Source: an uncultured Microbulbifer sp. (lineage in GTDB: Bacteria; Pseudomonadota; Gammaproteobacteria; Pseudomonadales; Cellvibrionaceae). Taken from it: a stretch of DNA of 64,000 nucleotides. Of the stretch, positions 1 through 64,000 are shown piece by piece. The stretch lies in contig NZ_CANNGQ010000001.1 of assembly GCF_947504145.1 (NCBI RefSeq), positions 620,001 to 684,000 of the forward strand, in the 5' to 3' direction. The translations under genes and the position numbers were made by a program. Below the pieces are notes generated by a model. That model had not been told where the DNA came from. It saw only the letters and a program-made list of their open reading frames with translations, and searched no databases. Numbering within the stretch: the stretch's first letter is position 1; every line of letters begins with the position of its first letter.

Positions 1-158
1 ATCGCGCTCAGGAGCGCGTCTTGCGGCGCTATTTTGGGCGCACTGCTGGTTGCAGTATCTGTGGCGAAGGATGCGGAAGAAGAAAGAACAGTGAGGGTGA
101 GAAGTGCTTTGACGGCCTGGCGGGTAAACCAGGCGCGATTCCGATTTTTGTGCGACAT
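1..158 (-). CDS. Partial exported protein (N-terminus only)
   Basis: The first 52 codons of a minus-strand gene run off the left edge of the window. The ATG at 156-158 opens a frame with a basic start (MSHKNRNR), a hydrophobic stretch (ALLTLTVLSSSASFA) and a likely signal-peptidase site after SFA. The product is therefore probably periplasmic or outer-membrane. An AAGGAG-like ribosome site lies about 12 bases upstream, slightly far. It sits 71 bp downstream of the Crp/Fnr gene on the same strand. Function cannot be judged from this fragment. Confidence 0.55.
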   Translation of the reverse strand, partial: MSHKNRNRAWFTRQAVKALLTLTVLSSSASFATDTATSSAPKIAPQDALLSA

Positions 159-229
159 ATAACGCTTCGCTCTCCTTGCGGTTGTGTATTGGTTTGGCCG
201 GCGCAGAAGGGGAATACTGGCGGCGAAAA

Positions 230-919
230 TCAGTGCACGCTGGCCATATCTTCCAGCTGTGCGCGGTCGAGAATTTTGATGCGATGGGCACTGGCGATTT
301 CGATGATACCGATACCTGAGAGCTTGGCCAGTGCGCGGCTCACAGTCTCGATGGTGAGGCCCAGGTAGTCGGCGATGTCCTGGCGGCTCATAACGAGGTC
401 GATCTCGGTCTTGGTGATGCCACACTGGCGGCGCTGGATCTGGTCGAGGAGGAAGCAGACGCGCTCGTGGGCTTTCTTTTGCCCCATGGCGAAGAGGTGG
501 TCCATAGCCTGTGCCAGTACGTTGCCACCCATGGTGCGCGCGTTGCTTTTCAGCAGAGGGTACTGATCAATGATTTCGAGTAATGCCCGGCGGGGGAACA
601 TCTGCAGCTCTGTGGTGCTCAGGCAGACGACGCTGTATTCAAACTCATCGGTATTGGTAAATCCGATGTAATCGCCAGAGTAGGCGAAGGAGATGACCTG
701 GCGGCGCCCGGCGCGGGACAGGCGTTCGATCATCAGAATGCCGGATACCACCACATAGACGTTTTGTGCGGTGCTGTTCTGGTGGATGAGGTATTCGCCA
801 GCGGAGGCCCGTCGGCGCTGGCAGATCTGGGTTAGACGGCCGAGCTCTTCGTGCCCCAGTCCACGGAACATCTTGGAGTGGAAAAAGGTTTCAGGACTTT
901 TCAGAGCGGTGGCAGTCAC
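230..919 (-). CDS. Crp/Fnr-family transcriptional regulator (FixK-like)
   Basis: A 229-residue regulator with an N-terminal cyclic-nucleotide-binding-type beta-barrel (about residues 15-125), a dimerisation helix and a C-terminal winged helix-turn-helix. The recognition helix reads IETVSRAL and keeps the E-xx-SR residues with which FNR contacts TTGAT half-sites. The N-terminal cysteine cluster of FNR is absent, so it is not an obvious Fe-S oxygen sensor; it looks more like FixK or Dnr. The start codon is GTG at 919. Six perfect TTGA-N6-TCAA palindromes occur in promoter regions of this window, and this is the only gene here expected to bind them, so it is the inferred regulator of the tetrapyrrole genes. 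The family call is firm; ligand and targets are inferred. Confidence 0.93.
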   Translation of the reverse strand: MTATALKSPETFFHSKMFRGLGHEELGRLTQICQRRRASAGEYLIHQNSTAQNVYVVVSGILMIERLSRAGRRQVISFAYSGDYIGFTNTDEFEYSVVCLSTTELQMFPRRALLEIIDQYPLLKSNARTMGGNVLAQAMDHLFAMGQKKAHERVCFLLDQIQRRQCGITKTEIDLVMSRQDIADYLGLTIETVSRALAKLSGIGIIEIASAHRIKILDRAQLEDMASVH

Positions 920-1027
920 GGTTATAACCTTATAATTAAATGGCTGTTTCCAGATCTTATTGCGTATAAGTGACCCTGTCTACGACGTAATTTTGTACGG
1001 GTTGGTACGGGCGTCCCTGGTCGTTTT

Positions 1028-1567
1028 TTAGGCGATCTGGGCGTAGCGACCGCGGTGGAAGACCAGTGGCGCGTGTTCCTGGTTGCTCATGCCGCGTACC
1101 CGCCCGACCATGATTACATGGTCGCCGCCGGCGTAGCGGTGCTCGACGCTGCACTCCAGGCGTGCACAGTACTCTTCCAGCAGGGGCACACCTTGAGTGT
1201 TCAGGGTATAGGAAACCTGTTCGAAGCGGTCCACACCCTTGCGCGCGAACAGGCTGGAGAGGTCGCTCTGGCCCTGATTCAGCACGTGGATGGCAAAATG
1301 GTTGCAGTTGTTAAACGCGTCAAAGCAACCCGCCTTGCGGTCGATGCACCAGAGTACCAGCGGCGGGTCCAGTGACACCGAGTTAAAGCTGCTTGCGGTC
1401 ATCCCCACAGGCTGGCCGTCCTGATCGCGGGTGGTGACGATGGTGACGCCGGTGGCGAATTGCCCGAACACCTGGCGCAGGGCCAGTGGGTCAATAGCCG
1501 CGGCGGGCTCTGGGGACGGCGCCGTGGGGGCGGCCTCAACCGCCAGGGCTTCTGCTTTACTCGACAT
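1028..1567 (-). CDS. Flavin reductase (HpaC/ActVB-type), two-component monooxygenase partner
   Basis: A 179-residue flavin reductase-domain protein. The core motifs are present: FATGVTIVTT, GMTASSFNSVSLDPPLVL and a C-terminal HRG.Y segment. The family reduces free FMN/FAD with NAD(P)H and passes it to an oxygenase. The internal ATG at 1567 is preferred to an in-frame start eight codons upstream, because it overlaps the end of the upstream gene by 11 bp, as in translational coupling. A short Ala/Pro/Glu-rich N-terminal extension precedes the domain. Possible partners are the acyl-CoA-dehydrogenase-fold protein at 11398-12663 or an oxygenase outside the window. Confidence 0.88.
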   Translation of the reverse strand: MSSKAEALAVEAAPTAPSPEPAAAIDPLALRQVFGQFATGVTIVTTRDQDGQPVGMTASSFNSVSLDPPLVLWCIDRKAGCFDAFNNCNHFAIHVLNQGQSDLSSLFARKGVDRFEQVSYTLNTQGVPLLEEYCARLECSVEHRYAGGDHVIMVGRVRGMSNQEHAPLVFHRGRYAQIA

Positions 1568-2528
1568 ACTGTGCTCCCAGTACCAGGTCACCTTCCTCCC
1601 AACGCAGTACGCCGAAGGTGGTGTATTGCTCTTTCTGTGACTGCATAAACTGCCAGGCGCAGACCAGGGTGTAGTCTTCGTCGATCTGGGTCTCGCGGGA
1701 CCAGAGTTTGAAGGCCTGGCCGAATACGTGGCGCACCGAATAGAGATAGCGTCCGTAAGACATGCCGTTACCGAACATATCCGGGCCGTGATACTGGTGG
1801 TGGTTGCCGTTGCGGGTGCGCATGGCGGTCCAGCGCGCGTTGACCACGCCTTTGATTTCGATGGTCTGCTCGGAGTGCAGCAGGTTGATCGGCTTGTGGT
1901 GGATGGTCACTTCGTTGTGGCCCACCAGCTCCTGTTTGTCGTTGTAGACCTCGAATTTGCCGGTAAAGCGGCCCGCGTGTTTGACCGGCAGGTTGAATGG
2001 GCGCTTGCCGTCCTTGCGCTCCTGTTCCAGGAACTGCTCCACGCGCTTCTGGGTTTTCGAGTTGGAGTCGTGGTCGTCAGTGACGATGTAGAGGCCATTG
2101 AAAACGCCCACCAGGGTGTCTGCTTCGAACAGCTGCGAGGAGTACACCTGAATGCCGAGATCCGGCACTACGTGATTCATGGTACGCAGGTTTACATTCC
2201 AGCCCGGGGAGTAGTAGTTGGAGTCCACCAGTAGGCCGTAAGGGCGTCCGCTGCCGACAAAGTCGGGGCCGGTGTAGATGCGATCCTGGTCGGAGTCGAT
2301 CACGCCGAATTTGAAGGGGCTGCCCAGTTCGAACCGGTCGTTGAGTGGGCCGGTGGCATCGAAACGGGTTTGCATCCAGTAGGTGGTGCGCCCATCGGCG
2401 AACTCGCTGGCTCGGGTGACCTTGTTGTAGCCCACATGCGTGCCGCTGGCTTCAAACAGGGATGGCAGGCCGTGCCATTCGCCCTCAATGGATTTTTGCC
2501 AGTTGCTGGGTTGTTTGTTGTCGCTCAT
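1557..2528 (-). CDS. Conserved hypothetical protein, two-lobed beta-barrel-like
   Basis: A 323-residue soluble protein with no signal peptide and no motif I can tie to an enzyme. It is rich in aromatic, Gly and Asn residues and alternates short beta-type segments. Two halves look alike in spirit: an N-terminal half around NWQKSIEGEWHG...TTYWMQTRFD and a C-terminal half around GRFTGKFEVYND...WTAMRTRNGN. This suggests a duplicated lipocalin-like or nitrobindin-like barrel. It overlaps the flavin reductase gene by 11 bp and follows the rubredoxin reductase gene by 83 bp, so it is probably part of the same electron-transfer/oxygenation operon. A ligand-binding or carrier role is a guess. Confidence 0.75.
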   Translation of the reverse strand: MSDNKQPSNWQKSIEGEWHGLPSLFEASGTHVGYNKVTRASEFADGRTTYWMQTRFDATGPLNDRFELGSPFKFGVIDSDQDRIYTGPDFVGSGRPYGLLVDSNYYSPGWNVNLRTMNHVVPDLGIQVYSSQLFEADTLVGVFNGLYIVTDDHDSNSKTQKRVEQFLEQERKDGKRPFNLPVKHAGRFTGKFEVYNDKQELVGHNEVTIHHKPINLLHSEQTIEIKGVVNARWTAMRTRNGNHHQYHGPDMFGNGMSYGRYLYSVRHVFGQAFKLWSRETQIDEDYTLVCAWQFMQSQKEQYTTFGVLRWEEGDLVLGAQYVE

Positions 2529-2611
2529 GGTTTCTTCCGTTCGGGAATTCGAAATTGCACTTTATATGGAGCACACGTTACCGCGTGCTCGGGCGGAGAC
2601 CTTGCCAAAAA

Positions 2612-4087
2612 TCAATTCTGTAGCAGGGCCGGCACCTGTTCGGTCAGGTTTGCGGCCTCGCTGGTGGCGTCGCCACACAGAGCGAATCCCTGCAGCGTCC
2701 CTTGGCTATCGACAAATACAGCGCGTACACCGGTGTCATCGGCGCGCTGGATTTCCCAGTTGCCGGAAATCCACGGGCGTGCCGGCGACACGGTCACCGG
2801 GCAAAGCGTCGTTTTGATGGTGACTGGCATTGCGCCGTAACGTACCTCGGTCGGCGTGCCGCAAAGCGTCTGTGCCAGTGCGCGGGCGCCTGCGAGCAGT
2901 GGCGCCACGTAGCAGAGGTTGCGACCGTCTACTTCCGCGCAATCACCCAGGGCATAAATATTCTCGACGCTGGTTTGCAGTAGTCGGTCGGTCACGATGC
3001 CGCGGGCGACCTTGAGTCCGGCTTGCTCCGCAATCTGTGTGCGGGCACGTACCCCAATGGCAGAGATTGCCCGATCACAGCGCAGTTGCTGGCCGTTTTC
3101 CAGCGTGGCGAGGAGCTGCCCCTGGCTGTGGTCCAGGCGGGCGACACGTGTACCGAGATGGAAGTTGACGCCCGCCGCGGCGAGATGCTGTTTCACCAGT
3201 TGGCCCGCGGGTGCCGGGAGCAGGGTGGCGAGGACTTCGCCCTGCGGTTCCACCACATGGACTTCGAAGCCCGACTGCACCAGATCATTGGCGTACTCGC
3301 AGCCGATCAATCCGCCGCCGATGATCAACACCGAGCGGGCGCCGCTACTGCCCGCGTAAAAACGCTGGAAATCCTGCAGGTCGTTGATGGGCATGGCCGC
3401 GCCGCCGGCATTGCCTTCCATGGGCGCGGTGATGGTATCTGCGCCCACTGCCAGTACCAGTCGACCGTAGGGCAGCTGTTGTGTGCGCCCGGCGGTTTCC
3501 AGGGTGATGGTCTGATCGGTACTGCCGATCGCCTGCACTCTCGTCAATGTCAGAATCTGTGCGGCCAGGGTTTGCGCCATGGTACGCGCGTCGCTGGTCA
3601 TCAAATCCTGCGGTGCGCGACGCTTCTGAAAGGCGGTGCTGAGCTGCGGTTTGGAATAGTAAGTCCCGTCGTCTGCGCTCACCATGACCAGTGGTGTGGT
3701 GGTGTCGAGCTTGCGGATTTCTCGCGCCAGGTTGTACCCGGCAAGGCCGGTACCGATGATGACGATTGGCGGGAGGCTGTAATCGATATGTGCGGAGACT
3801 TCTGCGGGTGCTGCAACGGCATCGGCGGGAATGGCCTGTGCTTCGCTGTGCTCTGCGGCGGCGGTTTGTGCGGCCTGTTCTGTGCTTGGCTCGGGGTCAT
3901 TTTGTGCTTCGACGGTGCGGACTTCTACCATTTCGAAGTCGCCTTTGCCGACGCCGCATTCCGGGCAGAGCCAGTCGTTGGGAATATCCTCCCAGCGTGT
4001 TCCCGGGGCAATGCCTTCTTCCGGGGCTCCTTTCTGTTCGTCATATACCCAGCCACAGACCAGGCACTCCCAAACTCGATACTGCAT
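2612..4087 (-). CDS. Rubredoxin / rubredoxin-NAD(+) reductase fusion
   Basis: A 491-residue fusion. Residues 1-55 are a rubredoxin with the iron ligands CLVCG and CPECG. After an Ala/Glu-rich linker, residues about 105-490 form an FAD/NAD(P) disulfide-oxidoreductase-type reductase, with [13 protein letters not shown] (FAD Rossmann), [15 protein letters not shown] (NAD Rossmann) and the C-terminal YALGDCAEV motif. RubB/AlkT-type reductases pass electrons from NADH through rubredoxin to oxygenases; here donor and carrier are on one chain. The ATG at 4087 is chosen over an in-frame codon five residues upstream because GGAAAG precedes it by 6-7 bases. It lies 15 bp after the hydrolase gene, so they are co-transcribed. 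It could serve the Rieske oxygenase or the bilin-reductase-like proteins. Confidence 0.92.
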
Positions 4088-4102
4088 AGTGATTCTTTCC
4101 AA

Positions 4103-5137
4103 TTACTTATTACAAACGATGGCCATGCGCGTGCGTTGGCCTTGCACTATTGAGGAAAAGTTTTCCGGCGTATCGTCGCGCAGGTGTACTGACAGAAATG
4201 CACCAAAAATTTCGCCGAGTAGCTGGCGTGCCTCGTCCGGGTTTTCTACCGGGTAATCGAGAAATCCGCGGCCGGTACAGGTGTCGACGGGATGACAGAC
4301 GCTAAAGTGATTGGCCTGCCGCAAAATACACAACCAGTTTTTCTGTTGGTTGTCACTGACCGCGCGGGCGAATGTTTCTTCGATGCGGCCGCTGCACAAG
4401 GCGCTGTTGTCGATATTGATATTGTTATCACCATCACCATCACCATCACCATAGCGCTTGCCACTGGCGGCAATACATCCATCGCGATCGCCGCCGGCGA
4501 GCAGTACCGGAATATCCGCCTGAGGCGCCAGTAGCGTGTCCGGCTCCCAACCCAGTACAGTCGCCGCGCCGGTGTGGGCGCCGTAACTGAACATGGCGCG
4601 CAGCCCGGGTAACCAGGTGTCGCGGCCATTGATCAATGCCAGTGTGCCGCCGGCGGAGTGGCCGCCCAGCGCCAGTCGCTCAAGGTCCAGCTTGCCGGCC
4701 AGCAGCCCGCTGGTATTCAGCGCGTGCAATTCCTGCAGGAGCGACGGGAGTAATACGGCGGAGGGGCTTTCGCCAAAGGTGTCCGGTTTTAGGGCGGCGA
4801 TGTCGATACCGGGGGTGAGGCTTACGCACCCTGGCATTTCCTCGGCAATCAGCCACGGGATCACGGTGACGATGCCCAGTGCTGCGAATTGCGCCGCGAG
4901 CCAGCTGTAGCTACTGGGTTCTACGTTTACGCCGGGCAGAAAGATCGCAACGGGGAAGGGGGCCTGCTCACTGTCGCAGGGCACCTGGCCGGTATTCCGC
5001 TCCGTGTCTGAATTGGAGGGGGAGGCCGGGTAGTACACTTTGAGGGTGGCTGTGTCGTGTGGCGACTGCAAAGTCGGTACACGGAAGCTGGTAAAGAAAG
5101 CGCGGGTAGTGGGCATATTCCGGACTCGGCCTGTCAT
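4103..5137 (-). CDS. Alpha/beta hydrolase, chlorophyllase/dienelactone-like
   Basis: A 344-residue serine hydrolase. It has the oxyanion segment FLPGVNVEPSSY, the nucleophile elbow GHSAGG, an acid-bearing LLAGGDRDG strand and a histidine in ANHFSVCHP. The layout resembles chlorophyllase and related plastic-/lipid-hydrolase families: no signal peptide, a lid after the third strand, cysteines near the C-terminus. A striking Asp-Gly insert (about residues 229-241) is encoded by hexanucleotide repeats. It is first in a unit with the rubredoxin reductase, and a TTGAC-AATT-GTCAT palindrome lies 43-56 bp upstream. De-esterification of chlorophyll-like substrates is suggested by context only. An alternative ATG is at 5116. 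Confidence 0.8.
   Translation of the reverse strand: MTGRVRNMPTTRAFFTSFRVPTLQSPHDTATLKVYYPASPSNSDTERNTGQVPCDSEQAPFPVAIFLPGVNVEPSSYSWLAAQFAALGIVTVIPWLIAEEMPGCVSLTPGIDIAALKPDTFGESPSAVLLPSLLQELHALNTSGLLAGKLDLERLALGGHSAGGTLALINGRDTWLPGLRAMFSYGAHTGAATVLGWEPDTLLAPQADIPVLLAGGDRDGCIAASGKRYGDGDGDGDNNINIDNSALCSGRIEETFARAVSDNQQKNWLCILRQANHFSVCHPVDTCTGRGFLDYPVENPDEARQLLGEIFGAFLSVHLRDDTPENFSSIVQGQRTRMAIVCNK
4412..4452. repeat. Adjacent hexanucleotide repeats inside the hydrolase gene
   Basis: GATATT occurs twice (4412-4423) and ATCACC occurs 4.3 times (4427-4452) on the plus strand. On the coding (minus) strand they encode alternating Gly-Asp and Asn-Ile residues. As the unit is six bases, copy-number changes would keep the reading frame and only lengthen or shorten an acidic surface loop. 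Confidence 0.9.
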
Positions 5138-5179
5138 TGTGATTATGCCCCAAGGATATTTGGCTGCCGGTCCGGGAGA

Positions 5180-5193
5180 ATGACAATTGTCAA
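5180..5193 (-). promoter_or_regulatory. FNR/FixK-type palindrome before the hydrolase operon
   Basis: Read on the minus strand the site is TTGACAATTGTCAT, a perfect 12-bp palindrome within a TTGA-N6-TCA(A) frame with one mismatch at the last base. It lies 43-56 bp upstream of the hydrolase start at 5137. It matches the other FNR-like sites in the window, which supports control by a Crp/Fnr-type protein. Confidence 0.55.
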
Positions 5194-5254
5194 TTAGAAA
5201 AGCAGGCGGTTGCGCTACAAACTAAGTCCTATATTGCAGCGCTGCGCGCGGGAT

Positions 5255-5869
5255 TCAGGGTGCGAGGTGTTGCCAGATTTTGGCCTGAAACGGCGTCTCG
5301 TGGACAGGTCCTGTGCGGCCGCGAGGATCCAGTTCATGGCGGTGATCGCACAGTGGCGAGAGCCGGGTGCCGCGCGCGGTCAGGGTGCGCACGGCGTCGC
5401 CATTGCGGTAGAGCACGGTGTGCCGCACTCGTTGCCCCGGTGCGGTGAGCATAATGAAATCCGGTTCCATATAAACATTGCAGGCGGCATCCAGTTGCCG
5501 GGCGTTGAAGGTCAGCAGCCCGACGCCGCCGGAAACACCGACATTCTCATAGGCACCGGGACCGAGAGGATCGAAGACCAGCAGGTCATCCTGCATGCGA
5601 CCGGTAAAGGTTTTGGCCACCGGTGCGCGACCGCGAATGTGCACGTTGGTGAGCTTCAGGGTGTAGCCGTCAAAGTCCAGGTACACAAGATTGTCGAAGG
5701 GGCTGGGGCCCGGGGTGCCACTGCCCGCATTGGTGTCATCCTCAAGTGGGCGGCCGTCCAGATGAAACAGCTCCACTTGATCGTGCCAGATACCGCGCAT
5801 CAGCATCAGGTTATAACCCACGGAGCCAACCGGGAAGGTGGGATAGTGATTGTCGTTTTGACTTGTCAT
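5255..5869 (-). CDS. Conserved hypothetical protein, beta-rich
   Basis: A 204-residue protein with no signal peptide or recognised motif. It is rich in Gly, Asp and alternating hydrophobic residues and contains many predicted beta strands (for example LVYLDFDGYTLKLTNVHI and DLLVFDPLGPG), so a small barrel or jelly-roll is likely. It heads the minus-strand group with the hydrolase and rubredoxin reductase, 117 bp upstream of the hydrolase, and is divergent from the chlorophyll b reductase-like gene at 6129. I do not recognise a function. Its neighbours suggest a role in the same substrate's handling. Confidence 0.72.
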   Translation of the reverse strand: MTSQNDNHYPTFPVGSVGYNLMLMRGIWHDQVELFHLDGRPLEDDTNAGSGTPGPSPFDNLVYLDFDGYTLKLTNVHIRGRAPVAKTFTGRMQDDLLVFDPLGPGAYENVGVSGGVGLLTFNARQLDAACNVYMEPDFIMLTAPGQRVRHTVLYRNGDAVRTLTARGTRLSPLCDHRHELDPRGRTGPVHETPFQAKIWQHLAP

Positions 5870-6005
5870 GGTCGATGCTCTTGTTGAAACCGGAATTCAC
5901 GCCCGGCTTTGGATGCATTGAAAGCGAGCGGTAAACGCCCGTGGACCGGCGGCGGTCATTGGCGATAGATGGTTGAATATTTTGTTCACTTTGCGCGTGC
6001 TGAAA

Positions 6006-6019
6006 TAGACATATATCAA
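6006..6019 (+). promoter_or_regulatory. Weak FNR-like site in the 5870-6128 divergent region
   Basis: TAGACATATATCAA matches TTGAT-N4-ATCAA at all but two positions. It lies in the 259-bp region between the divergent genes at 5869 and 6129, 109 bp before the SDR start. It is weaker than the other sites and is listed only because of its position. Confidence 0.25.
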
Positions 6020-6128
6020 TAATTTGACGCGAAAACGTGATGCGATCGCAACCCGGCACAGGCTCGACTTCTGTTTCCCAAATCGTACTTCGGCCCTGCG
6101 CTATCTGAATTTCTATAAGGAGAGAGCA

Positions 6129-6944
6129 ATGAAAACCGTCGTTATTACCGGCAGTACCCGGGGCATCGGCCGGGGGCTCGCGGAAAATTTTCTGCGCAAA
6201 GAGTGCCAGGTCGTGATTAGCGGGCGTAGTGCACCGGTGGTCGATCGCGTTGTGTCAGAACTTGAGACCGCGTATCCGGGGCGGGTTGCCGGTCGCGCTT
6301 GCGATATAACCGCGGCAGCGGATGTGCAGGCACTGTGGGATGCCGCTTATGACACCTTTGGCAGTGTGGATGTGTGGATTAACAATGCCGGGATGAGCAT
6401 TGTACGCAAGCCTCTGGCGGAGCAGTCGGTCGCAGACCTGGAAACGATTGTCGCCACCAATCTGACCGGTTTGTTAATTGCCAATAAGGTGGTTCTCGCC
6501 GAGATGCTGCGCAAAGACCACGGCCAGATCTGGAACATGGAAGGGTTTGGCAGTAACGGTCAGAGTGCGCCGGGTATGGTCCCCTATGGTGCTACCAAGC
6601 GTGCCCTGAATTATGTGAATGGCAGCTTGCAGAAAGAGGTCAAGGGCACAAAGGTGCAGGTCAATACCCTGAGCCCCGGTATTGTGGTAACGGATCTACT
6701 CGTAGGCGATTACGACCTGTCTTCGGATGAGTGGCGCAAGACCAAAAAAATTCTCAATATCCTGGGGGACACGGTGGAAACCGTGACGCCTTTCCTGGTG
6801 AACGGCGTGCTCAAGGCCGACAAGTCCGGTGCCCGCGTCGCCTGGCTCACCACCGGCAAAGCCTTCGCGCGTTTTCTTACCGCGGGTTTCAACAAGCGGG
6901 ACCTGTTTGCCGAGTATGAGGCTCAGGCACAGCAGTCTGCCTGA
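6129..6944 (+). CDS. Short-chain dehydrogenase, NOL/NYC1 (chlorophyll b reductase)-like
   Basis: A 271-residue classical-fold SDR. It has GSTRGIGRG for NAD(P), VDVWINNAG, and YGATK with the catalytic Tyr/Lys. From memory it follows plant NOL/NYC1 chlorophyll(ide) b reductase unusually closely: WINNAG, KPLAE-S-x-x-DL, TN-x-x-GL, an N-x-E/D-G-x-GS-x-G segment, YGATKR and LSPGxVxTDLL. As in NOL, the usual Ser 13 residues before Tyr is not at its standard place; the G-x-GS-x-G loop occupies that region. The ATG at 6129 follows AAGGAGA. The paralogue at 33515-34324 sits beside an RCCR-like gene. Reduction of a formyl group on a chlorin is plausible; another carbonyl substrate cannot be excluded. 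Confidence 0.85.
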   Translation: MKTVVITGSTRGIGRGLAENFLRKECQVVISGRSAPVVDRVVSELETAYPGRVAGRACDITAAADVQALWDAAYDTFGSVDVWINNAGMSIVRKPLAEQSVADLETIVATNLTGLLIANKVVLAEMLRKDHGQIWNMEGFGSNGQSAPGMVPYGATKRALNYVNGSLQKEVKGTKVQVNTLSPGIVVTDLLVGDYDLSSDEWRKTKKILNILGDTVETVTPFLVNGVLKADKSGARVAWLTTGKAFARFLTAGFNKRDLFAEYEAQAQQSA

Positions 6945-6949
6945 AAACA

Positions 6950-6979
6950 AACAAGGGGCCAGTGGCCCCTTGTTTTTTC
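6950..6979 (+). terminator. Rho-independent terminator after the SDR
   Basis: An 11-bp perfect stem (AACAAGGGGCC / GGCCCCTTGTT) with a 3-base loop AGT is followed by a T run. It lies 5 bp after the SDR stop codon and also faces the convergent MFS gene ending at 7025. Confidence 0.9.
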
Positions 6980-7024
6980 CAGTTTGTTTCTAGTTGGTTT
7001 TTCGTTAGTTTCTTGCCGGCTTGA

Positions 7025-8368
7025 TCACACGCCGCTGGGCGTGGCGCTCGCGCTGGCTTCATTGCCAGGTGTTGCTGCGCTGCGGTCGCGCCCGATAAAC
7101 ATTGCCCAGGTGAGAACCGCAAAGGCCACCGCGGAAAAGAATACGAAAGGCCCGGAAGGGCGCCAGGCATCAAACAGATAGCCGCCTACCACGCTGGCCA
7201 CCAGGATGCCCACTGCGCCGCTTAAGGTGAAGAAGCCGATCACCGCGCCGCGCTGGCGTTCCGGCGCCTGTTGGTTGATCAGCACACCACTGGTGATGAT
7301 GCAGCTGATCTCTCCCAGGCCGATCAGTACCGCGCAGAAAATCATTGCGGGGGAAAAGGGGTCGAAAATGAAAATGGTCGAGCCGTAACCGATCGCTGAA
7401 ATCAGCAGCGCAATACGCAGTGCAACCAGCCGGTTGATCTTGTCCGCCAGAATGCCGAATACCGGTGCGCCAAGCAGTGCGCACCCCTGGGCGATGCCGA
7501 CGATCATACCCGCGCGGCCCAGTGCCTCTGCGCGGTTCATGCCGAGTTCTGCGGTGCCGTAATTGGTGACCCATAGTGTGAAGAAGGTGCCGACAATCAT
7601 CAGGTTGCCGCGCGCTACAAAGGAGGCACCGTAGGCGAGGGCGATGGCCGGATCCTTGCCTGAGCGCAGGCCGGCGCGGGTGATCTGCCACAGAGTCTCG
7701 CTGTGTTCGCCATCGCTGCTTTCGCTGGTGCCTTTCTTCAGGCCGAAGAACATGACAATGCCGGTAATGGCGGTGGCGATGGCCACCATTGAGTAGGTCC
7801 AGAGTCCGGCTTCATCCGTGCTGGCACCGGCGCTCTGAAAAATGGCGGGTAACTGCAGCAGGAAAAAGACGCTTACCATGGCGCCAAACCCGTTCATGAC
7901 CCCTTGCAGGCCGGTGGCGCGGCCGCGGCTATCGTTGACTGCGTAGTCTCCGATTAGCGTAACAATACAGGTGGTGACCGCAGCGAGACCGACGGAGTAG
8001 AGTAGGCGGAAGGCCAGCAGTTCATTGAGGGTGTCGGCGTGTGGATAGAGCGCAATACCCGCGGCCATTACCAGAAAACCCAACCCGGTGACCGGGCGGC
8101 GGCCCAGCCGATCGGACAGCGGGCCGAAGATTGCCACCGCAATGATGATGACAATTTCCGCCCAGAAGTTCAGTAAACCACTGACGACACCGTGGCGCTC
8201 CTGCGGGATACCGAGAAATTCAGTCAGCAGAAACGGCTGGCTCTGGGGGATAAACGACGCGAACAGGATGGTCGCGAAGCAGGAGAAGTAGAACGTAAGC
8301 AGATTGCCCCCGCTCACCGCGGGATTGAGTTCTATGCCGAGAATGCGGCGCCCGGTTTGCTGGTTCAT
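7025..8368 (-). CDS. Major facilitator superfamily transporter
   Basis: A 447-residue MFS protein with about 12 hydrophobic segments and the loop signature GPLSDRLGRRP between helices 2 and 3, placing it among drug/organic-acid:H+ antiporter-type carriers. It resembles the transporter at 30227-31543 over its length (shared GRATGLQG, SYGA/AYGA-S-F and NYGT/QYGT-ELGM segments), so the two are paralogues in one catabolic region. The ATG at 8368 is preferred over a TTG eight codons upstream because GGAAAAG precedes it. Inner membrane; substrate unknown, possibly a catabolite or organic acid. Confidence 0.9.
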   Translation of the reverse strand: MNQQTGRRILGIELNPAVSGGNLLTFYFSCFATILFASFIPQSQPFLLTEFLGIPQERHGVVSGLLNFWAEIVIIIAVAIFGPLSDRLGRRPVTGLGFLVMAAGIALYPHADTLNELLAFRLLYSVGLAAVTTCIVTLIGDYAVNDSRGRATGLQGVMNGFGAMVSVFFLLQLPAIFQSAGASTDEAGLWTYSMVAIATAITGIVMFFGLKKGTSESSDGEHSETLWQITRAGLRSGKDPAIALAYGASFVARGNLMIVGTFFTLWVTNYGTAELGMNRAEALGRAGMIVGIAQGCALLGAPVFGILADKINRLVALRIALLISAIGYGSTIFIFDPFSPAMIFCAVLIGLGEISCIITSGVLINQQAPERQRGAVIGFFTLSGAVGILVASVVGGYLFDAWRPSGPFVFFSAVAFAVLTWAMFIGRDRSAATPGNEASASATPSGV

Positions 8369-8618
8369 GGTTCTTTTCCGGTTGTGGCGCAAATGGCCAT
8401 TGTGTTTATTTTGGCGTTCTCGAAAGCCCGAAAAACCGGGCGCAGGGCGCCGGGTAAATCATTCAGACTGCATTGCTTACGTCTACAACGTCGAATCGGA
8501 TTCTTGCGGAAAAGATATAATGACCGTATTTTAGAACAAATGCTACCGCGCCGGCCCGGAGCGGGGATGAAGACCAAAGAAGCTGATAGATGCTGATAAT
8601 AGAAGCTGGAGATAACGC

Positions 8619-10403
8619 ATGAATGCCAAAGCGACCATCCGCGCCGCTGCTGTTCAGTTCCATGCAGGAACCGATATTGAGAAAAACCTGACCACCACCC
8701 TGCGTATGCTGGACGAAGCGGCGGAGGTGAATCCCGACCTGGTGGTATTGCCGGAATTCTGCAATCACCTTTCCTGGTACGACGGCCCAGAGCACTGCGC
8801 AGAGGTATCGGTCACCCTGGAAGGTCCGTTTCTGCGGGCGGTGGCAGATAAGGCGCGGGAAAAAGGTTTCTTTGTAGTGGTGAACTGCACCGTGCTGCGT
8901 GATAACGGCGATGTCACCGGCTCCAGCTTGCTGTACTCCCCGGAGGGCAAGTTGCTCGCAGACAACACCAAGCAGATTTACATCGGTCACGAAAATGATT
9001 TCCTGAAAGCCGCCGATACACCGGCGCCGATCGTTGATACCGCGGTAGGCCGCCTCGGCATGTATGCCTGTATGGACGGTGTGATTAACGAGCCCCCGAG
9101 AACCCTCTCACTGCGCGGCGCACAGGTGTTGTGCAACAGCGTCAACTCCTTTGCCAGCGACGAGGGTTCCCTGCATATCCCCGTGCGCGCGCCAGAGTCG
9201 CGGGTATTTATTGTGGCGGCCAACAAGGTTGGCCCATTGGTGCCAGAGGTGTTGCTGGGCGCGGTGAGTGCGGCAACCGGGATTCCGGAAAAACATCTGT
9301 ATGGCTCCGGCGAAAGTCAGATCGTAGCGCCAGACGGCACCGTGCTCGCCTGTGCTTCCCGGGATCAGGAAGAGGTGGTATGGGCTGATATTGAGCCCGC
9401 CGCAGCGGACAACAAGCAGCGCCCGGATGGTACTGACGTGTTTGCTAGTCGGCGCCCGGCGCTGTACGAGGCGATTGCGCAGGATCCCGCCGGCCAGCAT
9501 TACGCGCCGTGGCTCGGCGCCGAGAGCTTGGCCAGCAGCCTGATTTCAGTGCCTGCGGCCCCGGCCTTGTCCGCTGCGCTGGCGTCGGCGCAGCGGGCTG
9601 CGGAAGAAGTGTCTGCGGCCGTGTCCCGTGGTGCGGTGTTGGTTGGTCTTTCGCCGCTGTTGGGGGCCGAATTGATTGCGAGTGACGTGCCTGCGGCGGC
9701 TGCGGCAGCAGAGAAAATAGTCGCACAGCTGGCGACCGCAACCGCAGATGCCTACGTTGCCACCGCGCTACCACTGGCGCGGGCACAGGGCGGTTACCAG
9801 TACTGTGCAGTGCTCATCGGATCGGGCGGTATTGTCGCGGCGCAGCCACAGGTGCATCGCAGCGAGCGCTTTGCCTGGTCTGAATTGGCTGCGGGTTTTG
9901 AGCCGGTTGACTTGCCGTTTGCGCGCCTTGGGCTGGTGACCAGCGACGACAGTATATATCCGGAGACATTCCGCCTGCTGGCGTTGGCCGGAGTCGACAC
10001 CGCCGTGGTTCCGGTAGAGCCGCTCGAGGCCTGGGAGCTGCGCACGGGTTTGCTGGAGCGTTCGGCGGAAAACCGGATCAACCTGCTGGCGCCGGCCATG
10101 CCCGGCGTCGACGAATCATCTCCACTGGGGGTGAGTTTTGCCACCGCACTGCAGCGGGAGTTCACCGTGATGACCCAGTGGAAAGAACGGCCCTTTGAGG
10201 GCTTGTTGAGTGAGCCGGAAATCTATCCCATGGCCGCGGGCGATAGCCATCTGGATGTCACCCTGTATCCAGCCTGTGCCGAGAACAAGGAGGTTTCGCG
10301 CAATACGGACCTGGTGCGCAATCGCCCTTGGGCCTTGTGTGGGCCGATCGCGGCGGTTTCCGCCGAAAAGCAGGCGCCCGCGAAGTCGACCGTTGCTTCC
10401 TGA
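8619..10403 (+). CDS. Nitrilase-superfamily amidase with a second, degenerate nitrilase-like domain
   Basis: A 594-residue protein, about twice the usual family length. Residues 1-280 form a carbon-nitrogen hydrolase domain with the expected triad positions: Glu in VLPEFC, Lys in DNTKQIY and Cys in GMYACMDG. Residues about 300-580 repeat the fold pattern (GLVTSDDSIYPETFRLLALAGVD, SAENRINLL) but have Ser/Asp where the nucleophilic Cys should be, so the second half is probably structural or regulatory. The family hydrolyses omega-amides, carbamoyl-amines or nitriles. An amidase for half-amides fits the neighbourhood. GGAG stands 8 bases before the ATG. Confidence 0.82.
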   Translation: MNAKATIRAAAVQFHAGTDIEKNLTTTLRMLDEAAEVNPDLVVLPEFCNHLSWYDGPEHCAEVSVTLEGPFLRAVADKAREKGFFVVVNCTVLRDNGDVTGSSLLYSPEGKLLADNTKQIYIGHENDFLKAADTPAPIVDTAVGRLGMYACMDGVINEPPRTLSLRGAQVLCNSVNSFASDEGSLHIPVRAPESRVFIVAANKVGPLVPEVLLGAVSAATGIPEKHLYGSGESQIVAPDGTVLACASRDQEEVVWADIEPAAADNKQRPDGTDVFASRRPALYEAIAQDPAGQHYAPWLGAESLASSLISVPAAPALSAALASAQRAAEEVSAAVSRGAVLVGLSPLLGAELIASDVPAAAAAAEKIVAQLATATADAYVATALPLARAQGGYQYCAVLIGSGGIVAAQPQVHRSERFAWSELAAGFEPVDLPFARLGLVTSDDSIYPETFRLLALAGVDTAVVPVEPLEAWELRTGLLERSAENRINLLAPAMPGVDESSPLGVSFATALQREFTVMTQWKERPFEGLLSEPEIYPMAAGDSHLDVTLYPACAENKEVSRNTDLVRNRPWALCGPIAAVSAEKQAPAKSTVAS

Positions 10404-10444
10404 GCGGCCAGCCCGGCAAATGCATTGTGCAAAAGCCGGGCATT

Positions 10445-10458
10445 TTGAGATTTATCAA
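10445..10458 (+). promoter_or_regulatory. FNR/FixK-type site before the RCCR-like gene
   Basis: TTGAGATTTATCAA has a perfect TTGA-N6-TCAA core and one mismatch to TTGAT-N4-ATCAA. It lies 72 bp before the ATG at 10530, a usual distance for activation by Crp/Fnr proteins. Confidence 0.6.
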
Positions 10459-10529
10459 TGTTAGTGAAGGGGTAGATTCCGACAATAAAATCCAACATAT
10501 GCCACTCGCTGACCCGTTGGGAAAACATT

Positions 10530-11276
10530 ATGAGCGGAACCTCTCTTCCAAAATCGCTGGCGGACAAAACCCGCGACCGGCTCGTTAACGAGCTTCAGCT
10601 GACCGAGCAGCCCGGCCCGCAAGGCGGTGCCTGGATCCCGCTGGAAAGTCACGCTCCCATGGCCCAGGGGTCCGTTGGCGAGGTGCGCCGCTACACCGGC
10701 GGCGGCCTCCTGCATCTGGTGAGCTGCTCCATCGTTGTGCCGCAGATCGGCCTCGATTCCCACATGCTATTTGCTTTTACCCCCAGTGAAACCGCAGTCC
10801 CGCACTTCACCCTCGATTCTGTGGGTGCGGGCGGGCACTGCGCCTTTCACCTCGACCTGATTCCGCGCCTCGATCTCGGCGCCAACCTCGCCTACATGGA
10901 CGAGGCCTTCACCCCGCTGACGGAAACCTGCAAGGCCGGACGTGCGATCGAAGGGCTCTCCGCCGCGCACCTGGACCCGCGCCAGAACGCGGTGATGTCA
11001 CCCTGGATGCTTGCGCACCGTGCAACGCCCGAAGCCTTTGAACAAATCGACGATACCGTAACTGCGTATCTCGATCACTGGCTGACACTGCTCAACAAGG
11101 GCATCAGCAGCGACGTGCTGGACGACGTCAACAGCGAAATTCTTGCGCGGCGCGATGCGCGCAATAAAGCCATTATTTTTGATCCCGCCGTGGACAAGGT
11201 CTGGAATCAGATTGGTGGCCTGATTGGTGAAGAAAGCGCGCTGGCGCTGCGTAACCTGCTGACCATGTGCGGCTGA
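10530..11276 (+). CDS. Red chlorophyll catabolite reductase / bilin reductase-like protein (paralogue 1)
   Basis: A 248-residue soluble protein. It has the core pattern shared by the four paralogues here and, from memory, by plant RCCR: a V-P-H-F strand (residues 90-93), then DLIPRLDL (109-116), then a helix starting Y-M-D-E. Later segments YLDHWLTLLNKG and RRDARNKA match the RCCR C-terminal helices (LEVWLE..., ERRDKSF...). RCCR and ferredoxin-dependent bilin reductases reduce linear tetrapyrroles without a bound metal, using ferredoxin electrons. Similarity is by eye and remote. An FNR-type box lies 72 bp upstream, and the gene sits between the nitrilase and the acyl-CoA-dehydrogenase-fold gene. 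Confidence 0.65.
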   Translation: MSGTSLPKSLADKTRDRLVNELQLTEQPGPQGGAWIPLESHAPMAQGSVGEVRRYTGGGLLHLVSCSIVVPQIGLDSHMLFAFTPSETAVPHFTLDSVGAGGHCAFHLDLIPRLDLGANLAYMDEAFTPLTETCKAGRAIEGLSAAHLDPRQNAVMSPWMLAHRATPEAFEQIDDTVTAYLDHWLTLLNKGISSDVLDDVNSEILARRDARNKAIIFDPAVDKVWNQIGGLIGEESALALRNLLTMCG

Positions 11277-11397
11277 GCACGCGAGGCCTTTCCCGGCCCA
11301 CGTGTGCTGAATACCCATTTCTGTATCGCCGGAATAATCGAATAAATAATCCGGGTGCTGTGACGTGCGACGTCCGTGTGCCCGAGGGGAAATAGCG

Positions 11398-12663
11398 ATG
11401 CCATTGACTGCTGAAATCCTGCTTGAAGATATGAACGAAGCCGAACGTCGACGCGCCCAGGTGGTGGAGTCGGTGCTGCCGCAGGTGAGGGAAGCTGCGC
11501 GCGAGGTGGATGCCAACGCGCAATTTCATATGCCCCACGTGCAACTGTTCAGCGAGAGCGGACTGTTGGGCCTGATTATCCCGGAAGTTTACGGCGGTCT
11601 CGGTGGCGGCCTGCGCGATCTGGCTGCGGCCTGTTTTGCGCTGGGCAGTGCCTGTCCTTCCACTGCGCTGGCCTTCTTTTTCCATTGCAGCGCGGCGTCG
11701 CGCGGTCTGCTGGCGGTAGAGGCATTGGAAGAGGGGCTGTTTACCGAGGCGGAGGCACCGCAGGTGGCGCACTTTGCCGAGCAGGTACTGCACTCCATGG
11801 GGCGGGATGGCAAGTGGTTCGCCAATTTTGCCAGCGAATCCGTAAAGTCTGAAAAGGCGGCGGTTACCATCAGCACCACTGCCCGCAAGGTCGACGGTGG
11901 TTACCTGCTGAATGGTGTTAAATCTTTCGGCACCGGTACCGGCATTGCGGATGTTTATCTGGTGACGGCGAGTCTAGAGGGTGTAGAAACCGCGGAAGGT
12001 TTGTGCACTTTCTTTGTCGACCCGAACGGTCAGGGCGTAAAACCTCGTGCCCCCTGGGATGCCATTGGCATGCGCGGCACCAGTTCCGGTGGCATCGTAC
12101 TGGAAGACTGTTTTGTCTCCGACGCTAATGCACTGGCAATTCCCGGCGCATTTACCCGCTGCATGCAGATGAGCCGTGGCAGCTTTGTAGGTAACCAGAT
12201 GGCCGCGGTGTGTGGCTATGCGGGTGCCGGCTATTCCGCTTACCGGCATGCCATCACCAACCTGACCGAGAAAAAATTTGCCGATACCGGCAAGCCCATC
12301 GGCACTGCACCCTATCAGCAGGAGCTGATCGGCAAGATGCTGGTGGACCTGGAAACCTCACTGATGTGGTTGCGCCGTCAATTGCAGCTGGAGACCAGCG
12401 AGCCCCCGCTCAAACCAAAAAACGAAGTCGTCAAACAGTGGCGCCTGTGTAAAGGGGTGGTAGCCGAGTGCGGATTCAATATTGCGGTAAATGCACTCAA
12501 GGCGAGTGGCACATCGGGCACCATGGGTGACCCGGCGCGCTACCTGCGCGAACTCACCATGGGGGTGGTGCAGGCGTTTCCCGCCGAACGCGGGCGCCTG
12601 ATGGCCGCGCAGATGGAAATCGAAGGCGCGGAGCAGAGCCTGTTCGGCGTCGGCAGTAAGTAG
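11398..12663 (+). CDS. Acyl-CoA dehydrogenase-fold flavoprotein (dehydrogenase or group D monooxygenase)
   Basis: A 421-residue acyl-CoA dehydrogenase-superfamily protein. The N-terminal helical domain includes LIIPEVYGGLGG, the middle beta domain GYLLNGVKSFGTG, then GMRGTSSGGIVLEDCFV and a C-terminal four-helix region. No clear catalytic glutamate of true acyl-CoA dehydrogenases stands out, and the general look is closer to DszC/HsaA-type flavin-dependent monooxygenases of the same fold. If so, the flavin reductase at 1028-1567 could supply FMNH2. The ATG at 11398 follows GAGGGGA; an ORF start 11 codons upstream lacks a site. Dehydrogenation of a branched acyl-CoA remains an equal alternative. 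Confidence 0.78.
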   Translation: MPLTAEILLEDMNEAERRRAQVVESVLPQVREAAREVDANAQFHMPHVQLFSESGLLGLIIPEVYGGLGGGLRDLAAACFALGSACPSTALAFFFHCSAASRGLLAVEALEEGLFTEAEAPQVAHFAEQVLHSMGRDGKWFANFASESVKSEKAAVTISTTARKVDGGYLLNGVKSFGTGTGIADVYLVTASLEGVETAEGLCTFFVDPNGQGVKPRAPWDAIGMRGTSSGGIVLEDCFVSDANALAIPGAFTRCMQMSRGSFVGNQMAAVCGYAGAGYSAYRHAITNLTEKKFADTGKPIGTAPYQQELIGKMLVDLETSLMWLRRQLQLETSEPPLKPKNEVVKQWRLCKGVVAECGFNIAVNALKASGTSGTMGDPARYLRELTMGVVQAFPAERGRLMAAQMEIEGAEQSLFGVGSK

Positions 12664-12738
12664 TCTGCGAATTCTCCGGCCCGTGGCGGCCGGAAACTCG
12701 GTAGAACAATAATTCAAAAAATTTCACAGGAAAGGACC

Positions 12739-14187
12739 ATGTTGCATCGAGGTCTTTTGATCGCCGGTCGCGAAGTCAATGCCGCGAGTGGGGAAACATT
12801 TCCGGTGTTGGCCCCGGAAACCGGACTTGTGCTCGGTTCTGTCGCCAGAGCCGGTGCTAGGGATGTCAATCAGGCCGTAGAAGCGGCGGGCAGAGGTTTT
12901 CTGGCCTGGTACCGCAAAACCCCGGCCGAACGTGAAGCGGTGCTGTTGAAAGCCGCGGAAATAGTGGCCGAAGAAGGGGAGGCACGTTTTCTCGAGCTGT
13001 TGATCGATGAAAGCGGCTCGGCCATCCGCAAGGCCCGGCGTGAAATTCAGTACACCGTAGATCTGTTGCGCACCGCCGCCGGCGAGTCGCGGCGACTCTA
13101 CGGTGAAACCTTCCCCAACGACGATCCGCAAAAAATCAGCCTGGTGATTCGCGAGCCCCTGGGTACTGTTGCGGTGATATCCCCCTACAACGCGCCCCTG
13201 TCGTTGCTCACCAAAATGGCGGCTTTCCCCCTCGCTGCGGGCAACGCCATTGTGATCAAGCCTTCCGAAGAAACGCCGCTGACTGCACTTGCCTTTGGAA
13301 AGCTGCTTATCGATGCCGGTTTGCCAGCGGAAGCGATCAGTGTGCTTCCGGGATTCGGTAGCGAATGCGGTGCTGAGTTGGTCAACCATCCGAGAGTTGA
13401 TTCTGTCGCGCTCACCGGTAGTACACAGACGGGTGTACTGGTGGCCCAACAGGCATTGAAGGGAATGCGCCGGGTCCAGTTGGAGCTGGGTGGTAAAAGT
13501 GCGTTGCTGGTGCTGGAAGATGCCGACCCGGAGCAGGCGGCGGCCATCGCCGCTCAGGGGATTTTTACCCACGCCGGGCAGATTTGCATGGCCAATGCGC
13601 GGATTGTGGTTGAAGAAAAAATTTACCCCGCTTTTGTGGCAGCGCTGAAGCGCGAGGCCGAGTCGCTCACTCTGGGTAATCTGCGGGATGAGAACACCGT
13701 TTACGGGCCACTGATTAACGCTCGCGCGGTAGAAAAGGTTCTGGAGCAGGTGCGTGCTGCACAATCCGCCGGCGCGACACTGCTGACCGGTGGTGAAATT
13801 TCGCCAGTCGGCCCCCTGGTGATCAAACCAACCGTCATTCTGGATGCGCCTAAAGACAGCGCGGTATGGCGGGAAGAGAGTTTTGGCCCGGTGACCTGTG
13901 TGGCCAAGGCGAGCGGGCTGCAGCAGGCGATCGAAATCGCCAACGACAGCGAGTACGGCCTGTCTGCGGCGGTGCTCACCAACAATCTGCAATGGGGATT
14001 GCAGGCGGCTCGAAAAATTCGCTCCGGTGCGGTGCATATTGGCATGCACAGTTTCCAGAGTAATGCGCTGGCTCCCATTGGCGGTGTTGGCATGTCGGGT
14101 TTCGGCCGTAGCGGCGGCCGCTACAGTACCGAAGAGTTTACCGAAGTGAAGTGGATCAGTGCGGACACAGGGAGTTTGCCAGTATGA
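12739..14187 (+). CDS. NAD(P)+-dependent aldehyde dehydrogenase
   Basis: A 482-residue ALDH of normal length. It has the catalytic motifs VQLELGGKSALLVLED (general-base Glu) and HAGQICMANARI (nucleophilic Cys), plus ESFGPVTCV and GMSGFGRSGG near the C-terminus. It is of the vanillin/benzaldehyde/semialdehyde type by overall look. GGAAAGG precedes the ATG. Its stop overlaps the next start as ATGA at 14184, beginning a chain of coupled genes (hydrolase, amidase, monooxygenase). It probably oxidises an aldehyde intermediate of the pathway to an acid; the substrate is unknown. Confidence 0.93.
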   Translation: MLHRGLLIAGREVNAASGETFPVLAPETGLVLGSVARAGARDVNQAVEAAGRGFLAWYRKTPAEREAVLLKAAEIVAEEGEARFLELLIDESGSAIRKARREIQYTVDLLRTAAGESRRLYGETFPNDDPQKISLVIREPLGTVAVISPYNAPLSLLTKMAAFPLAAGNAIVIKPSEETPLTALAFGKLLIDAGLPAEAISVLPGFGSECGAELVNHPRVDSVALTGSTQTGVLVAQQALKGMRRVQLELGGKSALLVLEDADPEQAAAIAAQGIFTHAGQICMANARIVVEEKIYPAFVAALKREAESLTLGNLRDENTVYGPLINARAVEKVLEQVRAAQSAGATLLTGGEISPVGPLVIKPTVILDAPKDSAVWREESFGPVTCVAKASGLQQAIEIANDSEYGLSAAVLTNNLQWGLQAARKIRSGAVHIGMHSFQSNALAPIGGVGMSGFGRSGGRYSTEEFTEVKWISADTGSLPV

Positions 14188-15104
14188 GTACCCTTGATCT
14201 CCATCCACCGCCCGCGCCGGAGCGCAATCTGCGCCGGGGCTATCTCGACTATCCGTGGGGCCAACTGCACATCCGCTCCATGGGGAATCCGAGCCTGCCG
14301 CTGCTGGTGCTGATGCATCAGACACCGAGTGCGTCGGAAATGTATCTGCCGCTGATGCGTCTGGTTGCCGAGCGTTACCACGTGGTCGCCATCGACACCC
14401 CCGGGTTTGGTGCCAGCGACCCTATGCCCGGGCGGGTGAGCGTCAGGCGGCTGGCGCAGGAACTGCACAGCGCGCTGCGCAACACCTACAACCGGCCCTA
14501 TTTTCTGTTCGGCCACCACAGCGGCGCGGCCCTAGCCACCAGCATTGCCGCGGAGAACCCGGAGTGGGTTAGCGCGCTGGCATTGAGTGGCCCCCCGTTG
14601 TTGACAGAAGCACAGCGCCACGCCTTGCCGCACTCCGCCGAGCAGATCGCGCTGGAGGAAGACGGTGGCCACCTGCAAAAAATGTGGTGGCGTCTGCGCA
14701 AGAAAGACCAGAGTGCGCCGCTGGAAATCAGCCAGCGCGAATTGCAGCTGGCCTTTACCTGCGGCAGGCATTATCGCGACTGTTATCAAGCGGTGGCCGA
14801 TTACGATTTTTCCTCCGACCTTGCGCGGGTTCAGTGCCCGGTTCTGTTGTTCGCCGGTAAGCGAGACCTGTTGTACGGCGCCGTTGCTGCGTCGAAAAAA
14901 ATCGCCCGAGACGCGCGCACGCTTCAGTCGGAAGTGGATGCCGCCACCTACGTGTGTGAAACCCACGCCCCATTTGTAGCATCTGCCTTGCGGGAGTTCT
15001 TCTCCCAGGAAACAGCCCAAGAGGCCGGACAGGAATCAGCCCAAGGCGCTTCGACCCGGGTCATATCAACGGTGGAAACAATCACCCGGGGAAGTCTCAG
15101 CTGA
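14184..15104 (+). CDS. Alpha/beta hydrolase
   Basis: A 306-residue alpha/beta hydrolase. Visible catalytic features are LLVLMHQTPS (oxyanion), GHHSGAALA (nucleophilic Ser elbow), LLFAGKRDLLYG (acid) and VCETHAPFV (His). The start at 14184 overlaps the ALDH stop (ATGA) and the stop overlaps the next start (TGATG), so translation is coupled on both sides. Family members include C-C bond hydrolases, epoxide hydrolases and esterases. In this operon an ester- or C-C-cleaving step before the amidase and monooxygenase is reasonable, but substrate cannot be read from sequence. Confidence 0.88.
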   Translation: MSTLDLHPPPAPERNLRRGYLDYPWGQLHIRSMGNPSLPLLVLMHQTPSASEMYLPLMRLVAERYHVVAIDTPGFGASDPMPGRVSVRRLAQELHSALRNTYNRPYFLFGHHSGAALATSIAAENPEWVSALALSGPPLLTEAQRHALPHSAEQIALEEDGGHLQKMWWRLRKKDQSAPLEISQRELQLAFTCGRHYRDCYQAVADYDFSSDLARVQCPVLLFAGKRDLLYGAVAASKKIARDARTLQSEVDAATYVCETHAPFVASALREFFSQETAQEAGQESAQGASTRVISTVETITRGSLS

Positions 15105-15724
15105 TGGATTTAACGCGCAATTCTCTCGGCCTGGGCCGGCGGCCAGCGCTACTGCTGGTAGACATGGTGAAAGGTTTTACCGATCCAGAGTGCCCACTGG
15201 GCACCGACTGCCCGCAGGTGGTGGACGCCAATCGGCAGCTGCTCGCGGCCTTCCGGGAAAAATCGTTACCGATCTTTTTTACCACTGTGGTGTATCGCGA
15301 TACCGCCGAAGCGCCAGTGTTTCGCGAACGTATTCCACATCTGGGATGGCTACAGGCCGGTGGGCCCTGGGTCGAAGTCGATACGCGGCTGGCCATGCAA
15401 CCCGGTGAGGTGTTGATTGAAAAACAGTGGCCCAGTGCCTTCTTTCGGACAGAATTAGCCGCACAGTTGGCGCGTGAGAATGTCGATTCGATGGTGGTAA
15501 CAGGCCTGACCACCAGTGGCTGTGTCCGAGCATCTGTAGTGGATGCGCTGCAACACGATTTGAAAGTTGTGGTGGCCAAAGAGGCCGTGGGTGATCGCAA
15601 TCTGGAGGCGCACCGGGCCAACCTTTTTGATATGCACGCGAAGTATGCCGATGTGGAAACACTGGCATCGGTGCTCAAGGCCATTGCCGAATATCCTTCT
15701 TCCATCAGCAGTACCGTCCTATGA
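15104..15724 (+). CDS. Isochorismatase-fold amidohydrolase (maleamate/N-carbamoylsarcosine amidase-like)
   Basis: A 206-residue isochorismatase-like cysteine hydrolase with the Asp-Lys-Cys triad: LLVDMVKGF, IEKQWPSAFF and VTGLTTSGCVRASVVDA. The sequence resembles maleamate amidohydrolase (NicF) and N-carbamoylsarcosine amidase, which hydrolyse a terminal amide with release of ammonia. It overlaps the hydrolase before it (TGATG) and the FAD monooxygenase after it (ATGA), and maleate-isomerase-family genes follow. This order parallels NicF-NicE and NicC-type enzymes of nicotinate breakdown. Here a substituted maleamate from a maleimide ring is the likely substrate, by inference. Confidence 0.87.
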   Translation: MDLTRNSLGLGRRPALLLVDMVKGFTDPECPLGTDCPQVVDANRQLLAAFREKSLPIFFTTVVYRDTAEAPVFRERIPHLGWLQAGGPWVEVDTRLAMQPGEVLIEKQWPSAFFRTELAAQLARENVDSMVVTGLTTSGCVRASVVDALQHDLKVVVAKEAVGDRNLEAHRANLFDMHAKYADVETLASVLKAIAEYPSSISSTVL

Positions 15725-16974
15725 ATGTAACACCGAATGCGACTAACGCCATTTCCCCGACAGATAGACCCGACCCGGTAATTATCGCTGGCGCCGGCCC
15801 CAGTGGCGGTGTGCTGGCACTTTCTCTGGTGCGCAACGGGATTCCAGTGGTGCTGCTGGAGAAGTGCGAATCGCTGCCCATTGATTTGCGTGCCTCCACG
15901 TTTCATCCGCCGTCACTGGAGATGATCGCAGACCTCGATGCGGGTGTGATCGAAAAAATGCTGAACAAAGGCCTCAAGGCCGACCGCTATCAATACCGGG
16001 ATCGTGCCACCGGTGAGGTGGCCACCTTTGAAATGGACATGATTGCCGATGAAACGCGCTTTCCATTTCGCCTGCAGCTTGAGCAATACGAGCTGACCCA
16101 CTTTCTGGTGGAAGCATTACAGGGCGAGCCCCTTGCGCAGGTCCTGTTCAGCCATGAGCTGGTGTCCTTCGAGCAGACGGCGGACGGTGTGGTTGCGGTG
16201 GTGGATACCCCGGAGGGGCGCAGGGAAATCGCGGGCAGCTATCTGGTCGGTGCGGAGGGGGCGCGCAGTGTGGTGCGCAAACGCAGCGAGATAGGGTTTT
16301 CCGGGTTCACCTACAACGAAAAATTTCTTGTGGTGAGCACCGAATTTCCGTTCGAAACGGTGTTCGAGGATTTCTCCTACGTCAATTATGTGTCGGACCC
16401 GCAAGAGTGGTGCGTCATCCTGCGTACCGACAAGTTGTGGCGGGTGCTGGTTCCGGTGTTCCCGGAGAGCGAACAGGACGAAGCCACCTATCTGACCGAT
16501 GAATTTATTCAGCAGCGCCTCAAGCGCCTGCACGACAAGGGCAGTGACTATAACGTGCACCACCGCAGCCTGTATGCGGTGAATCAGCGGGTTGCCTCAA
16601 CCTACTATGACCGCCGCGCGGTGCTGGTGGGGGATGCCTGTCATATCAATAATCCCCTGGGTGGCATGGGGATGAATGGCGGTTTGCACGATGCTTTCAA
16701 CCTCGCGGAAAAATTTCAGCAAATTTTCGCTGGTACGCAATCTGCGGAGCAGGCCCTGGCGCAGTACGATCGACAGCGCCGAGAACTGGCGGTGCGCTTT
16801 GTGCAGGAACACACCATCCAGAATAAAAAACTGATGGAAGCCACCGACCCGGATATTCAGCGCAAGCGTCAGAAAATGCTGATGGACACCGCCGCGTGTC
16901 CGGAGAAGGCGCGCGCCTTCTTGTTGGAAAGATCCATGATTAATTGCCTGCGCGAAAGCCTTCAAGTCGCCTAA
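15721..16974 (+). CDS. FAD-dependent aromatic-ring-type monooxygenase (class A)
   Basis: A 417-residue flavoprotein monooxygenase of the p-hydroxybenzoate hydroxylase/UbiH group. It shows VIIAGAGPSGGVLAL (dinucleotide fold), a DxxLPID...RAST loop, and VLVGDACHINNPLGGMGMNGG, the GD motif that binds both FAD and NAD(P)H. Such enzymes hydroxylate electron-rich rings using NAD(P)H and O2. It is coupled to the amidase gene by an ATGA overlap and followed by a maleate-isomerase-type gene after 22 bp. A pyrrole/pyrrolinone or other ring intermediate could be its substrate. Confidence 0.9.
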   Translation: MNVTPNATNAISPTDRPDPVIIAGAGPSGGVLALSLVRNGIPVVLLEKCESLPIDLRASTFHPPSLEMIADLDAGVIEKMLNKGLKADRYQYRDRATGEVATFEMDMIADETRFPFRLQLEQYELTHFLVEALQGEPLAQVLFSHELVSFEQTADGVVAVVDTPEGRREIAGSYLVGAEGARSVVRKRSEIGFSGFTYNEKFLVVSTEFPFETVFEDFSYVNYVSDPQEWCVILRTDKLWRVLVPVFPESEQDEATYLTDEFIQQRLKRLHDKGSDYNVHHRSLYAVNQRVASTYYDRRAVLVGDACHINNPLGGMGMNGGLHDAFNLAEKFQQIFAGTQSAEQALAQYDRQRRELAVRFVQEHTIQNKKLMEATDPDIQRKRQKMLMDTAACPEKARAFLLERSMINCLRESLQVA

Positions 16975-16996
16975 CCTGGAAAAGTGAGATCCCGGT

Positions 16997-17830
16997 ATGA
17001 ATTTCCCTACATCTATCGACCTTTCCCGCACCCGGGAGCGCGATCAGCTGACCAATGGTCATCGCGATAACTATATTGGCCACCGCGCGAAAATCGGCGT
17101 GGTGATTCCATCCACCAATACCTCAGTGGAATACGACTGCCAGCGATTATTGCCGCGGGGCGTGAGCTGGCACACCACCCGATTCATGATCGATCACCCG
17201 GATTTGAGTGACGACGAAAACTTCCTCAAGTTCCTCGAGCGTCTGCGCGAAACCATCGGCGATTCCATTGAAAGCCTGATGACCTGTAAACCCGACCACG
17301 TGATGATGGGGATGTCCGCGGAGACCTTCTGGGGCGGCATCAAGGGCAACGATGGCTTTGTGGATCGTATTCAGGAGCTGGTGGGGGAAGATACCGGGCT
17401 GACCACTGGCGCCAACGCGGTGATTTCTGCCCTGGAAGCACTCGGTGTGCCGGAAGGGAAGGGTAAAACCCTGTCCATCATTACCCCATACCAGCCGGTG
17501 GGGGACAAAAACGTAAAGCTATTTTTCGAAGATGCCGGTTACCGCATCAAACACCTTGTGGGTCTGCGCTGCGAAAATGCCCACGATGCCATCGCGCTGG
17601 TACCGGAACCCCAGGTGCTGGACATCGTGCGCGAAATCGATGGTGACGATGTGGATGCCATCGTGCAGGTGGGTACCAACCTTTCCACCGCAGGCGTATT
17701 CCCCACCATGGAAAAAATGCTGCAGAAACCGGTATTACCGATCAACGTGGCAACCTGCTGGCACGCGCTGCGCAGCTGCGGGATTCAGGATCGGTTTGAC
17801 AATATGGGCTGGCTGTTCGAAGAACACTAA
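16997..17830 (+). CDS. Maleate isomerase / arylmalonate decarboxylase-family protein (paralogue 1, no catalytic Cys seen)
   Basis: A 277-residue Asp/Glu-racemase-fold protein. It has the family opening GVVIPSTNTSVEYD, MMGMSAETFWGG at the first catalytic region and IVQVGTNLSTAGVF at the second. True maleate isomerases use two cysteines at these places; here the first is Met/Ser (GMSAE) and the second is Val/Gly (QVGTN). The paralogue at 19190 has QCGTN, keeping one Cys. This copy may therefore use other chemistry or be a partner subunit. A 25-residue N-terminal extension is polar. It follows the monooxygenase by 22 bp. Confidence 0.85.
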   Translation: MNFPTSIDLSRTRERDQLTNGHRDNYIGHRAKIGVVIPSTNTSVEYDCQRLLPRGVSWHTTRFMIDHPDLSDDENFLKFLERLRETIGDSIESLMTCKPDHVMMGMSAETFWGGIKGNDGFVDRIQELVGEDTGLTTGANAVISALEALGVPEGKGKTLSIITPYQPVGDKNVKLFFEDAGYRIKHLVGLRCENAHDAIALVPEPQVLDIVREIDGDDVDAIVQVGTNLSTAGVFPTMEKMLQKPVLPINVATCWHALRSCGIQDRFDNMGWLFEEH

Positions 17831-17847
17831 AGCGGTTATTGCTCATT

Positions 17848-19125
17848 ATGAAAATTGCATTTTTTGTTGTACTGCTGGACATGATCGGCTTCGGCATCAT
17901 GTTGCCGATCCTCGCGTACTACGCCCTGCAACTGGGGGCGGATGCTTCCACCGCGACCTTCTGCATGGCCCTGTATGTGTTCGGCATGTTTATCGGTACC
18001 CCGGTGTGGGGGCGGCTGTCGGATCGTTTCGGGCGCAAGCCGATTCTGGCAATCAGCCTGGCGGGCAGCGTGCTGGGCTATATCGTGCTGGGGTTTGCCA
18101 CCGAAGTCTGGATGGTGGCCGCCAGTCGTCTGTTCAGCGGATTGATGGCGGGCAATCTTTCGGTGGCCCAGGCCTACGTGGCGGATGTTACCGACGAGAA
18201 AGATCGGGCAAAAGGCATGGGGATGCTGGGCGCCGCCTTTGGTCTCAGTTTTATTCTGGGCCCACTGCTCGGCGGTATTTTGGCAGGGGACAGTTTCGAG
18301 GATGCCAACCTGCAGTTGCCGGCTCTGGTCTCCGCAATACTCTCCGCCTCCGCGTTGCTGTGCGTACTGCTGTTTCTCAAGGAAAGCCGTCCGCCCAGCG
18401 AGGAACCCGATAGCGAGGGCAGGGCACAGGCCACTTCCTACCGCGACTTCCTGCGCTGGCTGCTCGCCAGCCAACCCCTGTTGTTGCTGCTGTTTATGGC
18501 CATGGCCATATACAACGTGGCTGCGGGGTTGGTGGAGGCTGTGTTTCCCATCTGGGCGGAAGCGACCGGTATTGCCGATGGGCCCCAGGGGCTGGTACCG
18601 ATCCTGCTGATTGCCGGTATCGCCATGGTGATCATGCAGGGGGGTGCCATTGGTCCCCTGAGCCGCAAATTTGGCGAACCCCGGCTGATTGTGGCTGGCA
18701 GTGTGCTGTTCGCACTGGCGGTGCTGGCGTTGACCCTGGCCGGAACCGCGTCGTCAGCGGCGGGTGCTACCGGCGCACTGGTGGCCCAGGCCATTGGTGC
18801 CGCGCTGGTCATTACCTCCATGCAGTCGCTGGTGTCGAAACAGGCTCTGGCGAGCAATCGCGGCGCGGTGATGGGAAGTTACAGTGCCCTGGGCACGCTC
18901 GGCCGGGGCATCGGCACGGCGGCCACCGGCGCGCTCTTCTCGGGAGTACACCTTCACGCCCCGTATTACCTCGGTGCCTTGTGCATGGTGGTACTGCTGG
19001 TGCTCGCGGTTCTGGTGGTGCGCAGGGGCAAACTTTCAGCGAATTCGGTGGCGCAGGCGGCACCTACAGTAGCCGCAACGGTGGTTCATTCCGGACCGGT
19101 ATCGACGGCGAATCCCGGCAATTGA
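17848..19125 (+). CDS. MFS transporter, DHA1 (TetA-like) type
   Basis: A 425-residue 12-helix transporter. It begins with FVVLLDMIGFGIMLPIL and has GRLSDRFGRKP in the loop between helices 2 and 3, as in TetA/Bcr-type antiporters. The ATG at 17848 is used; a TTG at 17839 is an alternative, and neither has a strong ribosome site. The gene is 17 bp after one maleate-isomerase-type gene and 64 bp before the other, so it probably moves a pathway substrate or product such as a dicarboxylate across the inner membrane. It is clearly different from the paired MFS proteins at 7025 and 30227. Confidence 0.9.
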   Translation: MKIAFFVVLLDMIGFGIMLPILAYYALQLGADASTATFCMALYVFGMFIGTPVWGRLSDRFGRKPILAISLAGSVLGYIVLGFATEVWMVAASRLFSGLMAGNLSVAQAYVADVTDEKDRAKGMGMLGAAFGLSFILGPLLGGILAGDSFEDANLQLPALVSAILSASALLCVLLFLKESRPPSEEPDSEGRAQATSYRDFLRWLLASQPLLLLLFMAMAIYNVAAGLVEAVFPIWAEATGIADGPQGLVPILLIAGIAMVIMQGGAIGPLSRKFGEPRLIVAGSVLFALAVLALTLAGTASSAAGATGALVAQAIGAALVITSMQSLVSKQALASNRGAVMGSYSALGTLGRGIGTAATGALFSGVHLHAPYYLGALCMVVLLVLAVLVVRRGKLSANSVAQAAPTVAATVVHSGPVSTANPGN

Positions 19126-19135
19126 TAAAAGTCAT
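19122..19135 (+). promoter_or_regulatory. Weak FNR-like site before the second isomerase
   Basis: TTGATAAAAGTCAT has a perfect left half and one mismatch in the right core. It overlaps the stop codon of the upstream MFS gene and lies 55 bp before the start at 19190. It may mark an internal promoter. Confidence 0.3.
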
Positions 19136-19189
19136 TTCGCGCCAAAAGACATAGGCTTATAACATTCAACAGTTGTTGTGGAGTTGTGC

Positions 19190-19966
19190 ATGGAAAACTA
19201 CCAAATAGCGCATCGCGCGCAGATCGGGGTCATCATTCCCTCCACCAATACCGGTGTGGAATACGACCTGCAGAAGCTGGGTCTCGATGGCGTGACCTGG
19301 CATCCATCGCGCTTCTGGATCGAGCTGCGCAACTGGTCGGACGAGATGCAAAAGACCGGTGACGATGCCAATACGGTGTTCGAGCGCTTTCTCGACATCA
19401 TGCGCGATGAGATCCCCACGTCGATCCGCAATGTGCTGTCCGCAAAGGTCAATCACATCATGCTTGGCATGTCGGCGGAAACCTTCTGGGGCGGACTGGA
19501 TGGCAACATCCAGTTTGAGCAGGAAATTCGCGATCAGATCGGCGACCTGGGCCTGACTACCGGAGCGGGCGCCACCCGCGATGCGCTCAACTGCTTCGGG
19601 GCAAAGCGTATTTCCGTGATTACGCCGTACCCGCCGGTAGGCGACGACAATGTGTACCGCTTCTTCAGCGACATTGGCTTTGAGGTGGTGAAGGTGAAGG
19701 GGATGAATCGCCCCTCCGCCACCTCCATCGCCGAGACGCCAATCCAGCAGGTACTGGATGCGGTGCGCGAAGTGGACGGCGACAACGTGGACGCCATTAT
19801 TCAGTGCGGGACAAACCTCTCCACCATGGATGTATTCCCCACTCTGGAGCACTGGCTGCAGAAACCCTTGTTGCCAATCAATGTCGCCACTGCCTGGCAC
19901 GCGCTGCGCGCCTGTGGCGTGAACGACCGGATTACCGGGAAAGGGCGTCTGCTGGAAGAGTTTTAA
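19190..19966 (+). CDS. Maleate isomerase / arylmalonate decarboxylase-family protein (paralogue 2, one Cys)
   Basis: A 258-residue paralogue of the protein at 16997-17830. It opens with GVIIPSTNTGVEYD and carries MLGMSAETFWGG and IIQCGTNLSTMDVF. The second site keeps a Cys while the first has Ser, the arrangement expected for a single-Cys decarboxylase or racemase rather than a two-Cys maleate isomerase. The start at 19190 has TGTGGAG 7 bases upstream; an in-frame start four codons before is less likely. Its separation from the MFS gene by 64 bp and a weak FNR-like site suggest a separate promoter. Isomerisation or decarboxylation of a substituted maleate/malonate is a fair inference. Confidence 0.87.
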   Translation: MENYQIAHRAQIGVIIPSTNTGVEYDLQKLGLDGVTWHPSRFWIELRNWSDEMQKTGDDANTVFERFLDIMRDEIPTSIRNVLSAKVNHIMLGMSAETFWGGLDGNIQFEQEIRDQIGDLGLTTGAGATRDALNCFGAKRISVITPYPPVGDDNVYRFFSDIGFEVVKVKGMNRPSATSIAETPIQQVLDAVREVDGDNVDAIIQCGTNLSTMDVFPTLEHWLQKPLLPINVATAWHALRACGVNDRITGKGRLLEEF

Positions 19967-20036
19967 TACCCGGCGGTGCGTCAACCGAGGCACCGGGGGC
20001 GAGAGTTTCGGATAACTAGAAGCGGCCTGAGCCGTG

Positions 20037-20049
20037 CGCATTTAATGCG
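20037..20049. promoter_or_regulatory. Inverted repeat CGCATT-T-AATGCG before the receptor gene
   Basis: A 6-bp-arm inverted repeat with a one-base centre lies 100 bp before the first TonB-dependent receptor. It may be an operator. I saw no second copy, so the support is only its symmetry and place. Confidence 0.3.
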
Positions 20050-20148
20050 AACAATGAGCGATGAAAGTCCTCGATAGGATGTAGACGTTTTACGCCCTGT
20101 CAGACATTCACAAGCTGGATCTCCAGATAACAATAAGACGGAGCCGAT

Positions 20149-22797
20149 ATGAACAGGAAACCTCTAACGCTGGCCATTGCGTCGGCAGTGATTTCTTCAG
20201 GTACTTTCGTTACAACGGTATACGCTCAGGATTCCACCGCGGATCACAATAAAAATGTTACGGCACTTCGCGGCGATAATTTTGCCATCGAAGAAGTGGT
20301 GGTAACCGCGCGTAAGCGCGAAGAAACTCTCGACACCGTGCCGGTGGCCATCGACGTTCTGGGTAGCCAGGCGATACGGGAAAAAGGCATCTCGGCACTC
20401 GACGATGTAGCCCGTTACACACCGGGCCTCGATTTCGAAACCGGCCTGCTGCCGAACGATACCCGCATCAGTTTGCGCGGCTTCTCGTCTACTCGCGGTC
20501 GTTCCAATGTGGCGATTCTTGTGGACGGGGTGGATATTTCCTCCGAGTCCATGACCTCCGCCGGTAGTGGCACCGGGCCAAACCTGGATCTGATGGATCT
20601 GGAGCGCGTGGAAGTGGTGAAGGGGCCGCAAAGTGCGCTCTATGGCCGCTCTGCGTTCTCTGGTGCGGTGAACTATGTCACCAAGCGCCCCCGCGACACC
20701 GCGGAGACCACCATCAGTGCCGATGCCAATGATCAGGGGTTTGCCAAATTACAGGTAGCCACGGATCTGCCGATGGTGCCCGGCGTGCTTGCGGGTTCAG
20801 TCAACCTGGCGAAAACCGAATTTGATGGTTACTACACCAATCCGAATACCGGTGGCGATCTCGGGGGGACGGAATCCGAGGGCATTGCCACGGCATTGTA
20901 CTGGACCCCAACCGAGTCGTTTTCCGCATACTGGCGAGGGGAGTACAGCGAGGAAAGCTACTCGCCACGGCCGATCGTAGAGCGGGAGAGTCTTGTAAAT
21001 ACCGGCTCTGCACCCGGTGACTTTGCGCTGCTCGGTTCAGCCGGCGATAACACCGTGATCGTTCCTGTTCCGGGTACCGGCACAACCGCGGCGGATTGTG
21101 CCTCAGCCATGCCGTATGGCTATCTGATTGGCATGCCCGCAGCCTGTGCTCCCATATTCACGGGCAATATGGGTAACGCGAGTGCCAATGAGATTGATCT
21201 TTCCGCAGATCCACTGACCGGTGAAGATTTTGCCGGCACCCAGATTCGCAGCGTTCGCAGTACGCTGGAACTCGCGTGGAACACCGAGAGCTTTGATTTT
21301 GTCTCGCTCACCGGTATCAATTACAACGACTCGCGCGTGCAGGAAGACTTCGACCGCACCAACTATACGGTGCAGTCACTGGGGCCGGGCACCGGTGCCT
21401 TTATTCCGCACCCGTTTGATCCAACGTACTTTCCAGGCTATCCCGGTGAATACACCCAGTACGGTGTAAATGCCAATAGTGATACCTCGTTCGACACCGA
21501 GCAATTCAGCCAGGAATTCCGCGTGTCTGGCGGTGGCGATACATTCGACTGGCAGGTGAGCGCGCTCTACTGGACCGAGACCCTGGACACGGTGATGAAC
21601 CAGAAGTGGTGGCTGCGCGAAGGCGTGGACAAGGAGTTCTGGGACGCGTACATGGACAGCTTCTTCGGTGGCCTTGGACTGGTGAATCACCGCACTGGCC
21701 CGGTCGATCTGCCCATTCCCATGTCCCGTGAAACCGACCACAAGTCCGTGGCCTTTGCGTTCAACTACAACATTACCGACTCGGTGCGCGCGACTCTGGA
21801 AGGGCGCTACCTGGAAGAAAATATCGACTATCGCAGTGTGCCGCTGTCTACCCAGTTCAACGGTCTGATGGGTGTGCCTTACTACGATCCGATGACCTTT
21901 ATTCCTGGTGAGCCACCGGTGCAGACCTATGCCCGTACCGATAACGCATTCGTACCCCGTGCGAGCGTTGACTGGCAGGTCAATGATACCAATATGGTGT
22001 ACGTGTCGCTTGCGGATGGCTTCAAACCGGGCGGTATGACAACCACCGATGGCAACGGCGATATTTCCGTGGGCGAATACGACCCGGAAGAGCTGACTGT
22101 TTACGAAGTGGGTTACAAGGGCAGTGCGCTGGATAACCGTCTTCAGTTAACCGCGGCGGCCTATCTGTACGATTACACGGATCAGCAGGTTTCCTACTTC
22201 GTTGCCGATGTGAACACCGGTGCGCAGAACGCGGCGGTCACAAACGTGGGCGAGAGTTCGCTGAAGGGGATCGAGCTCGGCGCGGTCTATCGTCCGTCCA
22301 CCAACTGGACATTTACCGCGTCCTACACCGGTGCCAAGAGTCGCTTTGACGATTTCCGAGTTGCCGATGGTGGCGACCCGGGTACACTGGACAAACTGTG
22401 GACCGGCACCGTTGACGGTGACTACAGCGGCAACCAGTTCATCAATTCCCCGGAGGCATCGGCCCTGGCCTCTATTCGCTACGATGGTGAATTTGCCAGT
22501 GGTTCCAGCTACTTTACCGAGCTGCTGGGGAACTATGAGTCCAAGCGTTTTCTGGATCGCGGTAACAAGGCCTATTTGCCCGCGTATACCCTGGTGGACT
22601 TCCAGGGCGGTATCAGCTGGGAAGACCTGGATCTGGTACTTTACGTGAACAACCTGCTGGATGACGACAAGGTCAAAGCCGGTATCACGAATGTTGGTTA
22701 CGGACATCTGCCGAGCGGTGGTTTCACCCCGCAGGTGGTTGACCTGATCCTGCCGAACCCGCGTACCGTCGGCCTGCGCGCAAGCTACAGCTTCTGA
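20149..22797 (+). CDS. TonB-dependent outer-membrane receptor 1
   Basis: An 882-residue TonB-dependent receptor. It has a signal peptide (MNRKPLTLAIASAVISS...VYA), a TonB box (IEEVVVTARKREE), a plug domain with LRGFSSTRGRSNVAILVDGV and VEVVKGPQSALYGR, and a long beta-barrel ending in the terminal Phe (LRASYSF) typical of outer-membrane proteins. These receptors import large or scarce molecules (siderophores, haem, B12, glycans, aromatic oligomers) using TonB energy. The plug resembles receptors found with catabolic clusters in sphingomonads and marine gammaproteobacteria. Uptake of a tetrapyrrole would suit the context; the substrate is unproven. Confidence 0.95.
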   Translation: MNRKPLTLAIASAVISSGTFVTTVYAQDSTADHNKNVTALRGDNFAIEEVVVTARKREETLDTVPVAIDVLGSQAIREKGISALDDVARYTPGLDFETGLLPNDTRISLRGFSSTRGRSNVAILVDGVDISSESMTSAGSGTGPNLDLMDLERVEVVKGPQSALYGRSAFSGAVNYVTKRPRDTAETTISADANDQGFAKLQVATDLPMVPGVLAGSVNLAKTEFDGYYTNPNTGGDLGGTESEGIATALYWTPTESFSAYWRGEYSEESYSPRPIVERESLVNTGSAPGDFALLGSAGDNTVIVPVPGTGTTAADCASAMPYGYLIGMPAACAPIFTGNMGNASANEIDLSADPLTGEDFAGTQIRSVRSTLELAWNTESFDFVSLTGINYNDSRVQEDFDRTNYTVQSLGPGTGAFIPHPFDPTYFPGYPGEYTQYGVNANSDTSFDTEQFSQEFRVSGGGDTFDWQVSALYWTETLDTVMNQKWWLREGVDKEFWDAYMDSFFGGLGLVNHRTGPVDLPIPMSRETDHKSVAFAFNYNITDSVRATLEGRYLEENIDYRSVPLSTQFNGLMGVPYYDPMTFIPGEPPVQTYARTDNAFVPRASVDWQVNDTNMVYVSLADGFKPGGMTTTDGNGDISVGEYDPEELTVYEVGYKGSALDNRLQLTAAAYLYDYTDQQVSYFVADVNTGAQNAAVTNVGESSLKGIELGAVYRPSTNWTFTASYTGAKSRFDDFRVADGGDPGTLDKLWTGTVDGDYSGNQFINSPEASALASIRYDGEFASGSSYFTELLGNYESKRFLDRGNKAYLPAYTLVDFQGGISWEDLDLVLYVNNLLDDDKVKAGITNVGYGHLPSGGFTPQVVDLILPNPRTVGLRASYSF

Positions 22798-22803
22798 CGC
22801 AGT

Positions 22804-22841
22804 GGTGACCCGGTGCGATGGTGCCATCGCTCCGGGTCACC
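22804..22841 (+). other. Long imperfect hairpin between receptor and membrane-protein genes
   Basis: GGTGACCCGG pairs with CCGGGTCACC around an inner GCGATGG/CCATCGC stem and a 2-base loop, giving about 17 pairs with one T-T mismatch. It starts 6 bp after the receptor stop. There is no T run, so it is more likely an mRNA-stabilising or processing element than a terminator. Confidence 0.6.
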
Positions 22842-22918
22842 GGTACGATCCCTGTGTGCCGGGTAACCGGCCACAACACGATGAATAATGAATATAAGAG
22901 TGAACAAGAGGTACTCCC

Positions 22919-23887
22919 ATGACCACCGCTTCCCTTGACGCCCGTATGGCGGAGCGACCCTGGTATTACAGCGCACCCTATGTCGGTGGCCTGGCATTCT
23001 CCTGGGTAGTGCTGGAAAAAATGATCGCGCATATCTATCTGGTCACGCTCATTTATGCGGGTATTCCAGAGGCGATCGCCTACAGCATTGCTTTTGTCAT
23101 CGGTGCCTTCGGTCTGGTCCTGGTTTGGAAGGGGCTGGATAAAAATGAAGTGCGGGCCACCTGGATGGGTTTTATGGGTGGTGGCCTGGTGTGGGTATTC
23201 TGGTTTGAGATGTATTTGCACTTTATCGGCGCAAATAACAATTTCGCGCTGGCTGCGACGGATGCCGGTATCCAGTACCTGGATAAAGCGCAGGTGGAGG
23301 CACTCTTCGCCGGGGATACCTCAATCCCGCGCCCGTATTTTATGGGTGCACACGTGTTCTTGCAGAGCTCCACATTGTTCTGCACCATGTTGATGATCTA
23401 CATGGGCATGAACAAGGATATCCGCTGCCGCCTGATTCTTTGGGTGCGGAAATTGTTTGGTCTGCGCCCGGGTAAACCGACCCAGGGTTACAAACCCCAG
23501 TACGCTCGTGTTGCCGCCATGGAAGTGCTCTTCGTCAACTGGTTTATGTATACGCTGATGCTGCTGGTCAATGATGAGCGCATTTTCGGCCTGCACCATA
23601 TCGTCACTTATGTCACCTCAGCGGCGGTGACCCTGTGGGCCGGGTATATTATTTACAAACAATTCAAACAGCGCGAAGTGGGTCTGTCGATCCGTTACGC
23701 CATTGCTGTTGGCGGCGTGTTCTGGTTCTTGCCGGAGCAGGCGGTGCTCTGGGAATGGTTCCGTGAGCCCTGGGTTTACTACCTGGATTACCCGGTGACG
23801 GCGAGCCTGATCATCGTTGCTTATGCCGCCCTGGCCGTGCTGTTCTGGAAGACCCCGGTCAATCCCCAAACCGGCAAGTCGCTCTAA
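22919..23887 (+). CDS. Multi-pass membrane protein of unknown function
   Basis: A 322-residue protein with about eight hydrophobic helices and no signal peptide. Aromatic- and His-containing helices (MIAHIYLVTLIY, WFEMYLHFIGAN, GAHVFLQS, GLHHIVTYV) could bind a metal or haem, but no known motif pattern was recognised. It follows the receptor gene by 121 bp containing a strong hairpin; AGAGG precedes the ATG. It may be an inner-membrane carrier or membrane oxidoreductase working on the receptor's substrate. Family not recognised. Confidence 0.78.
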   Translation: MTTASLDARMAERPWYYSAPYVGGLAFSWVVLEKMIAHIYLVTLIYAGIPEAIAYSIAFVIGAFGLVLVWKGLDKNEVRATWMGFMGGGLVWVFWFEMYLHFIGANNNFALAATDAGIQYLDKAQVEALFAGDTSIPRPYFMGAHVFLQSSTLFCTMLMIYMGMNKDIRCRLILWVRKLFGLRPGKPTQGYKPQYARVAAMEVLFVNWFMYTLMLLVNDERIFGLHHIVTYVTSAAVTLWAGYIIYKQFKQREVGLSIRYAIAVGGVFWFLPEQAVLWEWFREPWVYYLDYPVTASLIIVAYAALAVLFWKTPVNPQTGKSL

Positions 23888-24038
23888 TCTGTTTACGCCA
23901 CCCGTGGATACCCCGGTGTCCACGCGGTGTTTCTGCCTGTTACTCGTTGTAATTTCGATACCTGAAGTTTAGGTAGGGGAGAGCTGCGCCCAAATTTTAT
24001 GCGTGAAATAGCCGCGTCACGTAATTGAGGATACTGCA

Positions 24039-25238
24039 ATGAACAAAGCCTTGAATGGTATTCGAATCCTGGATCTGACCCATATGCTGTCCGGGCCTTA
24101 CGGCACTATGATTCTTGCGGATCTGGGTGCCGATATGATCAAGGTGGAGCCGCTCGCCGGGGAGGGCACACGCAAACTGCTCGCAAGTGATCCGGAGAAC
24201 TCCATTGACGGTTTTGGTGCTTACTATCTCACCCTAAACCGCAACAAACGCAGCGTCGCCCTGAACCTGAAAAGCGAACGCGGCCGCCAGGCTTTTTATG
24301 ATCTGGTGAAAAATGCGGATGTGGTGGTGAGTAACTTCGGCCCGGGTGTGCCCGAGCGCCTTGGTATTGATTACGACAGCCTGAGTGCAATCAACCCGAA
24401 AATTATTACCTGCTGTGTTTCCGGGTTCGGCTCCGATGGGCCCGGGGCCAAGCGCCCGGCGTTTGATCAGGTGGCGCAGGCCTACGGCGGCGGCATGTCG
24501 ATTACCGGGGATGACCCGGCCAATCCGGTGCGCTCCGGTATCCCTACCGGTGACCTGGGTGGTGGCATGTTTGCGGTTATGGGTATTCTCGCGGCGATTA
24601 CCGAGCGTGCCACCAGTGGGGTCGGCCAGCACGTGGACATTTCCATGGTGGATTGTCAGGTTTCCATGCTGAATTATATGGCCACGATGTTTTTCCTCAG
24701 CGGTAACAATCCTTACCCGATCGGCAACGCGCATTTCGTGCATGTGCCCTACAACAGTTATGCCACCGCCGATGGTTTTATCATCATCGCCGTGATCACC
24801 GACAATTTCTGGCAGAACCTGAAGCCGGTGGTCAATATTCCCGAGTTTGACGATCCAAAATACGATGGCCAACCGGGGCGTTTCGCAGACAAAGAGTTTA
24901 TCGACGGTAAGCTCGCGGAAGTATTTGCCACCGATGCCACCGATGCCTGGCTGGCCAAACTGGAAGCCCAGCGTATTCCCTGTGCGCCCATTAATAATTT
25001 CGAGCGTGCTCTGAGTGACCCCCAGCTGTTGCATCGCAATATGGTGGTGGATATTGCCCACCCCAACGGCAAGACCACCAAGGCACCGGGCAACCCGATC
25101 AAACTGTCCCGCACCCATCAAGACACTTTTTCGCCCGCGCCCTATGTGGGGCAACATACGGAAGAGGTCCTGCAGGAGCTGTGTGGTTACACCGCCGCGG
25201 ATGTCGACGCGCTCAAACAGAGTGGTGACGCGGGCTGA
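24039..25238 (+). CDS. Class III (family III) CoA-transferase
   Basis: A 399-residue CaiB/BaiF-type CoA-transferase. The opening DLTHMLSGPYGTMILADLGADMIKVEP and the segment PTGDLGGGMFAVMG, holding the catalytic Asp, are characteristic. The family moves CoA between carboxylic acids, for example succinyl-CoA to citramalate, mesaconate or formate. The next gene (51 bp on) is an HMG-CoA-lyase-type enzyme. The pair could activate an alkylated hydroxy-diacid and then cleave it, in the manner of citramalate/citramalyl-CoA breakdown. A second such transferase begins at the right edge of the window. Confidence 0.93.
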   Translation: MNKALNGIRILDLTHMLSGPYGTMILADLGADMIKVEPLAGEGTRKLLASDPENSIDGFGAYYLTLNRNKRSVALNLKSERGRQAFYDLVKNADVVVSNFGPGVPERLGIDYDSLSAINPKIITCCVSGFGSDGPGAKRPAFDQVAQAYGGGMSITGDDPANPVRSGIPTGDLGGGMFAVMGILAAITERATSGVGQHVDISMVDCQVSMLNYMATMFFLSGNNPYPIGNAHFVHVPYNSYATADGFIIIAVITDNFWQNLKPVVNIPEFDDPKYDGQPGRFADKEFIDGKLAEVFATDATDAWLAKLEAQRIPCAPINNFERALSDPQLLHRNMVVDIAHPNGKTTKAPGNPIKLSRTHQDTFSPAPYVGQHTEEVLQELCGYTAADVDALKQSGDAG

Positions 25239-25289
25239 TGACGCAAACCAACGGGAAATTCCCAGCGAGGTTTGACAAGGAGAATGACG

Positions 25290-26192
25290 GTGCGTGAACG
25301 CGTTTGGATCAACGATGTGGGCCCGCGGGATGGTCTGCAGAATCAGGCAAAAATTCTTACCGTTGAGCAGCGGATTGCGCTGGTCTCGGGCCTGATTGAA
25401 GCGGGGTTGCCATCCATTGAGGTGGGCGCCTTTGTATCGCCCAAGGCGGTGCCGGCAATGGCGGGCACGGACCAGGTGCTGGCCGCTTTGCCCCAGGGCG
25501 CGGGCGTAGACTATCAGGTGTTGATCCCCAATCTGAAAGGCTATCAACTGGCCCGGGATGCGGGGGCCGGCACTGTGGTACTGGTGGTTTGTGCCACCGA
25601 GACCATGAACCAGCGCAATGTGCGTCAGGATATTCGCGCATCCCTGGATCAGGCCCGGGAAATCTGCGGGGCGGCCAAAAAAGACGGCGTGCGGGTTGTC
25701 GCCTGTGTCGCGGTCGCCTGGGCCTGTCCGTTCGAGGGGGCAACGGACCCGGCGAAGGTGTTGGACCTGAGCGGGCAGTTATTTGCCATGGGCGCAGAAG
25801 ATGTGATCGTTGCCGACACCATTGGCGCGGCAAACCCGGCACAGGTGAACCGATTGATGTCGGCACTCGTACAAGAGTTTAACGGCCAGAATCTGGCCTG
25901 CCATTTTCACGATACCCGCGCCATGGGCGTGGCCAATGTGTATGCTGCGCTGGAAGCCGGTGTCCGCAAATTCGACAGTTCGGTGGGTGGCCTGGGCGGC
26001 TGTCCATTCGCACCCGGCGCCACCGGTAATGTGGCGAGCGAAGATGTGGTCATGATGCTGGAGCAGATGGGTTTTGATACGGGCATTGATCTGTTCAAGC
26101 TGATGCAGGTTGGCAAGCTGGCTGGCGAATTGACCGGTGTGCCTACTGGTGGCCGCGCCGCGCAATGGCGCGAACTGACCATCAAGGGCTGA
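25290..26192 (+). CDS. HMG-CoA lyase-family aldolase
   Basis: A 300-residue TIM-barrel lyase of the hydroxymethylglutaryl-CoA lyase group. It shows INDVGPRDGLQNQ, the metal-site region CHFHDTRAMGVANVYAALEAG and the catalytic Cys loop GGLGGCPFAPGATGN. It splits 3-hydroxy-3-methyl-acyl-CoA thioesters to an acyl-CoA plus a keto acid. The GTG at 25290 is preferred: AGGAG stands 7 bases before it but only 1 base before the ATG at 25284. With the CoA-transferase upstream, a branched 3-hydroxyacyl-CoA (citramalyl-CoA-like) is a good candidate substrate. Confidence 0.93.
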   Translation: MRERVWINDVGPRDGLQNQAKILTVEQRIALVSGLIEAGLPSIEVGAFVSPKAVPAMAGTDQVLAALPQGAGVDYQVLIPNLKGYQLARDAGAGTVVLVVCATETMNQRNVRQDIRASLDQAREICGAAKKDGVRVVACVAVAWACPFEGATDPAKVLDLSGQLFAMGAEDVIVADTIGAANPAQVNRLMSALVQEFNGQNLACHFHDTRAMGVANVYAALEAGVRKFDSSVGGLGGCPFAPGATGNVASEDVVMMLEQMGFDTGIDLFKLMQVGKLAGELTGVPTGGRAAQWRELTIKG

Positions 26193-26253
26193 ATACAGAG
26201 ATAGACATAGGTATTCCGAGGTTTAATTTGAGAATAACAGTGAGGACATGATT

Positions 26254-26712
26254 ATGTTGAAGGGATTTGTTCGGGTGGCTTGTATTCAGGTGGCTGGCAT
26301 TGCGGCTTTGGGTATTGCGAGTATGAGCGCCATGGCGGACACCGCCAGCCTGAAATTGACGGTGAAAAATATACAGTCGACCACCGGCAACCTGTTTATC
26401 AATGTGTTTGATTCCAAAGATACCTTTCTCGGGGACACGAAAGTCCTCGCCAAAGAGGTGGTACTCGAGGGATTGCTGAAAGAGGGGGCTGCGGAGGTGG
26501 AGCTGGAGTTACCCTACGGTACCTACGCCATTGCGGTGTACCACGATGACAACGCCAATGGAAAACTCGATCACGGGTTTTTCGGTATTCCCGCCGAACC
26601 CATGGGCCTGTCGAACAATCATGTGCCGCGGTTTGGTCCGCCTAAATTCGACAAGGCGGCAATGACTGTGGGCGAGCCCCAACAGGCGACCACCATTGAG
26701 CTGATCGACTGA
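26254..26712 (+). CDS. Exported DUF2141-domain protein
   Basis: A 152-residue small exported protein. Residues 1-29 form a signal peptide (LKGFVRVACIQVAGIAALG...SAMA). The rest is a DUF2141-like beta-sandwich with LPYGTYAIAVYHDDNANGKLDHGFFGIP, whose D-D-N-x-N-x-K-D pattern is typical of the family and could hold a metal ion. The second of two nearby ATGs (26254) is used, because GAGGA stands 7 bases before it and only 1 base before the first. It is last in the run from 24039 and is followed by a strong terminator. Role unknown; probably periplasmic. Confidence 0.87.
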   Translation: MLKGFVRVACIQVAGIAALGIASMSAMADTASLKLTVKNIQSTTGNLFINVFDSKDTFLGDTKVLAKEVVLEGLLKEGAAEVELELPYGTYAIAVYHDDNANGKLDHGFFGIPAEPMGLSNNHVPRFGPPKFDKAAMTVGEPQQATTIELID

Positions 26713-26744
26713 TCACGGGTCAACTTCGGTTCACGGCATTAAAC

Positions 26745-26779
26745 AAGACCCGCAGGATTTCTCCTGCGGGTCTTTTTTT
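26745..26779 (+). terminator. Strong Rho-independent terminator between convergent operons
   Basis: An 11-bp stem GACCCGCAGGA / TCCTGCGGGTC with loop TTTC is followed by seven Ts. It ends the 24039-26712 transcript and lies between convergent genes. Confidence 0.93.
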
Positions 26780-26819
26780 GTTGTCTATTTCTGTACTGTC
26801 TAATTTTATCGTTTCGCGG

Positions 26820-28334
26820 TTAGCGACCGCCGAGCGGATCCTGCGGTGAAACACCGACCACACGGGCACCGGTAAAGAATTCGATCGACTGGGCGTGGCC
26901 TTCCTCGCCGAGTCCAGACAGCCCCCAGGCACCCCGCGGCGTTCCCTCACCAATGCTGAGCAAGCTGTAGCCATTGATTTTTACTCCGCCGGTGCGCATC
27001 CGCCGGGCAAAGGCGAAGGCGCGGTCGGTGCTCTCACTGTAAACGTAGCCCGCGAGGCCCAGATCGGTGCCGTTGGCCAGTGCCAGTGCTTCGCTGTCGT
27101 TCTTGAAGGTGTGTACCGTGGCCACCGGGCCGAATACTTCTTCGCGGGTGTCGTGCGCGACACAGCCGTCGACCAATGTCGGCGCAACGAAATACCCCGA
27201 AAGCGCCGGAAGTGGGGTGGTACTCAGCATGTGACCGCCACGGGCGGTCAGGCGTTCGAGATCTCTCTGTATCTGGTCGTACTGGCCCTGGTGCACCAGT
27301 GGGCCCATATCGCTGTCTTCATCCAGTGAATGCCCCAGTTTGATGGTCGACAGAATCGACAGCACCTTGTCGAGCAGCCGTTCCTTGAGGGATTCGTGGA
27401 CCAGAATCCTGCCGAGTGCGCGGCACCACTGGCCGTTTAAATTAGTGAGGCCGAAGGCGATTCCGGTCGCGGCTTTATCCAGGTCGGCGTCTTCCAATAC
27501 CACCAACTGATTGTTACCGCCCAGTTCCAATTGCGTTGGCACAAAGTCGTCGGCACAGGCCCGCGCGATGGCGCGGCCTCCCGTGAGCCCACCGGTAAAC
27601 GACACCGCCTTGATGCGCGGGTCTTCCACCATCTGACCGGCAATGGTGCGATCCCCCAGGGTCAGTTGGAAGGCGCCGGTGGGAAGCCCGGCCTTGTGAA
27701 TGGCGCGCGCCATCATCACCGCAGAGTGGGGCGTAAATTCCGAGGGTTTGAGGATGCAGGGCGCGCCCGCTGCGAGGGCACTGGCCACTTTGTGTGAGCC
27801 GATTGCCGTAGGCCCATTCCAGGGCGCGATCAGGAGCGCCGGCCCCCAGGGGCGGCGCAGGTAATCCACGGCGCCGCAGGGGCCAGGCACGGACTTGTCC
27901 AGGTGCCCCTCGCGCAGATAGGCGGCGGCACCGCGAAAGACCAGAGGCAGCAGTTTGGCCATTTTGCGCGTGGTGCGGATGATGGCCCCCGACGTGAGGC
28001 TGTCGGCGCGGCTGATGGTATCGGCGTAGTCATCGCCCGTCAGTTCATCGGCGACGCGCTCGAGGAGTGCGGCGCGTTCGACCGCTGGCATGTCTTCAAA
28101 CGTCGACTGCGCGTGGAGCCGATCTGCGGCCTCCAGGGCAGTCTGAACCTGCAAGCGATCCGAGCTGCGGCGCAACTGCATCGGCTGGCCGGTATTGGCA
28201 TCGTTCAGGTATAGCTGTCGATCCTGCGAGGGTGCTGAGAAGCTTCCGTCGATATAGTTTTGCAGTGCCGGTAATTCGAATTCGGCGCTGGTGGCGGTGT
28301 CGGAATCGTTCAAGGGTTCAAGCTCGCGGTCCAT
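26820..28334 (-). CDS. Aldehyde dehydrogenase (benzaldehyde-type)
   Basis: A 504-residue ALDH. It has NYIDGSFSAPSQ at the N-terminus, LELGGNNQLVVLED with the general-base Glu, NGQWCRALGR with the nucleophilic Cys, and EVFGPVATV. It is the last gene of a minus-strand operon (MFS 31543, RCCR-like 30145, lyase 29262, ALDH), 31 bp after the lyase gene. It is a different subfamily from the ALDH at 12739. It probably oxidises an aldehyde produced in the same pathway; substrate unknown. Confidence 0.92.
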   Translation of the reverse strand: MDRELEPLNDSDTATSAEFELPALQNYIDGSFSAPSQDRQLYLNDANTGQPMQLRRSSDRLQVQTALEAADRLHAQSTFEDMPAVERAALLERVADELTGDDYADTISRADSLTSGAIIRTTRKMAKLLPLVFRGAAAYLREGHLDKSVPGPCGAVDYLRRPWGPALLIAPWNGPTAIGSHKVASALAAGAPCILKPSEFTPHSAVMMARAIHKAGLPTGAFQLTLGDRTIAGQMVEDPRIKAVSFTGGLTGGRAIARACADDFVPTQLELGGNNQLVVLEDADLDKAATGIAFGLTNLNGQWCRALGRILVHESLKERLLDKVLSILSTIKLGHSLDEDSDMGPLVHQGQYDQIQRDLERLTARGGHMLSTTPLPALSGYFVAPTLVDGCVAHDTREEVFGPVATVHTFKNDSEALALANGTDLGLAGYVYSESTDRAFAFARRMRTGGVKINGYSLLSIGEGTPRGAWGLSGLGEEGHAQSIEFFTGARVVGVSPQDPLGGR

Positions 28335-28365
28335 AAATCTTTACCGTCTTGGTCCGTCGTCGTGG

Positions 28366-29262
28366 TTATTCGTATTGATAGGTTTTGCCCGCATTGAGCA
28401 AGTCCTCGGCACCCAACAGGTCGTTGATTGCCGTCAGGTCTACCATGCGATCGCGGTGCTCGCCCACATGTCCCTGGGATTTCAGGTCGCGCAACAACTG
28501 TTGCGCTGCGGGCAGGAACAGGTGCAGCAGGGATGCGGGGAACAGTGCAATTTTGTAGTTCAGAGCCTTCAGGTCCGCGGCACTGTGCACCGGAGAATTG
28601 CCACCTTCGACCAGATTGTGCACCAGTGGTACACGATCGCCAAAGCGGCGGCCGATTTCCTGCATTTGTTCCAGAGTCTGCGGTGCTTCCACAAAAAGCA
28701 GGTCTGCACCCGCGTCGAGGTAACGCTCTGCGCGCTCCAGGGCCTCATCAAAACCGTGGACACCAAGGGCATCGGTACGCGCAATGATGAGTGTGTTTTC
28801 ATCGTGGCGCGCGTCCAGTGCCGCGCGAATCTTGCCTTCCATTTCCCGCGCACTGATCACCTGCTTGCCGCTCATATGGCCGCAACGCTTCGGCATTAAC
28901 TGGTCTTCCATCTGCAGCGCAGATGCCCCGGCGCGCTCGAAGGTGCGTACCGTGCGCTGCACATTCAGCGCATTGCCAAAGCCGGTGTCCATATCTACGA
29001 TCAACGGCAGTGCGGTGCGCTCGCGAATCACCGCCACGGTTTCCGCAACTTCCGATGCGCTCACCAGCCCCATGTCCGGGCGGCCAAAGCGCGCGAAGGA
29101 TACGCAGGCGCCGGAGACAAACGCTGCGTGAAACCCCGCCTGTTCCACCAGGCGCGCGCTCAGGCCATCATAAATGCCCGGCGCCTGGAGCGCGTCATCG
29201 CTTGCAAGCAGCGCAGTCAGGGCGCGCGCGGACGCGGGCGGATTAGTGGAAGCTGAGATCAT
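28366..29262 (-). CDS. Isocitrate lyase/PEP mutase-family lyase (2,3-dimethylmalate/methylisocitrate lyase-like)
   Basis: A 298-residue TIM-barrel enzyme of the ICL/PEP mutase superfamily. It has PGIYDGLSARLVEQAGF, VDMDTGFGN for the Mg-binding acidic residues and MEDQLMPKRCGHMSGK, where the K-R-C-G-H loop carries the catalytic Cys of the C-C lyases rather than the mutases. Relatives cleave methylisocitrate, 2,3-dimethylmalate or oxaloacetate. The companion LeuC/LeuD-type hydratase at 59792-61929 would make dialkylmalates, so a dialkylmalate lyase giving a 2-oxoacid plus a short acid is a strong hypothesis. It lies 34 bp after an RCCR-like gene and 31 bp before an ALDH. Confidence 0.9.
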   Translation of the reverse strand: MISASTNPPASARALTALLASDDALQAPGIYDGLSARLVEQAGFHAAFVSGACVSFARFGRPDMGLVSASEVAETVAVIRERTALPLIVDMDTGFGNALNVQRTVRTFERAGASALQMEDQLMPKRCGHMSGKQVISAREMEGKIRAALDARHDENTLIIARTDALGVHGFDEALERAERYLDAGADLLFVEAPQTLEQMQEIGRRFGDRVPLVHNLVEGGNSPVHSAADLKALNYKIALFPASLLHLFLPAAQQLLRDLKSQGHVGEHRDRMVDLTAINDLLGAEDLLNAGKTYQYE

Positions 29263-29296
29263 GGCTGGGTTCTACCTTGGCATTGTCGCGGTGGGG

Positions 29297-30145
29297 TCAG
29301 ACCGTGGCTGCGGGGTCGCCCGCTGGGGCGCCTTCCCGTTCATCGGCGCACAGGATTCGCACCAGCCGGTCGGCAGTTTCCTTGCCTACAAGGCGCTCGG
29401 CGATGGGGTTTGCCGGGTCGAGGTGTACGATATTACTGCGCACACGGACGTCCCGTTCACGCAGGCGTTTGCGTTCGTCCTGGTCGGTGACGGTGCGCGC
29501 ATTTTTGACCAGTTCGAGCCAGTGATCGACGTAGGCGAAAATTTTGGGTTCCACTTTTTCCAGGTAGAACGCCAGCGGTACAACCCCCGCAAGTGCCACC
29601 GGTGAGAGGCTGGAGCGAATAAACGGCATAGCCGGGTTAAACGGTTTTACTCCGGCTTCAAAGAGCTCGTTTTGCAGGGCCATATAGGTGTCGTTCAGCG
29701 GCGCCAGATACTCCTGCAGGTGATCGGGCTCGCTCAATACTTCATAGCGGGGCATTGGGTCCACATAGAAAAAGGCGTCCGGCAAGGTGCCGAATGCCAT
29801 ACCCAGGTGCGGTATATCCACGCTGTCGTTCACATAGATTGTCAGGTGAATATTGGTGAAGGTTTTCTTCGGGCTGCCGATATTGGAATGGATGATCCAG
29901 TCGATGGGGGACTGGTCGCCGGTGAAGGTGCGCATACGCCCGATGGGCTCGCCATCCACATTGTTAAAACTGTGCAGGTCCGCGCAGCGATTGTCTTCGC
30001 GCAGTGACAGCACGGACGAAATTTTTTCCCACACGCGGTCACGGGTGGCCAGCACGGCGGTATAGGTTTCGCTGGTATCGATATGGTTGTCGCCATCCAG
30101 GTGCGCGGCGAATTCCTTGGTGAGCTTCTGTTTTGCTTCAGTCAC
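29297..30145 (-). CDS. Red chlorophyll catabolite reductase / bilin reductase-like protein (paralogue 2)
   Basis: A 282-residue protein with the shared pattern of the four RCCR-like paralogues: SPIDWIIHSNIG (residues 79-90, close to SPIDFVIGSWI in plant RCCR, from memory), IPHL (111-114), DPMPRYEVL (129-137), HLQEYL (142-147), and FIRSSLSP near the middle (FVRSAFSP in the plant enzyme). C-terminal helix VDHWLELVKNARTV and RKRLRERD match too. The start is GTG, with GGGAAG 8 bases before. It is second in an operon after an MFS transporter and before the ICL-type lyase. Reduction of a linear tetrapyrrole is proposed; a divergent activity is possible. Confidence 0.75.
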   Translation of the reverse strand: MTEAKQKLTKEFAAHLDGDNHIDTSETYTAVLATRDRVWEKISSVLSLREDNRCADLHSFNNVDGEPIGRMRTFTGDQSPIDWIIHSNIGSPKKTFTNIHLTIYVNDSVDIPHLGMAFGTLPDAFFYVDPMPRYEVLSEPDHLQEYLAPLNDTYMALQNELFEAGVKPFNPAMPFIRSSLSPVALAGVVPLAFYLEKVEPKIFAYVDHWLELVKNARTVTDQDERKRLRERDVRVRSNIVHLDPANPIAERLVGKETADRLVRILCADEREGAPAGDPAATV

Positions 30146-30226
30146 GGTGTTACTTCCCGAATAGTGCTAATGAATCTTCTGATCCGCGTATCTGCGGCTA
30201 TTTTATAGTCCCTGAAAGGGGATGGC

Positions 30227-31543
30227 TTACGCCCCCTGGGCGCTGGCGGTCTGGATGCTGGGTTTGCGCAGCAGGGCGAGGCTCCACAAACACACCAGGC
30301 CATTGAGCACGCCAAACAGCACAAACGGTGCGCTGGGTGCCACATGGGCGAACAAGAGCCCACCGCCGGAGGTGCCAACAAAAATGCCCACCGCACCCGC
30401 GACGCCAAAAAAGCCGATCACCGCGCCACGTTGTGCCGCTGGTGCCTGTTGCCCCACCAGTGCCTGGCTGCTCACAAATGCGCTGATCTCGGCAATGCCC
30501 ATCGCCAGCAGCAGGACCATCACCCAATCTGCAGTTGGGTCGCTGATCAGGAAGACGCCACCGTACACAGCGGCTGCCAGCCCGGAGGCGAGGGCGACGG
30601 CGGCGACACGGCTGATACGGTCGGCGATGTAGCCCATGAGCAGCGAGCCAATCAGTGCACCGCCCACCACCGCCAGGGTGCGCGGCACGGCCAGCTGGAA
30701 CATGGCTTCGCTGGGCGTCATGCCCAGTTCCCGTGTGCCGTACTGTACCAGCCACAGGGAGATGAAGGCGCCGGTTACCGCCAGATCGCCCCGGGATATA
30801 AACGCAGCCCCGTAAGACAGGGCGGTTTGCGGGTCGCGCGCGGCGCGCAGGCCGGAGCGCATATCGGCGAACAGATTCTGTGATGCTTTCGCCGCTCGCT
30901 GTGTTGCCGTGGCGAGCCCGGGTGCCAGGCCCAGGGCGACCACCGCCGCAGCCGCCACGCCCAGAGCGCCACCACAGGCGAAGGTGAGTTTTTGCGCGGT
31001 CAGCTCATCGAAGCCCTGACCGGTGAAGACTTTGGGCAGTACCGCCAGTAGTGGCGGAATAAACGCGCCGAAGGTGGCGGTGAGACCCTGCAGGCCGTTG
31101 GCGCGCCCGCGGGAGGATTCGCTGGCGTAGTCGGCGACCACGGTTACCATCATGCCAATCATTGCGGCACTGCCCACAGCGACCACCAGCCGGAACACCA
31201 CCAGCTGTGACACGCTGCTGGCATGGGGGTAGAGGATAAAGCCCAGGCCGGTGACCAGCAGGCCGAACACGTATACCGGGCGGCGCCCGATCCGATCAGA
31301 CAGGGCACCGAAGGTCCCCAGCAGCACAATAAACACCAGCTCCTGAAATGCACTGAGGTAGCCGGTCAGGGTGGCCTGCGCCTGCTGGTCAATGGCCATC
31401 ACCGCCAGCAGACCTGGCTGTAAAATGGCCAGAGCACCGGCGTAGCCAGACGAGATGAATACCGCAAAGAGATAGATCAGAAAATGGCGAGGCCGGATGG
31501 CGTCGGCGAGGGTGACGCCGAGCAGGCGGGGCGAATGATCCAT
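30227..31543 (-). CDS. Major facilitator superfamily transporter (paralogue of 7025-8368)
   Basis: A 438-residue 12-helix MFS carrier with FGALSDRIGRRP in the first cytoplasmic loop. It aligns by eye with the transporter at 7025-8368 (GRANGLQGLTATFG versus GRATGLQGVMNGFG; SLWLVQYGTRELGM versus TLWVTNYGTAELGM). It heads the operon with an RCCR-like gene, the ICL-type lyase and an ALDH. It likely imports or exports a substrate or product of these enzymes. Confidence 0.9.
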   Translation of the reverse strand: MDHSPRLLGVTLADAIRPRHFLIYLFAVFISSGYAGALAILQPGLLAVMAIDQQAQATLTGYLSAFQELVFIVLLGTFGALSDRIGRRPVYVFGLLVTGLGFILYPHASSVSQLVVFRLVVAVGSAAMIGMMVTVVADYASESSRGRANGLQGLTATFGAFIPPLLAVLPKVFTGQGFDELTAQKLTFACGGALGVAAAAVVALGLAPGLATATQRAAKASQNLFADMRSGLRAARDPQTALSYGAAFISRGDLAVTGAFISLWLVQYGTRELGMTPSEAMFQLAVPRTLAVVGGALIGSLLMGYIADRISRVAAVALASGLAAAVYGGVFLISDPTADWVMVLLLAMGIAEISAFVSSQALVGQQAPAAQRGAVIGFFGVAGAVGIFVGTSGGGLLFAHVAPSAPFVLFGVLNGLVCLWSLALLRKPSIQTASAQGA

Positions 31544-31678
31544 GGCGCAGCTCTCGGTTTTGGTTTTTTAACGGTTATTTGTCGGTCGTGGTCAGTTCGA
31601 GAACGCTGCTGACCATTCACACGCCCTCGCTAGAGCGTGACCAGAACCACAATGTAGCAATGGCAGTGAAACCGCTAT

Positions 31679-31692
31679 TTGCTTTTTATCAA
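31679..31692 (+). promoter_or_regulatory. FNR-like site between divergent MFS and exported-protein genes
   Basis: TTGCTTTTTATCAA has a perfect ATCAA half and one mismatch (C for A) in the left half. It lies midway in the 282-bp intergenic region, 136 bp from the MFS start and 134 bp from the plus-strand start at 31826. Nothing else was seen there beyond AT-rich spacing. Confidence 0.4.
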
Positions 31693-31825
31693 CTTCCCGG
31701 GTGGCACCTGTGTGACATTGGGCCACACCGGTGATCCAGCGCTAGAATCCGGCCGTAGATGCCTGGGAATCCTGTTGATTGATACTGCGCCGTTCGACCT
31801 GGCCCTGTTAAAGGAAAAGCCCCTC

Positions 31826-32581
31826 ATGTATACCACCTGCCGATCTGTGACCGCTATCGTCGGCCTTACCATCGCCATAGCGAACGCCGCTGGAGCTGCA
31901 GAGCCCAGCGAGGCGGTGGTTGCACCGCCGTTGCACACCGGCCCCGACTACTGCGCCACCATGCAGCAGTTTATTGCCGGTACCCGCATTAACCCGGAGA
32001 CCATTCAATACAGCGGCGACGACTACGATGTCGGTTTCAAAAAATCCAAGCCCACCGCACAGCCTCTGGTCATTCACCAGTACGTCGGCTATCAGATGCC
32101 CAGTGGCAAAACACAAGCAATGCCAGTCACTGTTTCCTGCAAGCTCAAGACCGCCGAGCGGATTCGCACTGCGCATGCCGGGTTGACGGAAGACGCGGCG
32201 GCTGCGGATGAAGACCGTACCTGCCAGCAATGGACCGAAGCGATGCTGGATGCAGTATACGGGGCAGCCGATGGCGCGGCGGAAGCGGGGACCACATCGG
32301 AGGCCACATCGAGCAATACATTATTACCGCGAGAACGTGTCCGTCTGGAAAAAGAAAATAATGTCTACATCGGCCCACTGTGGGTGAACCCCTTCCCATT
32401 CCAGGCCGCTTATCAGGCCGGGGGCGATCTGCACCTGCGCAGCAAGGCCCTGCACGCGGAGTACACGCGCTGGATGCCACTGCCGGACAGCTTTATGGGC
32501 ACCCATTACTGCCACACCATCGCGCCGGAGTATCTGCAGGCATTACTGAAAAGTGAGCTGGAGGCACCGGGCCTGGAGTGA
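31826..32581 (+). CDS. Exported protein of unknown function
   Basis: A 251-residue protein with a signal peptide (MYTTCRSVTAIVGLTIAIANAAGAAEP), so probably periplasmic. The mature part has several Cys (PDYCATM, VSCKLKT, DRTCQQW, THYCHTI), which may pair as disulfides, and ends in a short helix-rich region. AAGGA stands 10 bases before the ATG; longer in-frame starts begin 49 codons upstream without a good site. Its family was not recognised. It stands alone between a divergent MFS operon and a convergent RCCR-like gene. Confidence 0.75.
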   Translation: MYTTCRSVTAIVGLTIAIANAAGAAEPSEAVVAPPLHTGPDYCATMQQFIAGTRINPETIQYSGDDYDVGFKKSKPTAQPLVIHQYVGYQMPSGKTQAMPVTVSCKLKTAERIRTAHAGLTEDAAAADEDRTCQQWTEAMLDAVYGAADGAAEAGTTSEATSSNTLLPRERVRLEKENNVYIGPLWVNPFPFQAAYQAGGDLHLRSKALHAEYTRWMPLPDSFMGTHYCHTIAPEYLQALLKSELEAPGLE

Positions 32582-32593
32582 GCCCGAGTCGAT

Positions 32594-32617
32594 AAAAAAA
32601 CCGCCCAAAACGGGCGG
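32594..32617 (-). terminator. Terminator of the epimerase-SDR-RCCR operon
   Basis: On the minus strand CCGCCC / GGGCGG form a stem followed by seven Ts. It lies 69 bp past the stop of the RCCR-like gene ending at 32686 and just after the convergent gene ending at 32581. Confidence 0.85.
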
Positions 32618-32685
32618 TAAAGCGTTTCACCTTAGAGCGATGAAAATTTGGTGCAGTGCCAACATGGCAATGCACTTGGGTCCGG

Positions 32686-33495
32686 TTAGCGCAATATTCT
32701 GGCCATTTGCGACTCGCCCATACGCAGGGACAGCATTTCTTTTACCCCATCACTGCCAAACACCTGCTCGGCGAGTTTGTTCATCGGGTCCCGCTCGTAA
32801 CACAGGCGGCGCAGGGTATGGTCGGTGGTGCGCAGCAGCGCCCGGTCTGCCGTGGGTACCGGTTGCGCCTTGTCGTACCAGCTCAGCCAATGTTCCAGCA
32901 TGGATTCCGCGTAATCTTCAAGAACGGAAATGTTGCTGTCGTTCAGGTCTGCGGTCAGGCTCTGGGTGGATGGGTTGACCAGAGTGCGCATATAGGGGCC
33001 ATGGCTGACCGACCACTGGAAATTCGGGTTGCCGCGCAGGGCCAGGTATTCGCTATTGATGGGCGCGTAGTAGCGGTCCAGATAGTCCGTATCCAGCATC
33101 AGGTTACGGCGCGGCATAAAGTCAAAGTAAAAGAACAACTTCGGAATGGTGCCAAATACCATCACAAAATGGGGGACGTCGGTGTCCTGTCCGAGGTAGG
33201 CGGTGGCATTCATATCCAGAATGCTCGCTTTCCGGTTGCCCAGCCAGGAATTCACCAGCCACTCGCAATCGCCCCCACTCCATGCCTGAAACGATCCTTC
33301 AAATTCACCATTGGGCGATTGATAGTACTCCCGGTCTCGGCAATTGGGCTCCAGTTCAAGGTGATCGAAACGGCTGGCGATTTTGCCTTTTATCCGTGTC
33401 AGAATCCCCCAGCAGCGCTCCCACGCGCGGCTGACATCTACATCGGGATTTTCCGCGAGAAACTGGTCAATGGTCTTTGTGTCCGTGTGCAGCAT
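32686..33495 (-). CDS. Red chlorophyll catabolite reductase-like protein (paralogue 3)
   Basis: A 269-residue protein and the clearest RCCR look-alike of the four. It has WLVNSWLG (79-86), VPHF (107-110), FYFDFMPRRNLMLD (122-135), YLDRYY (138-143), GPYMRTLVNPS, a helix ending EHWLSWYDKA, and a C-terminal TLRRLCYERDP...AEQVFG. From memory, plant RCCR has the same order: P-x-FVVE, LDLPHRKDLVL, YLKEYYQ, FVRSAFSP, LEVWLERC and LERRDKSFRRK. AGGAG precedes the ATG by 8 bases. It lies 19 bp after an NOL-like SDR gene, pairing two chlorophyll-breakdown enzyme types in one operon with an FNR-type box upstream. Confidence 0.8.
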   Translation of the reverse strand: MLHTDTKTIDQFLAENPDVDVSRAWERCWGILTRIKGKIASRFDHLELEPNCRDREYYQSPNGEFEGSFQAWSGGDCEWLVNSWLGNRKASILDMNATAYLGQDTDVPHFVMVFGTIPKLFFYFDFMPRRNLMLDTDYLDRYYAPINSEYLALRGNPNFQWSVSHGPYMRTLVNPSTQSLTADLNDSNISVLEDYAESMLEHWLSWYDKAQPVPTADRALLRTTDHTLRRLCYERDPMNKLAEQVFGSDGVKEMLSLRMGESQMARILR

Positions 33496-33514
33496 AGCTG
33501 GGCTCCTGGAGGCG

Positions 33515-34324
33515 TTAGAGTCCGTGTTGTAAAAATTGGTCCGGGCGCTTGCGGAATAGTCCCGCCAGCATCCGCCCGGCGATTTTCCCGCCGTTCAGCC
33601 AGGCAATTTTCTGCCCGCTTTTTTTGGTTTCGAGCATGCGTTTAGCCAAGTAGGGGGCAACGGTATCCACCTGATCGACCAGGTTGTTCATGAGTTTTCG
33701 TGAGCGGGCGAAGGTCTCGGGATTTTCCTGCGCCTCGCGGATGATCGCTTCGGTAATGACCATCCCCGGGCGGATTTTTCCTACAAGCACGCCGGTGTTT
33801 TTGAGCTCTTTGGTCAGCGCATTGGTGAAGTAATCCAGCGCGCGTTTCGTGGAGCCGTAAATACCCATACCGGGAAAGTATTCCCCATCGCTACCGCCGC
33901 CGAGGATATTGAATATTTTCCCTTCGCCCTGACCGGACATGCCTTTGGCAGCTACCCGACATCCATTAATCGTGCCGATCAGATTGGTCTGTACCATGCG
34001 CTGAATTTCACTGGCGGGTATATCCAGAATGCTCCAGCCAGTGCGTGCGAGACCGGCATTGTTGATCCACAGGTCAACCTGGGAAAATTCGCTTTTTGTG
34101 TAGTCCCACAGGGCCTGAACCTGCTCTGGCTGTGTCGTATCGCAGGGGAAAAAGCGCGCTTGCGGCAGATTTCTCTGACACTGGTCGGCGACTTTACTCT
34201 GAGAATTCTGTGTGGTTTCGGCATTACTTCCGCAGAAAACCACGTTGTGGCCGGACAGGAGAAATGCTTTTCCGAGACCGAAGCCTATGCCTTTGCTGCT
34301 GCCTGTGATTACCACCGAGGCCAT
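33515..34324 (-). CDS. Short-chain dehydrogenase, NOL/NYC1 (chlorophyll b reductase)-like, paralogue 2
   Basis: A 269-residue SDR with GSSKGIGFG, VDLWINNAG and YGSTKRALDY. The segment before the catalytic Tyr, KIFNILGGGSDGEYFPGMGIYGSTKR, follows the HIFN-x-DGAGSDG...YGATKR pattern of plant NOL/NYC1. The normal catalytic Ser position is again replaced by the Gly-rich GGGSDG loop. It lies between an epimerase-like gene and the RCCR-like gene at 33495, all on one strand with gaps of 62 and 19 bp. A reductase for a formyl or keto group on a tetrapyrrole fits best; general carbonyl reduction is the alternative. Confidence 0.83.
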   Translation of the reverse strand: MASVVITGSSKGIGFGLGKAFLLSGHNVVFCGSNAETTQNSQSKVADQCQRNLPQARFFPCDTTQPEQVQALWDYTKSEFSQVDLWINNAGLARTGWSILDIPASEIQRMVQTNLIGTINGCRVAAKGMSGQGEGKIFNILGGGSDGEYFPGMGIYGSTKRALDYFTNALTKELKNTGVLVGKIRPGMVITEAIIREAQENPETFARSRKLMNNLVDQVDTVAPYLAKRMLETKKSGQKIAWLNGGKIAGRMLAGLFRKRPDQFLQHGL

Positions 34325-34386
34325 AAAATACCTTTAAAGAGTTTTGTTTTTAGTGTCTGCTTTTATTGAGCAGAATTGTGTCTGTG

Positions 34387-35253
34387 CTATGCGGGCGACT
34401 CCGTTGGAATCAGGTCTGCATTGGGGTCCGGGTGCAGTACCCGGTAGCCGGTGCGGTATATTTTTTCTGCGGATATCTTTCGCTGTGGTGCCTTGATGCT
34501 GTTCAGGTATTCCAGGGGCGCTAATTCTTCACGGGCACAGATGGCATCGAAGATCTGTTTGTTGGTTGCGGGGGTGCGCAGGTTGTCGCATACGTTGTAT
34601 ACCCCCTGTAATTTTTGGCCAATTGCATGGAATACCGCGCTTACCACATCTTCGAAGTGAATGGCATAGAGCAGGGCATCTGCACCAAACAGTGTCTTGC
34701 CGCTAAAATAGGAGTGGGCCATTTTCACCCGTTCCGGGAAACTCAGGTCGCCGGGTGCGCCGTGCATGTCCGGGAAGCGCAGAACGCAGCCCGCTGTGCC
34801 GCCGAGAACCGCCTGTTCGGCTTCCTGATAGTAGCGGGAGGAGGGTTCTTCATGGTTCGAGGTGGGTGTCTCCTCAGTGATTGGGCCGGTATCAGGCCCG
34901 CCGTCGCCGTAGACGGAGAAAGAAGACAAAAATACCGTGGGAATACCGGTGTTCGCCGCATTGTGGCAGCTGTCGACCAACACTTCCCGATAGTGTGTGT
35001 GGCGCTCTTCCACGGTGCGGGTATTTTTAACATTGGGTGCGACGGTGACGACAATCTGGTCGCAACTCTCGGCTGCCAGTGCCACTTTTTCCGCCTCGCT
35101 GCCGCGCAGTACGTGGACTTTGTTCGCGATGGTTTCCAGTTCCGCCACTTTTTCCGGTGTTGTGGTGGTGCCGACCACATAGTGGCCTTCGTTTTTCAAA
35201 CGTGTGGCGAGGGCTTTGCCCACATGGCCCATACCCAGAATGAGAATTTTCAA
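34387..35253 (-). CDS. NAD(P)-binding epimerase/reductase-like protein (extended SDR)
   Basis: A 288-residue Rossmann protein with LILGMGHVGKALA at the N-terminus and VFLSSFSVYGDGG (the Ser and Tyr region of extended SDRs), but no standard YxxxK spacing; R-Y-Y-Q-E-A-E replaces it. It resembles the YeeZ-like NAD-dependent epimerase/dehydratase group. The start is TTG at 35253, with AAGGAG 7 bases before, which clearly decides it. It opens the operon with the NOL-like SDR and RCCR-like genes; a perfect FNR consensus lies 120 bp upstream. Its substrate is unknown. Confidence 0.82.
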   Translation of the reverse strand: MKILILGMGHVGKALATRLKNEGHYVVGTTTTPEKVAELETIANKVHVLRGSEAEKVALAAESCDQIVVTVAPNVKNTRTVEERHTHYREVLVDSCHNAANTGIPTVFLSSFSVYGDGGPDTGPITEETPTSNHEEPSSRYYQEAEQAVLGGTAGCVLRFPDMHGAPGDLSFPERVKMAHSYFSGKTLFGADALLYAIHFEDVVSAVFHAIGQKLQGVYNVCDNLRTPATNKQIFDAICAREELAPLEYLNSIKAPQRKISAEKIYRTGYRVLHPDPNADLIPTESPA

Positions 35254-35372
35254 TTTCCAGCTCCTTCATTGGGGAATTTTTTCGTTATTTTTCAATGCCC
35301 ATCGAAAAACGCCAGGCGATCGGCTTCTGGAACTTCACCAGGGCAAATTAGGTAATTGGCGTGTGGGGCACA

Positions 35373-35386
35373 TTGATCAATATCAA
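35373..35386 (-). promoter_or_regulatory. Perfect FNR consensus before the epimerase-SDR-RCCR operon
   Basis: TTGATCAATATCAA is an exact TTGAT-N4-ATCAA. It lies between the stop of the DUF1838 gene (35406) and the TTG start at 35253, so an operon promoter here is likely. It is the best site of the set. Confidence 0.75.
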
Positions 35387-35405
35387 AAACCTGTGCCGGG
35401 CCGGT

Positions 35406-36383
35406 TTACGCCGGCGCTACCTCGGGCGGTACATCGCGTGCGTAGGCTTCCCAGGTGCCGATGGGGTGGCCGCTGTCCCAGTCGGTACAGGGCTCCAGGT
35501 ACTCGGGGTGATGGCGTTCGGTGAAATCGAGCACCTTGCGCGGGATATCGGCGAGGCCGCTGTTGGACTTGTGGGAGTTCATGCGCCCGAAGAGCACACC
35601 ATCAATGCCGCTTTTTCCCATTTTCATCCAGGGCCACCAGGGGGATATACGAGAGAATCCGCAGTTGAAACTCGCCGATGGGGTATCGCGATCTTCAATC
35701 TCGGCGAGTGGTGTGGAGAAGGTGAAGTGCTCGGAGGGGTTGATGTACGGCCCGGTACTGGCCTCGGGCCAGAGGTCGGCGGATACCGGGTTGCGGTAGC
35801 GGTGGGTGTAATCCCATTCCAGTGTCAGGTTCTGCGCGTACCGCTGCCAGGGCAGGATAAACGGAAAGCTGCCGTCGGGGTTCTGGATCGCGGTGGCCTC
35901 GTTCATCAGGGTGGGGGCATCGTCAGCTTCGCCCATGGCGAAACTCGGCATCGCCGGTGTCAGTTCGCCCCGGATTCGGTCGTTCAGGAAGTTGTATACC
36001 GCAACCCGCTTGCCGGTGTACGGGTTGAGCCAGTCCCGCAAAATGTCCCCGCTGGCCGGGTCGTAGAAGTATCCGGTTTCCTTGCCGCGCAACCGGATGT
36101 TGCCGGTTGCCAGCTGCTTTGCCTGGAATTGACCAAATCCACAGTATCCGAACAGCGGGCGCGCACGCTCGCTCCCCACCACCCCGAACATGATGCCGTG
36201 AAAGGCTGAAAACACCGGCTTGCTGTCGTAGGTGGCCCAGAGTTTGCCGAAGGCATAGAGATTGTCCTGGGGCTTGGTGAAGTCGAGCTGTGTATTTTGC
36301 TGGTTACCGTGGTTTGCTTCCGCAAATTGATATTTGTCATTTTTAGAAAGCAGGCGTCGCAATAGATTCGGAATATGACTCAT
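35406..36383 (-). CDS. DUF1838-family protein
   Basis: A 325-residue protein recognised as DUF1838-like from its C-terminal half (RISPWWPWMKMGKSG, GRMNSHKSN, LADIPRKVLDFTERHHPEYLEP). Many members carry a Tat signal, but this one has none and seems cytoplasmic. The biochemical role of the family is not known to me; its all-beta middle suggests a ligand-binding barrel. It is divergent from the second TonB receptor, and the paired ACTT-NN-AAGT operators are 82 bp before its start, so it is probably under TetR control. GAGGAC precedes the ATG. Confidence 0.83.
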   Translation of the reverse strand: MSHIPNLLRRLLSKNDKYQFAEANHGNQQNTQLDFTKPQDNLYAFGKLWATYDSKPVFSAFHGIMFGVVGSERARPLFGYCGFGQFQAKQLATGNIRLRGKETGYFYDPASGDILRDWLNPYTGKRVAVYNFLNDRIRGELTPAMPSFAMGEADDAPTLMNEATAIQNPDGSFPFILPWQRYAQNLTLEWDYTHRYRNPVSADLWPEASTGPYINPSEHFTFSTPLAEIEDRDTPSASFNCGFSRISPWWPWMKMGKSGIDGVLFGRMNSHKSNSGLADIPRKVLDFTERHHPEYLEPCTDWDSGHPIGTWEAYARDVPPEVAPA

Positions 36384-36464
36384 CGGAGAAGTCCTCGTCC
36401 TGGGGTGATGGTTGAGAAAGTTACTTCGCCAAAACTGCCCGGCCTTGAGAGTATTGAACTGATG

Positions 36465-36499
36465 AGACTTTCAAGTCAATAATTGTGAATTAAAAGTCA
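36465..36499. promoter_or_regulatory. Paired TetR-type operators, DUF1838/receptor divergence
   Basis: GACTT-TC-AAGTC is centred at 36471.5, and TGAATT-AA-AAGTCA (one mismatch) is centred at 36492.5. Their centres are exactly 21 bp, two helical turns, apart. The same pair with the same spacing occurs beside the TetR gene at 40947-40981. They lie 82 bp before the DUF1838 start and about 160 bp before the receptor start. Confidence 0.7.
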
Positions 36500-36656
36500 C
36501 ATACGGCCTAACAAGCGGTATGTGGAGATTGTAAATGGCGGTGTTGCGAGGTTTTTCGATAGAAATGAACAGATAGAGGCGATGCAGTAAGCCGAGGTTA
36601 GACTTTTCGCCCCGAAATGTTTCAGTTGTTGTTATATCAACCGAGGGAGCAAGGGG

Positions 36657-39269
36657 ATGTATAAATATAAGAAACAGGTCTTGGCGGCTGCAATCGCGAT
36701 CGCGGGCATGCCTGTAATGACCAGTGCACAGGAAGCCGGCGAGTCTGCACAGGCCATTGAAGAAGTTGTGGTTACCGCCAGGCGCCGCAATGAAAGCTTG
36801 CAGAAAGTACCCATTTCCATTTCACCGGTGACCGGTGAGCAGATCAAACAGCGCGCTTATACAGGTCTTGATGATATCGCTGCGGCCACCTCCGGATTTA
36901 CCTACGAGGGCTTTTCAACCAGTGGTACCAACGGCAACGCGGTTGTCCGCGGTATGGCCCAGACTTTCACCACTGCGCGTACCCAGAACGTCGCCTTTTT
37001 CCTGAACGGTATCCACCTTCAGCGCCAGAGCATGATGAACTTCGGCCTCATCGATATGGAGCGGGTGGAAGTCGTCAAGGGTCCGCAAAGCGCCATGTAC
37101 GGTCGCAACGCGTTCGCCGGTGCGGTGAACTACATTACCAGCCCCGCCACGGAAACTTTCGAAGCCAATATTGAGGCCACACTCGGCGACAATGAGCGGC
37201 AGGATGTGAAGGTTCGAGTCAGTGGCCCGATTATTGGCGATGTGCTGCTGGGCAAGCTGAATATTGCTCGCTCCGAGTACGATGGTCATACAGAAAACGC
37301 ACACCCCTTTGCGGATGTGGATGTGCCTGGACCGGGTACCACGGGTAATATCGGCGGCTGGGATGACCAGACCGTTTCCGCCACCCTGGAGCTTCGGCCC
37401 ACCGATAAACTCAATTTCAAACTGGATTACTACAAGGCGGAGATCGAGCGCGAGCCGCAACCCTACTATACATTCTCCGGGGTCAACAACGTGGCCTGGG
37501 GTTTCACGACATACAGCGATATGAACTGTAACTCGGTGACGCGTCAGGCGAGCTTCGGGTTCCCGGTCACCGCGAATAGCTGGTGGTGTGGCGAAGTGCC
37601 ATCCATGCCCACGAGCGCACCGCACAATCTCGCTCCACCGCAGGCCGGAATACCCGATGATACCGGGCACAACGCCATTGCCATCGACCCCCGGTCCATT
37701 GGTGCGGTGGCGGACACACAGGTCGTCAGCCTCAAGACCAGCTACGAATTTAATGAAAACGTTAGCCTCGATTATCTGTTCGGCATGACCAGCAGCGACT
37801 CGAGAACCAACGGTGGCTCCGCAGACCGCGATCCAATTTCCGGTGTGACGACCCCCTGGGGCGCCCAGATGTTTTCACCGCCTTTCGGCCCTCCGATTGT
37901 TATCCCTCAATTTGCCTACGTGAACAGCTTCAGTGGCCGCCCGCTTTCCGAATTGGAAAGTGATTCTCACGAGCTGCGACTGAACTTTTCTGGCGAAGGT
38001 TGGGAAGGCTCGGCAGGGTTTTTCTACAGCAATATTGATGACGAAAGTCATGAAATTACTCTGTATATGCCACTGTGTGCGCCGGTGAACCCCGGTGAGG
38101 ATTATGGAATCAGTGGGGAAGAGGGCTGTTTACTGCCTGCAGACGGCAGTGTGCCATCGCCTCTCGCCGGCTCCAGTGACTCCACGGCGCAGATGCTTGC
38201 CGCATGGCACGGCGCTCAGGCCAAACACACGCAATTTGATGATTCCATCGCCGCGGTTTTCGCCGAGCTCGCCTACAATCTAAGCGACGGCCTGACCCTC
38301 CGCGGTGAGATGCGCTACACCGAAGAGGACAAGTCCATTGTGCGCCTGACCGACGGCTTCGGGATCGCCCCCGGAGGCTTTGCGCCTTCGGGAATTGTGA
38401 CTCCTGAGGACCAGGAAAACTTCTATTACTTTACCCCGCGCCTCACTGCCGAGTACCGACTGAACAACGACCAGTTTCTGTACGCTTCAGCGGCCATGGG
38501 TGTGAAATCCGGTGGCTTCAACAACACCTCTGACCAGGCTCATCTGACCTACGACGAGGAGCAGAACTGGACCTACGAAGTGGGTAGCAAAAACTGGCTG
38601 CTCGATGGCGCACTGCAACTGAATGCCGCGCTTTACCTGATCGACTGGGAAGACGTACAGGGCTCCCAGGCGCCGATCAGTGGGGGGCTGGGGGATACAC
38701 TACTGATCGCCAATATCGGCGATGCAGAATCCCTCGGTTTTGAAGTGGATGGGCGCCTGCTGGTCGGGGATCACTGGAGTACCGATTTCGCGGTGTCCTG
38801 GTCTGATCCCACCTATGACGAAGGGGTAACCTACGAAGAGGCGAGCCTGTTTATCAATTACCAGTGCGATATGCCGATCATGGAATCTCCGCAGACCACA
38901 ACCGTGTGTGGCAACTCCGATGTGGGTGGCAACCAGTTGGCGCGCACCAGTGAGTGGCAGGGATCGGTCGGTATCAACTACCAGGCGCAGGTGTTTGGCG
39001 ACTGGACAGTGCGTGCCCGCCTGGATAGCAACTATCAGTCCGAGCAGTATGTGACACCGCTGAACCTTGCCAATACCGGCGCCCGCACTATCACCAATGC
39101 CAACATCGGGCTTTCTTCCGGCGACCACTGGCGGTTCAGCCTGTGGGGCAAAAATATTCTCGATGAAGAGTATGTGGGTGGTGTGTTTGTGCTGAGCCAG
39201 TTCAGCAAAATGATTGTTGCCACCGGTACAGGCCCGTCTTATGGGGCAACGGTGAGTTACGACTTCTAA
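36657..39269 (+). CDS. TonB-dependent outer-membrane receptor 2
   Basis: An 870-residue TonB-dependent receptor. It has a signal peptide (MYKYKKQVLAAAIAIAG...SAQ), TonB box (IEEVVVTARRRNES), plug with VVRGMAQTFTT, VEVVKGPQSAMYGR and a barrel ending in Phe (GATVSYDF). It is a paralogue of the receptor at 20149 with a different barrel. GGAGCAAGGGG precedes the ATG. The divergent DUF1838 gene and shared TetR-type operators suggest substrate-induced expression together with the haem peroxidase. A tetrapyrrole or aromatic substrate is guessed from neighbours. Confidence 0.95.
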   Translation: MYKYKKQVLAAAIAIAGMPVMTSAQEAGESAQAIEEVVVTARRRNESLQKVPISISPVTGEQIKQRAYTGLDDIAAATSGFTYEGFSTSGTNGNAVVRGMAQTFTTARTQNVAFFLNGIHLQRQSMMNFGLIDMERVEVVKGPQSAMYGRNAFAGAVNYITSPATETFEANIEATLGDNERQDVKVRVSGPIIGDVLLGKLNIARSEYDGHTENAHPFADVDVPGPGTTGNIGGWDDQTVSATLELRPTDKLNFKLDYYKAEIEREPQPYYTFSGVNNVAWGFTTYSDMNCNSVTRQASFGFPVTANSWWCGEVPSMPTSAPHNLAPPQAGIPDDTGHNAIAIDPRSIGAVADTQVVSLKTSYEFNENVSLDYLFGMTSSDSRTNGGSADRDPISGVTTPWGAQMFSPPFGPPIVIPQFAYVNSFSGRPLSELESDSHELRLNFSGEGWEGSAGFFYSNIDDESHEITLYMPLCAPVNPGEDYGISGEEGCLLPADGSVPSPLAGSSDSTAQMLAAWHGAQAKHTQFDDSIAAVFAELAYNLSDGLTLRGEMRYTEEDKSIVRLTDGFGIAPGGFAPSGIVTPEDQENFYYFTPRLTAEYRLNNDQFLYASAAMGVKSGGFNNTSDQAHLTYDEEQNWTYEVGSKNWLLDGALQLNAALYLIDWEDVQGSQAPISGGLGDTLLIANIGDAESLGFEVDGRLLVGDHWSTDFAVSWSDPTYDEGVTYEEASLFINYQCDMPIMESPQTTTVCGNSDVGGNQLARTSEWQGSVGINYQAQVFGDWTVRARLDSNYQSEQYVTPLNLANTGARTITNANIGLSSGDHWRFSLWGKNILDEEYVGGVFVLSQFSKMIVATGTGPSYGATVSYDF

Positions 39270-39288
39270 ATTTTTGCTTCCTGTTCAT

Positions 39289-39337
39289 GACCGGTGGAGT
39301 GCACTTAGCCTGTGTGTATTTCCAACCGGTCTTTTTT
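39289..39337 (+). terminator. Probable terminator after receptor 2
   Basis: GACCGGT and ACCGGTC pair across a 35-base loop and are followed by six Ts. The loop is long, so termination may be partial. Confidence 0.5.
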
Positions 39338-39389
39338 CGCACCCACAAGCGTGTAGCGCTATTGGGTGAAGTTTCTCGGGGTAGGGAAA

Positions 39390-40079
39390 ATGGATAACCC
39401 GAATGTGCACTCAGTCCCGGAATCTGATCAGAACGCTGTCTGTGAATCCCGTGTCATTATTCTCGGTGCCAGTGGCAGGACCGGGTCGCAGCTCGTCAAA
39501 GCGGCATTGGAGGAAGGGTATGCTGTAACGGCCTGCGCCCGTTACCCGGAGAAAATCTCAGCGCAGCACCCGCGGTTGACGAAAGTGTCTCTGGATATGC
39601 ACGATACCGAATCCATCGCCAGAGTATTGGCGACGGTGAAGGGGGTGGTGATCTCAACGCTCGGTATATTCCATAAAACGGATGCCACACCATTGGCCGA
39701 TATCACCGAGAACCTGGTGCAGGCCATGCAGAAAACCGGGCTGCGGCGGCTGATATTGATGTCGTCCCTTGGGGTTGGTGATAGTAAAGGGCAGGGGAAT
39801 TGGGTGGTGGCAATGGTAAGCCGATTTATTCTCCCGTATGTGCTGAAAGATAAGGAAAAACAGGAGGAATTGGTTCGCGCGTCGGGTATGGATTGGACCG
39901 TGTTGCGCCCGCCACAGTTGGTCGGTAGCGATGTCTCCAAACCTTATATTCGCTGGTCCGGTACGCCACCAAAACACTCGATCAAATGGAAAATTAGCAC
40001 CCGGGATACCGCGGATGCACTTTTGGCGTTGGCCAAAGATCCGGGCACTATAGGAAATGCCTATCAGATTTCCTATTGA
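39390..40079 (+). CDS. NAD(P)H-binding protein, biliverdin reductase B/flavin reductase-like
   Basis: A 229-residue atypical SDR (NAD(P)-binding, PF13460-type). It has VIILGASGRTGSQLV, VVISTLGIF, LRRLILMSSLGVGD and a C-terminal DWTVLRPPQLVG...STRDTADALLALAKD. From memory this is the architecture of biliverdin-IX-beta reductase (BLVRB)/flavin reductase: GATGxTG, a Ser-rich TSxxL, SGLxYVxxxPP, and a C-terminal D-L-xx-F-x-L helix. The ATG at 39390 is used, preceded by GGTAGGG; a GTG eight codons upstream is the alternative. With RCCR-like and Rieske genes near, reduction of a bilin or flavin is attractive but unproven. Confidence 0.78.
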   Translation: MDNPNVHSVPESDQNAVCESRVIILGASGRTGSQLVKAALEEGYAVTACARYPEKISAQHPRLTKVSLDMHDTESIARVLATVKGVVISTLGIFHKTDATPLADITENLVQAMQKTGLRRLILMSSLGVGDSKGQGNWVVAMVSRFILPYVLKDKEKQEELVRASGMDWTVLRPPQLVGSDVSKPYIRWSGTPPKHSIKWKISTRDTADALLALAKDPGTIGNAYQISY

Positions 40080-40083
40080 TAAC

Positions 40084-40151
40084 AGGTGCTATCGGTAGGT
40101 GCTATCGGTCGGTGCTATCGGTAGTTGCTGTCATCGCTAGGCGCCATCGGT
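40084..40151. repeat. 13-bp tandem repeat between convergent genes
   Basis: The unit (A/C)GGTGCTATCGGT occurs three times head-to-tail (40084-40122), followed by two decayed copies to 40151. It fills the space between the stops of the BLVRB-like and TetR genes. It does not form a T-rich terminator. Confidence 0.85.
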
Positions 40152-40826
40152 TCAGGGCAGAAAGCGGTCGATGACCCGATCAATCGTACCCTCGATACGC
40201 TGCCAGCTTTTGTCTTTACTCAGGTCCATGCCGAAGCAGTGGGGGCTGGTGACCGCTCGCATACACAGATAGTTGGTCATGCAGTAAAACACGAACGAAA
40301 GCGATACGATGTCTTCGTGATCCCCCTGGTCGAGCTCGCGGAATATTTTCGTCAGCTCACGCGCGATTTTGTCACTGGCGTCTTCCAGTATCACCGTCAC
40401 TTCTGTTGCGGCCATCAACTCACTTGCCATTATGCGTGTAATGACTGGGCGGCTGCGCAACGCATAAATATAGTTGTGCTGCACTTTTCGAAACTGTTCC
40501 CGCAAAGATAATTCGGCAAACGCCTGAACGTCCCCACCCACCAGTTCCAGAGCCGTGGGCCAGTTAGCGCTGCGTAACAGCCAGGCCTTCACGAGACCGG
40601 GCAGACCGCCAAAATAGCGGTAAATCAATTCTTTCCCGACGCCGGCCTCTTCGACCACATTATTGACCCCAATGCCGTCCGGACCATCGCGCACCAGCAA
40701 CCGTTCACAGGCATCCAGCAGCAATTGCTCGGTGTGTTCCCGGTTGCGCCGGCCGCTGGGGCGTTCGGCGGGCGTGCGGGGCTCACTCTTTCCTCGGTGT
40801 TTCTTGACCGGCGCTTTGGTTGTCAT
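40152..40826 (-). CDS. TetR-family transcriptional regulator
   Basis: A 224-residue TetR protein. The N-terminal helix-turn-helix reads GVNNVVEEAGVGKELIYRYFGGLPGLVKAWL (about residues 51-80), preceded by a basic arm. The C-terminal all-helix ligand domain is of normal size. The ATG at 40826 is preferred over a GTG 13 codons upstream because GAGGG stands 8 bases before it. The divergent gene is the haem peroxidase. Paired palindromes in the intergenic region, copied before DUF1838/receptor 2, mark the likely operators. Its ligand may be the receptor's substrate or a breakdown product. Confidence 0.92.
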   Translation of the reverse strand: MTTKAPVKKHRGKSEPRTPAERPSGRRNREHTEQLLLDACERLLVRDGPDGIGVNNVVEEAGVGKELIYRYFGGLPGLVKAWLLRSANWPTALELVGGDVQAFAELSLREQFRKVQHNYIYALRSRPVITRIMASELMAATEVTVILEDASDKIARELTKIFRELDQGDHEDIVSLSFVFYCMTNYLCMRAVTSPHCFGMDLSKDKSWQRIEGTIDRVIDRFLP

Positions 40827-40905
40827 TCTATTTCCCTCATTGGTGTGAAGGGGTGCACGCTTCACCGCTTTGATCGAATTGTGTTGTGAAATTTATGCCA
40901 GCAAG

Positions 40906-40919
40906 TTGATAAATCTCAA
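40906..40919. promoter_or_regulatory. FNR/FixK-type site before the TetR gene
   Basis: TTGATAAATCTCAA has a perfect TTGA-N6-TCAA core with one mismatch to the full consensus. It lies 80 bp before the TetR start at 40826 and about 154 bp before the peroxidase start, so the TetR gene may be under Crp/Fnr control. Confidence 0.55.
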
Positions 40920-40946
40920 CCGCCATCTTCTTTTTTACACTTAAGG

Positions 40947-40981
40947 TGACTTTGAAGTCAATTAAAGCGACTTCCAAGTCA
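40947..40981. promoter_or_regulatory. Paired TetR-type operators, TetR/peroxidase divergence
   Basis: TGACTT-TG-AAGTCA (40947-40960) and GACTT-CC-AAGTC (40969-40980) have centres 21 bp apart. They lie 92-126 bp before the peroxidase start and 121-155 bp before the TetR start. Spacing and sequence match the pair at 36465-36499. Confidence 0.75.
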
Positions 40982-41072
40982 CATGGGAATTGGTTGCCGG
41001 TGATGGGCCCCGCAGTGGTGGCGAGTGTTTGTGAGGTAGTTAGCAATGTTTTAAATCAGAATGGAGCTGATT

Positions 41073-43889
41073 ATGAAAATAACGAACCTGCATACTGCAG
41101 GACTCGCTCTGGCTATCGCAACCGGGCTCGGGGTTTATTCCCTCGGCGCCAATGCGGAGAGCCAGTGTGGGTTACTGGATGCCCAGTCTTACGACGGCAC
41201 CTGTAATAACTTGTTGTTTCCGCAGTGGGGGGCGGCAGATCGACTGTACACACATGGTACTGAAGGAGCGCGCTATGCGGCGGACGGTGTATCGCCGTGG
41301 ATCGAAGAGCGCGGGCTGGGTGTTGAGGCCATCAACGAGCGGGCAATCAGTAACGCCCTGATGGCAAACAAGACTGGCATTTCCATGAACAGTGACTCGG
41401 CGTTGTCACACAACGTGCTGTGGATGGGGCAATTTGTCACCCACGATGCGTCAAAGATCGATCGGAACCGCTTTGAGCACGCCTATTACACGGATACCTT
41501 GCCCCGCCTGGTTCTGGGGGCAAATCCACAGAATCCGACCAGCGCCGATATGTATCAGTGGCTTGGTGTTCACCCGAATGACCCCAGCAAATGCCTGCCG
41601 CAGTTTGATGAATACTTTCAGTTTGTTCCCTGTGCGGTAAAAGTGCCTCAGCGGGATTTTGCCATTGAGGCGGCTCAGGATTACATCGACGCCAATGATG
41701 TGCCGGGCATTCGGGTGATAAATCCTGAATCCATCGATAATGAGATTGCGCGAATCATGTTCTCACGCAATCCATTGCTGCCATTTACTGGCGCGGTGTC
41801 CACGCCGGTTATTGTGCACCCGGAGGCGATCTACGAGGTACAAGACGAGAAAAAAGCCATTCGCAACAAGATCAATGCGTGGCTGGACCTCTCATCTATT
41901 TATGGCGACTCTGCGGCGGTGAACGCGGATCTGCGCTCCACACCCAATCCACAGGATCCCTTTGGTCCGCGCGTTCCGGTAGGTGGGGGCAAGTTGGCGA
42001 CCTATGATTATCTTGGTCCCGATGCAAAAACCGTTCATTACCGCCCCAATCCGGAGTTGAAGGTGGATCTCTATGAGTTCCTGCCAACAGCCGACAAAAT
42101 ACCGGCGCATCCGCGGCCGAACGACCCCACCAGAGCGTTCAATCCTCAGGATGAATTCCTCTCCGGTGATGATCGCGCCTCGGAAAACCTGCAGCTAATG
42201 GCGTTTCACCTCGCATTTCATCGCTACCATAATCGCGTTGCCGAGCAGATGGCCAACAAGTATGCGGGAGTGACGTCAATCATGTCAGCGGAGACTGCGG
42301 ACGAGTTTCTCTTCCAGAAGACGCGCCGATTTGTGATTGCGGTTTACCAGCACATACTGTTTGACGAGTATTTGCCCGCGTTATTGGGATCGCAGTTTGA
42401 CGAATTGATCGGCAGCTACCAGGGTTACAACCCGTTTGTGAGCCCAGACTCCAACACCAATATGTGGAACGCGGCTTTCCGGTACGCCCACAGCTCGGTG
42501 CCAAAAGAGTTTCTGGTGTTTGACGAGAATGGCGATAACGTCATCAAGCCTCAGGTGGCGCTGGAATACCCGGATCCAGCAGGGCCACCGGTGGCCAGTT
42601 TTGCCGATGTGGTAAACCGCAGCTTTATTCCGGAGTTCGGTACGCAGAATGTACCGGGGCTTTCCCAGAGCGGTCCCAATCCACCCTTTACTCTGGTGAG
42701 CCATGTGGCGCTTCACAGTGCCTCCGGTCAGGGTATTGCCAATGTGTTTCGCTCTATGAGCCGCACGATTACCTCCAATATCGATCTGATCTACGAAGAC
42801 AGTGTGCGGGATGTTGTGGCCGCACAGAGTATGATCAATGCCGGTATTGACCTGGCGGCAATCGATCTGCGCTCAGCCCGGGAAGTGGGGGTTCCGGATT
42901 TCAATACCTTGCGTACGTTCTACCGCGGAAAGTCGGTTTACAGCGAGACCGGTGAAAACGACGCTTGCCGCTGGTGGCACCGGCTGTACGAAACAGACCC
43001 CCTCGCTTGCTTCCTCGAGGTGACCTCTGATGAGTCTGTCGCCCAGGCGCTGCGGGACCGCTTCAAAAAAGTCTCCAATGTCGAAGGCCTGCTGGGACTA
43101 CTGGCAGAGGACAAGGTGCCCGGATCGCCGCTGCCGCGTACTATGGCGAAAATGATCGCTAAAGAGTTCAAAAATAAGCGCGCGTCAGATCGTTTCTGGT
43201 ATGAACTGATCTTCGATAATGATGAAGAAATGTTGTCGGAGATCCGCTCTGTATCCATGGCCGATATTTTCGCCCAGACCGCCTGCGGTGTGGGTGAGCC
43301 CAATTGCAGCCTGGCAAAGCAGGAACTGGGTGTGGCGGATTCCAGTGGGTATCTGAATGTTTTCACGGTGGATTCATCTATCCCACAAATCACATACGAA
43401 GCGGGCGCTTGTGTCCATGCGGGGTTCTACCCCAATCTGGATGCACCTGAAGACTTTTCTCGGGCAAGTAATTTTATTGCCTGCTCGGAGAGCTACTCCA
43501 GGGATGCCTGTGATGCCGCTTCATTCAATGGTGATATCACCGGTGATGGCATTCCCGACGTGCCACCATTCCAGTCGGTTTACCTGGGTAGTGCCAAGCC
43601 GTATGGAGGACAGATCTGCCCAGACGCACTGGAGCCTCAGCACGTGAACTTCCAGTTTGGTCCCGCTGCCGTACTACCGGCGCTGGGTACCTGTCGGCAG
43701 GGCTTTATCCATATGCGGGACAAGGTTTATGGTGTTCCCTTTGGTCCGCCGCTGAATACCGCGGAAGTGGAACGCTGGTGTACCAGTGACGATAAAAACT
43801 TCCTGAAAGGCGGCCTGTTCGGCGAATGGGTGGATGGCGCTGCGCCTTCTCCCGGTGTTTCGGCCTACCCGCCGCCGGTAAGATATTGA
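41073..43889 (+). CDS. Exported animal-type haem peroxidase
   Basis: A 938-residue protein of the peroxidase-cyclooxygenase (animal haem peroxidase) superfamily. It has a signal peptide (MKITNLHTAGLALAIATGLG...NA). Family landmarks are GQFVTHD (distal His), DLSSIYGDS, SGDDRASENLQLMAFHLAFHRYHNRVAEQM, and AFRYAHSSVP, which matches the R-F/Y-x-H-S/T segment with the proximal His. An extra C-terminal 250 residues with several Cys follow the catalytic domain. GGAG stands 8 bases before the second of two ATGs (41073). Periplasmic or secreted H2O2-dependent oxidation of a pigment or phenolic is likely. Control is by the divergent TetR gene's paired operators. Confidence 0.9.
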   Translation: MKITNLHTAGLALAIATGLGVYSLGANAESQCGLLDAQSYDGTCNNLLFPQWGAADRLYTHGTEGARYAADGVSPWIEERGLGVEAINERAISNALMANKTGISMNSDSALSHNVLWMGQFVTHDASKIDRNRFEHAYYTDTLPRLVLGANPQNPTSADMYQWLGVHPNDPSKCLPQFDEYFQFVPCAVKVPQRDFAIEAAQDYIDANDVPGIRVINPESIDNEIARIMFSRNPLLPFTGAVSTPVIVHPEAIYEVQDEKKAIRNKINAWLDLSSIYGDSAAVNADLRSTPNPQDPFGPRVPVGGGKLATYDYLGPDAKTVHYRPNPELKVDLYEFLPTADKIPAHPRPNDPTRAFNPQDEFLSGDDRASENLQLMAFHLAFHRYHNRVAEQMANKYAGVTSIMSAETADEFLFQKTRRFVIAVYQHILFDEYLPALLGSQFDELIGSYQGYNPFVSPDSNTNMWNAAFRYAHSSVPKEFLVFDENGDNVIKPQVALEYPDPAGPPVASFADVVNRSFIPEFGTQNVPGLSQSGPNPPFTLVSHVALHSASGQGIANVFRSMSRTITSNIDLIYEDSVRDVVAAQSMINAGIDLAAIDLRSAREVGVPDFNTLRTFYRGKSVYSETGENDACRWWHRLYETDPLACFLEVTSDESVAQALRDRFKKVSNVEGLLGLLAEDKVPGSPLPRTMAKMIAKEFKNKRASDRFWYELIFDNDEEMLSEIRSVSMADIFAQTACGVGEPNCSLAKQELGVADSSGYLNVFTVDSSIPQITYEAGACVHAGFYPNLDAPEDFSRASNFIACSESYSRDACDAASFNGDITGDGIPDVPPFQSVYLGSAKPYGGQICPDALEPQHVNFQFGPAAVLPALGTCRQGFIHMRDKVYGVPFGPPLNTAEVERWCTSDDKNFLKGGLFGEWVDGAAPSPGVSAYPPPVRY

Positions 43890-43920
43890 GGCTCAAGCGG
43901 TAAACTGAAGTAACTGATAC

Positions 43921-43962
43921 GGCCGGGTGCGTGAAGCTTTTGCGCGCCCGGTTTTCTTCTTT
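43921..43962 (+). terminator. Probable terminator after the peroxidase
   Basis: CCGGGTGCG and GCGCGCCCGG form a GC-rich stem with a loop of about 10 bases, followed by TTTTCTTCTTT. It lies 31 bp after the peroxidase stop. Confidence 0.6.
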
Positions 43963-43992
43963 GTTGTCTTCCCGTAAAAAGGATTTATGGTT

Positions 43993-44727
43993 ATGGAAAC
44001 TGCAGAAGTGACGGATGCGCAAATCCAAATCGGAGAGTGTTGCGAAGAGATCGAAGCGCAGGTGATCTCCAGATTGGGCTTGAAGCCGGTCCCGGAATAT
44101 CAGTCGTTATCGTCGATCAAGAATCTTCAGGGGCGCGCCACCGGATATGCTCGCGTGTATCGAGGAGAAGTGATTGAGAAAGCGGCCTTTCTGACTCTCA
44201 ATTTCATGCCCGGTATGTGCTATTTCAATGTGCACCTGATCCCGCGGGCCTGCTACCGTATCCCGCGATTCTCCTTTGAGGGGATGCTTACCCCTCAGGG
44301 GAGCCAGATCTCGATGGATCTGTATCCCGACATGGATATCATGTTGAACCTGGAGTATTTCAGAAGTCATTACAAACGGGCGGCGGATACTTATACCCGC
44401 GCGCGGTTTGATAGTTCTGCGCTGGTTACCGAACCCTCGCGCATGCTACATATGCGGGCGTTTGCCTCGCCATATATGTTGCTCGCCTATGGCGTCAAGG
44501 AAGCGCAGGTCGCGGAATTCTGTGGATACGCGCAAGCGTATTTACAAGACTGGATGGACCTCTGTTCCGCATCACAGATCTGTAGTGAGGGTGAGGTCGA
44601 GGATCGCATCCGGCGCCGTGAGTTAATTATGCGCACGATCATTGAGTGCGACCCGGATAGAGAAAAGGTGGTCATGCTGTACGGGGAAGCCGTGACCGAG
44701 CAGATCGAACAGGCGACCATGCTGTAA
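43993..44727 (+). CDS. Red chlorophyll catabolite reductase / bilin reductase-like protein (paralogue 4)
   Basis: A 244-residue protein with the same spacing as paralogue 1: IPRF (90-93), then DLYPDMDI (109-116) and YFRSHY (122-127). FEGMLTPQGSQIS before it resembles the P-x-F-x-x-E-x-x-x-x-G stretch of ferredoxin-dependent bilin reductases. It is the most divergent of the four and the one most like phycobilin-type reductases. AAGGA precedes the second ATG (43993) by 9 bases and the first (43987) by only 3, which decides the start. It follows the haem peroxidase after a probable terminator. Confidence 0.62.
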   Translation: METAEVTDAQIQIGECCEEIEAQVISRLGLKPVPEYQSLSSIKNLQGRATGYARVYRGEVIEKAAFLTLNFMPGMCYFNVHLIPRACYRIPRFSFEGMLTPQGSQISMDLYPDMDIMLNLEYFRSHYKRAADTYTRARFDSSALVTEPSRMLHMRAFASPYMLLAYGVKEAQVAEFCGYAQAYLQDWMDLCSASQICSEGEVEDRIRRRELIMRTIIECDPDREKVVMLYGEAVTEQIEQATML

Positions 44728-44749
44728 CTCGAGTGAGAGAAGGGCGTAA

Positions 44750-44763
44750 TTGACTTTGCTCAA
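44750..44763 (+). promoter_or_regulatory. FNR/FixK-type site before the gene at 44829
   Basis: TTGACTTTGCTCAA has a perfect TTGA-N6-TCAA core, 66 bp before the ATG at 44829. Confidence 0.5.
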
Positions 44764-44828
44764 CGCGAATCAAGCGCAGCTCGGTGACGATTGTTGTTAT
44801 TGTGCTTGTTACCGCTCGAGTCCCGACC

Positions 44829-45614
44829 ATGAACGACGCCCCAGCTCCATACCGCAGGAAAATGCTTGCCAGTGGCCGCTACGATTACTTTCTCGATGGC
44901 GTTTTGCAGCCCATTGGCGAGGACTGGGGGCTCTATGAGGGCATTGATGGCCTGTGGCTGGAGAGTGAACGCCGGGTGCCGGCAGCGGAGTTGTCGCTCA
45001 CGGTAAGCGCTGAAATCAGAGAAGGGAAGATCGCCCGCAGTTTTATCCGCTGGTGCCAGGGTGGCCAGCGAGTGGCTTCCGCGCTCTTTAAACGCAGTGC
45101 CGACGGCCACGACTACCTGCATCGAGTGGCAGGTGCCGGTTCCCGGCGGCACTCTTTCCGAGAGGCAAATTTCTTTCCGCTTCTCCGGGTGTTCACCGGT
45201 ACCGTATTTTCCGCTGTGCCGGTTTGCATCGATCAGTCCTCCAATGATCAGACCGGCATTAGTGGGGGCGCTGCACTGGATGTCGAGCTGTTTATTCCGT
45301 GGATCAAAGACCCAGCGCAAACCTCGCAGCTGCTGAGCCCCTCCGTATCTCAGCGGCAGGTTCGCAGTTGCGGCGCGCCTTTGCCTAGCCCGCCCGATGC
45401 ACGGGCACCCTCATCGCCGATACCCACGCCGCAAACGCTACGGTGCTATGCGTACCTGGGAGACCAATACGGGGAGGACACGCGCTTTTGGCTGTCAAAC
45501 GGATTGCTCCAGGCGTATACCTGGCGGCAGGCTGGCCAGTCAACAGGCGGCAACTGGCACGTCGCGCTTGCCGGAATGACGGGCACCTGGCCAGATGAGA
45601 TGTTCGGCCGCTAA
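44829..45614 (+). CDS. Hypothetical protein, beta-rich two-part
   Basis: A 261-residue protein without signal peptide or known motif. The N-terminal part (SGRYDYFLDGVLQPIGEDWGLYEGIDGLWLESER) and the C-terminal part (RCYAYLGDQYGEDTRFWLSNGLLQAYTWRQ) both look beta-rich and are joined by a Pro/Ser-rich linker (about residues 180-205), suggesting two barrel halves. The ATG at 44829 is used; 15 codons upstream a weaker start gives an unlikely hydrophobic leader. An FNR-like site lies 66 bp upstream and an RCCR-like gene precedes it. Function unknown. Confidence 0.7.
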   Translation: MNDAPAPYRRKMLASGRYDYFLDGVLQPIGEDWGLYEGIDGLWLESERRVPAAELSLTVSAEIREGKIARSFIRWCQGGQRVASALFKRSADGHDYLHRVAGAGSRRHSFREANFFPLLRVFTGTVFSAVPVCIDQSSNDQTGISGGAALDVELFIPWIKDPAQTSQLLSPSVSQRQVRSCGAPLPSPPDARAPSSPIPTPQTLRCYAYLGDQYGEDTRFWLSNGLLQAYTWRQAGQSTGGNWHVALAGMTGTWPDEMFGR

Positions 45615-45627
45615 CCTGCATCTACCT

Positions 45628-45641
45628 GTGACCTTTATCAA
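45628..45641 (+). promoter_or_regulatory. Possible FNR-like site before the membrane-protein gene
   Basis: GTGACCTTTATCAA has a perfect ATCAA half and two mismatches in the left half, 70 bp before the ATG at 45711, the same distance as at other genes. Confidence 0.3.
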
Positions 45642-45710
45642 TTTGCCGGCCAGCGCATCTGGATATAGTCGGGTACCAATGAAGTCACAAATAATAACTG
45701 AACGGTCACA

Positions 45711-46376
45711 ATGAGCATCTATCTACTGATCAAGTTTTTCCATAACCTGTGTTTTGTTTACTGGCTGGGCGGTGACCTAGGCACCTTTTATGCGAGCCGC
45801 TTTGTCGCCCGCGATGACCTCAGCCCTCAGGCGCGCAACACGGCGCTGACCATCATGATGGGCTGTGATCAGGGGCCCCGTTTCTGTATGCCATTGATAT
45901 TGCCGCTGGGCTTACAACTGGCGTATTTGACTGGTCAGTTCTCGGTGCCCGCATCGATAGTCGCCGCGGCTTGGGTGCTGTGTCTTGCCTGGTTCGTGCT
46001 GGTGGCGGTGTTGCACTTCAGTCACGGTAATGCGTTTATTCCTGCACTGACCCGGCTTGATTTCGGACTGAGGGTAGCTCTGATCGTTGGGCTATTGGGT
46101 GTGGCCCTGGTTGCCCTGTCGACCAATGCGATTTTTCCCGCGGACTGGCTGGCCATCAAACTCGGCATCTTTGCCTTGATGGTGTTTTGCGGCTTGATGA
46201 TTCGGGTGCGCCTGAAAAGCTTTATTGCCGCTTGGGGTAAGGTAATGGCCGGATCGGCAGATGATCAGACGAATCAGACGATTCGCAACAGCATCGCTGC
46301 CTGCCGTCCCTTCGTGTACGTTATCTGGATTGGCCTCCTGGCCAATGCAGCCTATGGCCTGCACCTGATCAGCTGA
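45711..46376 (+). CDS. Inner-membrane protein, CopD/HemJ-like
   Basis: A 221-residue protein with five or six hydrophobic helices. The opening LIKFFHNLCFVYWLGGDLGTFYASRF resembles the first helix of HemJ/CopD-type proteins (W-x-K-A-x-H ... W-x-x-G-x-x), whose His can bind haem or copper. Other polar helix residues are few. It is followed after 15 bp by the GST gene and then by the Rieske oxygenase, so it may belong to the same unit. A porphyrin- or haem-linked redox role is tempting but not shown. Confidence 0.72.
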   Translation: MSIYLLIKFFHNLCFVYWLGGDLGTFYASRFVARDDLSPQARNTALTIMMGCDQGPRFCMPLILPLGLQLAYLTGQFSVPASIVAAAWVLCLAWFVLVAVLHFSHGNAFIPALTRLDFGLRVALIVGLLGVALVALSTNAIFPADWLAIKLGIFALMVFCGLMIRVRLKSFIAAWGKVMAGSADDQTNQTIRNSIAACRPFVYVIWIGLLANAAYGLHLIS

Positions 46377-46391
46377 CCTGAGGACCGAACT

Positions 46392-47045
46392 TTGAAGCTT
46401 TACAGTATTCCCCATTCCCCCTATGGCGCCCGAGTCAGTGCATTGATCCGGCTGAAGCAGCTTCCGATCGAGGTGTTGCCGCCCCCCGAAGCTTTGCGCA
46501 CAGAGGGGTTCTTCAAGCGCTTTCCCCTGGGCAAAGTTCCGATTCTGGAGCTGGACGACGGTAGCTGCCTGGGAGAGAGCTGGGCGATTCTCGAATACCT
46601 GGAGGAAACATCGACTTCCAGTCGTTCACTGAGCCCGAAAGATGCCCTGGCGCGCGCGCGGATGAGTGAGCTTGCGCGCTACGCGGATCTGCACCTTTCC
46701 CCCAACGCGCTGTTTCCGTTGTTCCGCTCCGCGCTGGCCGGGCAAGCCCTCGGTGAAGATACCGAAGCGGCATTGCGCGCGGAGCTCGCTAAGGGCGAGC
46801 GGTTGATTCAGGCCCGAGGCCCGATCGCGGGCCGTTGCCTTGACCTGGGTGATGTCGCACTGGCGCCCAGCATCCTGTACCTCGAGCTACTCACCGGTGG
46901 CGTGGGAGAGAGTGCTGTACTCTGTGAGTTTCCGGCGTTTTCGGCTTGGTGGCAGGAGATCCGGAATATTCCGGAGCTCGCGGGTGTGCTCAACGGTGTC
47001 GCGGAAGCATTCGAAGCCTTTGCCGGCGCTAAAGCTTCTGCGTGA
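46392..47045 (+). CDS. Glutathione S-transferase-like protein
   Basis: A 217-residue GST. The N-terminal thioredoxin-fold has KLYSIPHSPYGARV with a Ser/Tyr at the usual activating place, then PLGKVPILELDDGSCLGESWAILEYL (the cis-Pro and Glu-Ser GSH-binding motif), followed by an all-helix C-terminal domain. The start is TTG at 46392, fixed by GAGGA 7 bases before. It lies 15 bp after the membrane protein and 154 bp before the Rieske gene. Isomerisation or conjugation of an electrophilic intermediate is likely; plant GSTs also bind porphyrins, which may be relevant here. Confidence 0.88.
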   Translation: MKLYSIPHSPYGARVSALIRLKQLPIEVLPPPEALRTEGFFKRFPLGKVPILELDDGSCLGESWAILEYLEETSTSSRSLSPKDALARARMSELARYADLHLSPNALFPLFRSALAGQALGEDTEAALRAELAKGERLIQARGPIAGRCLDLGDVALAPSILYLELLTGGVGESAVLCEFPAFSAWWQEIRNIPELAGVLNGVAEAFEAFAGAKASA

Positions 47046-47081
47046 TGGCGCGGCCAGGTGATTTTTGGGCTGTTTCGGCAG

Positions 47082-47095
47082 TTGATATTAGTCAA
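47082..47095 (+). promoter_or_regulatory. FNR/FixK-type site before the Rieske oxygenase gene
   Basis: TTGATATTAGTCAA has a perfect TTGA-N6-TCAA core with one mismatch to the full consensus, 104 bp before the ATG at 47200. Confidence 0.65.
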
Positions 47096-47119
47096 ATTAG
47101 GGCCTATTTGTGGCGCTAG

Positions 47120-47135
47120 ACTGTCTTCAGACAGT
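47120..47135. promoter_or_regulatory. Palindrome ACTGTCT-TC-AGACAGT before the Rieske gene
   Basis: A 7-bp-arm palindrome lies 64 bp before the start and 24 bp after the FNR-like site. It may be an operator for a second regulator not seen here. Confidence 0.45.
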
Positions 47136-47199
47136 GATCTCCGCGGTGGTGCAAACCGTACCAAGCGGTACCTAAACAGAAAAATCGAGGTAGCGGAAA

Positions 47200-48390
47200 A
47201 TGCTGACCAACCTTTGGTATGTGGCCGAATGGTCAAACGTGGTCAAGGACAAGCCGGTGAAGGCGAAATTGCTCGGTCAGAACTTCGTTCTGTACCGGGA
47301 CAAGGCGGGCAAGGTGCACTGCCTGAGTGATGTGTGTATTCACCGCGGCGGCTCCCTGTCCAATGGTTGGACTACCGATCGCAATTGCGTTGCCTGTCCG
47401 TATCACGGCTGGGAATTCGATTCCGAAGGCAAGGTGCAGTTTATTCCGTCTCGCGGTGAGGGCGCACCCATCCCCGAGCGGGCGCGCATCGATGCCTATC
47501 CCACGGAAGAGCGCTACGGCATGATCTGGGTATTTATGGGTGATCTGCCGGAGTCCGAGCGTTACCCGATTCCCGAATTCCCCGAGTACGACGACCGCGA
47601 CAACTGGCGCCCGGTATCCCTGGATTTCACCTGGAAGGGCACCGTGGATCGGGTGGTGGAAAACGGGATCGATATCGCGCATACCTCCTTCGTCCACCCG
47701 GGATTTGGTTATCCGGAAATGGCGGACCAGAACAAGATTATTGATGTGGAGCGTGGCGAGTATTGGGGGCGCTCCTCCAATGTGCTTCACCCGCCTCAGC
47801 TGGAAGGCAATTTCGGTCTGATGAAGTTTTTCCGCAAGGACAAACAGCCAACTTACGTGACGCCTTCATTCTATCTTCCCGGTCACTGCGTGCGCCTGCA
47901 TATCAAGGTGAACTCGTGGATGGATATGGTGATTTTCGATGCGAACACCCCGGTGGACGAGAATACCACCCGTTCGTTTGCCATCCAGGTACGCAACTTC
48001 TTCAAGTGGCCTATGTTCGATGGCGGCGCCATCAAACGCACCCGCAACGTATTCCAGCAGGACGCGGAGATCGTGGAGGCGCTGTCCCCCAACTATCTGC
48101 CGGAAACCCTGGAGAACGAAGTGTCTGTAGAGCAGGACAAGTTTATGGGTGCCTGGCGCGTGATCCGGCGCAAGCATATTGATATGGGCTGGAAGATCGA
48201 TACGCGGGCAATGAAAGCGTATGAAGGGGAAAAAGTATTTACCATTCCGTCACCGGCTCGCAAGACCAACCCGGACCTGAAGTGGGCGCTGGAAACAGTA
48301 CCATTGGTCACGGGAAAGCCTGATCTGATACCAACAACAACGGTCGCCGGTGGTGTCAGTGAAACGGCGCAGACGGCGGAATCCGCGTAA
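47200..48390 (+). CDS. Rieske-type oxygenase (pheophorbide a oxygenase/vanillate demethylase group)
   Basis: A 396-residue Rieske oxygenase. The [2Fe-2S] domain has C-I-H (LSDVCIHRGG) and C-P-Y-H (CVACPYHGWEF). The catalytic domain has ENGIDIAHTSFVHPG with the mononuclear-iron ligands D/H/H, as in pheophorbide a oxygenase (E-N-x-x-D-x-x-H-x-x-x-x-H) and related single-chain oxygenases. A C-terminal CxxC found in plant PAO is not evident. The family uses O2 and electrons from a reductase; the rubredoxin reductase or a ferredoxin system could supply them. In this setting oxygenolytic ring opening or ring hydroxylation of a tetrapyrrole is proposed; O-demethylation of an aromatic is the alternative. 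Confidence 0.9.
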   Translation: MLTNLWYVAEWSNVVKDKPVKAKLLGQNFVLYRDKAGKVHCLSDVCIHRGGSLSNGWTTDRNCVACPYHGWEFDSEGKVQFIPSRGEGAPIPERARIDAYPTEERYGMIWVFMGDLPESERYPIPEFPEYDDRDNWRPVSLDFTWKGTVDRVVENGIDIAHTSFVHPGFGYPEMADQNKIIDVERGEYWGRSSNVLHPPQLEGNFGLMKFFRKDKQPTYVTPSFYLPGHCVRLHIKVNSWMDMVIFDANTPVDENTTRSFAIQVRNFFKWPMFDGGAIKRTRNVFQQDAEIVEALSPNYLPETLENEVSVEQDKFMGAWRVIRRKHIDMGWKIDTRAMKAYEGEKVFTIPSPARKTNPDLKWALETVPLVTGKPDLIPTTTVAGGVSETAQTAESA

Positions 48391-48438
48391 CGGCGATGTT
48401 CAGTATTCAATCGACTCCTTGATTGTTTTTGTGGTTTG

Positions 48439-48463
48439 GCCCCGCTCACCCCGGGGCTTTTTT
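48439..48463 (+). terminator. Rho-independent terminator after the Rieske gene
   Basis: GCCCCG / CGGGGC pair across a 7-base loop, followed by six Ts. The following 48465-48577 stretch is purine-rich on the plus strand with no gene seen. Confidence 0.88.
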
Positions 48464-48577
48464 GTGCCCGCAGGAAATTCGCGTGAAAGTGGAAAGGTGA
48501 GTAAAAGCCGGAAAGAGAGAAAGGAGTAAATAGACAAGCGGGGAAGGGGGCAAGCAGGGATAAACCGGCAGAGAACA

Positions 48578-48595
48578 GCCCCGGAAACCCGGGGC
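48578..48595 (-). terminator. Possible terminator of the methyltransferase operon
   Basis: GCCCCGG and CCGGGGC form a tight hairpin with loop AAAC, 20 bp after the stop at 48616 on the minus strand. The downstream T-tract is weak. Confidence 0.5.
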
Positions 48596-48615
48596 CCTGG
48601 ATCAGGTTGCGGACA

Positions 48616-48984
48616 TCAGATCTCGGCCAGCTCCTGAATCACGCTCTCCAGTGATGTGGCGTCGGTTGCGGATTTTTGTTCGTTGATGGCTTCTTTTTCC
48701 TGCTGGACGATACGCAGGATCCGCGCAATATATTCCTGATGCAGCAATGCGCGGGCTTCACTGGCTTCGCTGTCGGGTTCAAAGGTTTCGATGTCGGATG
48801 TCGACAGCAGGCCTTTCTGTTCCAGTAGCCGCTCCATGGTATCCAGGCGTTCACGGGTGACCGCGAGCTCGCCCGCTACCGCCAGCAGGATACTCATCAA
48901 GCGTTCGCTTTCCGCCAGCTCAAAATACTGGGGGCGCTTGCCCTTGGCTTTGGTTCCGGCGAGGGAGATATGGTCGTTGCTCAT
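48616..48984 (-). CDS. Small helical protein, partner of the methyltransferase gene
   Basis: A 122-residue acidic protein, mostly helical, with a likely coiled coil (SERLMSILLAVAGELAVTRERLDTMERLLEQKG) and a second helix (HQEYIARILRIVQQEKEAINEQ). No known family was recognised. It starts 9 bp after the methyltransferase gene, so the two are translated together. It may be an accessory or oligomerising subunit. Confidence 0.8.
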   Translation of the reverse strand: MSNDHISLAGTKAKGKRPQYFELAESERLMSILLAVAGELAVTRERLDTMERLLEQKGLLSTSDIETFEPDSEASEARALLHQEYIARILRIVQQEKEAINEQKSATDATSLESVIQELAEI

Positions 48985-48993
48985 AGTGGTTTC

Positions 48994-50208
48994 CTACTTC
49001 TCGGCGACGTAAACATGCCATGCCGGTTTGCGTCCGTAGTCTTCAGCGGCATCGTCGGTATCCCCGGCGCTGGGGAACAGGCTCTCGTCTACCACCGCGG
49101 TCAGGCCGATGGAGGAGAGCTTGCTACGCGCGAAGCCCGCGTTTTCCATCAGCGCGAAGACGTCAATATCGTGCATGGTGCCCCAGAAGGGCTCGTTGTT
49201 ATTGCGGCTATCCCAGTCGCGCATAAACTGCTCGAACAGGGGCATGTCATCGGTGAACTGCGGCTGTTCGATATGCAGTACTCGACCGCCTGCGCGGGTC
49301 AGGCGATGGGTTTCGTTGATCACATTGGGCAATGCGGTGGACGAGAGCTCGTGCAGAAACATGCAGGTAATCACCAGGTCAAAGCTGCCGTCGGCATAAT
49401 CCAGGCTTTCCGCATTGGCCTGACGGAAGGTAATGTTCTCGACCCCGAGGGATTTGGCGCGGGCATGGGCGTAGCGCAACACGGGCGCGGCGACATCCAC
49501 GGCGACGATTTCCGTCTCCGGGAAAGCCTGAGCGATGGGTACGATGTTGTGGCCCACGGTGCACCCCATATCCAGAATGCGCTTGGGTTTGAACCCTTGT
49601 TTTGCCTGCTCGTGTAGCCAGGCCACGATTGCCTGGCCGCCGCCATCGCTGTACTTGCCCAGCATACCGGCGGTGGTCACGAAGATGCCGGAGTCGTAGT
49701 TCGCAGCGACCGAAACATCGTCCTCACAATACTCTGTGTAGTAGCACCCGGGCATGCAGTGGATGTCCACTGCCGAAACATAGCGCGGCAAGGGCAGCGC
49801 CGGGTCCAGTTGCAGTTGGGTGCTACCGCTGTTGAGATCGGCGGCTTTCTGGTTGAGCTGGTCCCACTGGCGATAGGCGAGGCTGCGGCCATTTTGCTGG
49901 CGCATTTCCATGATGTTGCGCCGCAGGGAGCTCCAGGTCTGGTAGTAGGGGTCTGCCTCCATCAGGCGGCGCACTTCCTGGCGAGTGGCGGGCGGGCGCC
50001 CCTTGTCGGATTCAAAGCGGGGTCGTGCGCGCTTTTCATAAGCCGATTGAACCCCGGGCATGACTTCCTGTGCCACATGCATGTTCAGGTTTGTGAGAAA
50101 ATTAAAGCGGGCGGTTTCGTCGTGATTGGCCTTTGGAAACACGCCGTGTTTGCCAATCACATGCCAGCCCGGTGGTGTTTTTCTTGACTTGCTAGACATG
50201 CTAGACAT
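48994..50208 (-). CDS. SAM-dependent methyltransferase
   Basis: A 404-residue class I methyltransferase. An N-terminal 200-residue part without known motif includes CMPGCYYTEYCED. The SAM domain follows, with RILDMGCTVGHNIVP (motif I), EIVAVDVAAPVL and DLVITCMFLHELS. The ATG at 50208 is used because GGAGG stands 5-6 bases before it; the longer start at 50223 is a TTG overlapping that site. The partner small protein follows. It is divergent from the VOC/imidase operon with a shared FNR-type box. The substrate is unknown. Confidence 0.88.
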   Translation of the reverse strand: MSSMSSKSRKTPPGWHVIGKHGVFPKANHDETARFNFLTNLNMHVAQEVMPGVQSAYEKRARPRFESDKGRPPATRQEVRRLMEADPYYQTWSSLRRNIMEMRQQNGRSLAYRQWDQLNQKAADLNSGSTQLQLDPALPLPRYVSAVDIHCMPGCYYTEYCEDDVSVAANYDSGIFVTTAGMLGKYSDGGGQAIVAWLHEQAKQGFKPKRILDMGCTVGHNIVPIAQAFPETEIVAVDVAAPVLRYAHARAKSLGVENITFRQANAESLDYADGSFDLVITCMFLHELSSTALPNVINETHRLTRAGGRVLHIEQPQFTDDMPLFEQFMRDWDSRNNNEPFWGTMHDIDVFALMENAGFARSKLSSIGLTAVVDESLFPSAGDTDDAAEDYGRKPAWHVYVAEK

Positions 50209-50236
50209 AAAAGCCTCCGGCAATCGATTCCTTACT

Positions 50237-50253
50237 GTTTACGCAGTGTAAAC
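50237..50253. promoter_or_regulatory. Inverted repeat GTTTAC-N5-GTAAAC
   Basis: A perfect 6-bp-arm inverted repeat with a 5-base spacer lies in the intergenic region of the divergent methyltransferase and VOC genes, next to the FNR-like box. It is likely an operator or part of a promoter. Confidence 0.45.
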
Positions 50254-50271
50254 GCCCATCACTCGGTCGCC

Positions 50272-50285
50272 TTGACAATAGTCAA
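50272..50285. promoter_or_regulatory. FNR/FixK-type site between methyltransferase and VOC genes
   Basis: TTGAC-AATA-GTCAA is a perfect 5-bp-arm palindrome with the TTGA-N6-TCAA core. It lies 64-77 bp before the methyltransferase start (50208) and 67-80 bp before the VOC start (50352), so it can serve both. Confidence 0.68.
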
Positions 50286-50351
50286 CCCCAATTTCCGACG
50301 CCCCGTTAAGCTTTCTGAACATAAAAATATCAGGCTTGGTAGCGGAGGTAA

Positions 50352-51287
50352 GTGCTCTTGTCGGAAGTCTCAAGTGCCTCTTTGGGGCCATCGGTATTCG
50401 CCACGTTGGTGACCCGCGACCTCGATCGGGCGGTGGCCGCCTACAAACAATTTCTAGCGCTAAATCAGAGTGCCTGCGGCATGGAGTTCGTGAGTCCGGC
50501 GCTGGCTGACTTGTGGGGTTGCCCGGGCTTGGCCGGTGCCCGCCAGTGCTTGCTGGAAAACGCCCTCGGTGAGCCGTTTGTGCGGATCGTGGAGGATCCG
50601 GCGGTCAGCACCACAACGCCGTTGCACTACCACGGTTGGATGGCTCTGGAAGTGGTGGTGGAGGATGTGGACGGACTGGCGCAGACGATTCAGGAGCAGG
50701 GCAGCGCATCGGGGTTTGAAGTGCTGAGGCCCGCCGCCGATCTGGAGCTGTCCGACAAGATTCGTGCAAGTCAGGTTGCCGGGCCCTGTGGCGAGGTGTT
50801 GTATCTCACTCGCATCAGTGGCGAGGTGCCGCCATTTGATCTGCCGCGGGCGCGGTGCCCGGTGGACCGTTTATTTATTCCCGTGGTGAGCGTGCCAGAT
50901 CGCGCAGCGTCGATGACGTTCTACGAGGGTTTTCCCGGCACCCAGTGCCTGCAATTTCAAACCCGAATTACCGTCGTCAACCAGGCATTCGGACTGCCCC
51001 TTGAGCAGCAGCATCCGGTAGCGACAGTCTCGTTGCGCGGCCAGAGCCTGATCGAGATCGATGAACTGGCGCCGGCCCGCCCGCATATCGTTAGCGAAGG
51101 AACCTTGCCAGCAGGCATTGCCAGCATCAGCTTCGAGGTGGATAGCTTTGACCAACTGGCGTCTGCCGGCGTTACCTTGATCCAGTCACCACGCAGAATC
51201 ACCGAGGCGCCCTATGCTGGGCGACGGGTTGCGATGCTGCAGGGGACCGCGGGTGAGCTGATCGAGCTGATCGAGCGAACTGTGTAA
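50352..51287 (+). CDS. Glyoxalase/VOC-superfamily protein, two VOC domains
   Basis: A 311-residue protein with two vicinal-oxygen-chelate-type modules: residues about 12-155 (VFATLVTRDLDRAVAAYKQFL) and about 165-310 (FIPVVSVPDRAASMTFYEGF, ending GTAGELIELIE). VOC proteins bind a metal between beta-alpha-beta-beta-beta units and include dioxygenases, isomerases and hydrolases; the metal ligands are not clear here. The start is GTG at 50352 or TTG at 50358, with GGAGG 3 or 9 bases before. It begins the operon with imidase, PrpD and ligase genes. Confidence 0.8.
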   Translation: MLLSEVSSASLGPSVFATLVTRDLDRAVAAYKQFLALNQSACGMEFVSPALADLWGCPGLAGARQCLLENALGEPFVRIVEDPAVSTTTPLHYHGWMALEVVVEDVDGLAQTIQEQGSASGFEVLRPAADLELSDKIRASQVAGPCGEVLYLTRISGEVPPFDLPRARCPVDRLFIPVVSVPDRAASMTFYEGFPGTQCLQFQTRITVVNQAFGLPLEQQHPVATVSLRGQSLIEIDELAPARPHIVSEGTLPAGIASISFEVDSFDQLASAGVTLIQSPRRITEAPYAGRRVAMLQGTAGELIELIERTV

Positions 51288-51351
51288 TCAATTTGATGTA
51301 GTGATTTGTGTCCGCGGTGACAACCGGCGGATAGGCAACAGGATGAATGAT

Positions 51352-52296
51352 ATGAGCCCGGATGTAGCAGAGAAGACAATTGGAACAAATGGCAGCGCCC
51401 ACTATACGTGGCCCGAGGGTGCGCGCCTGGCGCTGTCGATTGTGGTCAATGTGGAAGAGGGTTCAGAGAGCACAGTGCTCGACGGTGACCGCGGCCCCGA
51501 GCCTGTGGATGAACTCGGTGTGGTATTAAAAAAGCCGCTCAGAATGCACGGCAACGAGAGCAACTACGAATATGGTTTGCGGGAAGGCTGGCCGCGCATT
51601 CATAAATTGCTGCAAAAATATAACGTGCGCGCAACCTTTACCGCAGCCGCAGTATCCCTCGAGCGCGCGCCCGATATTGCCGCAGCAATCCGCGACGAGG
51701 GGCACGAAGCCTGCTCCCACGGTTACCGCTGGATGCACCAGTTTCATATGGACGAAGCGCAGGAGCGCGAATTTATTCGCAAGGCGGCGGACTCCATTGA
51801 GCACACCACCGGCCAGCGCCCGCGCGGCTGGCTCTCTCGTTACCTGCATACGGATAACACCCGCCGCTTGCTGCAGGAGGAGGGTTTTCTTTATCACATG
51901 GATGATTACAGCGCGGACGCGCCTTTCTGGGGCGCTGTGGACGGCTCTCCGGAGCCCATGGTGATCCTGCCCTATGCGCTGGACTCCAACGATATGAAAT
52001 TCTGGACTGCACCTTCCCTGACACCGGAAGACTGGCTGACTTACGCCAAGCGCACCTTTGATGTGTTGTATGAAGAGGGGGCGGAGCAGCCGCGCATGAT
52101 GTCCCTGGGCTTGCACTTGCGGATTATCGGGCGCCCGGGGCGCATCTGGGCACTGGAAGAATTTTTGCGATATGTGCGCGGCAAACAGGGCGTGTGGTTG
52201 GCAAGCCGCAGTGATATAGCCGAACACTTTGCCCGTGAATGCGTCGATCAACCTGCGCGCGTTGCACTGCGTGCGCCTGAGCAATTACCCGAGTAA
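51352..52296 (+). CDS. CE4-fold cyclic amide/imide hydrolase (PuuE allantoinase/imidase-like)
   Basis: A 314-residue polysaccharide-deacetylase-fold protein of the PuuE type. It has SIVVNVEEGSE near the start (NodB Asp region is Glu-rich here), RATFTAAAVSLERAP, and GHEACSHGYRW with the metal-binding His. PuuE opens allantoin. A Pseudomonas putida imidase of the same fold, recalled from literature, hydrolyses cyclic imides to half-amides. It is coupled by TAATG to the PrpD gene. A maleimide-opening role fits the amidase and maleate-isomerase-type genes elsewhere in the window. AGGA lies 8 bases before the ATG at 51352; 51343 is the alternative. Confidence 0.85.
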   Translation: MSPDVAEKTIGTNGSAHYTWPEGARLALSIVVNVEEGSESTVLDGDRGPEPVDELGVVLKKPLRMHGNESNYEYGLREGWPRIHKLLQKYNVRATFTAAAVSLERAPDIAAAIRDEGHEACSHGYRWMHQFHMDEAQEREFIRKAADSIEHTTGQRPRGWLSRYLHTDNTRRLLQEEGFLYHMDDYSADAPFWGAVDGSPEPMVILPYALDSNDMKFWTAPSLTPEDWLTYAKRTFDVLYEEGAEQPRMMSLGLHLRIIGRPGRIWALEEFLRYVRGKQGVWLASRSDIAEHFARECVDQPARVALRAPEQLPE

Positions 52297-53726
52297 TGGC
52301 GATGGATGAGTGGGTAGAGCGGATTCTCGATCACGTGGAGTCCACCGAGTACGCCGATCTGTCACCCCAGGCGGTGGCGGCGACCCGTATTTTTGTGCTC
52401 GATTCCGTGGGCGTGGGAATTGCCGGATCGCGAGTACCTTTTTCCGCGGAGCTGCTCGCACTTGCGCAGGGGCAGTGGGGGGGTATCGATGCCGACCAAC
52501 CGGGCGCTCGCCGGTGGAGTACCGGCGAGCGTATCTCGGCCCCTCTGGCGGCAATGCAGAATGCCTATCAGATTCACAATCAGGAATTTGATTGCGTGCA
52601 TGAGGCGGCGGTTGTTCACCCCATGGCGGTAATCCTGGCAAGCCTGATTGCGTATATCGAGCGCAGCCAGCATCAAACAATCGGTGGGCAGCCACTGATC
52701 GTCGCGCTCAATATTGCCGTGGATGTTGCCACGGTACTGGGCCAGTGCGCGCAGGCCCCCATGCGTTTTTTCCGGCCCGGGATCTGTGGTGCCTTGGGTG
52801 CCGTCGCCGGCCTGTGCAAACTCGCCCAACTCAATCGCACGCAAACCCGTCACGCGTTGGGGATTATGTACAGTCAGTGCTGCGGCACCATGCAGGCCCA
52901 TCTCGAGGGCTCATCTACGCTGCCCATGCAGGTCGCGTTCAACGCGCGCAATGCCATTATGGCGCTGGATATGGCGGCCGCCGGTCTGGATGGGCCGGCA
53001 GATTTTCTCGCGGGGCCATTTGGCTTTTTCAACCTGATCGAAGATGCGGGCAATGCGGGCGCCGCTTTTGCATTACTCGGCACAGAGTGGCAAATGACCC
53101 GTATCAGCCACAAGCCATTCCCGACCGGGCGCGCTGCCCACGGTGGTCTCGATGGCATTATCAGCTTGCAGAGCGCACACGGGTTTTCTGCAGACGATAT
53201 CGAAACTGTCTGCATCAAAGCGCCACCCCTGGTGCGGCGACTGGTCGACAGGCCCGCGCGCTCCGATATGGGACACAATTACGCCAAGCTGTGCATGGGG
53301 TATATCGCGGCCACCTGGCTGCTTACCGGTCGTGTTGATCTCACGGATTACCAGCCGGAAAAACTGCGCGACCCTATGCGTCTGTCCCTGGCGGCGCGGA
53401 TCAGCATGGCACCGAATGCGAGTGATGATCCCAACGCGCTGGCGCCACAGCGCGTAGAAATTGTGTTGCGCGATGGCCGCGAATTGGCGATCGATCTACC
53501 TGCTGTGCTTGGGCATCCACAGCGACCATTTTCGCGCGCGCGTCAGCTGGAAAAATTCCGGCGCTGCTGTGCCCTGGCGAGCAAGCCGCTGGCAGAAACG
53601 CATGTCCAGGAATTAGTTGATGCCATTGATCAGCTGGAATCGTTGCAGGATGTGCGTTGCCTGATCGACAAAATATGTACCCCTGTAACTTCTGGGGCAA
53701 TCACGGCCCCGCCGGTTTCCGCGTGA
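52296..53726 (+). CDS. MmgE/PrpD-family protein 1
   Basis: A 476-residue MmgE/PrpD protein (2-methylcitrate dehydratase and cis-aconitate decarboxylase family). It has the helical N-terminal half with FVLDSVGVGIAG, FDCVHEAAVVHPMAV and the typical HNAYQIHNQEFD-type segment, and a smaller C-terminal lid. The family dehydrates/hydrates tricarboxylic acids or decarboxylates cis-aconitate to itaconate. It overlaps the imidase stop by one base (TAATG). A second MmgE/PrpD gene at 61926 follows LeuD. Here handling of an alkylated dicarboxylate is plausible. Confidence 0.9.
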   Translation: MAMDEWVERILDHVESTEYADLSPQAVAATRIFVLDSVGVGIAGSRVPFSAELLALAQGQWGGIDADQPGARRWSTGERISAPLAAMQNAYQIHNQEFDCVHEAAVVHPMAVILASLIAYIERSQHQTIGGQPLIVALNIAVDVATVLGQCAQAPMRFFRPGICGALGAVAGLCKLAQLNRTQTRHALGIMYSQCCGTMQAHLEGSSTLPMQVAFNARNAIMALDMAAAGLDGPADFLAGPFGFFNLIEDAGNAGAAFALLGTEWQMTRISHKPFPTGRAAHGGLDGIISLQSAHGFSADDIETVCIKAPPLVRRLVDRPARSDMGHNYAKLCMGYIAATWLLTGRVDLTDYQPEKLRDPMRLSLAARISMAPNASDDPNALAPQRVEIVLRDGRELAIDLPAVLGHPQRPFSRARQLEKFRRCCALASKPLAETHVQELVDAIDQLESLQDVRCLIDKICTPVTSGAITAPPVSA

Positions 53727-53784
53727 TCATCGAATTCATAACCTTGTACCGCCAAGTACCCAACTATTATTGAGCCAGTACCCG

Positions 53785-55188
53785 ATGAGTTACCCGACCT
53801 ATTACGAAAGCTTTGACTACCCGGCGATGTTGCAGGAATTTCCTCTGGGGGATGCGTTGCTCAGTCGTTACCAGGGGATGTCCCGCGCGCAGTTGCGCGA
53901 AGAGCAGAATCAGCGGTTTTTAAAGCTGGTGGCGCGGGGCTGGCAAATTCCTTTTTATCAGCGATTGTGGGGGGAGGCCGGTGTTCGTCCGGAGGATATC
54001 CGCAGCATCGATGATATTGAGCGCCTGCCGGTTTACTCCAAGTCCGACATTATGCGCAGCGTTGCCGAGTACCCGCCCATCGGCGATTTCAATGGCTTCG
54101 AGCATCTGCCCCCGGAGCAGCGGCCACCCGTCATCTTCCATACCACCAGTGGTACAACAGGCACGCCGCAGCCGATTGTGTTTGGCGCTCGTGGCCGCGA
54201 AGTCCAGTCTCTGCTCGTCGGCCGTTCCTATCGGTTTATGGGGCTCAAGCCGGCGGCCACCGTCCAGTCTTGCTACGGTCACGGCATGATCAACGGCGGC
54301 CACTATATTCGCGAGGCGGTAAGCCGCTACACCAATGCGCTTTTCCTCTCGGCAGGCACCGGTGTAGAAACCCGCTCTGTGCAGCAGGTCAACCTGATGC
54401 ACACGTTTGGTTCCAATGTGCTGGTGGGCTTTGCGGATTACATCAAGAAGCTCGCCGATGTGGCGAACGCGGAAGGGCTGGTACCGGGGAAAGATATCAA
54501 GGTCGACATGATCATCGGACACCTGGGGCAGGAGACCCGCGAAGCATTGAGTGCCGCCTGGGGTGGTGCGGAGCTATTCGACTGGTATGGGGTTGCAGAC
54601 ACCGGGTGTATTGCAGCGGAAGGTCCGGATCACGATGGCCTTTATGTCTGGGAAGATGCACAGTATCTCGAAATTCTGGATGTTGAATCCGGCAAGCCGG
54701 TAACCCCCGGTGCGCGCGGCAACATGGTGGTGACGTGTCTTTACAAAGACGATGTATACCCGGTGATCCGGTTCAACACCTGTGATGTGACCGAAGAAAT
54801 TCCCGGCGACAACGCGTTTGATTTGCCGTTCCGGCGCATTCGCGGCTTTGTAGGGCGTTCCGACAATATGGTGAAAATCCGCGGTATCAATATTTATCCG
54901 CACGGAATCGGCGGCATGTTGGCGGAGCACCCGGAATTTGCCGGAGAGTTTTTCTGCCGCGCAATTCGCACCCCCGAGGGGCGTGATGAGTTTCAACTCA
55001 TTGCCGAAGTGCAGGTGCCAGAGTCGGATTTCGACGGGTTGAAAGCCGTTTTCGCAGAAACCCTGAAACGGAAGATTGGTATAGAGGTGGCGGTCGAGCT
55101 CGTGGCCGTTGGCGGCACCGCCGCGCTGACGGAAGTAGACAAACGACAAAAGCCCCTGCGCCTGAAGGATACGCGCTTCAGCGGATAG
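53785..55188 (+). CDS. Phenylacetate-CoA ligase-like adenylate-forming enzyme
   Basis: A 467-residue PaaK/coenzyme F390 synthetase-type enzyme. It has the ATP loop HTTSGTTGTPQPIVFG, the DWYGVADTG adenylate-binding motif, and RIRGFVGRSDNMVKIRGINIYP leading into the C-terminal lid. It activates a carboxylic acid as acyl-AMP and then acyl-CoA. The ATG at 53785 is used; a TTG five codons upstream is an alternative, and neither has a clear ribosome site. It lies between PrpD and amidase genes, probably activating an acid made by them. Confidence 0.9.
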   Translation: MSYPTYYESFDYPAMLQEFPLGDALLSRYQGMSRAQLREEQNQRFLKLVARGWQIPFYQRLWGEAGVRPEDIRSIDDIERLPVYSKSDIMRSVAEYPPIGDFNGFEHLPPEQRPPVIFHTTSGTTGTPQPIVFGARGREVQSLLVGRSYRFMGLKPAATVQSCYGHGMINGGHYIREAVSRYTNALFLSAGTGVETRSVQQVNLMHTFGSNVLVGFADYIKKLADVANAEGLVPGKDIKVDMIIGHLGQETREALSAAWGGAELFDWYGVADTGCIAAEGPDHDGLYVWEDAQYLEILDVESGKPVTPGARGNMVVTCLYKDDVYPVIRFNTCDVTEEIPGDNAFDLPFRRIRGFVGRSDNMVKIRGINIYPHGIGGMLAEHPEFAGEFFCRAIRTPEGRDEFQLIAEVQVPESDFDGLKAVFAETLKRKIGIEVAVELVAVGGTAALTEVDKRQKPLRLKDTRFSG

Positions 55189-55235
55189 CCTGCGTACAGC
55201 CTTGATCCAAAACTGCGTCGAACCGGAGACCTCGG

Positions 55236-56645
55236 GTGATCACTGAATTGAACAATCCACAAAGCGTCGACTACGAATTTTTGCTGCAGGATGCTGCCAT
55301 CCACGCCTCGTTGATGCGGGAAGGCGAACTTTCCAGTGTGGCGCTGACTCAGCAGGTTCTCTCTGCGATCGATCAGTTGAACCCAAAACTCAACTGTTAT
55401 TTTGCCGTGGACCGGGAAGGTGCCCTGGCTGCTGCACAGGCATCGGATGCGCGGCGTCAGCGGGGCGAGGTGCTATCGGCGATCGACGGCCTGACGGTTG
55501 CGGTCAAAGACAATATCGATGTGAAAGGGCTGGTAACCACTGCTGGGCTCGGCTTGCCGGAAAATACGCCGGTGGCCCAGCGCGATAGTTTTGTGGTGAA
55601 CAAGTTGCGCCGCGCCGGTGCCATCATTCTGGGCAAGCTCAACCTGCACGAGGCCGCACTGGGTGCGACTAACGATAATTACCACCACGGCCGTTGCATC
55701 AACCCGCACCGCGGGGGATTTACGCCGGGTGGCAGCAGCGGCGGTTCCGGTGCTGCGGTGGCTGCGGGGCTCTGCGCGTTTGCACTGGGCACCGATACCA
55801 TGGGCTCCGTGCGTATTCCGGCGAGCTATTGCGGCGTTTCCGGGATCAAACCCACCCGTGGCGCAGTGAGTATTGGTGGCAGCCGTATTCTCAGCCGGCG
55901 CCTGGATCACATCGGCCCGCTGGCGCGCGCCCCCGGAGATCTCAGCCTGATCCTTCCATTGATGGCGGGCTACGATCCGGGGTGTGCGCAGTCGGCGAAC
56001 GTTTTATTTGAGCAGTGGAATCCGAATCCCGCCGAGCTGGTGATCGGCTACGCCGATGTTACCCAGGGACTGGGTGTGACCGAATCGGTTAAGAGTGCCT
56101 ACACGAGTGCGCTGGCGCGGTTCGCCGATGCCGGTGCGCAGCAGCGGCGTCAGGATCTGCAGAGCCTGGATTGCGCGAGCGCGCGCCGGGCCGGGTTGAT
56201 GCTGTGCGAGGTGGATCTGTTTGTCGACCAGCAACCGCTATTGCGCGAGCATCCGGAATACTTTTCCCCCGCATTGCGTAAGCTGATCGCCTACGGCATC
56301 GGTAAAAGTGCGGTGGATTTTGCCAGTGCCGACCGGCGTCTGGATAAGGCAGTGGTAAAAATGGCCGCGTGGCTGGAAGACTGTGATTTTCTTGTGTTGC
56401 CCACCGCGCCCCAGGCCGCCTTCGATTTTTGCGAGCCCGCGCCCGCCGGTCAGGCGGACCTGACCAATATGGCGAATATGAGCGGCCATCCGGCGATCAG
56501 TGTGCCCATGGGCACGGATGGTGAAGGCTTGCCACTGGGGCTACAGATCATCGGTCCTCACGGTAGCGATTTGCAGCTGATTGCCCTGGCACAGTGGTTC
56601 GCCCAATTCATGCCCCGACCGCAGCCGAATCTGGGCTTGCTGTAA
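55236..56645 (+). CDS. Amidase-signature family amidase
   Basis: A 469-residue amidase with the Ser-cisSer-Lys triad region: Lys in AVKDNIDVKG, then GGSSGGSGAAVAAGLCAFALGTDTMGSVRIPAS. The family hydrolyses amides of many acids (and aspartyl/glutamyl-tRNA in GatA); the small size and context argue against GatA. The start is GTG, with GGAG 8 bases before. Its 3' end overlaps the convergent sodium symporter gene by 38 bp. It may hydrolyse half-amides after imide opening. Confidence 0.92.
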   Translation: MITELNNPQSVDYEFLLQDAAIHASLMREGELSSVALTQQVLSAIDQLNPKLNCYFAVDREGALAAAQASDARRQRGEVLSAIDGLTVAVKDNIDVKGLVTTAGLGLPENTPVAQRDSFVVNKLRRAGAIILGKLNLHEAALGATNDNYHHGRCINPHRGGFTPGGSSGGSGAAVAAGLCAFALGTDTMGSVRIPASYCGVSGIKPTRGAVSIGGSRILSRRLDHIGPLARAPGDLSLILPLMAGYDPGCAQSANVLFEQWNPNPAELVIGYADVTQGLGVTESVKSAYTSALARFADAGAQQRRQDLQSLDCASARRAGLMLCEVDLFVDQQPLLREHPEYFSPALRKLIAYGIGKSAVDFASADRRLDKAVVKMAAWLEDCDFLVLPTAPQAAFDFCEPAPAGQADLTNMANMSGHPAISVPMGTDGEGLPLGLQIIGPHGSDLQLIALAQWFAQFMPRPQPNLGLL

Positions 56646-58044
56646 AACGTTTGCGCATCGCCAGCAGTACGCCGGTTGCGGCAATAAAAGGAATCACCCG
56701 CTCGGCGATATCCCCAGGGCTATTGGGCAGCAGGTACAGGGCAACCGCGCTGGAAAACCCGGTCAGAATAGCGCAAAGCACACTTTCACCGGACAGCGAC
56801 ATACCCGCAAGGCGCAGGAAGATCACCGGGCCAAAGGCGGAGCCAATCGCCACCCAGGCAAACAGGACCCGATTAAAAATACTGCTGGGCAAACCTATCG
56901 CGAGGGCGATTGCCAGCAGCGCGAGCAGTAGCATGGCAAACCGCGAGATCCACAGTGCACGCTGTGGAAACCGTCTGGCCAACCCCAGGTCGTGGGATAC
57001 ACAGCTTGCCGCGACCAACAACATACTGTCGGCGGTGGACATGATGGCGGAAAGCACTGCTGCGAGCAGTATGGCCCCCAGCACGGGTGGCAACAGTTCT
57101 GTGGTCAGCAAGAAGAACAGCGTCTCCGGATTGTCGACCACCGGGAGTAGGACTCTGCCGAGAATGCCGAGCAGAAACATGCCGCCAAAAACGATGACAA
57201 ACCAGGCGATGGAGATGACCTGAGCCTGTCGCAACGCGCGCGCATCGCGCAGTGCCATAAACCGGTTGAGCAGGTGCGGCTGGCCGAAGGTGCCAACCCC
57301 CACCGCCAGCCCGCCGACGACAAATCCAATGGCAGTAATACCGAGGTTTCCGGCGGTAAGCTGCAGGGCGAGTGATAGCTCCGACATGTTCAGTGACTGC
57401 TGTACGCCCTGCAGACCACCAGCCGCGTGCCAGGCCACCGCCGGCAGCAGGATGGCGGCCACCAGCATCAGCCCTCCCTGAAGGGTGTCGGTGAGGCTCG
57501 CCGCCCAGAATCCGCCGAGCAGGGTGTAGGCAACAATAATCAACCCGCCGAGCACAATGGCTTCCGCGGCGGGCATGGCAAAGGTCGTCGCAAAGGTGTT
57601 GCCCGCACCCTGGAATTGCGAAGAGATATAGAACACAAAAGAGAACAGTACGATGGCAGAGGCCAGGATATTGATCTGCCGCGCGCGATTGGGCGTGGCA
57701 TCCTCGGCGAGGAATTCGGTCAGTGTCAGCTGGTTGCGCTCGCGACTGTGTACCCGGAGGCGCGGAGCTATCCAGAGCCAGGCAATCGCGCAGCCGAGCA
57801 TCGCACCCAGTGCGAGCCAGAGCGCGGCGGGGCCCATTACGTAGGCCGCGCCACTCATGCCAAGCAGGGTCCAGGCGGAGGCGGAGCTGGCCCCGTAGCT
57901 GATGGCGGCCACAACCGGCCCCAGGTTGCGCCCGCCTAGAAAGAAATCGCTGTTGTCACGCGTGCGCTGCCGCGCCCACAGGCCGATACCGAGTAACACC
58001 AGTTTGTAGAGAACGAGTGTGATCAGAACGGTTTGTGTGTGCAT
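56608..58044 (-). CDS. Sodium:solute symporter (SSS family)
   Basis: A 478-residue SSS protein related to PutP/PanF by segments such as DFFLGGRNLGPVVAAISYGASSASAWTLLGMSG, a 13-helix-type layout and AVLSAIMSTADSMLLVAASCVSHDL (the Na+-binding helix region). It imports an organic solute with Na+. The ATG at 58044 is used; a longer frame begins in the upstream AT-rich region. It is divergent from the ECH gene and its end overlaps the amidase gene. Import of a carboxylate substrate or product is likely. Confidence 0.92.
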   Translation of the reverse strand: MHTQTVLITLVLYKLVLLGIGLWARQRTRDNSDFFLGGRNLGPVVAAISYGASSASAWTLLGMSGAAYVMGPAALWLALGAMLGCAIAWLWIAPRLRVHSRERNQLTLTEFLAEDATPNRARQINILASAIVLFSFVFYISSQFQGAGNTFATTFAMPAAEAIVLGGLIIVAYTLLGGFWAASLTDTLQGGLMLVAAILLPAVAWHAAGGLQGVQQSLNMSELSLALQLTAGNLGITAIGFVVGGLAVGVGTFGQPHLLNRFMALRDARALRQAQVISIAWFVIVFGGMFLLGILGRVLLPVVDNPETLFFLLTTELLPPVLGAILLAAVLSAIMSTADSMLLVAASCVSHDLGLARRFPQRALWISRFAMLLLALLAIALAIGLPSSIFNRVLFAWVAIGSAFGPVIFLRLAGMSLSGESVLCAILTGFSSAVALYLLPNSPGDIAERVIPFIAATGVLLAMRKRFTASPDSAAVGA

Positions 58045-58109
58045 GGCAACACCCTGAGTCAGTGCCGGTGGAAGTCGTCGTCCCTGCCCGAGAGTGCTGG
58101 GCGGGAATG

Positions 58110-58121
58110 TTCTGATCAGAA
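58110..58121. promoter_or_regulatory. Perfect 12-bp palindrome before the ECH/symporter divergence
   Basis: TTCTGATCAGAA is fully self-complementary and lies 66-77 bp upstream of the symporter start and about 104 bp before the ECH start. An AT-rich stretch with a likely -10 region follows at 58139-58160. The FNR motif is absent here, so this module may answer to another regulator. Confidence 0.4.
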
Positions 58122-58224
58122 GTGTATCTTGTGATTGAATATAAAGATATATGTATATAGCATTTGAGGCGGTGCAGTGAAGCCGCGCGAACGCCACGGG
58201 CGGTCATAGGAATCAGGAGAGAAT

Positions 58225-59001
58225 ATGGGCGGGTTAATTACCGCGGAGATTCACCAGGGTGTTGCCACGCTGGTTATCGACAATCCAACCCGTCGCAACG
58301 CCGTGGATGGGGGGATGTGGGAGCAGCTGGAGCATGCTCTGGTGCAGCTGGCCGACGACCCCGCGGTGCGGGTGCTGGTGGTGCGCGGTGCCGGCGAGCG
58401 GGCCTTCAGCGCCGGTGCGGACATCTCGGAATTTGCCGAGTTGGCCGCCGATCCGCAGCGGCTCGCAGAAAACAACCGTCGGATTCAACAGGCGCAGGCG
58501 CGCCTCGAAGCCTTCCCGCGTCCAACCATCGCGCTGATTTACGGCGCCTGTGTGGGCGGTGGTTGTGGCCTGGCGCTTGCCTGTGATTACCGTCTTGCCG
58601 CCGACAACGCAACCTTCGGTATTACCCCGGCGCGGCTGGGTTTGCTGTACAGCGAGCGAGACACCCGTCGGCTGCATCGGCTTGTAGGGCCGGCTCATTG
58701 CCGTGAGATTCTTTTCGGTGGTGATCTGTTCGATGGCCAGCGCGCGCTGCAGATCGGCATGCTGAATCAGCTGCTGCCGGCGGCCGAATTGCAAACCGCT
58801 TGCGATACCCTGGCCGAAAAGCTGGCCGGTGCGTCGCGGTACGCGCTCTGCGGTATCAAGGCGATGCTCGCCAGTATCGAAGGCTACGGCCAGCACACGC
58901 CGGAGCAGTTGCAATCCCTGTTTGACGAGGCCTTCACGGCGGAGGATTGCCGGGAAGGTACGGCGGCGTTTCTGGAAAAACGCCCGGCGAAATTCAAATG
59001 A
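58225..59001 (+). CDS. Enoyl-CoA hydratase/isomerase-family protein lacking both catalytic glutamates
   Basis: A 258-residue crotonase-fold protein. Oxyanion-hole loops are intact (GERAFSAGADISEF and GACVGGGCGLALACDYRLA). Classical hydratases have Glu at GGGCE and in PE-x-x-LG; here these are Gly and Ala (GGGCG and PARLGLL). The protein therefore more likely isomerises, decarboxylates or cleaves a CoA ester than hydrates it. AGGAGA precedes the ATG. It is first in the unit that includes LeuC/LeuD-type and PrpD genes. Confidence 0.88.
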   Translation: MGGLITAEIHQGVATLVIDNPTRRNAVDGGMWEQLEHALVQLADDPAVRVLVVRGAGERAFSAGADISEFAELAADPQRLAENNRRIQQAQARLEAFPRPTIALIYGACVGGGCGLALACDYRLAADNATFGITPARLGLLYSERDTRRLHRLVGPAHCREILFGGDLFDGQRALQIGMLNQLLPAAELQTACDTLAEKLAGASRYALCGIKAMLASIEGYGQHTPEQLQSLFDEAFTAEDCREGTAAFLEKRPAKFK

Positions 59002-59066
59002 GTCAAACGGCTCAATCATAAAATCCAACACACACCGGTTCACGAAATACTTGAGGAATTCTGACA

Positions 59067-59795
59067 ATGGCGAGAGAAGGGTACCGAACCATTCGCGGAA
59101 AATTGCAATACGCCAGCCGCAAGCCGGAGCGCATGAACGAGGAGCGTGGCCGCGAGTACTTTACGCTCACCCAGCAACCCGATGGCACCGATGTACTGCT
59201 GGCGCACTGTGAAATTGATGATGCGCCGCCAGTCATTCGCGATGTCAGTCAGGCGCTGGATCACAAAACCTCCGCGCCCAAGGACTGCTCGGTGCGACTG
59301 ACCGTAGGGCATCGGTTTGAAGGCAGTGGCTGGTTTCGGTTTAGCGACAATGCTGTCGAGTGTGAAACCATCAATCACCGCGATGGCCGTATTCATCAGA
59401 AAATTGAACTCAAGCAGCCGATCGCGTGGATGCAATGCCACCCGATTTTCGGCGATGGGTTGCTGATGAAGCTGTATGACCTTACGCACGGGCCCGGCAA
59501 GCAGCACTTTCCCAACATGATGCTGTCTTCCCCGGATCACCGCGGCGCTACCGGCCCGATGCTTTTCCCGATGGGCTTTTCGCTGGTGTATGTGGGTGAA
59601 GAGGATATTCGGGTGGAGGCCGGGGAGTTTCGCGCCCGTCATTTTCAGGTAACCGATACCGCGGCGGACCTGCCCGAAGAGCACCCGCCCTACGATGTGT
59701 GGGTCACCGCAGACGATGATTACATACTGCTGCGCGCCGGTGTTGCCGGTTACATGCAGACCCATTACGAGCTTGTGGAGCTTGTCATCGAATGA
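59067..59795 (+). CDS. Conserved hypothetical protein, beta-barrel-like
   Basis: A 242-residue protein with no signal peptide and no known motif. Strands such as REYFTLTQQPDGTDVLLAHCEID, SGWFRFSDNAVECETIN and YDVWVTADDDYILLRAGV suggest a DUF3108- or lipocalin-type barrel. It shares an ATGA overlap with the LeuC-type gene, so it is translated with the hydratase. Its tight link to dicarboxylate enzymes suggests a matching but unknown role. GAGGA lies 9 bases before the ATG. Confidence 0.75.
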   Translation: MAREGYRTIRGKLQYASRKPERMNEERGREYFTLTQQPDGTDVLLAHCEIDDAPPVIRDVSQALDHKTSAPKDCSVRLTVGHRFEGSGWFRFSDNAVECETINHRDGRIHQKIELKQPIAWMQCHPIFGDGLLMKLYDLTHGPGKQHFPNMMLSSPDHRGATGPMLFPMGFSLVYVGEEDIRVEAGEFRARHFQVTDTAADLPEEHPPYDVWVTADDDYILLRAGVAGYMQTHYELVELVIE

Positions 59796-61273
59796 GCGCG
59801 GTAGCACCTGTTGCCGGGGCGGCATCCCCGACCACCCTGTTTGATAAATTGTGGCAGGCCCACGAAGTGCGCCTGCTCCCGGGCGGGGACTCGCTGATTT
59901 ATATTGACCGGATCTTTCTGCACGAGCGCACGGGATCCATCGCCCTGCAAAGCCTGGAAAGTGCCGGCTACCCGGTGCGCGATCCGCAGCGGGTGTTCTG
60001 CACCATGGATCACATCGTCGACACTTTTCCCGGGCGCGGGGACAAAACCCTGATGCCTTCCGGTACCGACTTTATTGTGGCAACCCGTGCAGCGGCGAAT
60101 AAAAGTGGGGTGCAGCTGTTTGATGTTGATCACCCGGACCAGGGTATAGCCCATGTGATTTCACCGGAGCAGGGCATTGCACTCCCCGGTCTTACCCTGG
60201 TATGCCCGGATAGCCACACCTGCAGTCTCGGTGCTGTTGGGGCGCTGGCCTGGGGCATTGGCTCCAGTGAGGCGGAGCACGCGCTGGCCACCAATACCTT
60301 GCGGGTGCGCAAGCCCAGGACCATGCGCGTAACCGTGCGCGGTCAATTGAAGCCGGGGGTAACCGCCAAGGATCTGATTCTGCATCTTATTAGCGCCTAT
60401 GGTGCCGACGGCGGCAGCGGTTACGCGGTGGAATTCGCCGGCAGTGCTATCGAGGCGCTGGGCGTGGAAGCCCGCCTCACACTGTGCAATATGGCCGTCG
60501 AATTTTCTGCGTTTACCGGCTTGATTGCACCCGATGCAATCACCGAAGCCTATTTTAAAGGGCGGGATCACGCACCCAGCGCAGATGATTGGGATCAGGC
60601 CGCGGACTATTGGCGCAGTTTGCGCAGTGATGTGGACGCGGTGTTCGACCGCGAAATTATCCTCGATGCCGATGCAATACAGCCAATGGTGACCTGGGGC
60701 ACCAGTCCGGAGCACGCGGTGCCCGTAAGCGGCTGCGCGCCCGACCCACACAACTTTCCCTCCGCCGGGGCAGAGTCCGCGCAGAAAGCGCTGGATTACC
60801 AGGGGATTGCGCCGGGGCAGGTGATGGCCGAGTTGGCTATTGATGCCGCGTTTATCGGTTCCTGTACCAATAGCCGCATCAGCGACTTGCGCTTGGCGGC
60901 CAGTATCCTGCGCGGCAAAAAAATTGCCCCCGGTGTGGCCGGCGTTGTGGTGCCTGGGTCCCGCCGGGTGAAGCGGCAGGCGGAAGCGGAAGGGCTCCAC
61001 AAGATTTTTATCGAGAGCGGCTTTGAGTGGCGGGATTCCGGATGCTCCATGTGCTTCTACGCCGGTGGCGAAACCTTTGGTCCCGGAAAGCGGGTCGTTT
61101 CAAGCACCAATCGCAATTTTGAGGGGCGGCAGGGCCCCGGTACGCGCACACACCTGGCAAGCCCTGCGACCGTCGCGGCATCGGCCATTGCCGGTTGTAT
61201 TCGCGCCGCGGTACCTGAAGAGAACATGTATACCGGAGCGGACGCGGCGGCACTACAGGAGGCAATTGGATGA
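59792..61273 (+). CDS. LeuC-type aconitase-fold large subunit (isopropylmalate/dialkylmaleate hydratase-like)
   Basis: A 493-residue large subunit of a LeuCD-type hydro-lyase. The [4Fe-4S] cysteines are seen in IGSCTNSR and in GCSMCFYAGG. The N-terminal DRIFLHERTG and the CPDSHTCSLGAVGALAWG motif are family hallmarks. Related enzymes hydrate 2-isopropylmaleate, citraconate or 2,3-dimethylmaleate. It is coupled by ATGA overlaps to the gene before (59067) and to the small subunit after. No leuA or leuB is nearby, arguing for a catabolic rather than leucine-making role. Confidence 0.93.
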   Translation: MSAVAPVAGAASPTTLFDKLWQAHEVRLLPGGDSLIYIDRIFLHERTGSIALQSLESAGYPVRDPQRVFCTMDHIVDTFPGRGDKTLMPSGTDFIVATRAAANKSGVQLFDVDHPDQGIAHVISPEQGIALPGLTLVCPDSHTCSLGAVGALAWGIGSSEAEHALATNTLRVRKPRTMRVTVRGQLKPGVTAKDLILHLISAYGADGGSGYAVEFAGSAIEALGVEARLTLCNMAVEFSAFTGLIAPDAITEAYFKGRDHAPSADDWDQAADYWRSLRSDVDAVFDREIILDADAIQPMVTWGTSPEHAVPVSGCAPDPHNFPSAGAESAQKALDYQGIAPGQVMAELAIDAAFIGSCTNSRISDLRLAASILRGKKIAPGVAGVVVPGSRRVKRQAEAEGLHKIFIESGFEWRDSGCSMCFYAGGETFGPGKRVVSSTNRNFEGRQGPGTRTHLASPATVAASAIAGCIRAAVPEENMYTGADAAALQEAIG

Positions 61274-61929
61274 AGGCGTTTACAACGCACACCGGTGTTG
61301 CCGCACCTTTGCTGCGGCGCAATATTGATACCGATGCCATTATTCCCTCGCGGGAGATGAAGCGGGTATCCAAACTGGGTTTGGGCGAGGGGCTATTTGC
61401 CGCGTGGCGCTATACCATGCCCGGCGGTCGCGAGGCCAACCCCGCGTTTGTGCTGAATCAGCCGGCGTATGCCAATACCTCGATCGTACTTTCCGGTGAA
61501 AACTTTGGCTGCGGTTCGTCGCGAGAGCACGCGGTTTGGGCGCTGGTCGAATACGGTATTCGCGCGATTATCGCGGAGAGTTTCGGGGCAATTTTTCACA
61601 CCAATTGCATTCGCAACGGCGTATTGCCGGTGGTGTTGCCCGCACGGGATATCCGCGCACTGGCAGATTTTGTTCAACAGGATCCGCAGCGCCATTGCCT
61701 CACCATTGACCTGGAGCAGATGCAGGTCACTGGCGAGGGCGGGCAGCACTGTGTGTTTTCCCTCGATGAGGGTGCCCGTGAAATGCTGTTGCAAGGTTTG
61801 GATCCCATTGCGCAGACGTTGCAGGACCGTGAGGCGATTGCGCAGTTTGAGCAGGCGCGGGCGACAGCGCACCCCTGGGCATTTCGCGATTACGCTGGGT
61901 CGGCCGTATCGGCGGAGTTCAAGCCATGA
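61270..61929 (+). CDS. LeuD-type aconitase-fold small subunit
   Basis: A 219-residue small (swivel) subunit with LLRRNIDTDAIIPSREM and GENFGCGSSREHAVWAL, the active-site segment of LeuD. It overlaps the LeuC-type gene (ATGA) and the next PrpD gene (ATGA). Together with LeuC it should hydrate or dehydrate a substituted maleate; 2-ethyl-3-methylmaleate from a maleimide is the proposed substrate. Confidence 0.93.
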   Translation: MKAFTTHTGVAAPLLRRNIDTDAIIPSREMKRVSKLGLGEGLFAAWRYTMPGGREANPAFVLNQPAYANTSIVLSGENFGCGSSREHAVWALVEYGIRAIIAESFGAIFHTNCIRNGVLPVVLPARDIRALADFVQQDPQRHCLTIDLEQMQVTGEGGQHCVFSLDEGAREMLLQGLDPIAQTLQDREAIAQFEQARATAHPWAFRDYAGSAVSAEFKP

Positions 61930-63323
61930 AGCGCCCGTCGACAATATTGACCGAGCTGGTCGAGCTTCTGCAGCGTTCGCCCAGCGATGCAGATCTGGAC
62001 CGGGCACAATGGCACCTGCTGGACTGGGTAGGGTGCGCAACGCTGGGGGTGCAGAGCCCTGTGGCCGAAAAAATCGCGCGTACGCTGTCGCGTTTTGGCG
62101 GGAGCGGGGATCATTTCTGTGTGGATGGTCAGCGCTACGCGTGGGCCGATGCATTGTGGCTAAATGCGGCGGTGGGCAATGTTCTGGAAATGGACGATGT
62201 GCACCGCACATCAACGCTGCACCCGGGCCCGGTGGTGATCCCGGCGGCACTGGCGGTGGCTCAGGAAATCAAGGCGTCACCGCGGCAACTGTTACAGGCG
62301 ATAGTGATCGGCTACGAGGCGGTGATACGTATCGGCCGCTCACTGGGCCGGGGTCATTATCGCTACTATCACAACACCTCTACCTGCGGCAGCTTTGGTG
62401 CAGCGGCGGCTGCCGCGAGCCTGTTGCAACTGTCGCCGGAGCAGTGGGTGTGGGCGCTGGGTAACGCTGGCACACGCACCGGCGGGCTTTGGCAGATGCG
62501 TCATGAACCGACCGACAGCAAGCAGCTACACAACGCCGAGGCAGCGCGCACCGGTGTGATGGCCGCAATGCTGGCGGCGGAAGAATTTCGCGGCCCGGCG
62601 CGGTTGCTGGAAGGCGCGCAAGGCTTGTACGGCGCTACCTCCGCGGATGCGATGCCGGAAGCGGTAACCGCAGATCCGGAAGGTCCCTGGTTGATCTTTG
62701 ATTGCAGTTTTAAGCCCTGGCCTGCCTGCCGGCACACCCACAGTGCAATCGACGGCGCCTTGGCCCTGGACTTGAACTCAGGCCAGGTTCGGGAAATCGA
62801 ATCGGTGACAGTGGCGACCTATGCCGAAGCGCTGACATTTTGTGATCGGCCGCTACCCGCCGACCGAATTCAGGCGCAATTCAGTCTGCAACACTGTGTT
62901 GCCATCTGCCTGCTGGAGGGGCGGCCACGCCTGGCGTCCTTCGAGGCGGATAAGTTACATCGCCCGTCGGTAGCCGCTTTGCGAGGCAAGGTGCGGGTGC
63001 TCGAAGACCAGGATATTTCCCGGGAATATCCACAGCAGTTTGGTGCTCGGGTCAGCGTGCGCTTCAATGATGGCAGTGAGCAGGTGGTACAGATTGCCGA
63101 TGCCTGGGGCGATCCGGAAAACCCGTTACAACGTCAGGATCTAATGGATAAGTGCCATACCCTGATGTCCGCGGCGCAGGTAAACGGGGGCGCGATTGAC
63201 AAAGTGTGTGAATCGACGCTTCAGCTGCTTGGTGCGGCGTCGCTGGATGGGTGGTTTGCGTCGCTAACCGATGCGCTTGCAGGTAAACCGGAGAGGAAAC
63301 CTGAAAGGAAACCGGAAAAATAG
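61926..63323 (+). CDS. MmgE/PrpD-family protein 2
   Basis: A 465-residue MmgE/PrpD protein, only distantly like the one at 52296. It has LLDWVGCATLGVQS, VLEMDDVHRTSTLHPGPVVIPAALAVAQ and WPACRHTHSAIDGAL, with the His and Asp residues expected near the active site. It is coupled to LeuD by an ATGA overlap. The C-terminus ends in an imperfect ERKP/ERKPEK repeat. It is the last gene before a strong bidirectional terminator. Dehydration or decarboxylation of an alkylated acid is likely. Confidence 0.9.
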   Translation: MKRPSTILTELVELLQRSPSDADLDRAQWHLLDWVGCATLGVQSPVAEKIARTLSRFGGSGDHFCVDGQRYAWADALWLNAAVGNVLEMDDVHRTSTLHPGPVVIPAALAVAQEIKASPRQLLQAIVIGYEAVIRIGRSLGRGHYRYYHNTSTCGSFGAAAAAASLLQLSPEQWVWALGNAGTRTGGLWQMRHEPTDSKQLHNAEAARTGVMAAMLAAEEFRGPARLLEGAQGLYGATSADAMPEAVTADPEGPWLIFDCSFKPWPACRHTHSAIDGALALDLNSGQVREIESVTVATYAEALTFCDRPLPADRIQAQFSLQHCVAICLLEGRPRLASFEADKLHRPSVAALRGKVRVLEDQDISREYPQQFGARVSVRFNDGSEQVVQIADAWGDPENPLQRQDLMDKCHTLMSAAQVNGGAIDKVCESTLQLLGAASLDGWFASLTDALAGKPERKPERKPEK

Positions 63324-63357
63324 TCGAGAAGGACAGAGCCGGGGATACCCCAAAAAT

Positions 63358-63383
63358 AACCGGAGCACTGGCTCCGGTTTTTT
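63358..63383. terminator. Bidirectional terminator between PrpD 2 and the CoA-transferase gene
   Basis: ACCGGAGC / GCTCCGGT with a 4-base loop is followed by six Ts on the plus strand. A preceding A-rich run makes it work on the minus strand too, where the transferase gene ends at 63402. Confidence 0.92.
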
Positions 63384-63401
63384 CGTTGGGCGCAGTGCGC
63401 A

Positions 63402-64000
63402 TCAGGCCTCGGCGGTTTCCTTTTGTGGCGTGTTCGCTTTGTCCCGCAGAATGCCGCGATCGATCAGGTCCTGAATATCCTGTTCGCTCAAGCCCGCGGC
63501 ACGCGCAATTTCCGTACTGTGCTGGCCGGCGAGGGGCAGGTTGTGTCGAACACCCGGACGGTGAATATCGGCACCGTGTCCCAACTCAATGGGCAGTGCC
63601 GGCAAACGCGCGCTGCCGCCTTCCGGTAAATCCAGGTCGAGCAGGCCACCGCCGTGGTTGAGGTGCGGGTCGTCAAATAAATCGGCGGGTTTGTTGATGG
63701 GGGCGAAGGGAATGCCGGCGCGATCGAGGCGCTGCATCATTTCTTCCTTACTGAGGCTGGCGAACAGGGCTTCGATCTGTGGAATCAGGGTTTCCCGGGC
63801 GGCTACCCGTCCGGCATTGGTTGCCAGGTCTTCGTTCGCTGCCAGCTCATCGAGCGCAAACTCCGCGCAGAAGGCCCGCCACAGGGTGTCACTCACCACG
63901 CCGACAAACACTCGCTCGCCCTCGGCGCTGTGGAAAATATCGTAGATGGACCAGGCACTGCGGCGCACGGACATGGGCGGGGGTTCTTCGCCAGTGACCG
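63402..64000 (-). CDS. Class III CoA-transferase, C-terminal part (cut by window edge)
   Basis: The C-terminal 199 codons of a CaiB/BaiF-type CoA-transferase. The visible residues include YDIFHSAEGERVFVGVVSDTLWRAFCAEF, AGIPFAPINKPADLFDDPHL and LGHGAD, typical of the family's second half. The reading frame stays open beyond 63974 (PPPMSVRR) to the right edge, so an internal Met at 63974 is not the real start and the catalytic Asp lies outside the window. A second transferase of this family is at 24039. Confidence 0.9.
   Translation of the reverse strand, partial: VTGEEPPPMSVRRSAWSIYDIFHSAEGERVFVGVVSDTLWRAFCAEFALDELAANEDLATNAGRVAARETLIPQIEALFASLSKEEMMQRLDRAGIPFAPINKPADLFDDPHLNHGGGLLDLDLPEGGSARLPALPIELGHGADIHRPGVRHNLPLAGQHSTEIARAAGLSEQDIQDLIDRGILRDKANTPQKETAEA

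What the first reader, a model, noticed from the sequence alone, without database searches (positions are those of the whole stretch)
2612..50208. Candidate bacterial tetrapyrrole (chlorophyll or bilin) catabolic supercluster
Gene families that are linked in plants only by chlorophyll breakdown occur together here: four RCCR/bilin-reductase-like proteins, two NOL/NYC1-like chlorophyll b reductases, a PAO-group Rieske oxygenase and a possible chlorophyllase-like hydrolase. A BLVRB-like reductase, a CopD/HemJ-like protein, a GST, a haem peroxidase and two TonB receptors lie among them. Two of the types (SDR and RCCR) are 19 bp apart in one operon. From memory I know of no described bacterial pathway with this set. 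The individual family calls are by eye from recalled plant sequences; the joint occurrence is what makes the case.
Basis: partly seen in the sequence, partly recalled or inferred. Interest (0 to 1): 0.92.

Follow-up and report, generated by a model that had tools for sequence, protein, structure and literature searches.

The report
Candidate bacterial chlorophyll-breakdown gene cluster
A marine bacterium carries a large, conserved gene neighbourhood with several relatives of the plant enzyme that reduces opened chlorophyll, next to genes that could take the fragments down to ordinary metabolites; it may be a bacterial route for recycling chlorophyll, but the substrate has not been shown.

Summary
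The window (Microbulbifer-like gammaproteobacterium) has four members of the RCCR/bilin-reductase superfamily. Two pass Pfam's RCC_reductase cut-off; their group's profile matches Arabidopsis RCCR at 8e-25, far above bilin reductases, and the model of one has RCCR as nearest fold. The other two belong by profile-profile comparison. The neighbourhood recurs, shuffled, in other genera. A new double-barrel protein occurs in exactly the 10 of 293 order genomes with an RCCR match, the chlorophyllase-like hydrolase in 8 of those and none of the other 283.

Parts of the interpretation fail or stay open. The Rieske oxygenase is VanA-type, not PAO-type. NOL affinity was not testable. The Pfam chlorophyllase match is marginal and common in the order. 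RCCR2/3/5 types keep the Asp291 counterpart but lack the acid at Glu154. No PF01126 haem oxygenase was found in 13 RCCR-positive genomes.

New here: imide/amide hydrolases, a LeuCD-like hydratase, a petal-death-protein-like lyase and a mesaconyl-CoA-type module would fit mineralisation of dialkylmaleimides, possible one-ring fragments. Best reading: catabolism of a linear tetrapyrrole, most likely chlorophyll-derived. No biochemistry exists.

The parts
1028..1591 (-). Flavin reductase-like protein; possible partner of a flavin monooxygenase
   Evidence: PF01613 E 6.8e-44; 3 of 31 genome groups
1557..2528 (-). unk323: new family, predicted double beta-barrel (calycin-like); candidate tetrapyrrole-binding protein (inferred)
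   Evidence: no Pfam match at 0.01; present in exactly the 10 RCCR-positive of 293 genomes; AlphaFold pLDDT 87.7; Foldseek best BFA1 5yvf and DUF3598 2o62
2612..4102 (-). Rubredoxin fused to NADH:rubredoxin reductase-like flavoprotein; candidate electron donor (inferred)
   Evidence: PF00301, PF07992, PF18113; near Rieske/unk204 in four loci of other genera
4103..5137 (-). Chlorophyllase/cutinase-like alpha/beta hydrolase; Ser161, Asp219, His277 invariant in 10 members
   Evidence: PF07224 26.8 vs cut-off 26; 6 of 10 members match PF07224; alignment A5; 8 of 10 RCCR-positive and 0 of 283 other genomes
5255..5869 (-). unk204: conserved family without Pfam match
   Evidence: 12 of 31 groups
6024..6944 (+). 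SDR1, short-chain dehydrogenase
   Evidence: PF00106 E 1.8e-39; 14 of 31 groups
7025..8392 (-). MFS1 transporter
   Evidence: PF07690
8619..10403 (+). Two-domain nitrilase/amidase family protein
   Evidence: PF00795, two stretches; 10 of 31 groups
10530..11276 (+). RCCR1: RCCR/FDBR superfamily, both acid positions kept (D96, D222)
11365..12663 (+). Acyl-CoA-dehydrogenase-fold protein, possibly a flavin monooxygenase
   Evidence: PF02770, PF02771; 9 of 31 groups
12739..14187 (+). Aldehyde dehydrogenase 1
   Evidence: PF00171
14151..15104 (+). Alpha/beta hydrolase
15104..15724 (+). Isochorismatase-like amidohydrolase
   Evidence: PF00857
15721..16974 (+). FAD-dependent aromatic-hydroxylase-like monooxygenase
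   Evidence: PF01494
16997..17830 (+). Maleate isomerase/AMDase-superfamily protein 1, family motifs without the catalytic Cys
   Evidence: PF17645; motifs of relatives
19178..19966 (+). Maleate isomerase/AMDase-superfamily protein 2, catalytic Cys columns not kept
   Evidence: PDB best maleate isomerase 2xed 3.4e-12
20149..22797 (+). TonB-dependent receptor 1
   Evidence: 3 of 31 groups
24039..26192 (+). CoA transferase III and HMG-CoA-lyase-like protein
   Evidence: PF02515, PF00682
26820..28334 (-). Aldehyde dehydrogenase 2
   Evidence: PF00171 E 1.4e-109
28366..29262 (-). PEP mutase/isocitrate lyase superfamily C-C lyase, nearest solved relative petal death protein; candidate dialkylmalate lyase (inferred)
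   Evidence: 1zlp 2e-57; TIGR02317 below cut-off; KRCGHM motif; 13 of 31 groups
29297..30145 (-). RCCR2: bacterial RCCR-type protein, D243 at the Asp291 position
30227..31543 (-). MFS3 transporter
   Evidence: 17 of 31 groups
32686..33495 (-). RCCR3: bacterial RCCR-type protein
33515..34324 (-). SDR2, 19 bp from RCCR3
   Evidence: adjacency in 23 of 31 loci
34387..35253 (-). NAD-dependent epimerase-like Rossmann protein (Epim), most constant partner of RCCR3
   Evidence: PF01370; 26 of 31 groups
36657..39269 (+). TonB-dependent receptor 2 (accessory)
   Evidence: 3 of 31 groups
41061..43889 (+). Animal-type haem peroxidase (accessory)
   Evidence: PF03098; 1 of 31 groups
43987..44727 (+). RCCR4: RCCR/FDBR superfamily, both acid positions kept (E98, D222)
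   Evidence: 2 of 31 groups
45711..47045 (+).
   Evidence: 9 and 7 of 31 groups
47200..48390 (+). Rieske oxygenase, VanA_C type; candidate ring-opening or demethylating oxygenase (inferred)
   Evidence: 13 of 31 groups
51301..52296 (+). PuuE-like cyclic amide hydrolase; candidate imidase (inferred)
   Evidence: PDB 1z7a 7e-76, PuuE 3cl6 4e-73; 4 of 31 groups
52296..53726 (+). MmgE/PrpD family protein 1
55236..56645 (+). Amidase-signature amidase
   Evidence: PF01425
59792..61929 (+). LeuC/LeuD-like hydratase pair; candidate dialkylmaleate hydratase (inferred)
   Evidence: LeuC 8 and LeuD 7 of 31 groups
61926..63323 (+). MmgE/PrpD family protein 2

Best explanation
A catabolic supercluster that takes up and breaks down a tetrapyrrole, most likely chlorophyll-derived (pheophorbide or its opened products). 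Proposed course; only the family assignments and the co-occurrence are shown, every step is inferred. (1) Uptake by TonB receptors and MFS carriers. (2) Ester hydrolysis by the chlorophyllase-like hydrolase. (3) Oxygenation and ring opening by the VanA-type Rieske enzyme, and perhaps the flavin monooxygenases, with electrons from the fused rubredoxin reductase. (4) Successive reductions of the linear tetrapyrrole by RCCR paralogues with SDR1, SDR2 and Epim, the barrel protein unk323 holding the pigment. (5) Oxidative cleavage to one-ring fragments, the dialkylmaleimides. (6) Imide and amide hydrolysis by the PuuE-like, nitrilase, isochorismatase-like and amidase proteins. (7) Hydration of dialkylmaleates by the LeuCD-like pair and C-C cleavage by the petal-death-protein-like lyase, with a CoA-transferase / mesaconyl-CoA hydratase / HpcH-type lyase branch beyond the window, giving 2-oxoacids and short acids.
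For: RCCR2/3/5-type profile against PDB: Arabidopsis RCCR 8.4e-25 (90.9 bits), best bilin reductase 32.2 bits; fold of RCCR2: the top 9 hits are all RCCR chains. Asp291 counterpart invariant in 14 of 14. unk323 in 10 of 10 RCCR-positive and 0 of 283 other order genomes, chlorophyllase-like hydrolase in 8 of 10 and 0 of 283; Fisher 9e-19 and 4e-14 without correction for kinship. Shuffled but recurring neighbourhood in 31 genome groups, 26 outside Microbulbifer: Epim 26, SDR2 20, SDR1 14, Rieske 13, lyase 13. A second hydrolase family, whose member in G522 has a PF07224 score of 49.3 bits, lies near RCCR genes in five relatives' loci. The lyase's nearest solved relative is petal death protein, recalled to cleave 2-ethyl-3-methylmalate. 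Mesaconyl-CoA hydratase PF19315, HpcH/HpaI lyase and CoA transferase in the right flank. No PF01126 haem oxygenase in 13 RCCR-positive genomes, while 3 of 14 control genomes rang. Haematinic acid as a product from chlorophyll in leaves, maleimides in older reports: PMC7318184 (passages).
Against: No PAO-type oxygenase in the cluster, none in the three Microbulbifer genomes searched; no SGR in 30 genomes (no working control). The Glu154 position is A, V or I in all 14 RCCR2/3/5-type proteins. PF07224 is common in the order, 51 of 293 over cut-off, and the chlorophyllase-like family is about as close to PET hydrolases and cutinases. G433 and G538 lack the chlorophyllase-like gene; the second hydrolase is absent from the window's genome and from RCCR-positive G470, lies on another contig than the RCCR genes in G498, and occurs in RCCR-negative G613. 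The maleate-isomerase-like proteins lack the catalytic cysteines. Distant RCCR3-like genes in other bacteria stand without these neighbours, so the fold alone does not prove this function. Most lower-pathway genes are less constant than the upper ones. PMC7318184 did not itself detect maleimides in leaves (passage). No growth, transcript or metabolite data.
Confidence: 0.58

Rival explanations
1. The substrate is a bilin (phycobilin or haem-derived) rather than chlorophyll: the RCCR/FDBR paralogues reduce bilins from algae or cyanobacteria and the lower genes degrade the fragments.
For: RCCR4 and RCCR1 carry an acid where FDBRs and AtRCCR carry theirs and match HY2/PebB about as well as RCCR, or better; the lower pathway would be the same.
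Against: RCCR2/3 types are clearly closer to RCCR than to FDBR. No PF01126 haem oxygenase in 13 RCCR-positive genomes; other haem-degrading families were not searched. An ester-hydrolase-like protein and a Rieske oxygenase recur in the cluster, which a ready-made bilin would not need.
Confidence: 0.17
2. Another ring-nitrogen compound: RCCR-fold reductases recruited to a different substrate (corrinoid, prodiginine or bipyrrole pigment, or a nicotinate-like heterocycle), which explains the many amidases.
For: Many C-N hydrolases and maleate-isomerase-superfamily genes; the Rieske protein's best NCBIfam match is a 4beta-methylsterol monooxygenase, far below cut-off; the E154 acid is lost in RCCR2/3/5.
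Against: The RCCR and FDBR activities known to me act on tetrapyrroles (established knowledge), and several paralogues of the superfamily sit together; double-barrel and chlorophyllase-like proteins co-occur.
Confidence: 0.15
3. A patchwork: an RCCR/SDR/Epim module of unknown role beside unrelated catabolic operons (nicotinate-like, imide, methylcitrate-like) that happen to adjoin in Microbulbifer.
For: Distant RCCR3-like genes stand alone. At the threshold the PaaK-like, both MmgE and the Glyox genes were found only in Microbulbifer.
Against: Upper genes, lyase, nitrilase and AMDase-like genes recur with RCCRs in rearranged order in other genera.
Confidence: 0.1

Closest known systems
Plant PAO/phyllobilin pathway (chlorophyllase or PPH, SGR, PAO, RCCR, NYC1/NOL)
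   Same: RCCR-type proteins by sequence and fold; a chlorophyllase/cutinase-like hydrolase, a Rieske oxygenase and SDRs accompany them
   Different: Rieske is VanA-type, not PaO; no SGR found (no working control); several RCCR paralogues, the E154 acid lost in RCCR2/3/5; a candidate lower pathway to central metabolites, while plants store phyllobilins (recalled)
Bacterial pre-PcyA/FDBR clusters (PMC10151467, passages)
   Same: Same superfamily in heterotrophic bacteria
   Different: Those clusters typically have haem oxygenase, V4R, Fe-S and globin genes (pre-2: B12-binding and globin). No window protein scanned against Pfam matched globin or V4R, and PF01126 was not found. RCCR2/3 fall nearest RCCR, which that paper uses as outgroup
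Nicotinate (Nic/maleamate) and dimethylmaleate pathways (recalled)
   Same: Isochorismatase-type amidase, FAD monooxygenase, maleate-isomerase-superfamily protein, alpha/beta hydrolase in one run; LeuCD-type hydratase and ICL-superfamily lyase
   Different: Isomerase-like proteins lack the catalytic Cys; embedded among RCCR genes
Petal death protein (PDB 1zlp)
   Same: Nearest solved relative of the lyase 28366-29262, shared KxCGHM loop
   Different: Function here untested; methylisocitrate lyases score close behind

Membership tests
RCC reductase (PF06405) | Pfam score over the curated cut-off | tested here: met
   RCCR2 54.6 and RCCR3 52.5 vs 24.9 bits; RCCR1 (16.1) and RCCR4 (18.5) do not pass
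RCC reductase (PF06405) | Nearest fold is RCCR, not FDBR | tested here: met
   RCCR2 model: ranks 1-9 are AtRCCR chains; of the four only RCCR2 was folded
RCC reductase (PF06405) | Acids at AtRCCR Glu154 and Asp291 (roles recalled; numbering set by the F218V letter) | tested here: not met
   RCCR2/3/5: Asp291 column D in 14 of 14, Glu154 column A/V/I in 14 of 14; RCCR1 D/D in 9 of 9; RCCR4 E/D in 3 of 5, D/N in 2 of 5. Hence filed as RCCR-type members of the superfamily, not as proven RCC reductases
RCC reductase (PF06405) | Ferredoxin-dependent reduction of RCC | not testable with these tools
   needs enzyme assay
Pheophorbide a oxygenase group | PaO domain PF08417 behind the Rieske domain | tested here: not met
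   0 of 11 family members at E up to 1; VanA_C in 11 of 11
Chlorophyllase (PF07224) | Clear family match above related hydrolases | tested here: inconclusive
   26.8 vs 26 bits; 6 of 10 members match PF07224, 5 of 10 PETase, 7 of 10 Abhydrolase_5 at E 0.01; PDB chlorophyllase 8fjd 3.3e-4 behind PET hydrolases
Chlorophyll b reductase NOL/NYC1 | Closer to NOL/NYC1 than to other SDRs | not testable with these tools
   no plant NOL/NYC1 sequence or model was on hand; generic SDR matches only
Ferredoxin-dependent bilin reductase (PF05996) | Pfam score over the curated cut-off (31) | tested here: not met
   RCCR2 22.7, RCCR4 22.0 bits; RCCR1 and RCCR3 no match at 0.01
Maleate isomerase | Two catalytic cysteines (recalled) | tested here: not met
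   protein 19178-19966 has M and G in these columns of the alignment to 2xed; the matching motifs of 8 of 8 relatives read have M or Y and G
Methylisocitrate lyase PrpB (TIGR02317) | NCBIfam equivalog cut-off 354.4 | tested here: not met
   276.1 bits

The most novel reading that the evidence does not exclude
Heterotrophic, mostly marine gammaproteobacteria own a complete aerobic route that mineralises chlorophyll: ester hydrolysis, ring opening by a non-PAO Rieske oxygenase, stepwise reduction by a set of RCCR paralogues with a double-barrel pigment carrier, cleavage to dialkylmaleimides, and a lower pathway through dialkylmaleates and dialkylmalates to 2-oxoacids. RCCR would then be an old bacterial catabolic enzyme family rather than a land-plant speciality.
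Probability: 0.42. Interest if true: 0.93.

Novelty: new variant of a known kind. Interest (0 to 1): 0.84.

Why it matters
Chlorophyll is made and destroyed on a scale of 10^12 kg a year (PMC7318184, passage), and I know of no described bacterial gene set for its breakdown. Nine searches of the held open-access library on this point showed none among the rows listed; several lists were cut short, and subscription journals and preprints are not held. A 2009 survey knew RCCR only from land plants and a few cyanobacteria (PMC2716323, passages). This locus would give genes, named relatives in culture collections and marker families (RCCR3, unk323) to test, and to count in ocean metagenomes, who recycles chlorophyll nitrogen and carbon. 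It would also place plant RCCR within a wider bacterial family.

Tried and rejected
PAO identity of the Rieske enzyme: rejected. Maleate isomerase identity: rejected on the cysteines. PF07224 as a diagnostic marker: rejected, 51 of 293 genomes pass. Staygreen PF12638: 0 of 30 genomes, but no control rang, so no conclusion. Context of the distant RCCR3-like genes: the shared neighbours that I scanned are two-component systems, GDPD, GNAT, acyl-CoA synthetase and the like, with no lead. Sequence search of the unk323 profile in PDB: no match. Second structural aligner: not available. A 2026 phyllobilin review (PMC13203533): no occurrence of the terms I looked for. Rows dropped: the 31 genome groups leave out L061, L070 and L118 (contig lengths equal to those of G633, G498 and G459), L067 (cut short) and G368 (L057, L058; RCCR3 44-49%). 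The groups are genomes, not genera; several share a genus. The 56 control loci have RCCR3 identities under about 55%, come from more distant taxa, and some share a genome, so their zeros are partly expected. Each locus is about 20 kb or less, so the counts are lower bounds. The maximum-likelihood tree of 22 RCCR-type proteins warns of long-branch joins and was not used for claims.

Full report
WHAT IS THERE. The window is G000:C1:620001-684000 of a 4.36 Mb genome. The closest RCCR3 relatives in named genomes are Microbulbifer (78-83% identity), and two genomes that the tool calls same genus, G593 and G633, share most of the window's genes in their RCCR regions, so the host is taken to be Microbulbifer or very near it; the genome itself is unnamed. 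By eye the left flank holds housekeeping genes; the right flank continues with catabolic genes for about 11.5 kb.

THE RCCR GENES. Two proteins pass the Pfam RCC_reductase cut-off about twofold. A profile of 14 RCCR2/3/5-type bacterial sequences finds Arabidopsis RCCR at 8.4e-25 and 90.9 bits, the best bilin reductase at 32.2 bits. The AlphaFold model of RCCR2 (mean pLDDT 87.2) has nine AtRCCR chains as the first nine Foldseek hits, TM 0.69-0.77, then PebB, HY2 and PcyA. RCCR1 and RCCR4 are more distant: hhalign joins their families to RCCR2/3 with 98.7 and 99.4% probability over 224 and 223 columns. Against PDB the RCCR4 family finds AtRCCR at 2.6e-11 and HY2 at 1e-9; the RCCR1 family finds HY2 at 0.003 and AtRCCR only at 1.4. 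A fifth type (RCCR5, my label), 28-36% identical to RCCR2 or RCCR3, occurs in relatives, in several next to the chlorophyllase-like gene.

ACTIVE SITE. AtRCCR numbering was set by the F218V letter change at chain position 175 (offset 43). The position of Asp291 is Asp in 14 of 14 RCCR2/3/5-type sequences and in nine of nine RCCR1-type; the position of Glu154 is A, V or I in the 14, Asp in the nine RCCR1-type, Glu in three RCCR4-type, and Asp in the two distant RCCR4-like, which have Asn at the other site. That these two residues serve catalysis in plants is recalled. RCCR2/3 may therefore run a different reduction from plant RCCR, while RCCR1 and RCCR4 keep two acids.

CO-OCCURRENCE. PF06405 matches lie in 10 of 293 order genomes and 4 of 369 class genomes, own genome included. 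In the same 293 genomes the family unk323 (1557-2528) occurs in exactly those 10, and the chlorophyllase-like protein in 8 of those 10 and no other. Fisher values are 9e-19 and 4e-14; the 10 genomes fall in 5 genera, so these overstate the independence. Within the genus, three genomes have RCCR and the four others listed do not. In one search I counted window genes near RCCR genes in 31 genome groups (26 not Microbulbifer; at least 40% identity, 50% coverage): Epim 26, SDR2 20, MFS3 17, SDR1 14, Rieske 13, lyase 13, unk204 12, chlorophyllase-like hydrolase 10, AMDase-like-2 10, nitrilase 10, unk323 9, ACAD-like 9, RCCR1 8, RCCR2 8, LeuC-like 8. By the same count TonB2 3, RCCR4 2, BLVRB-like 2, haem peroxidase 1; these are accessory. 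At 56 loci of distant RCCR3-like genes none of the window's other genes passed that threshold; below it, an Epim-like gene (36-38%) lies by RCCR3 in four actinobacterial loci. Gene order is shuffled between genera, so the recurrence is not one block carried unchanged.

WHAT THE OTHER PARTS ARE. The Rieske protein is VanA_C type in 11 of 11 members and PaO in none. PaO is not found in the three Microbulbifer genomes searched; it matches in 3 of the 13 RCCR-positive genomes, once over the cut-off. The hydrolase has an invariant Ser-Asp-His set but sits between chlorophyllase, PETase and general families. Relatives carry a second hydrolase family near RCCR genes (five loci) whose member in G522 scores 49.3 bits to PF07224, the best PF07224 match of the order search (45 bits there). 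It is absent from the window's genome and from G470, lies away from the RCCR genes in G498, and occurs in RCCR-negative G613. unk323 is predicted as a double beta-barrel; the best folds are BFA1 and the DUF3598 protein 2o62 (TM 0.55-0.67), then far weaker matches, porins first, and among them nitrobindin and the fatty-acid-binding-like Ycf58. A pigment-holding role is an inference from that fold class.

LOWER PATHWAY. The lyase 28366-29262 lies next to RCCR2. Its nearest solved relative is carnation petal death protein (2e-57), ahead of methylisocitrate lyases (4e-54 and weaker) and 2,3-dimethylmalate lyase (1.2e-46). It scores below the PrpB cut-off (276.1 vs 354.4). All 14 family members read, the window's included, have KRCGHM, while the methylisocitrate lyase aligned has KRCGHRPNK. 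I recall that petal death protein cleaves 2-ethyl-3-methylmalate (Lu 2005, seen only as a reference-list entry). That would be the hydrated form of the ring-B fragment of chlorophyll a. The PuuE-like protein matches solved PuuE allantoinase at 4e-73, a cyclic amide hydrolase. With the LeuCD-like pair, the amidases and, in the right flank, mesaconyl-CoA hydratase PF19315, an HpcH/HpaI lyase, an acyl-CoA dehydrogenase, a further PuuE-like protein and isochorismatase, and a CoA transferase, this fits breakdown of alkylated maleimides. PMC7318184 (passages) found haematinic acid in leaves and cites older reports of maleimides, but did not detect maleimides itself. The maleate-isomerase-like proteins lack the cysteines, so their step is open.

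ALTERNATIVES. No PF01126 haem oxygenase was found in 13 RCCR-positive genomes, while three of 14 control genomes rang; other haem-degrading families were not searched. Phycobilins taken up ready-made, corrinoids and other pyrrole pigments cannot be excluded.

LITERATURE. Nine searches of the held open-access library on this point showed no bacterial RCCR-containing catabolic cluster among the rows listed; a tenth was on the lyase. PMC10151467 (passages) uses RCCR-related sequences only as outgroup; PMC2716323 (passages) knew RCCR from land plants and a few cyanobacteria. Subscription journals and preprints are not held, so this is not proof of absence.

VERDICT. A real, conserved, multi-gene system centred on RCCR-type proteins in heterotrophic bacteria, most likely for catabolism of linear tetrapyrroles from chlorophyll. 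The substrate and every reaction are untested.

Noticed in passing
L083-L140 (the 56 control loci): RCCR3-like genes (40-53%) stand without the cluster in Gammaproteobacteria MAGs and in Actinobacteria; 13 of the 56 share a histidine kinase and 12 a response regulator. In Nocardioides and Mumia an Epim-like gene lies beside RCCR3.
   Followed up: partly
window 16997-17830, 19178-19966: Maleate-isomerase/AMDase-superfamily proteins, highly conserved (up to 93%) but without the catalytic cysteines; chemistry unknown.
   Followed up: partly
window 8619-10403: One protein with two carbon-nitrogen hydrolase stretches in tandem.
   Followed up: no
L054 (G538): The unk323 gene appears in three pieces in this relative, next to a shortened RCCR-like frame; another unk323 copy in the genome spans nearly the full length. 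Noted only.
   Followed up: no
L044:16507-17718 and relatives: A second hydrolase family with a stronger chlorophyllase Pfam score (49.3 bits in G522) near RCCR genes of several relatives, absent from the window's genome.
   Followed up: partly
L077:7666-8193: A glyoxalase-fold protein (PF13669) in 8 of 19 relatives' loci examined, not matched by a window protein.
   Followed up: no
window 22919-23887: Conserved 322-aa protein without Pfam match at 0.001, 75% identical in Aestuariicella.
   Followed up: no
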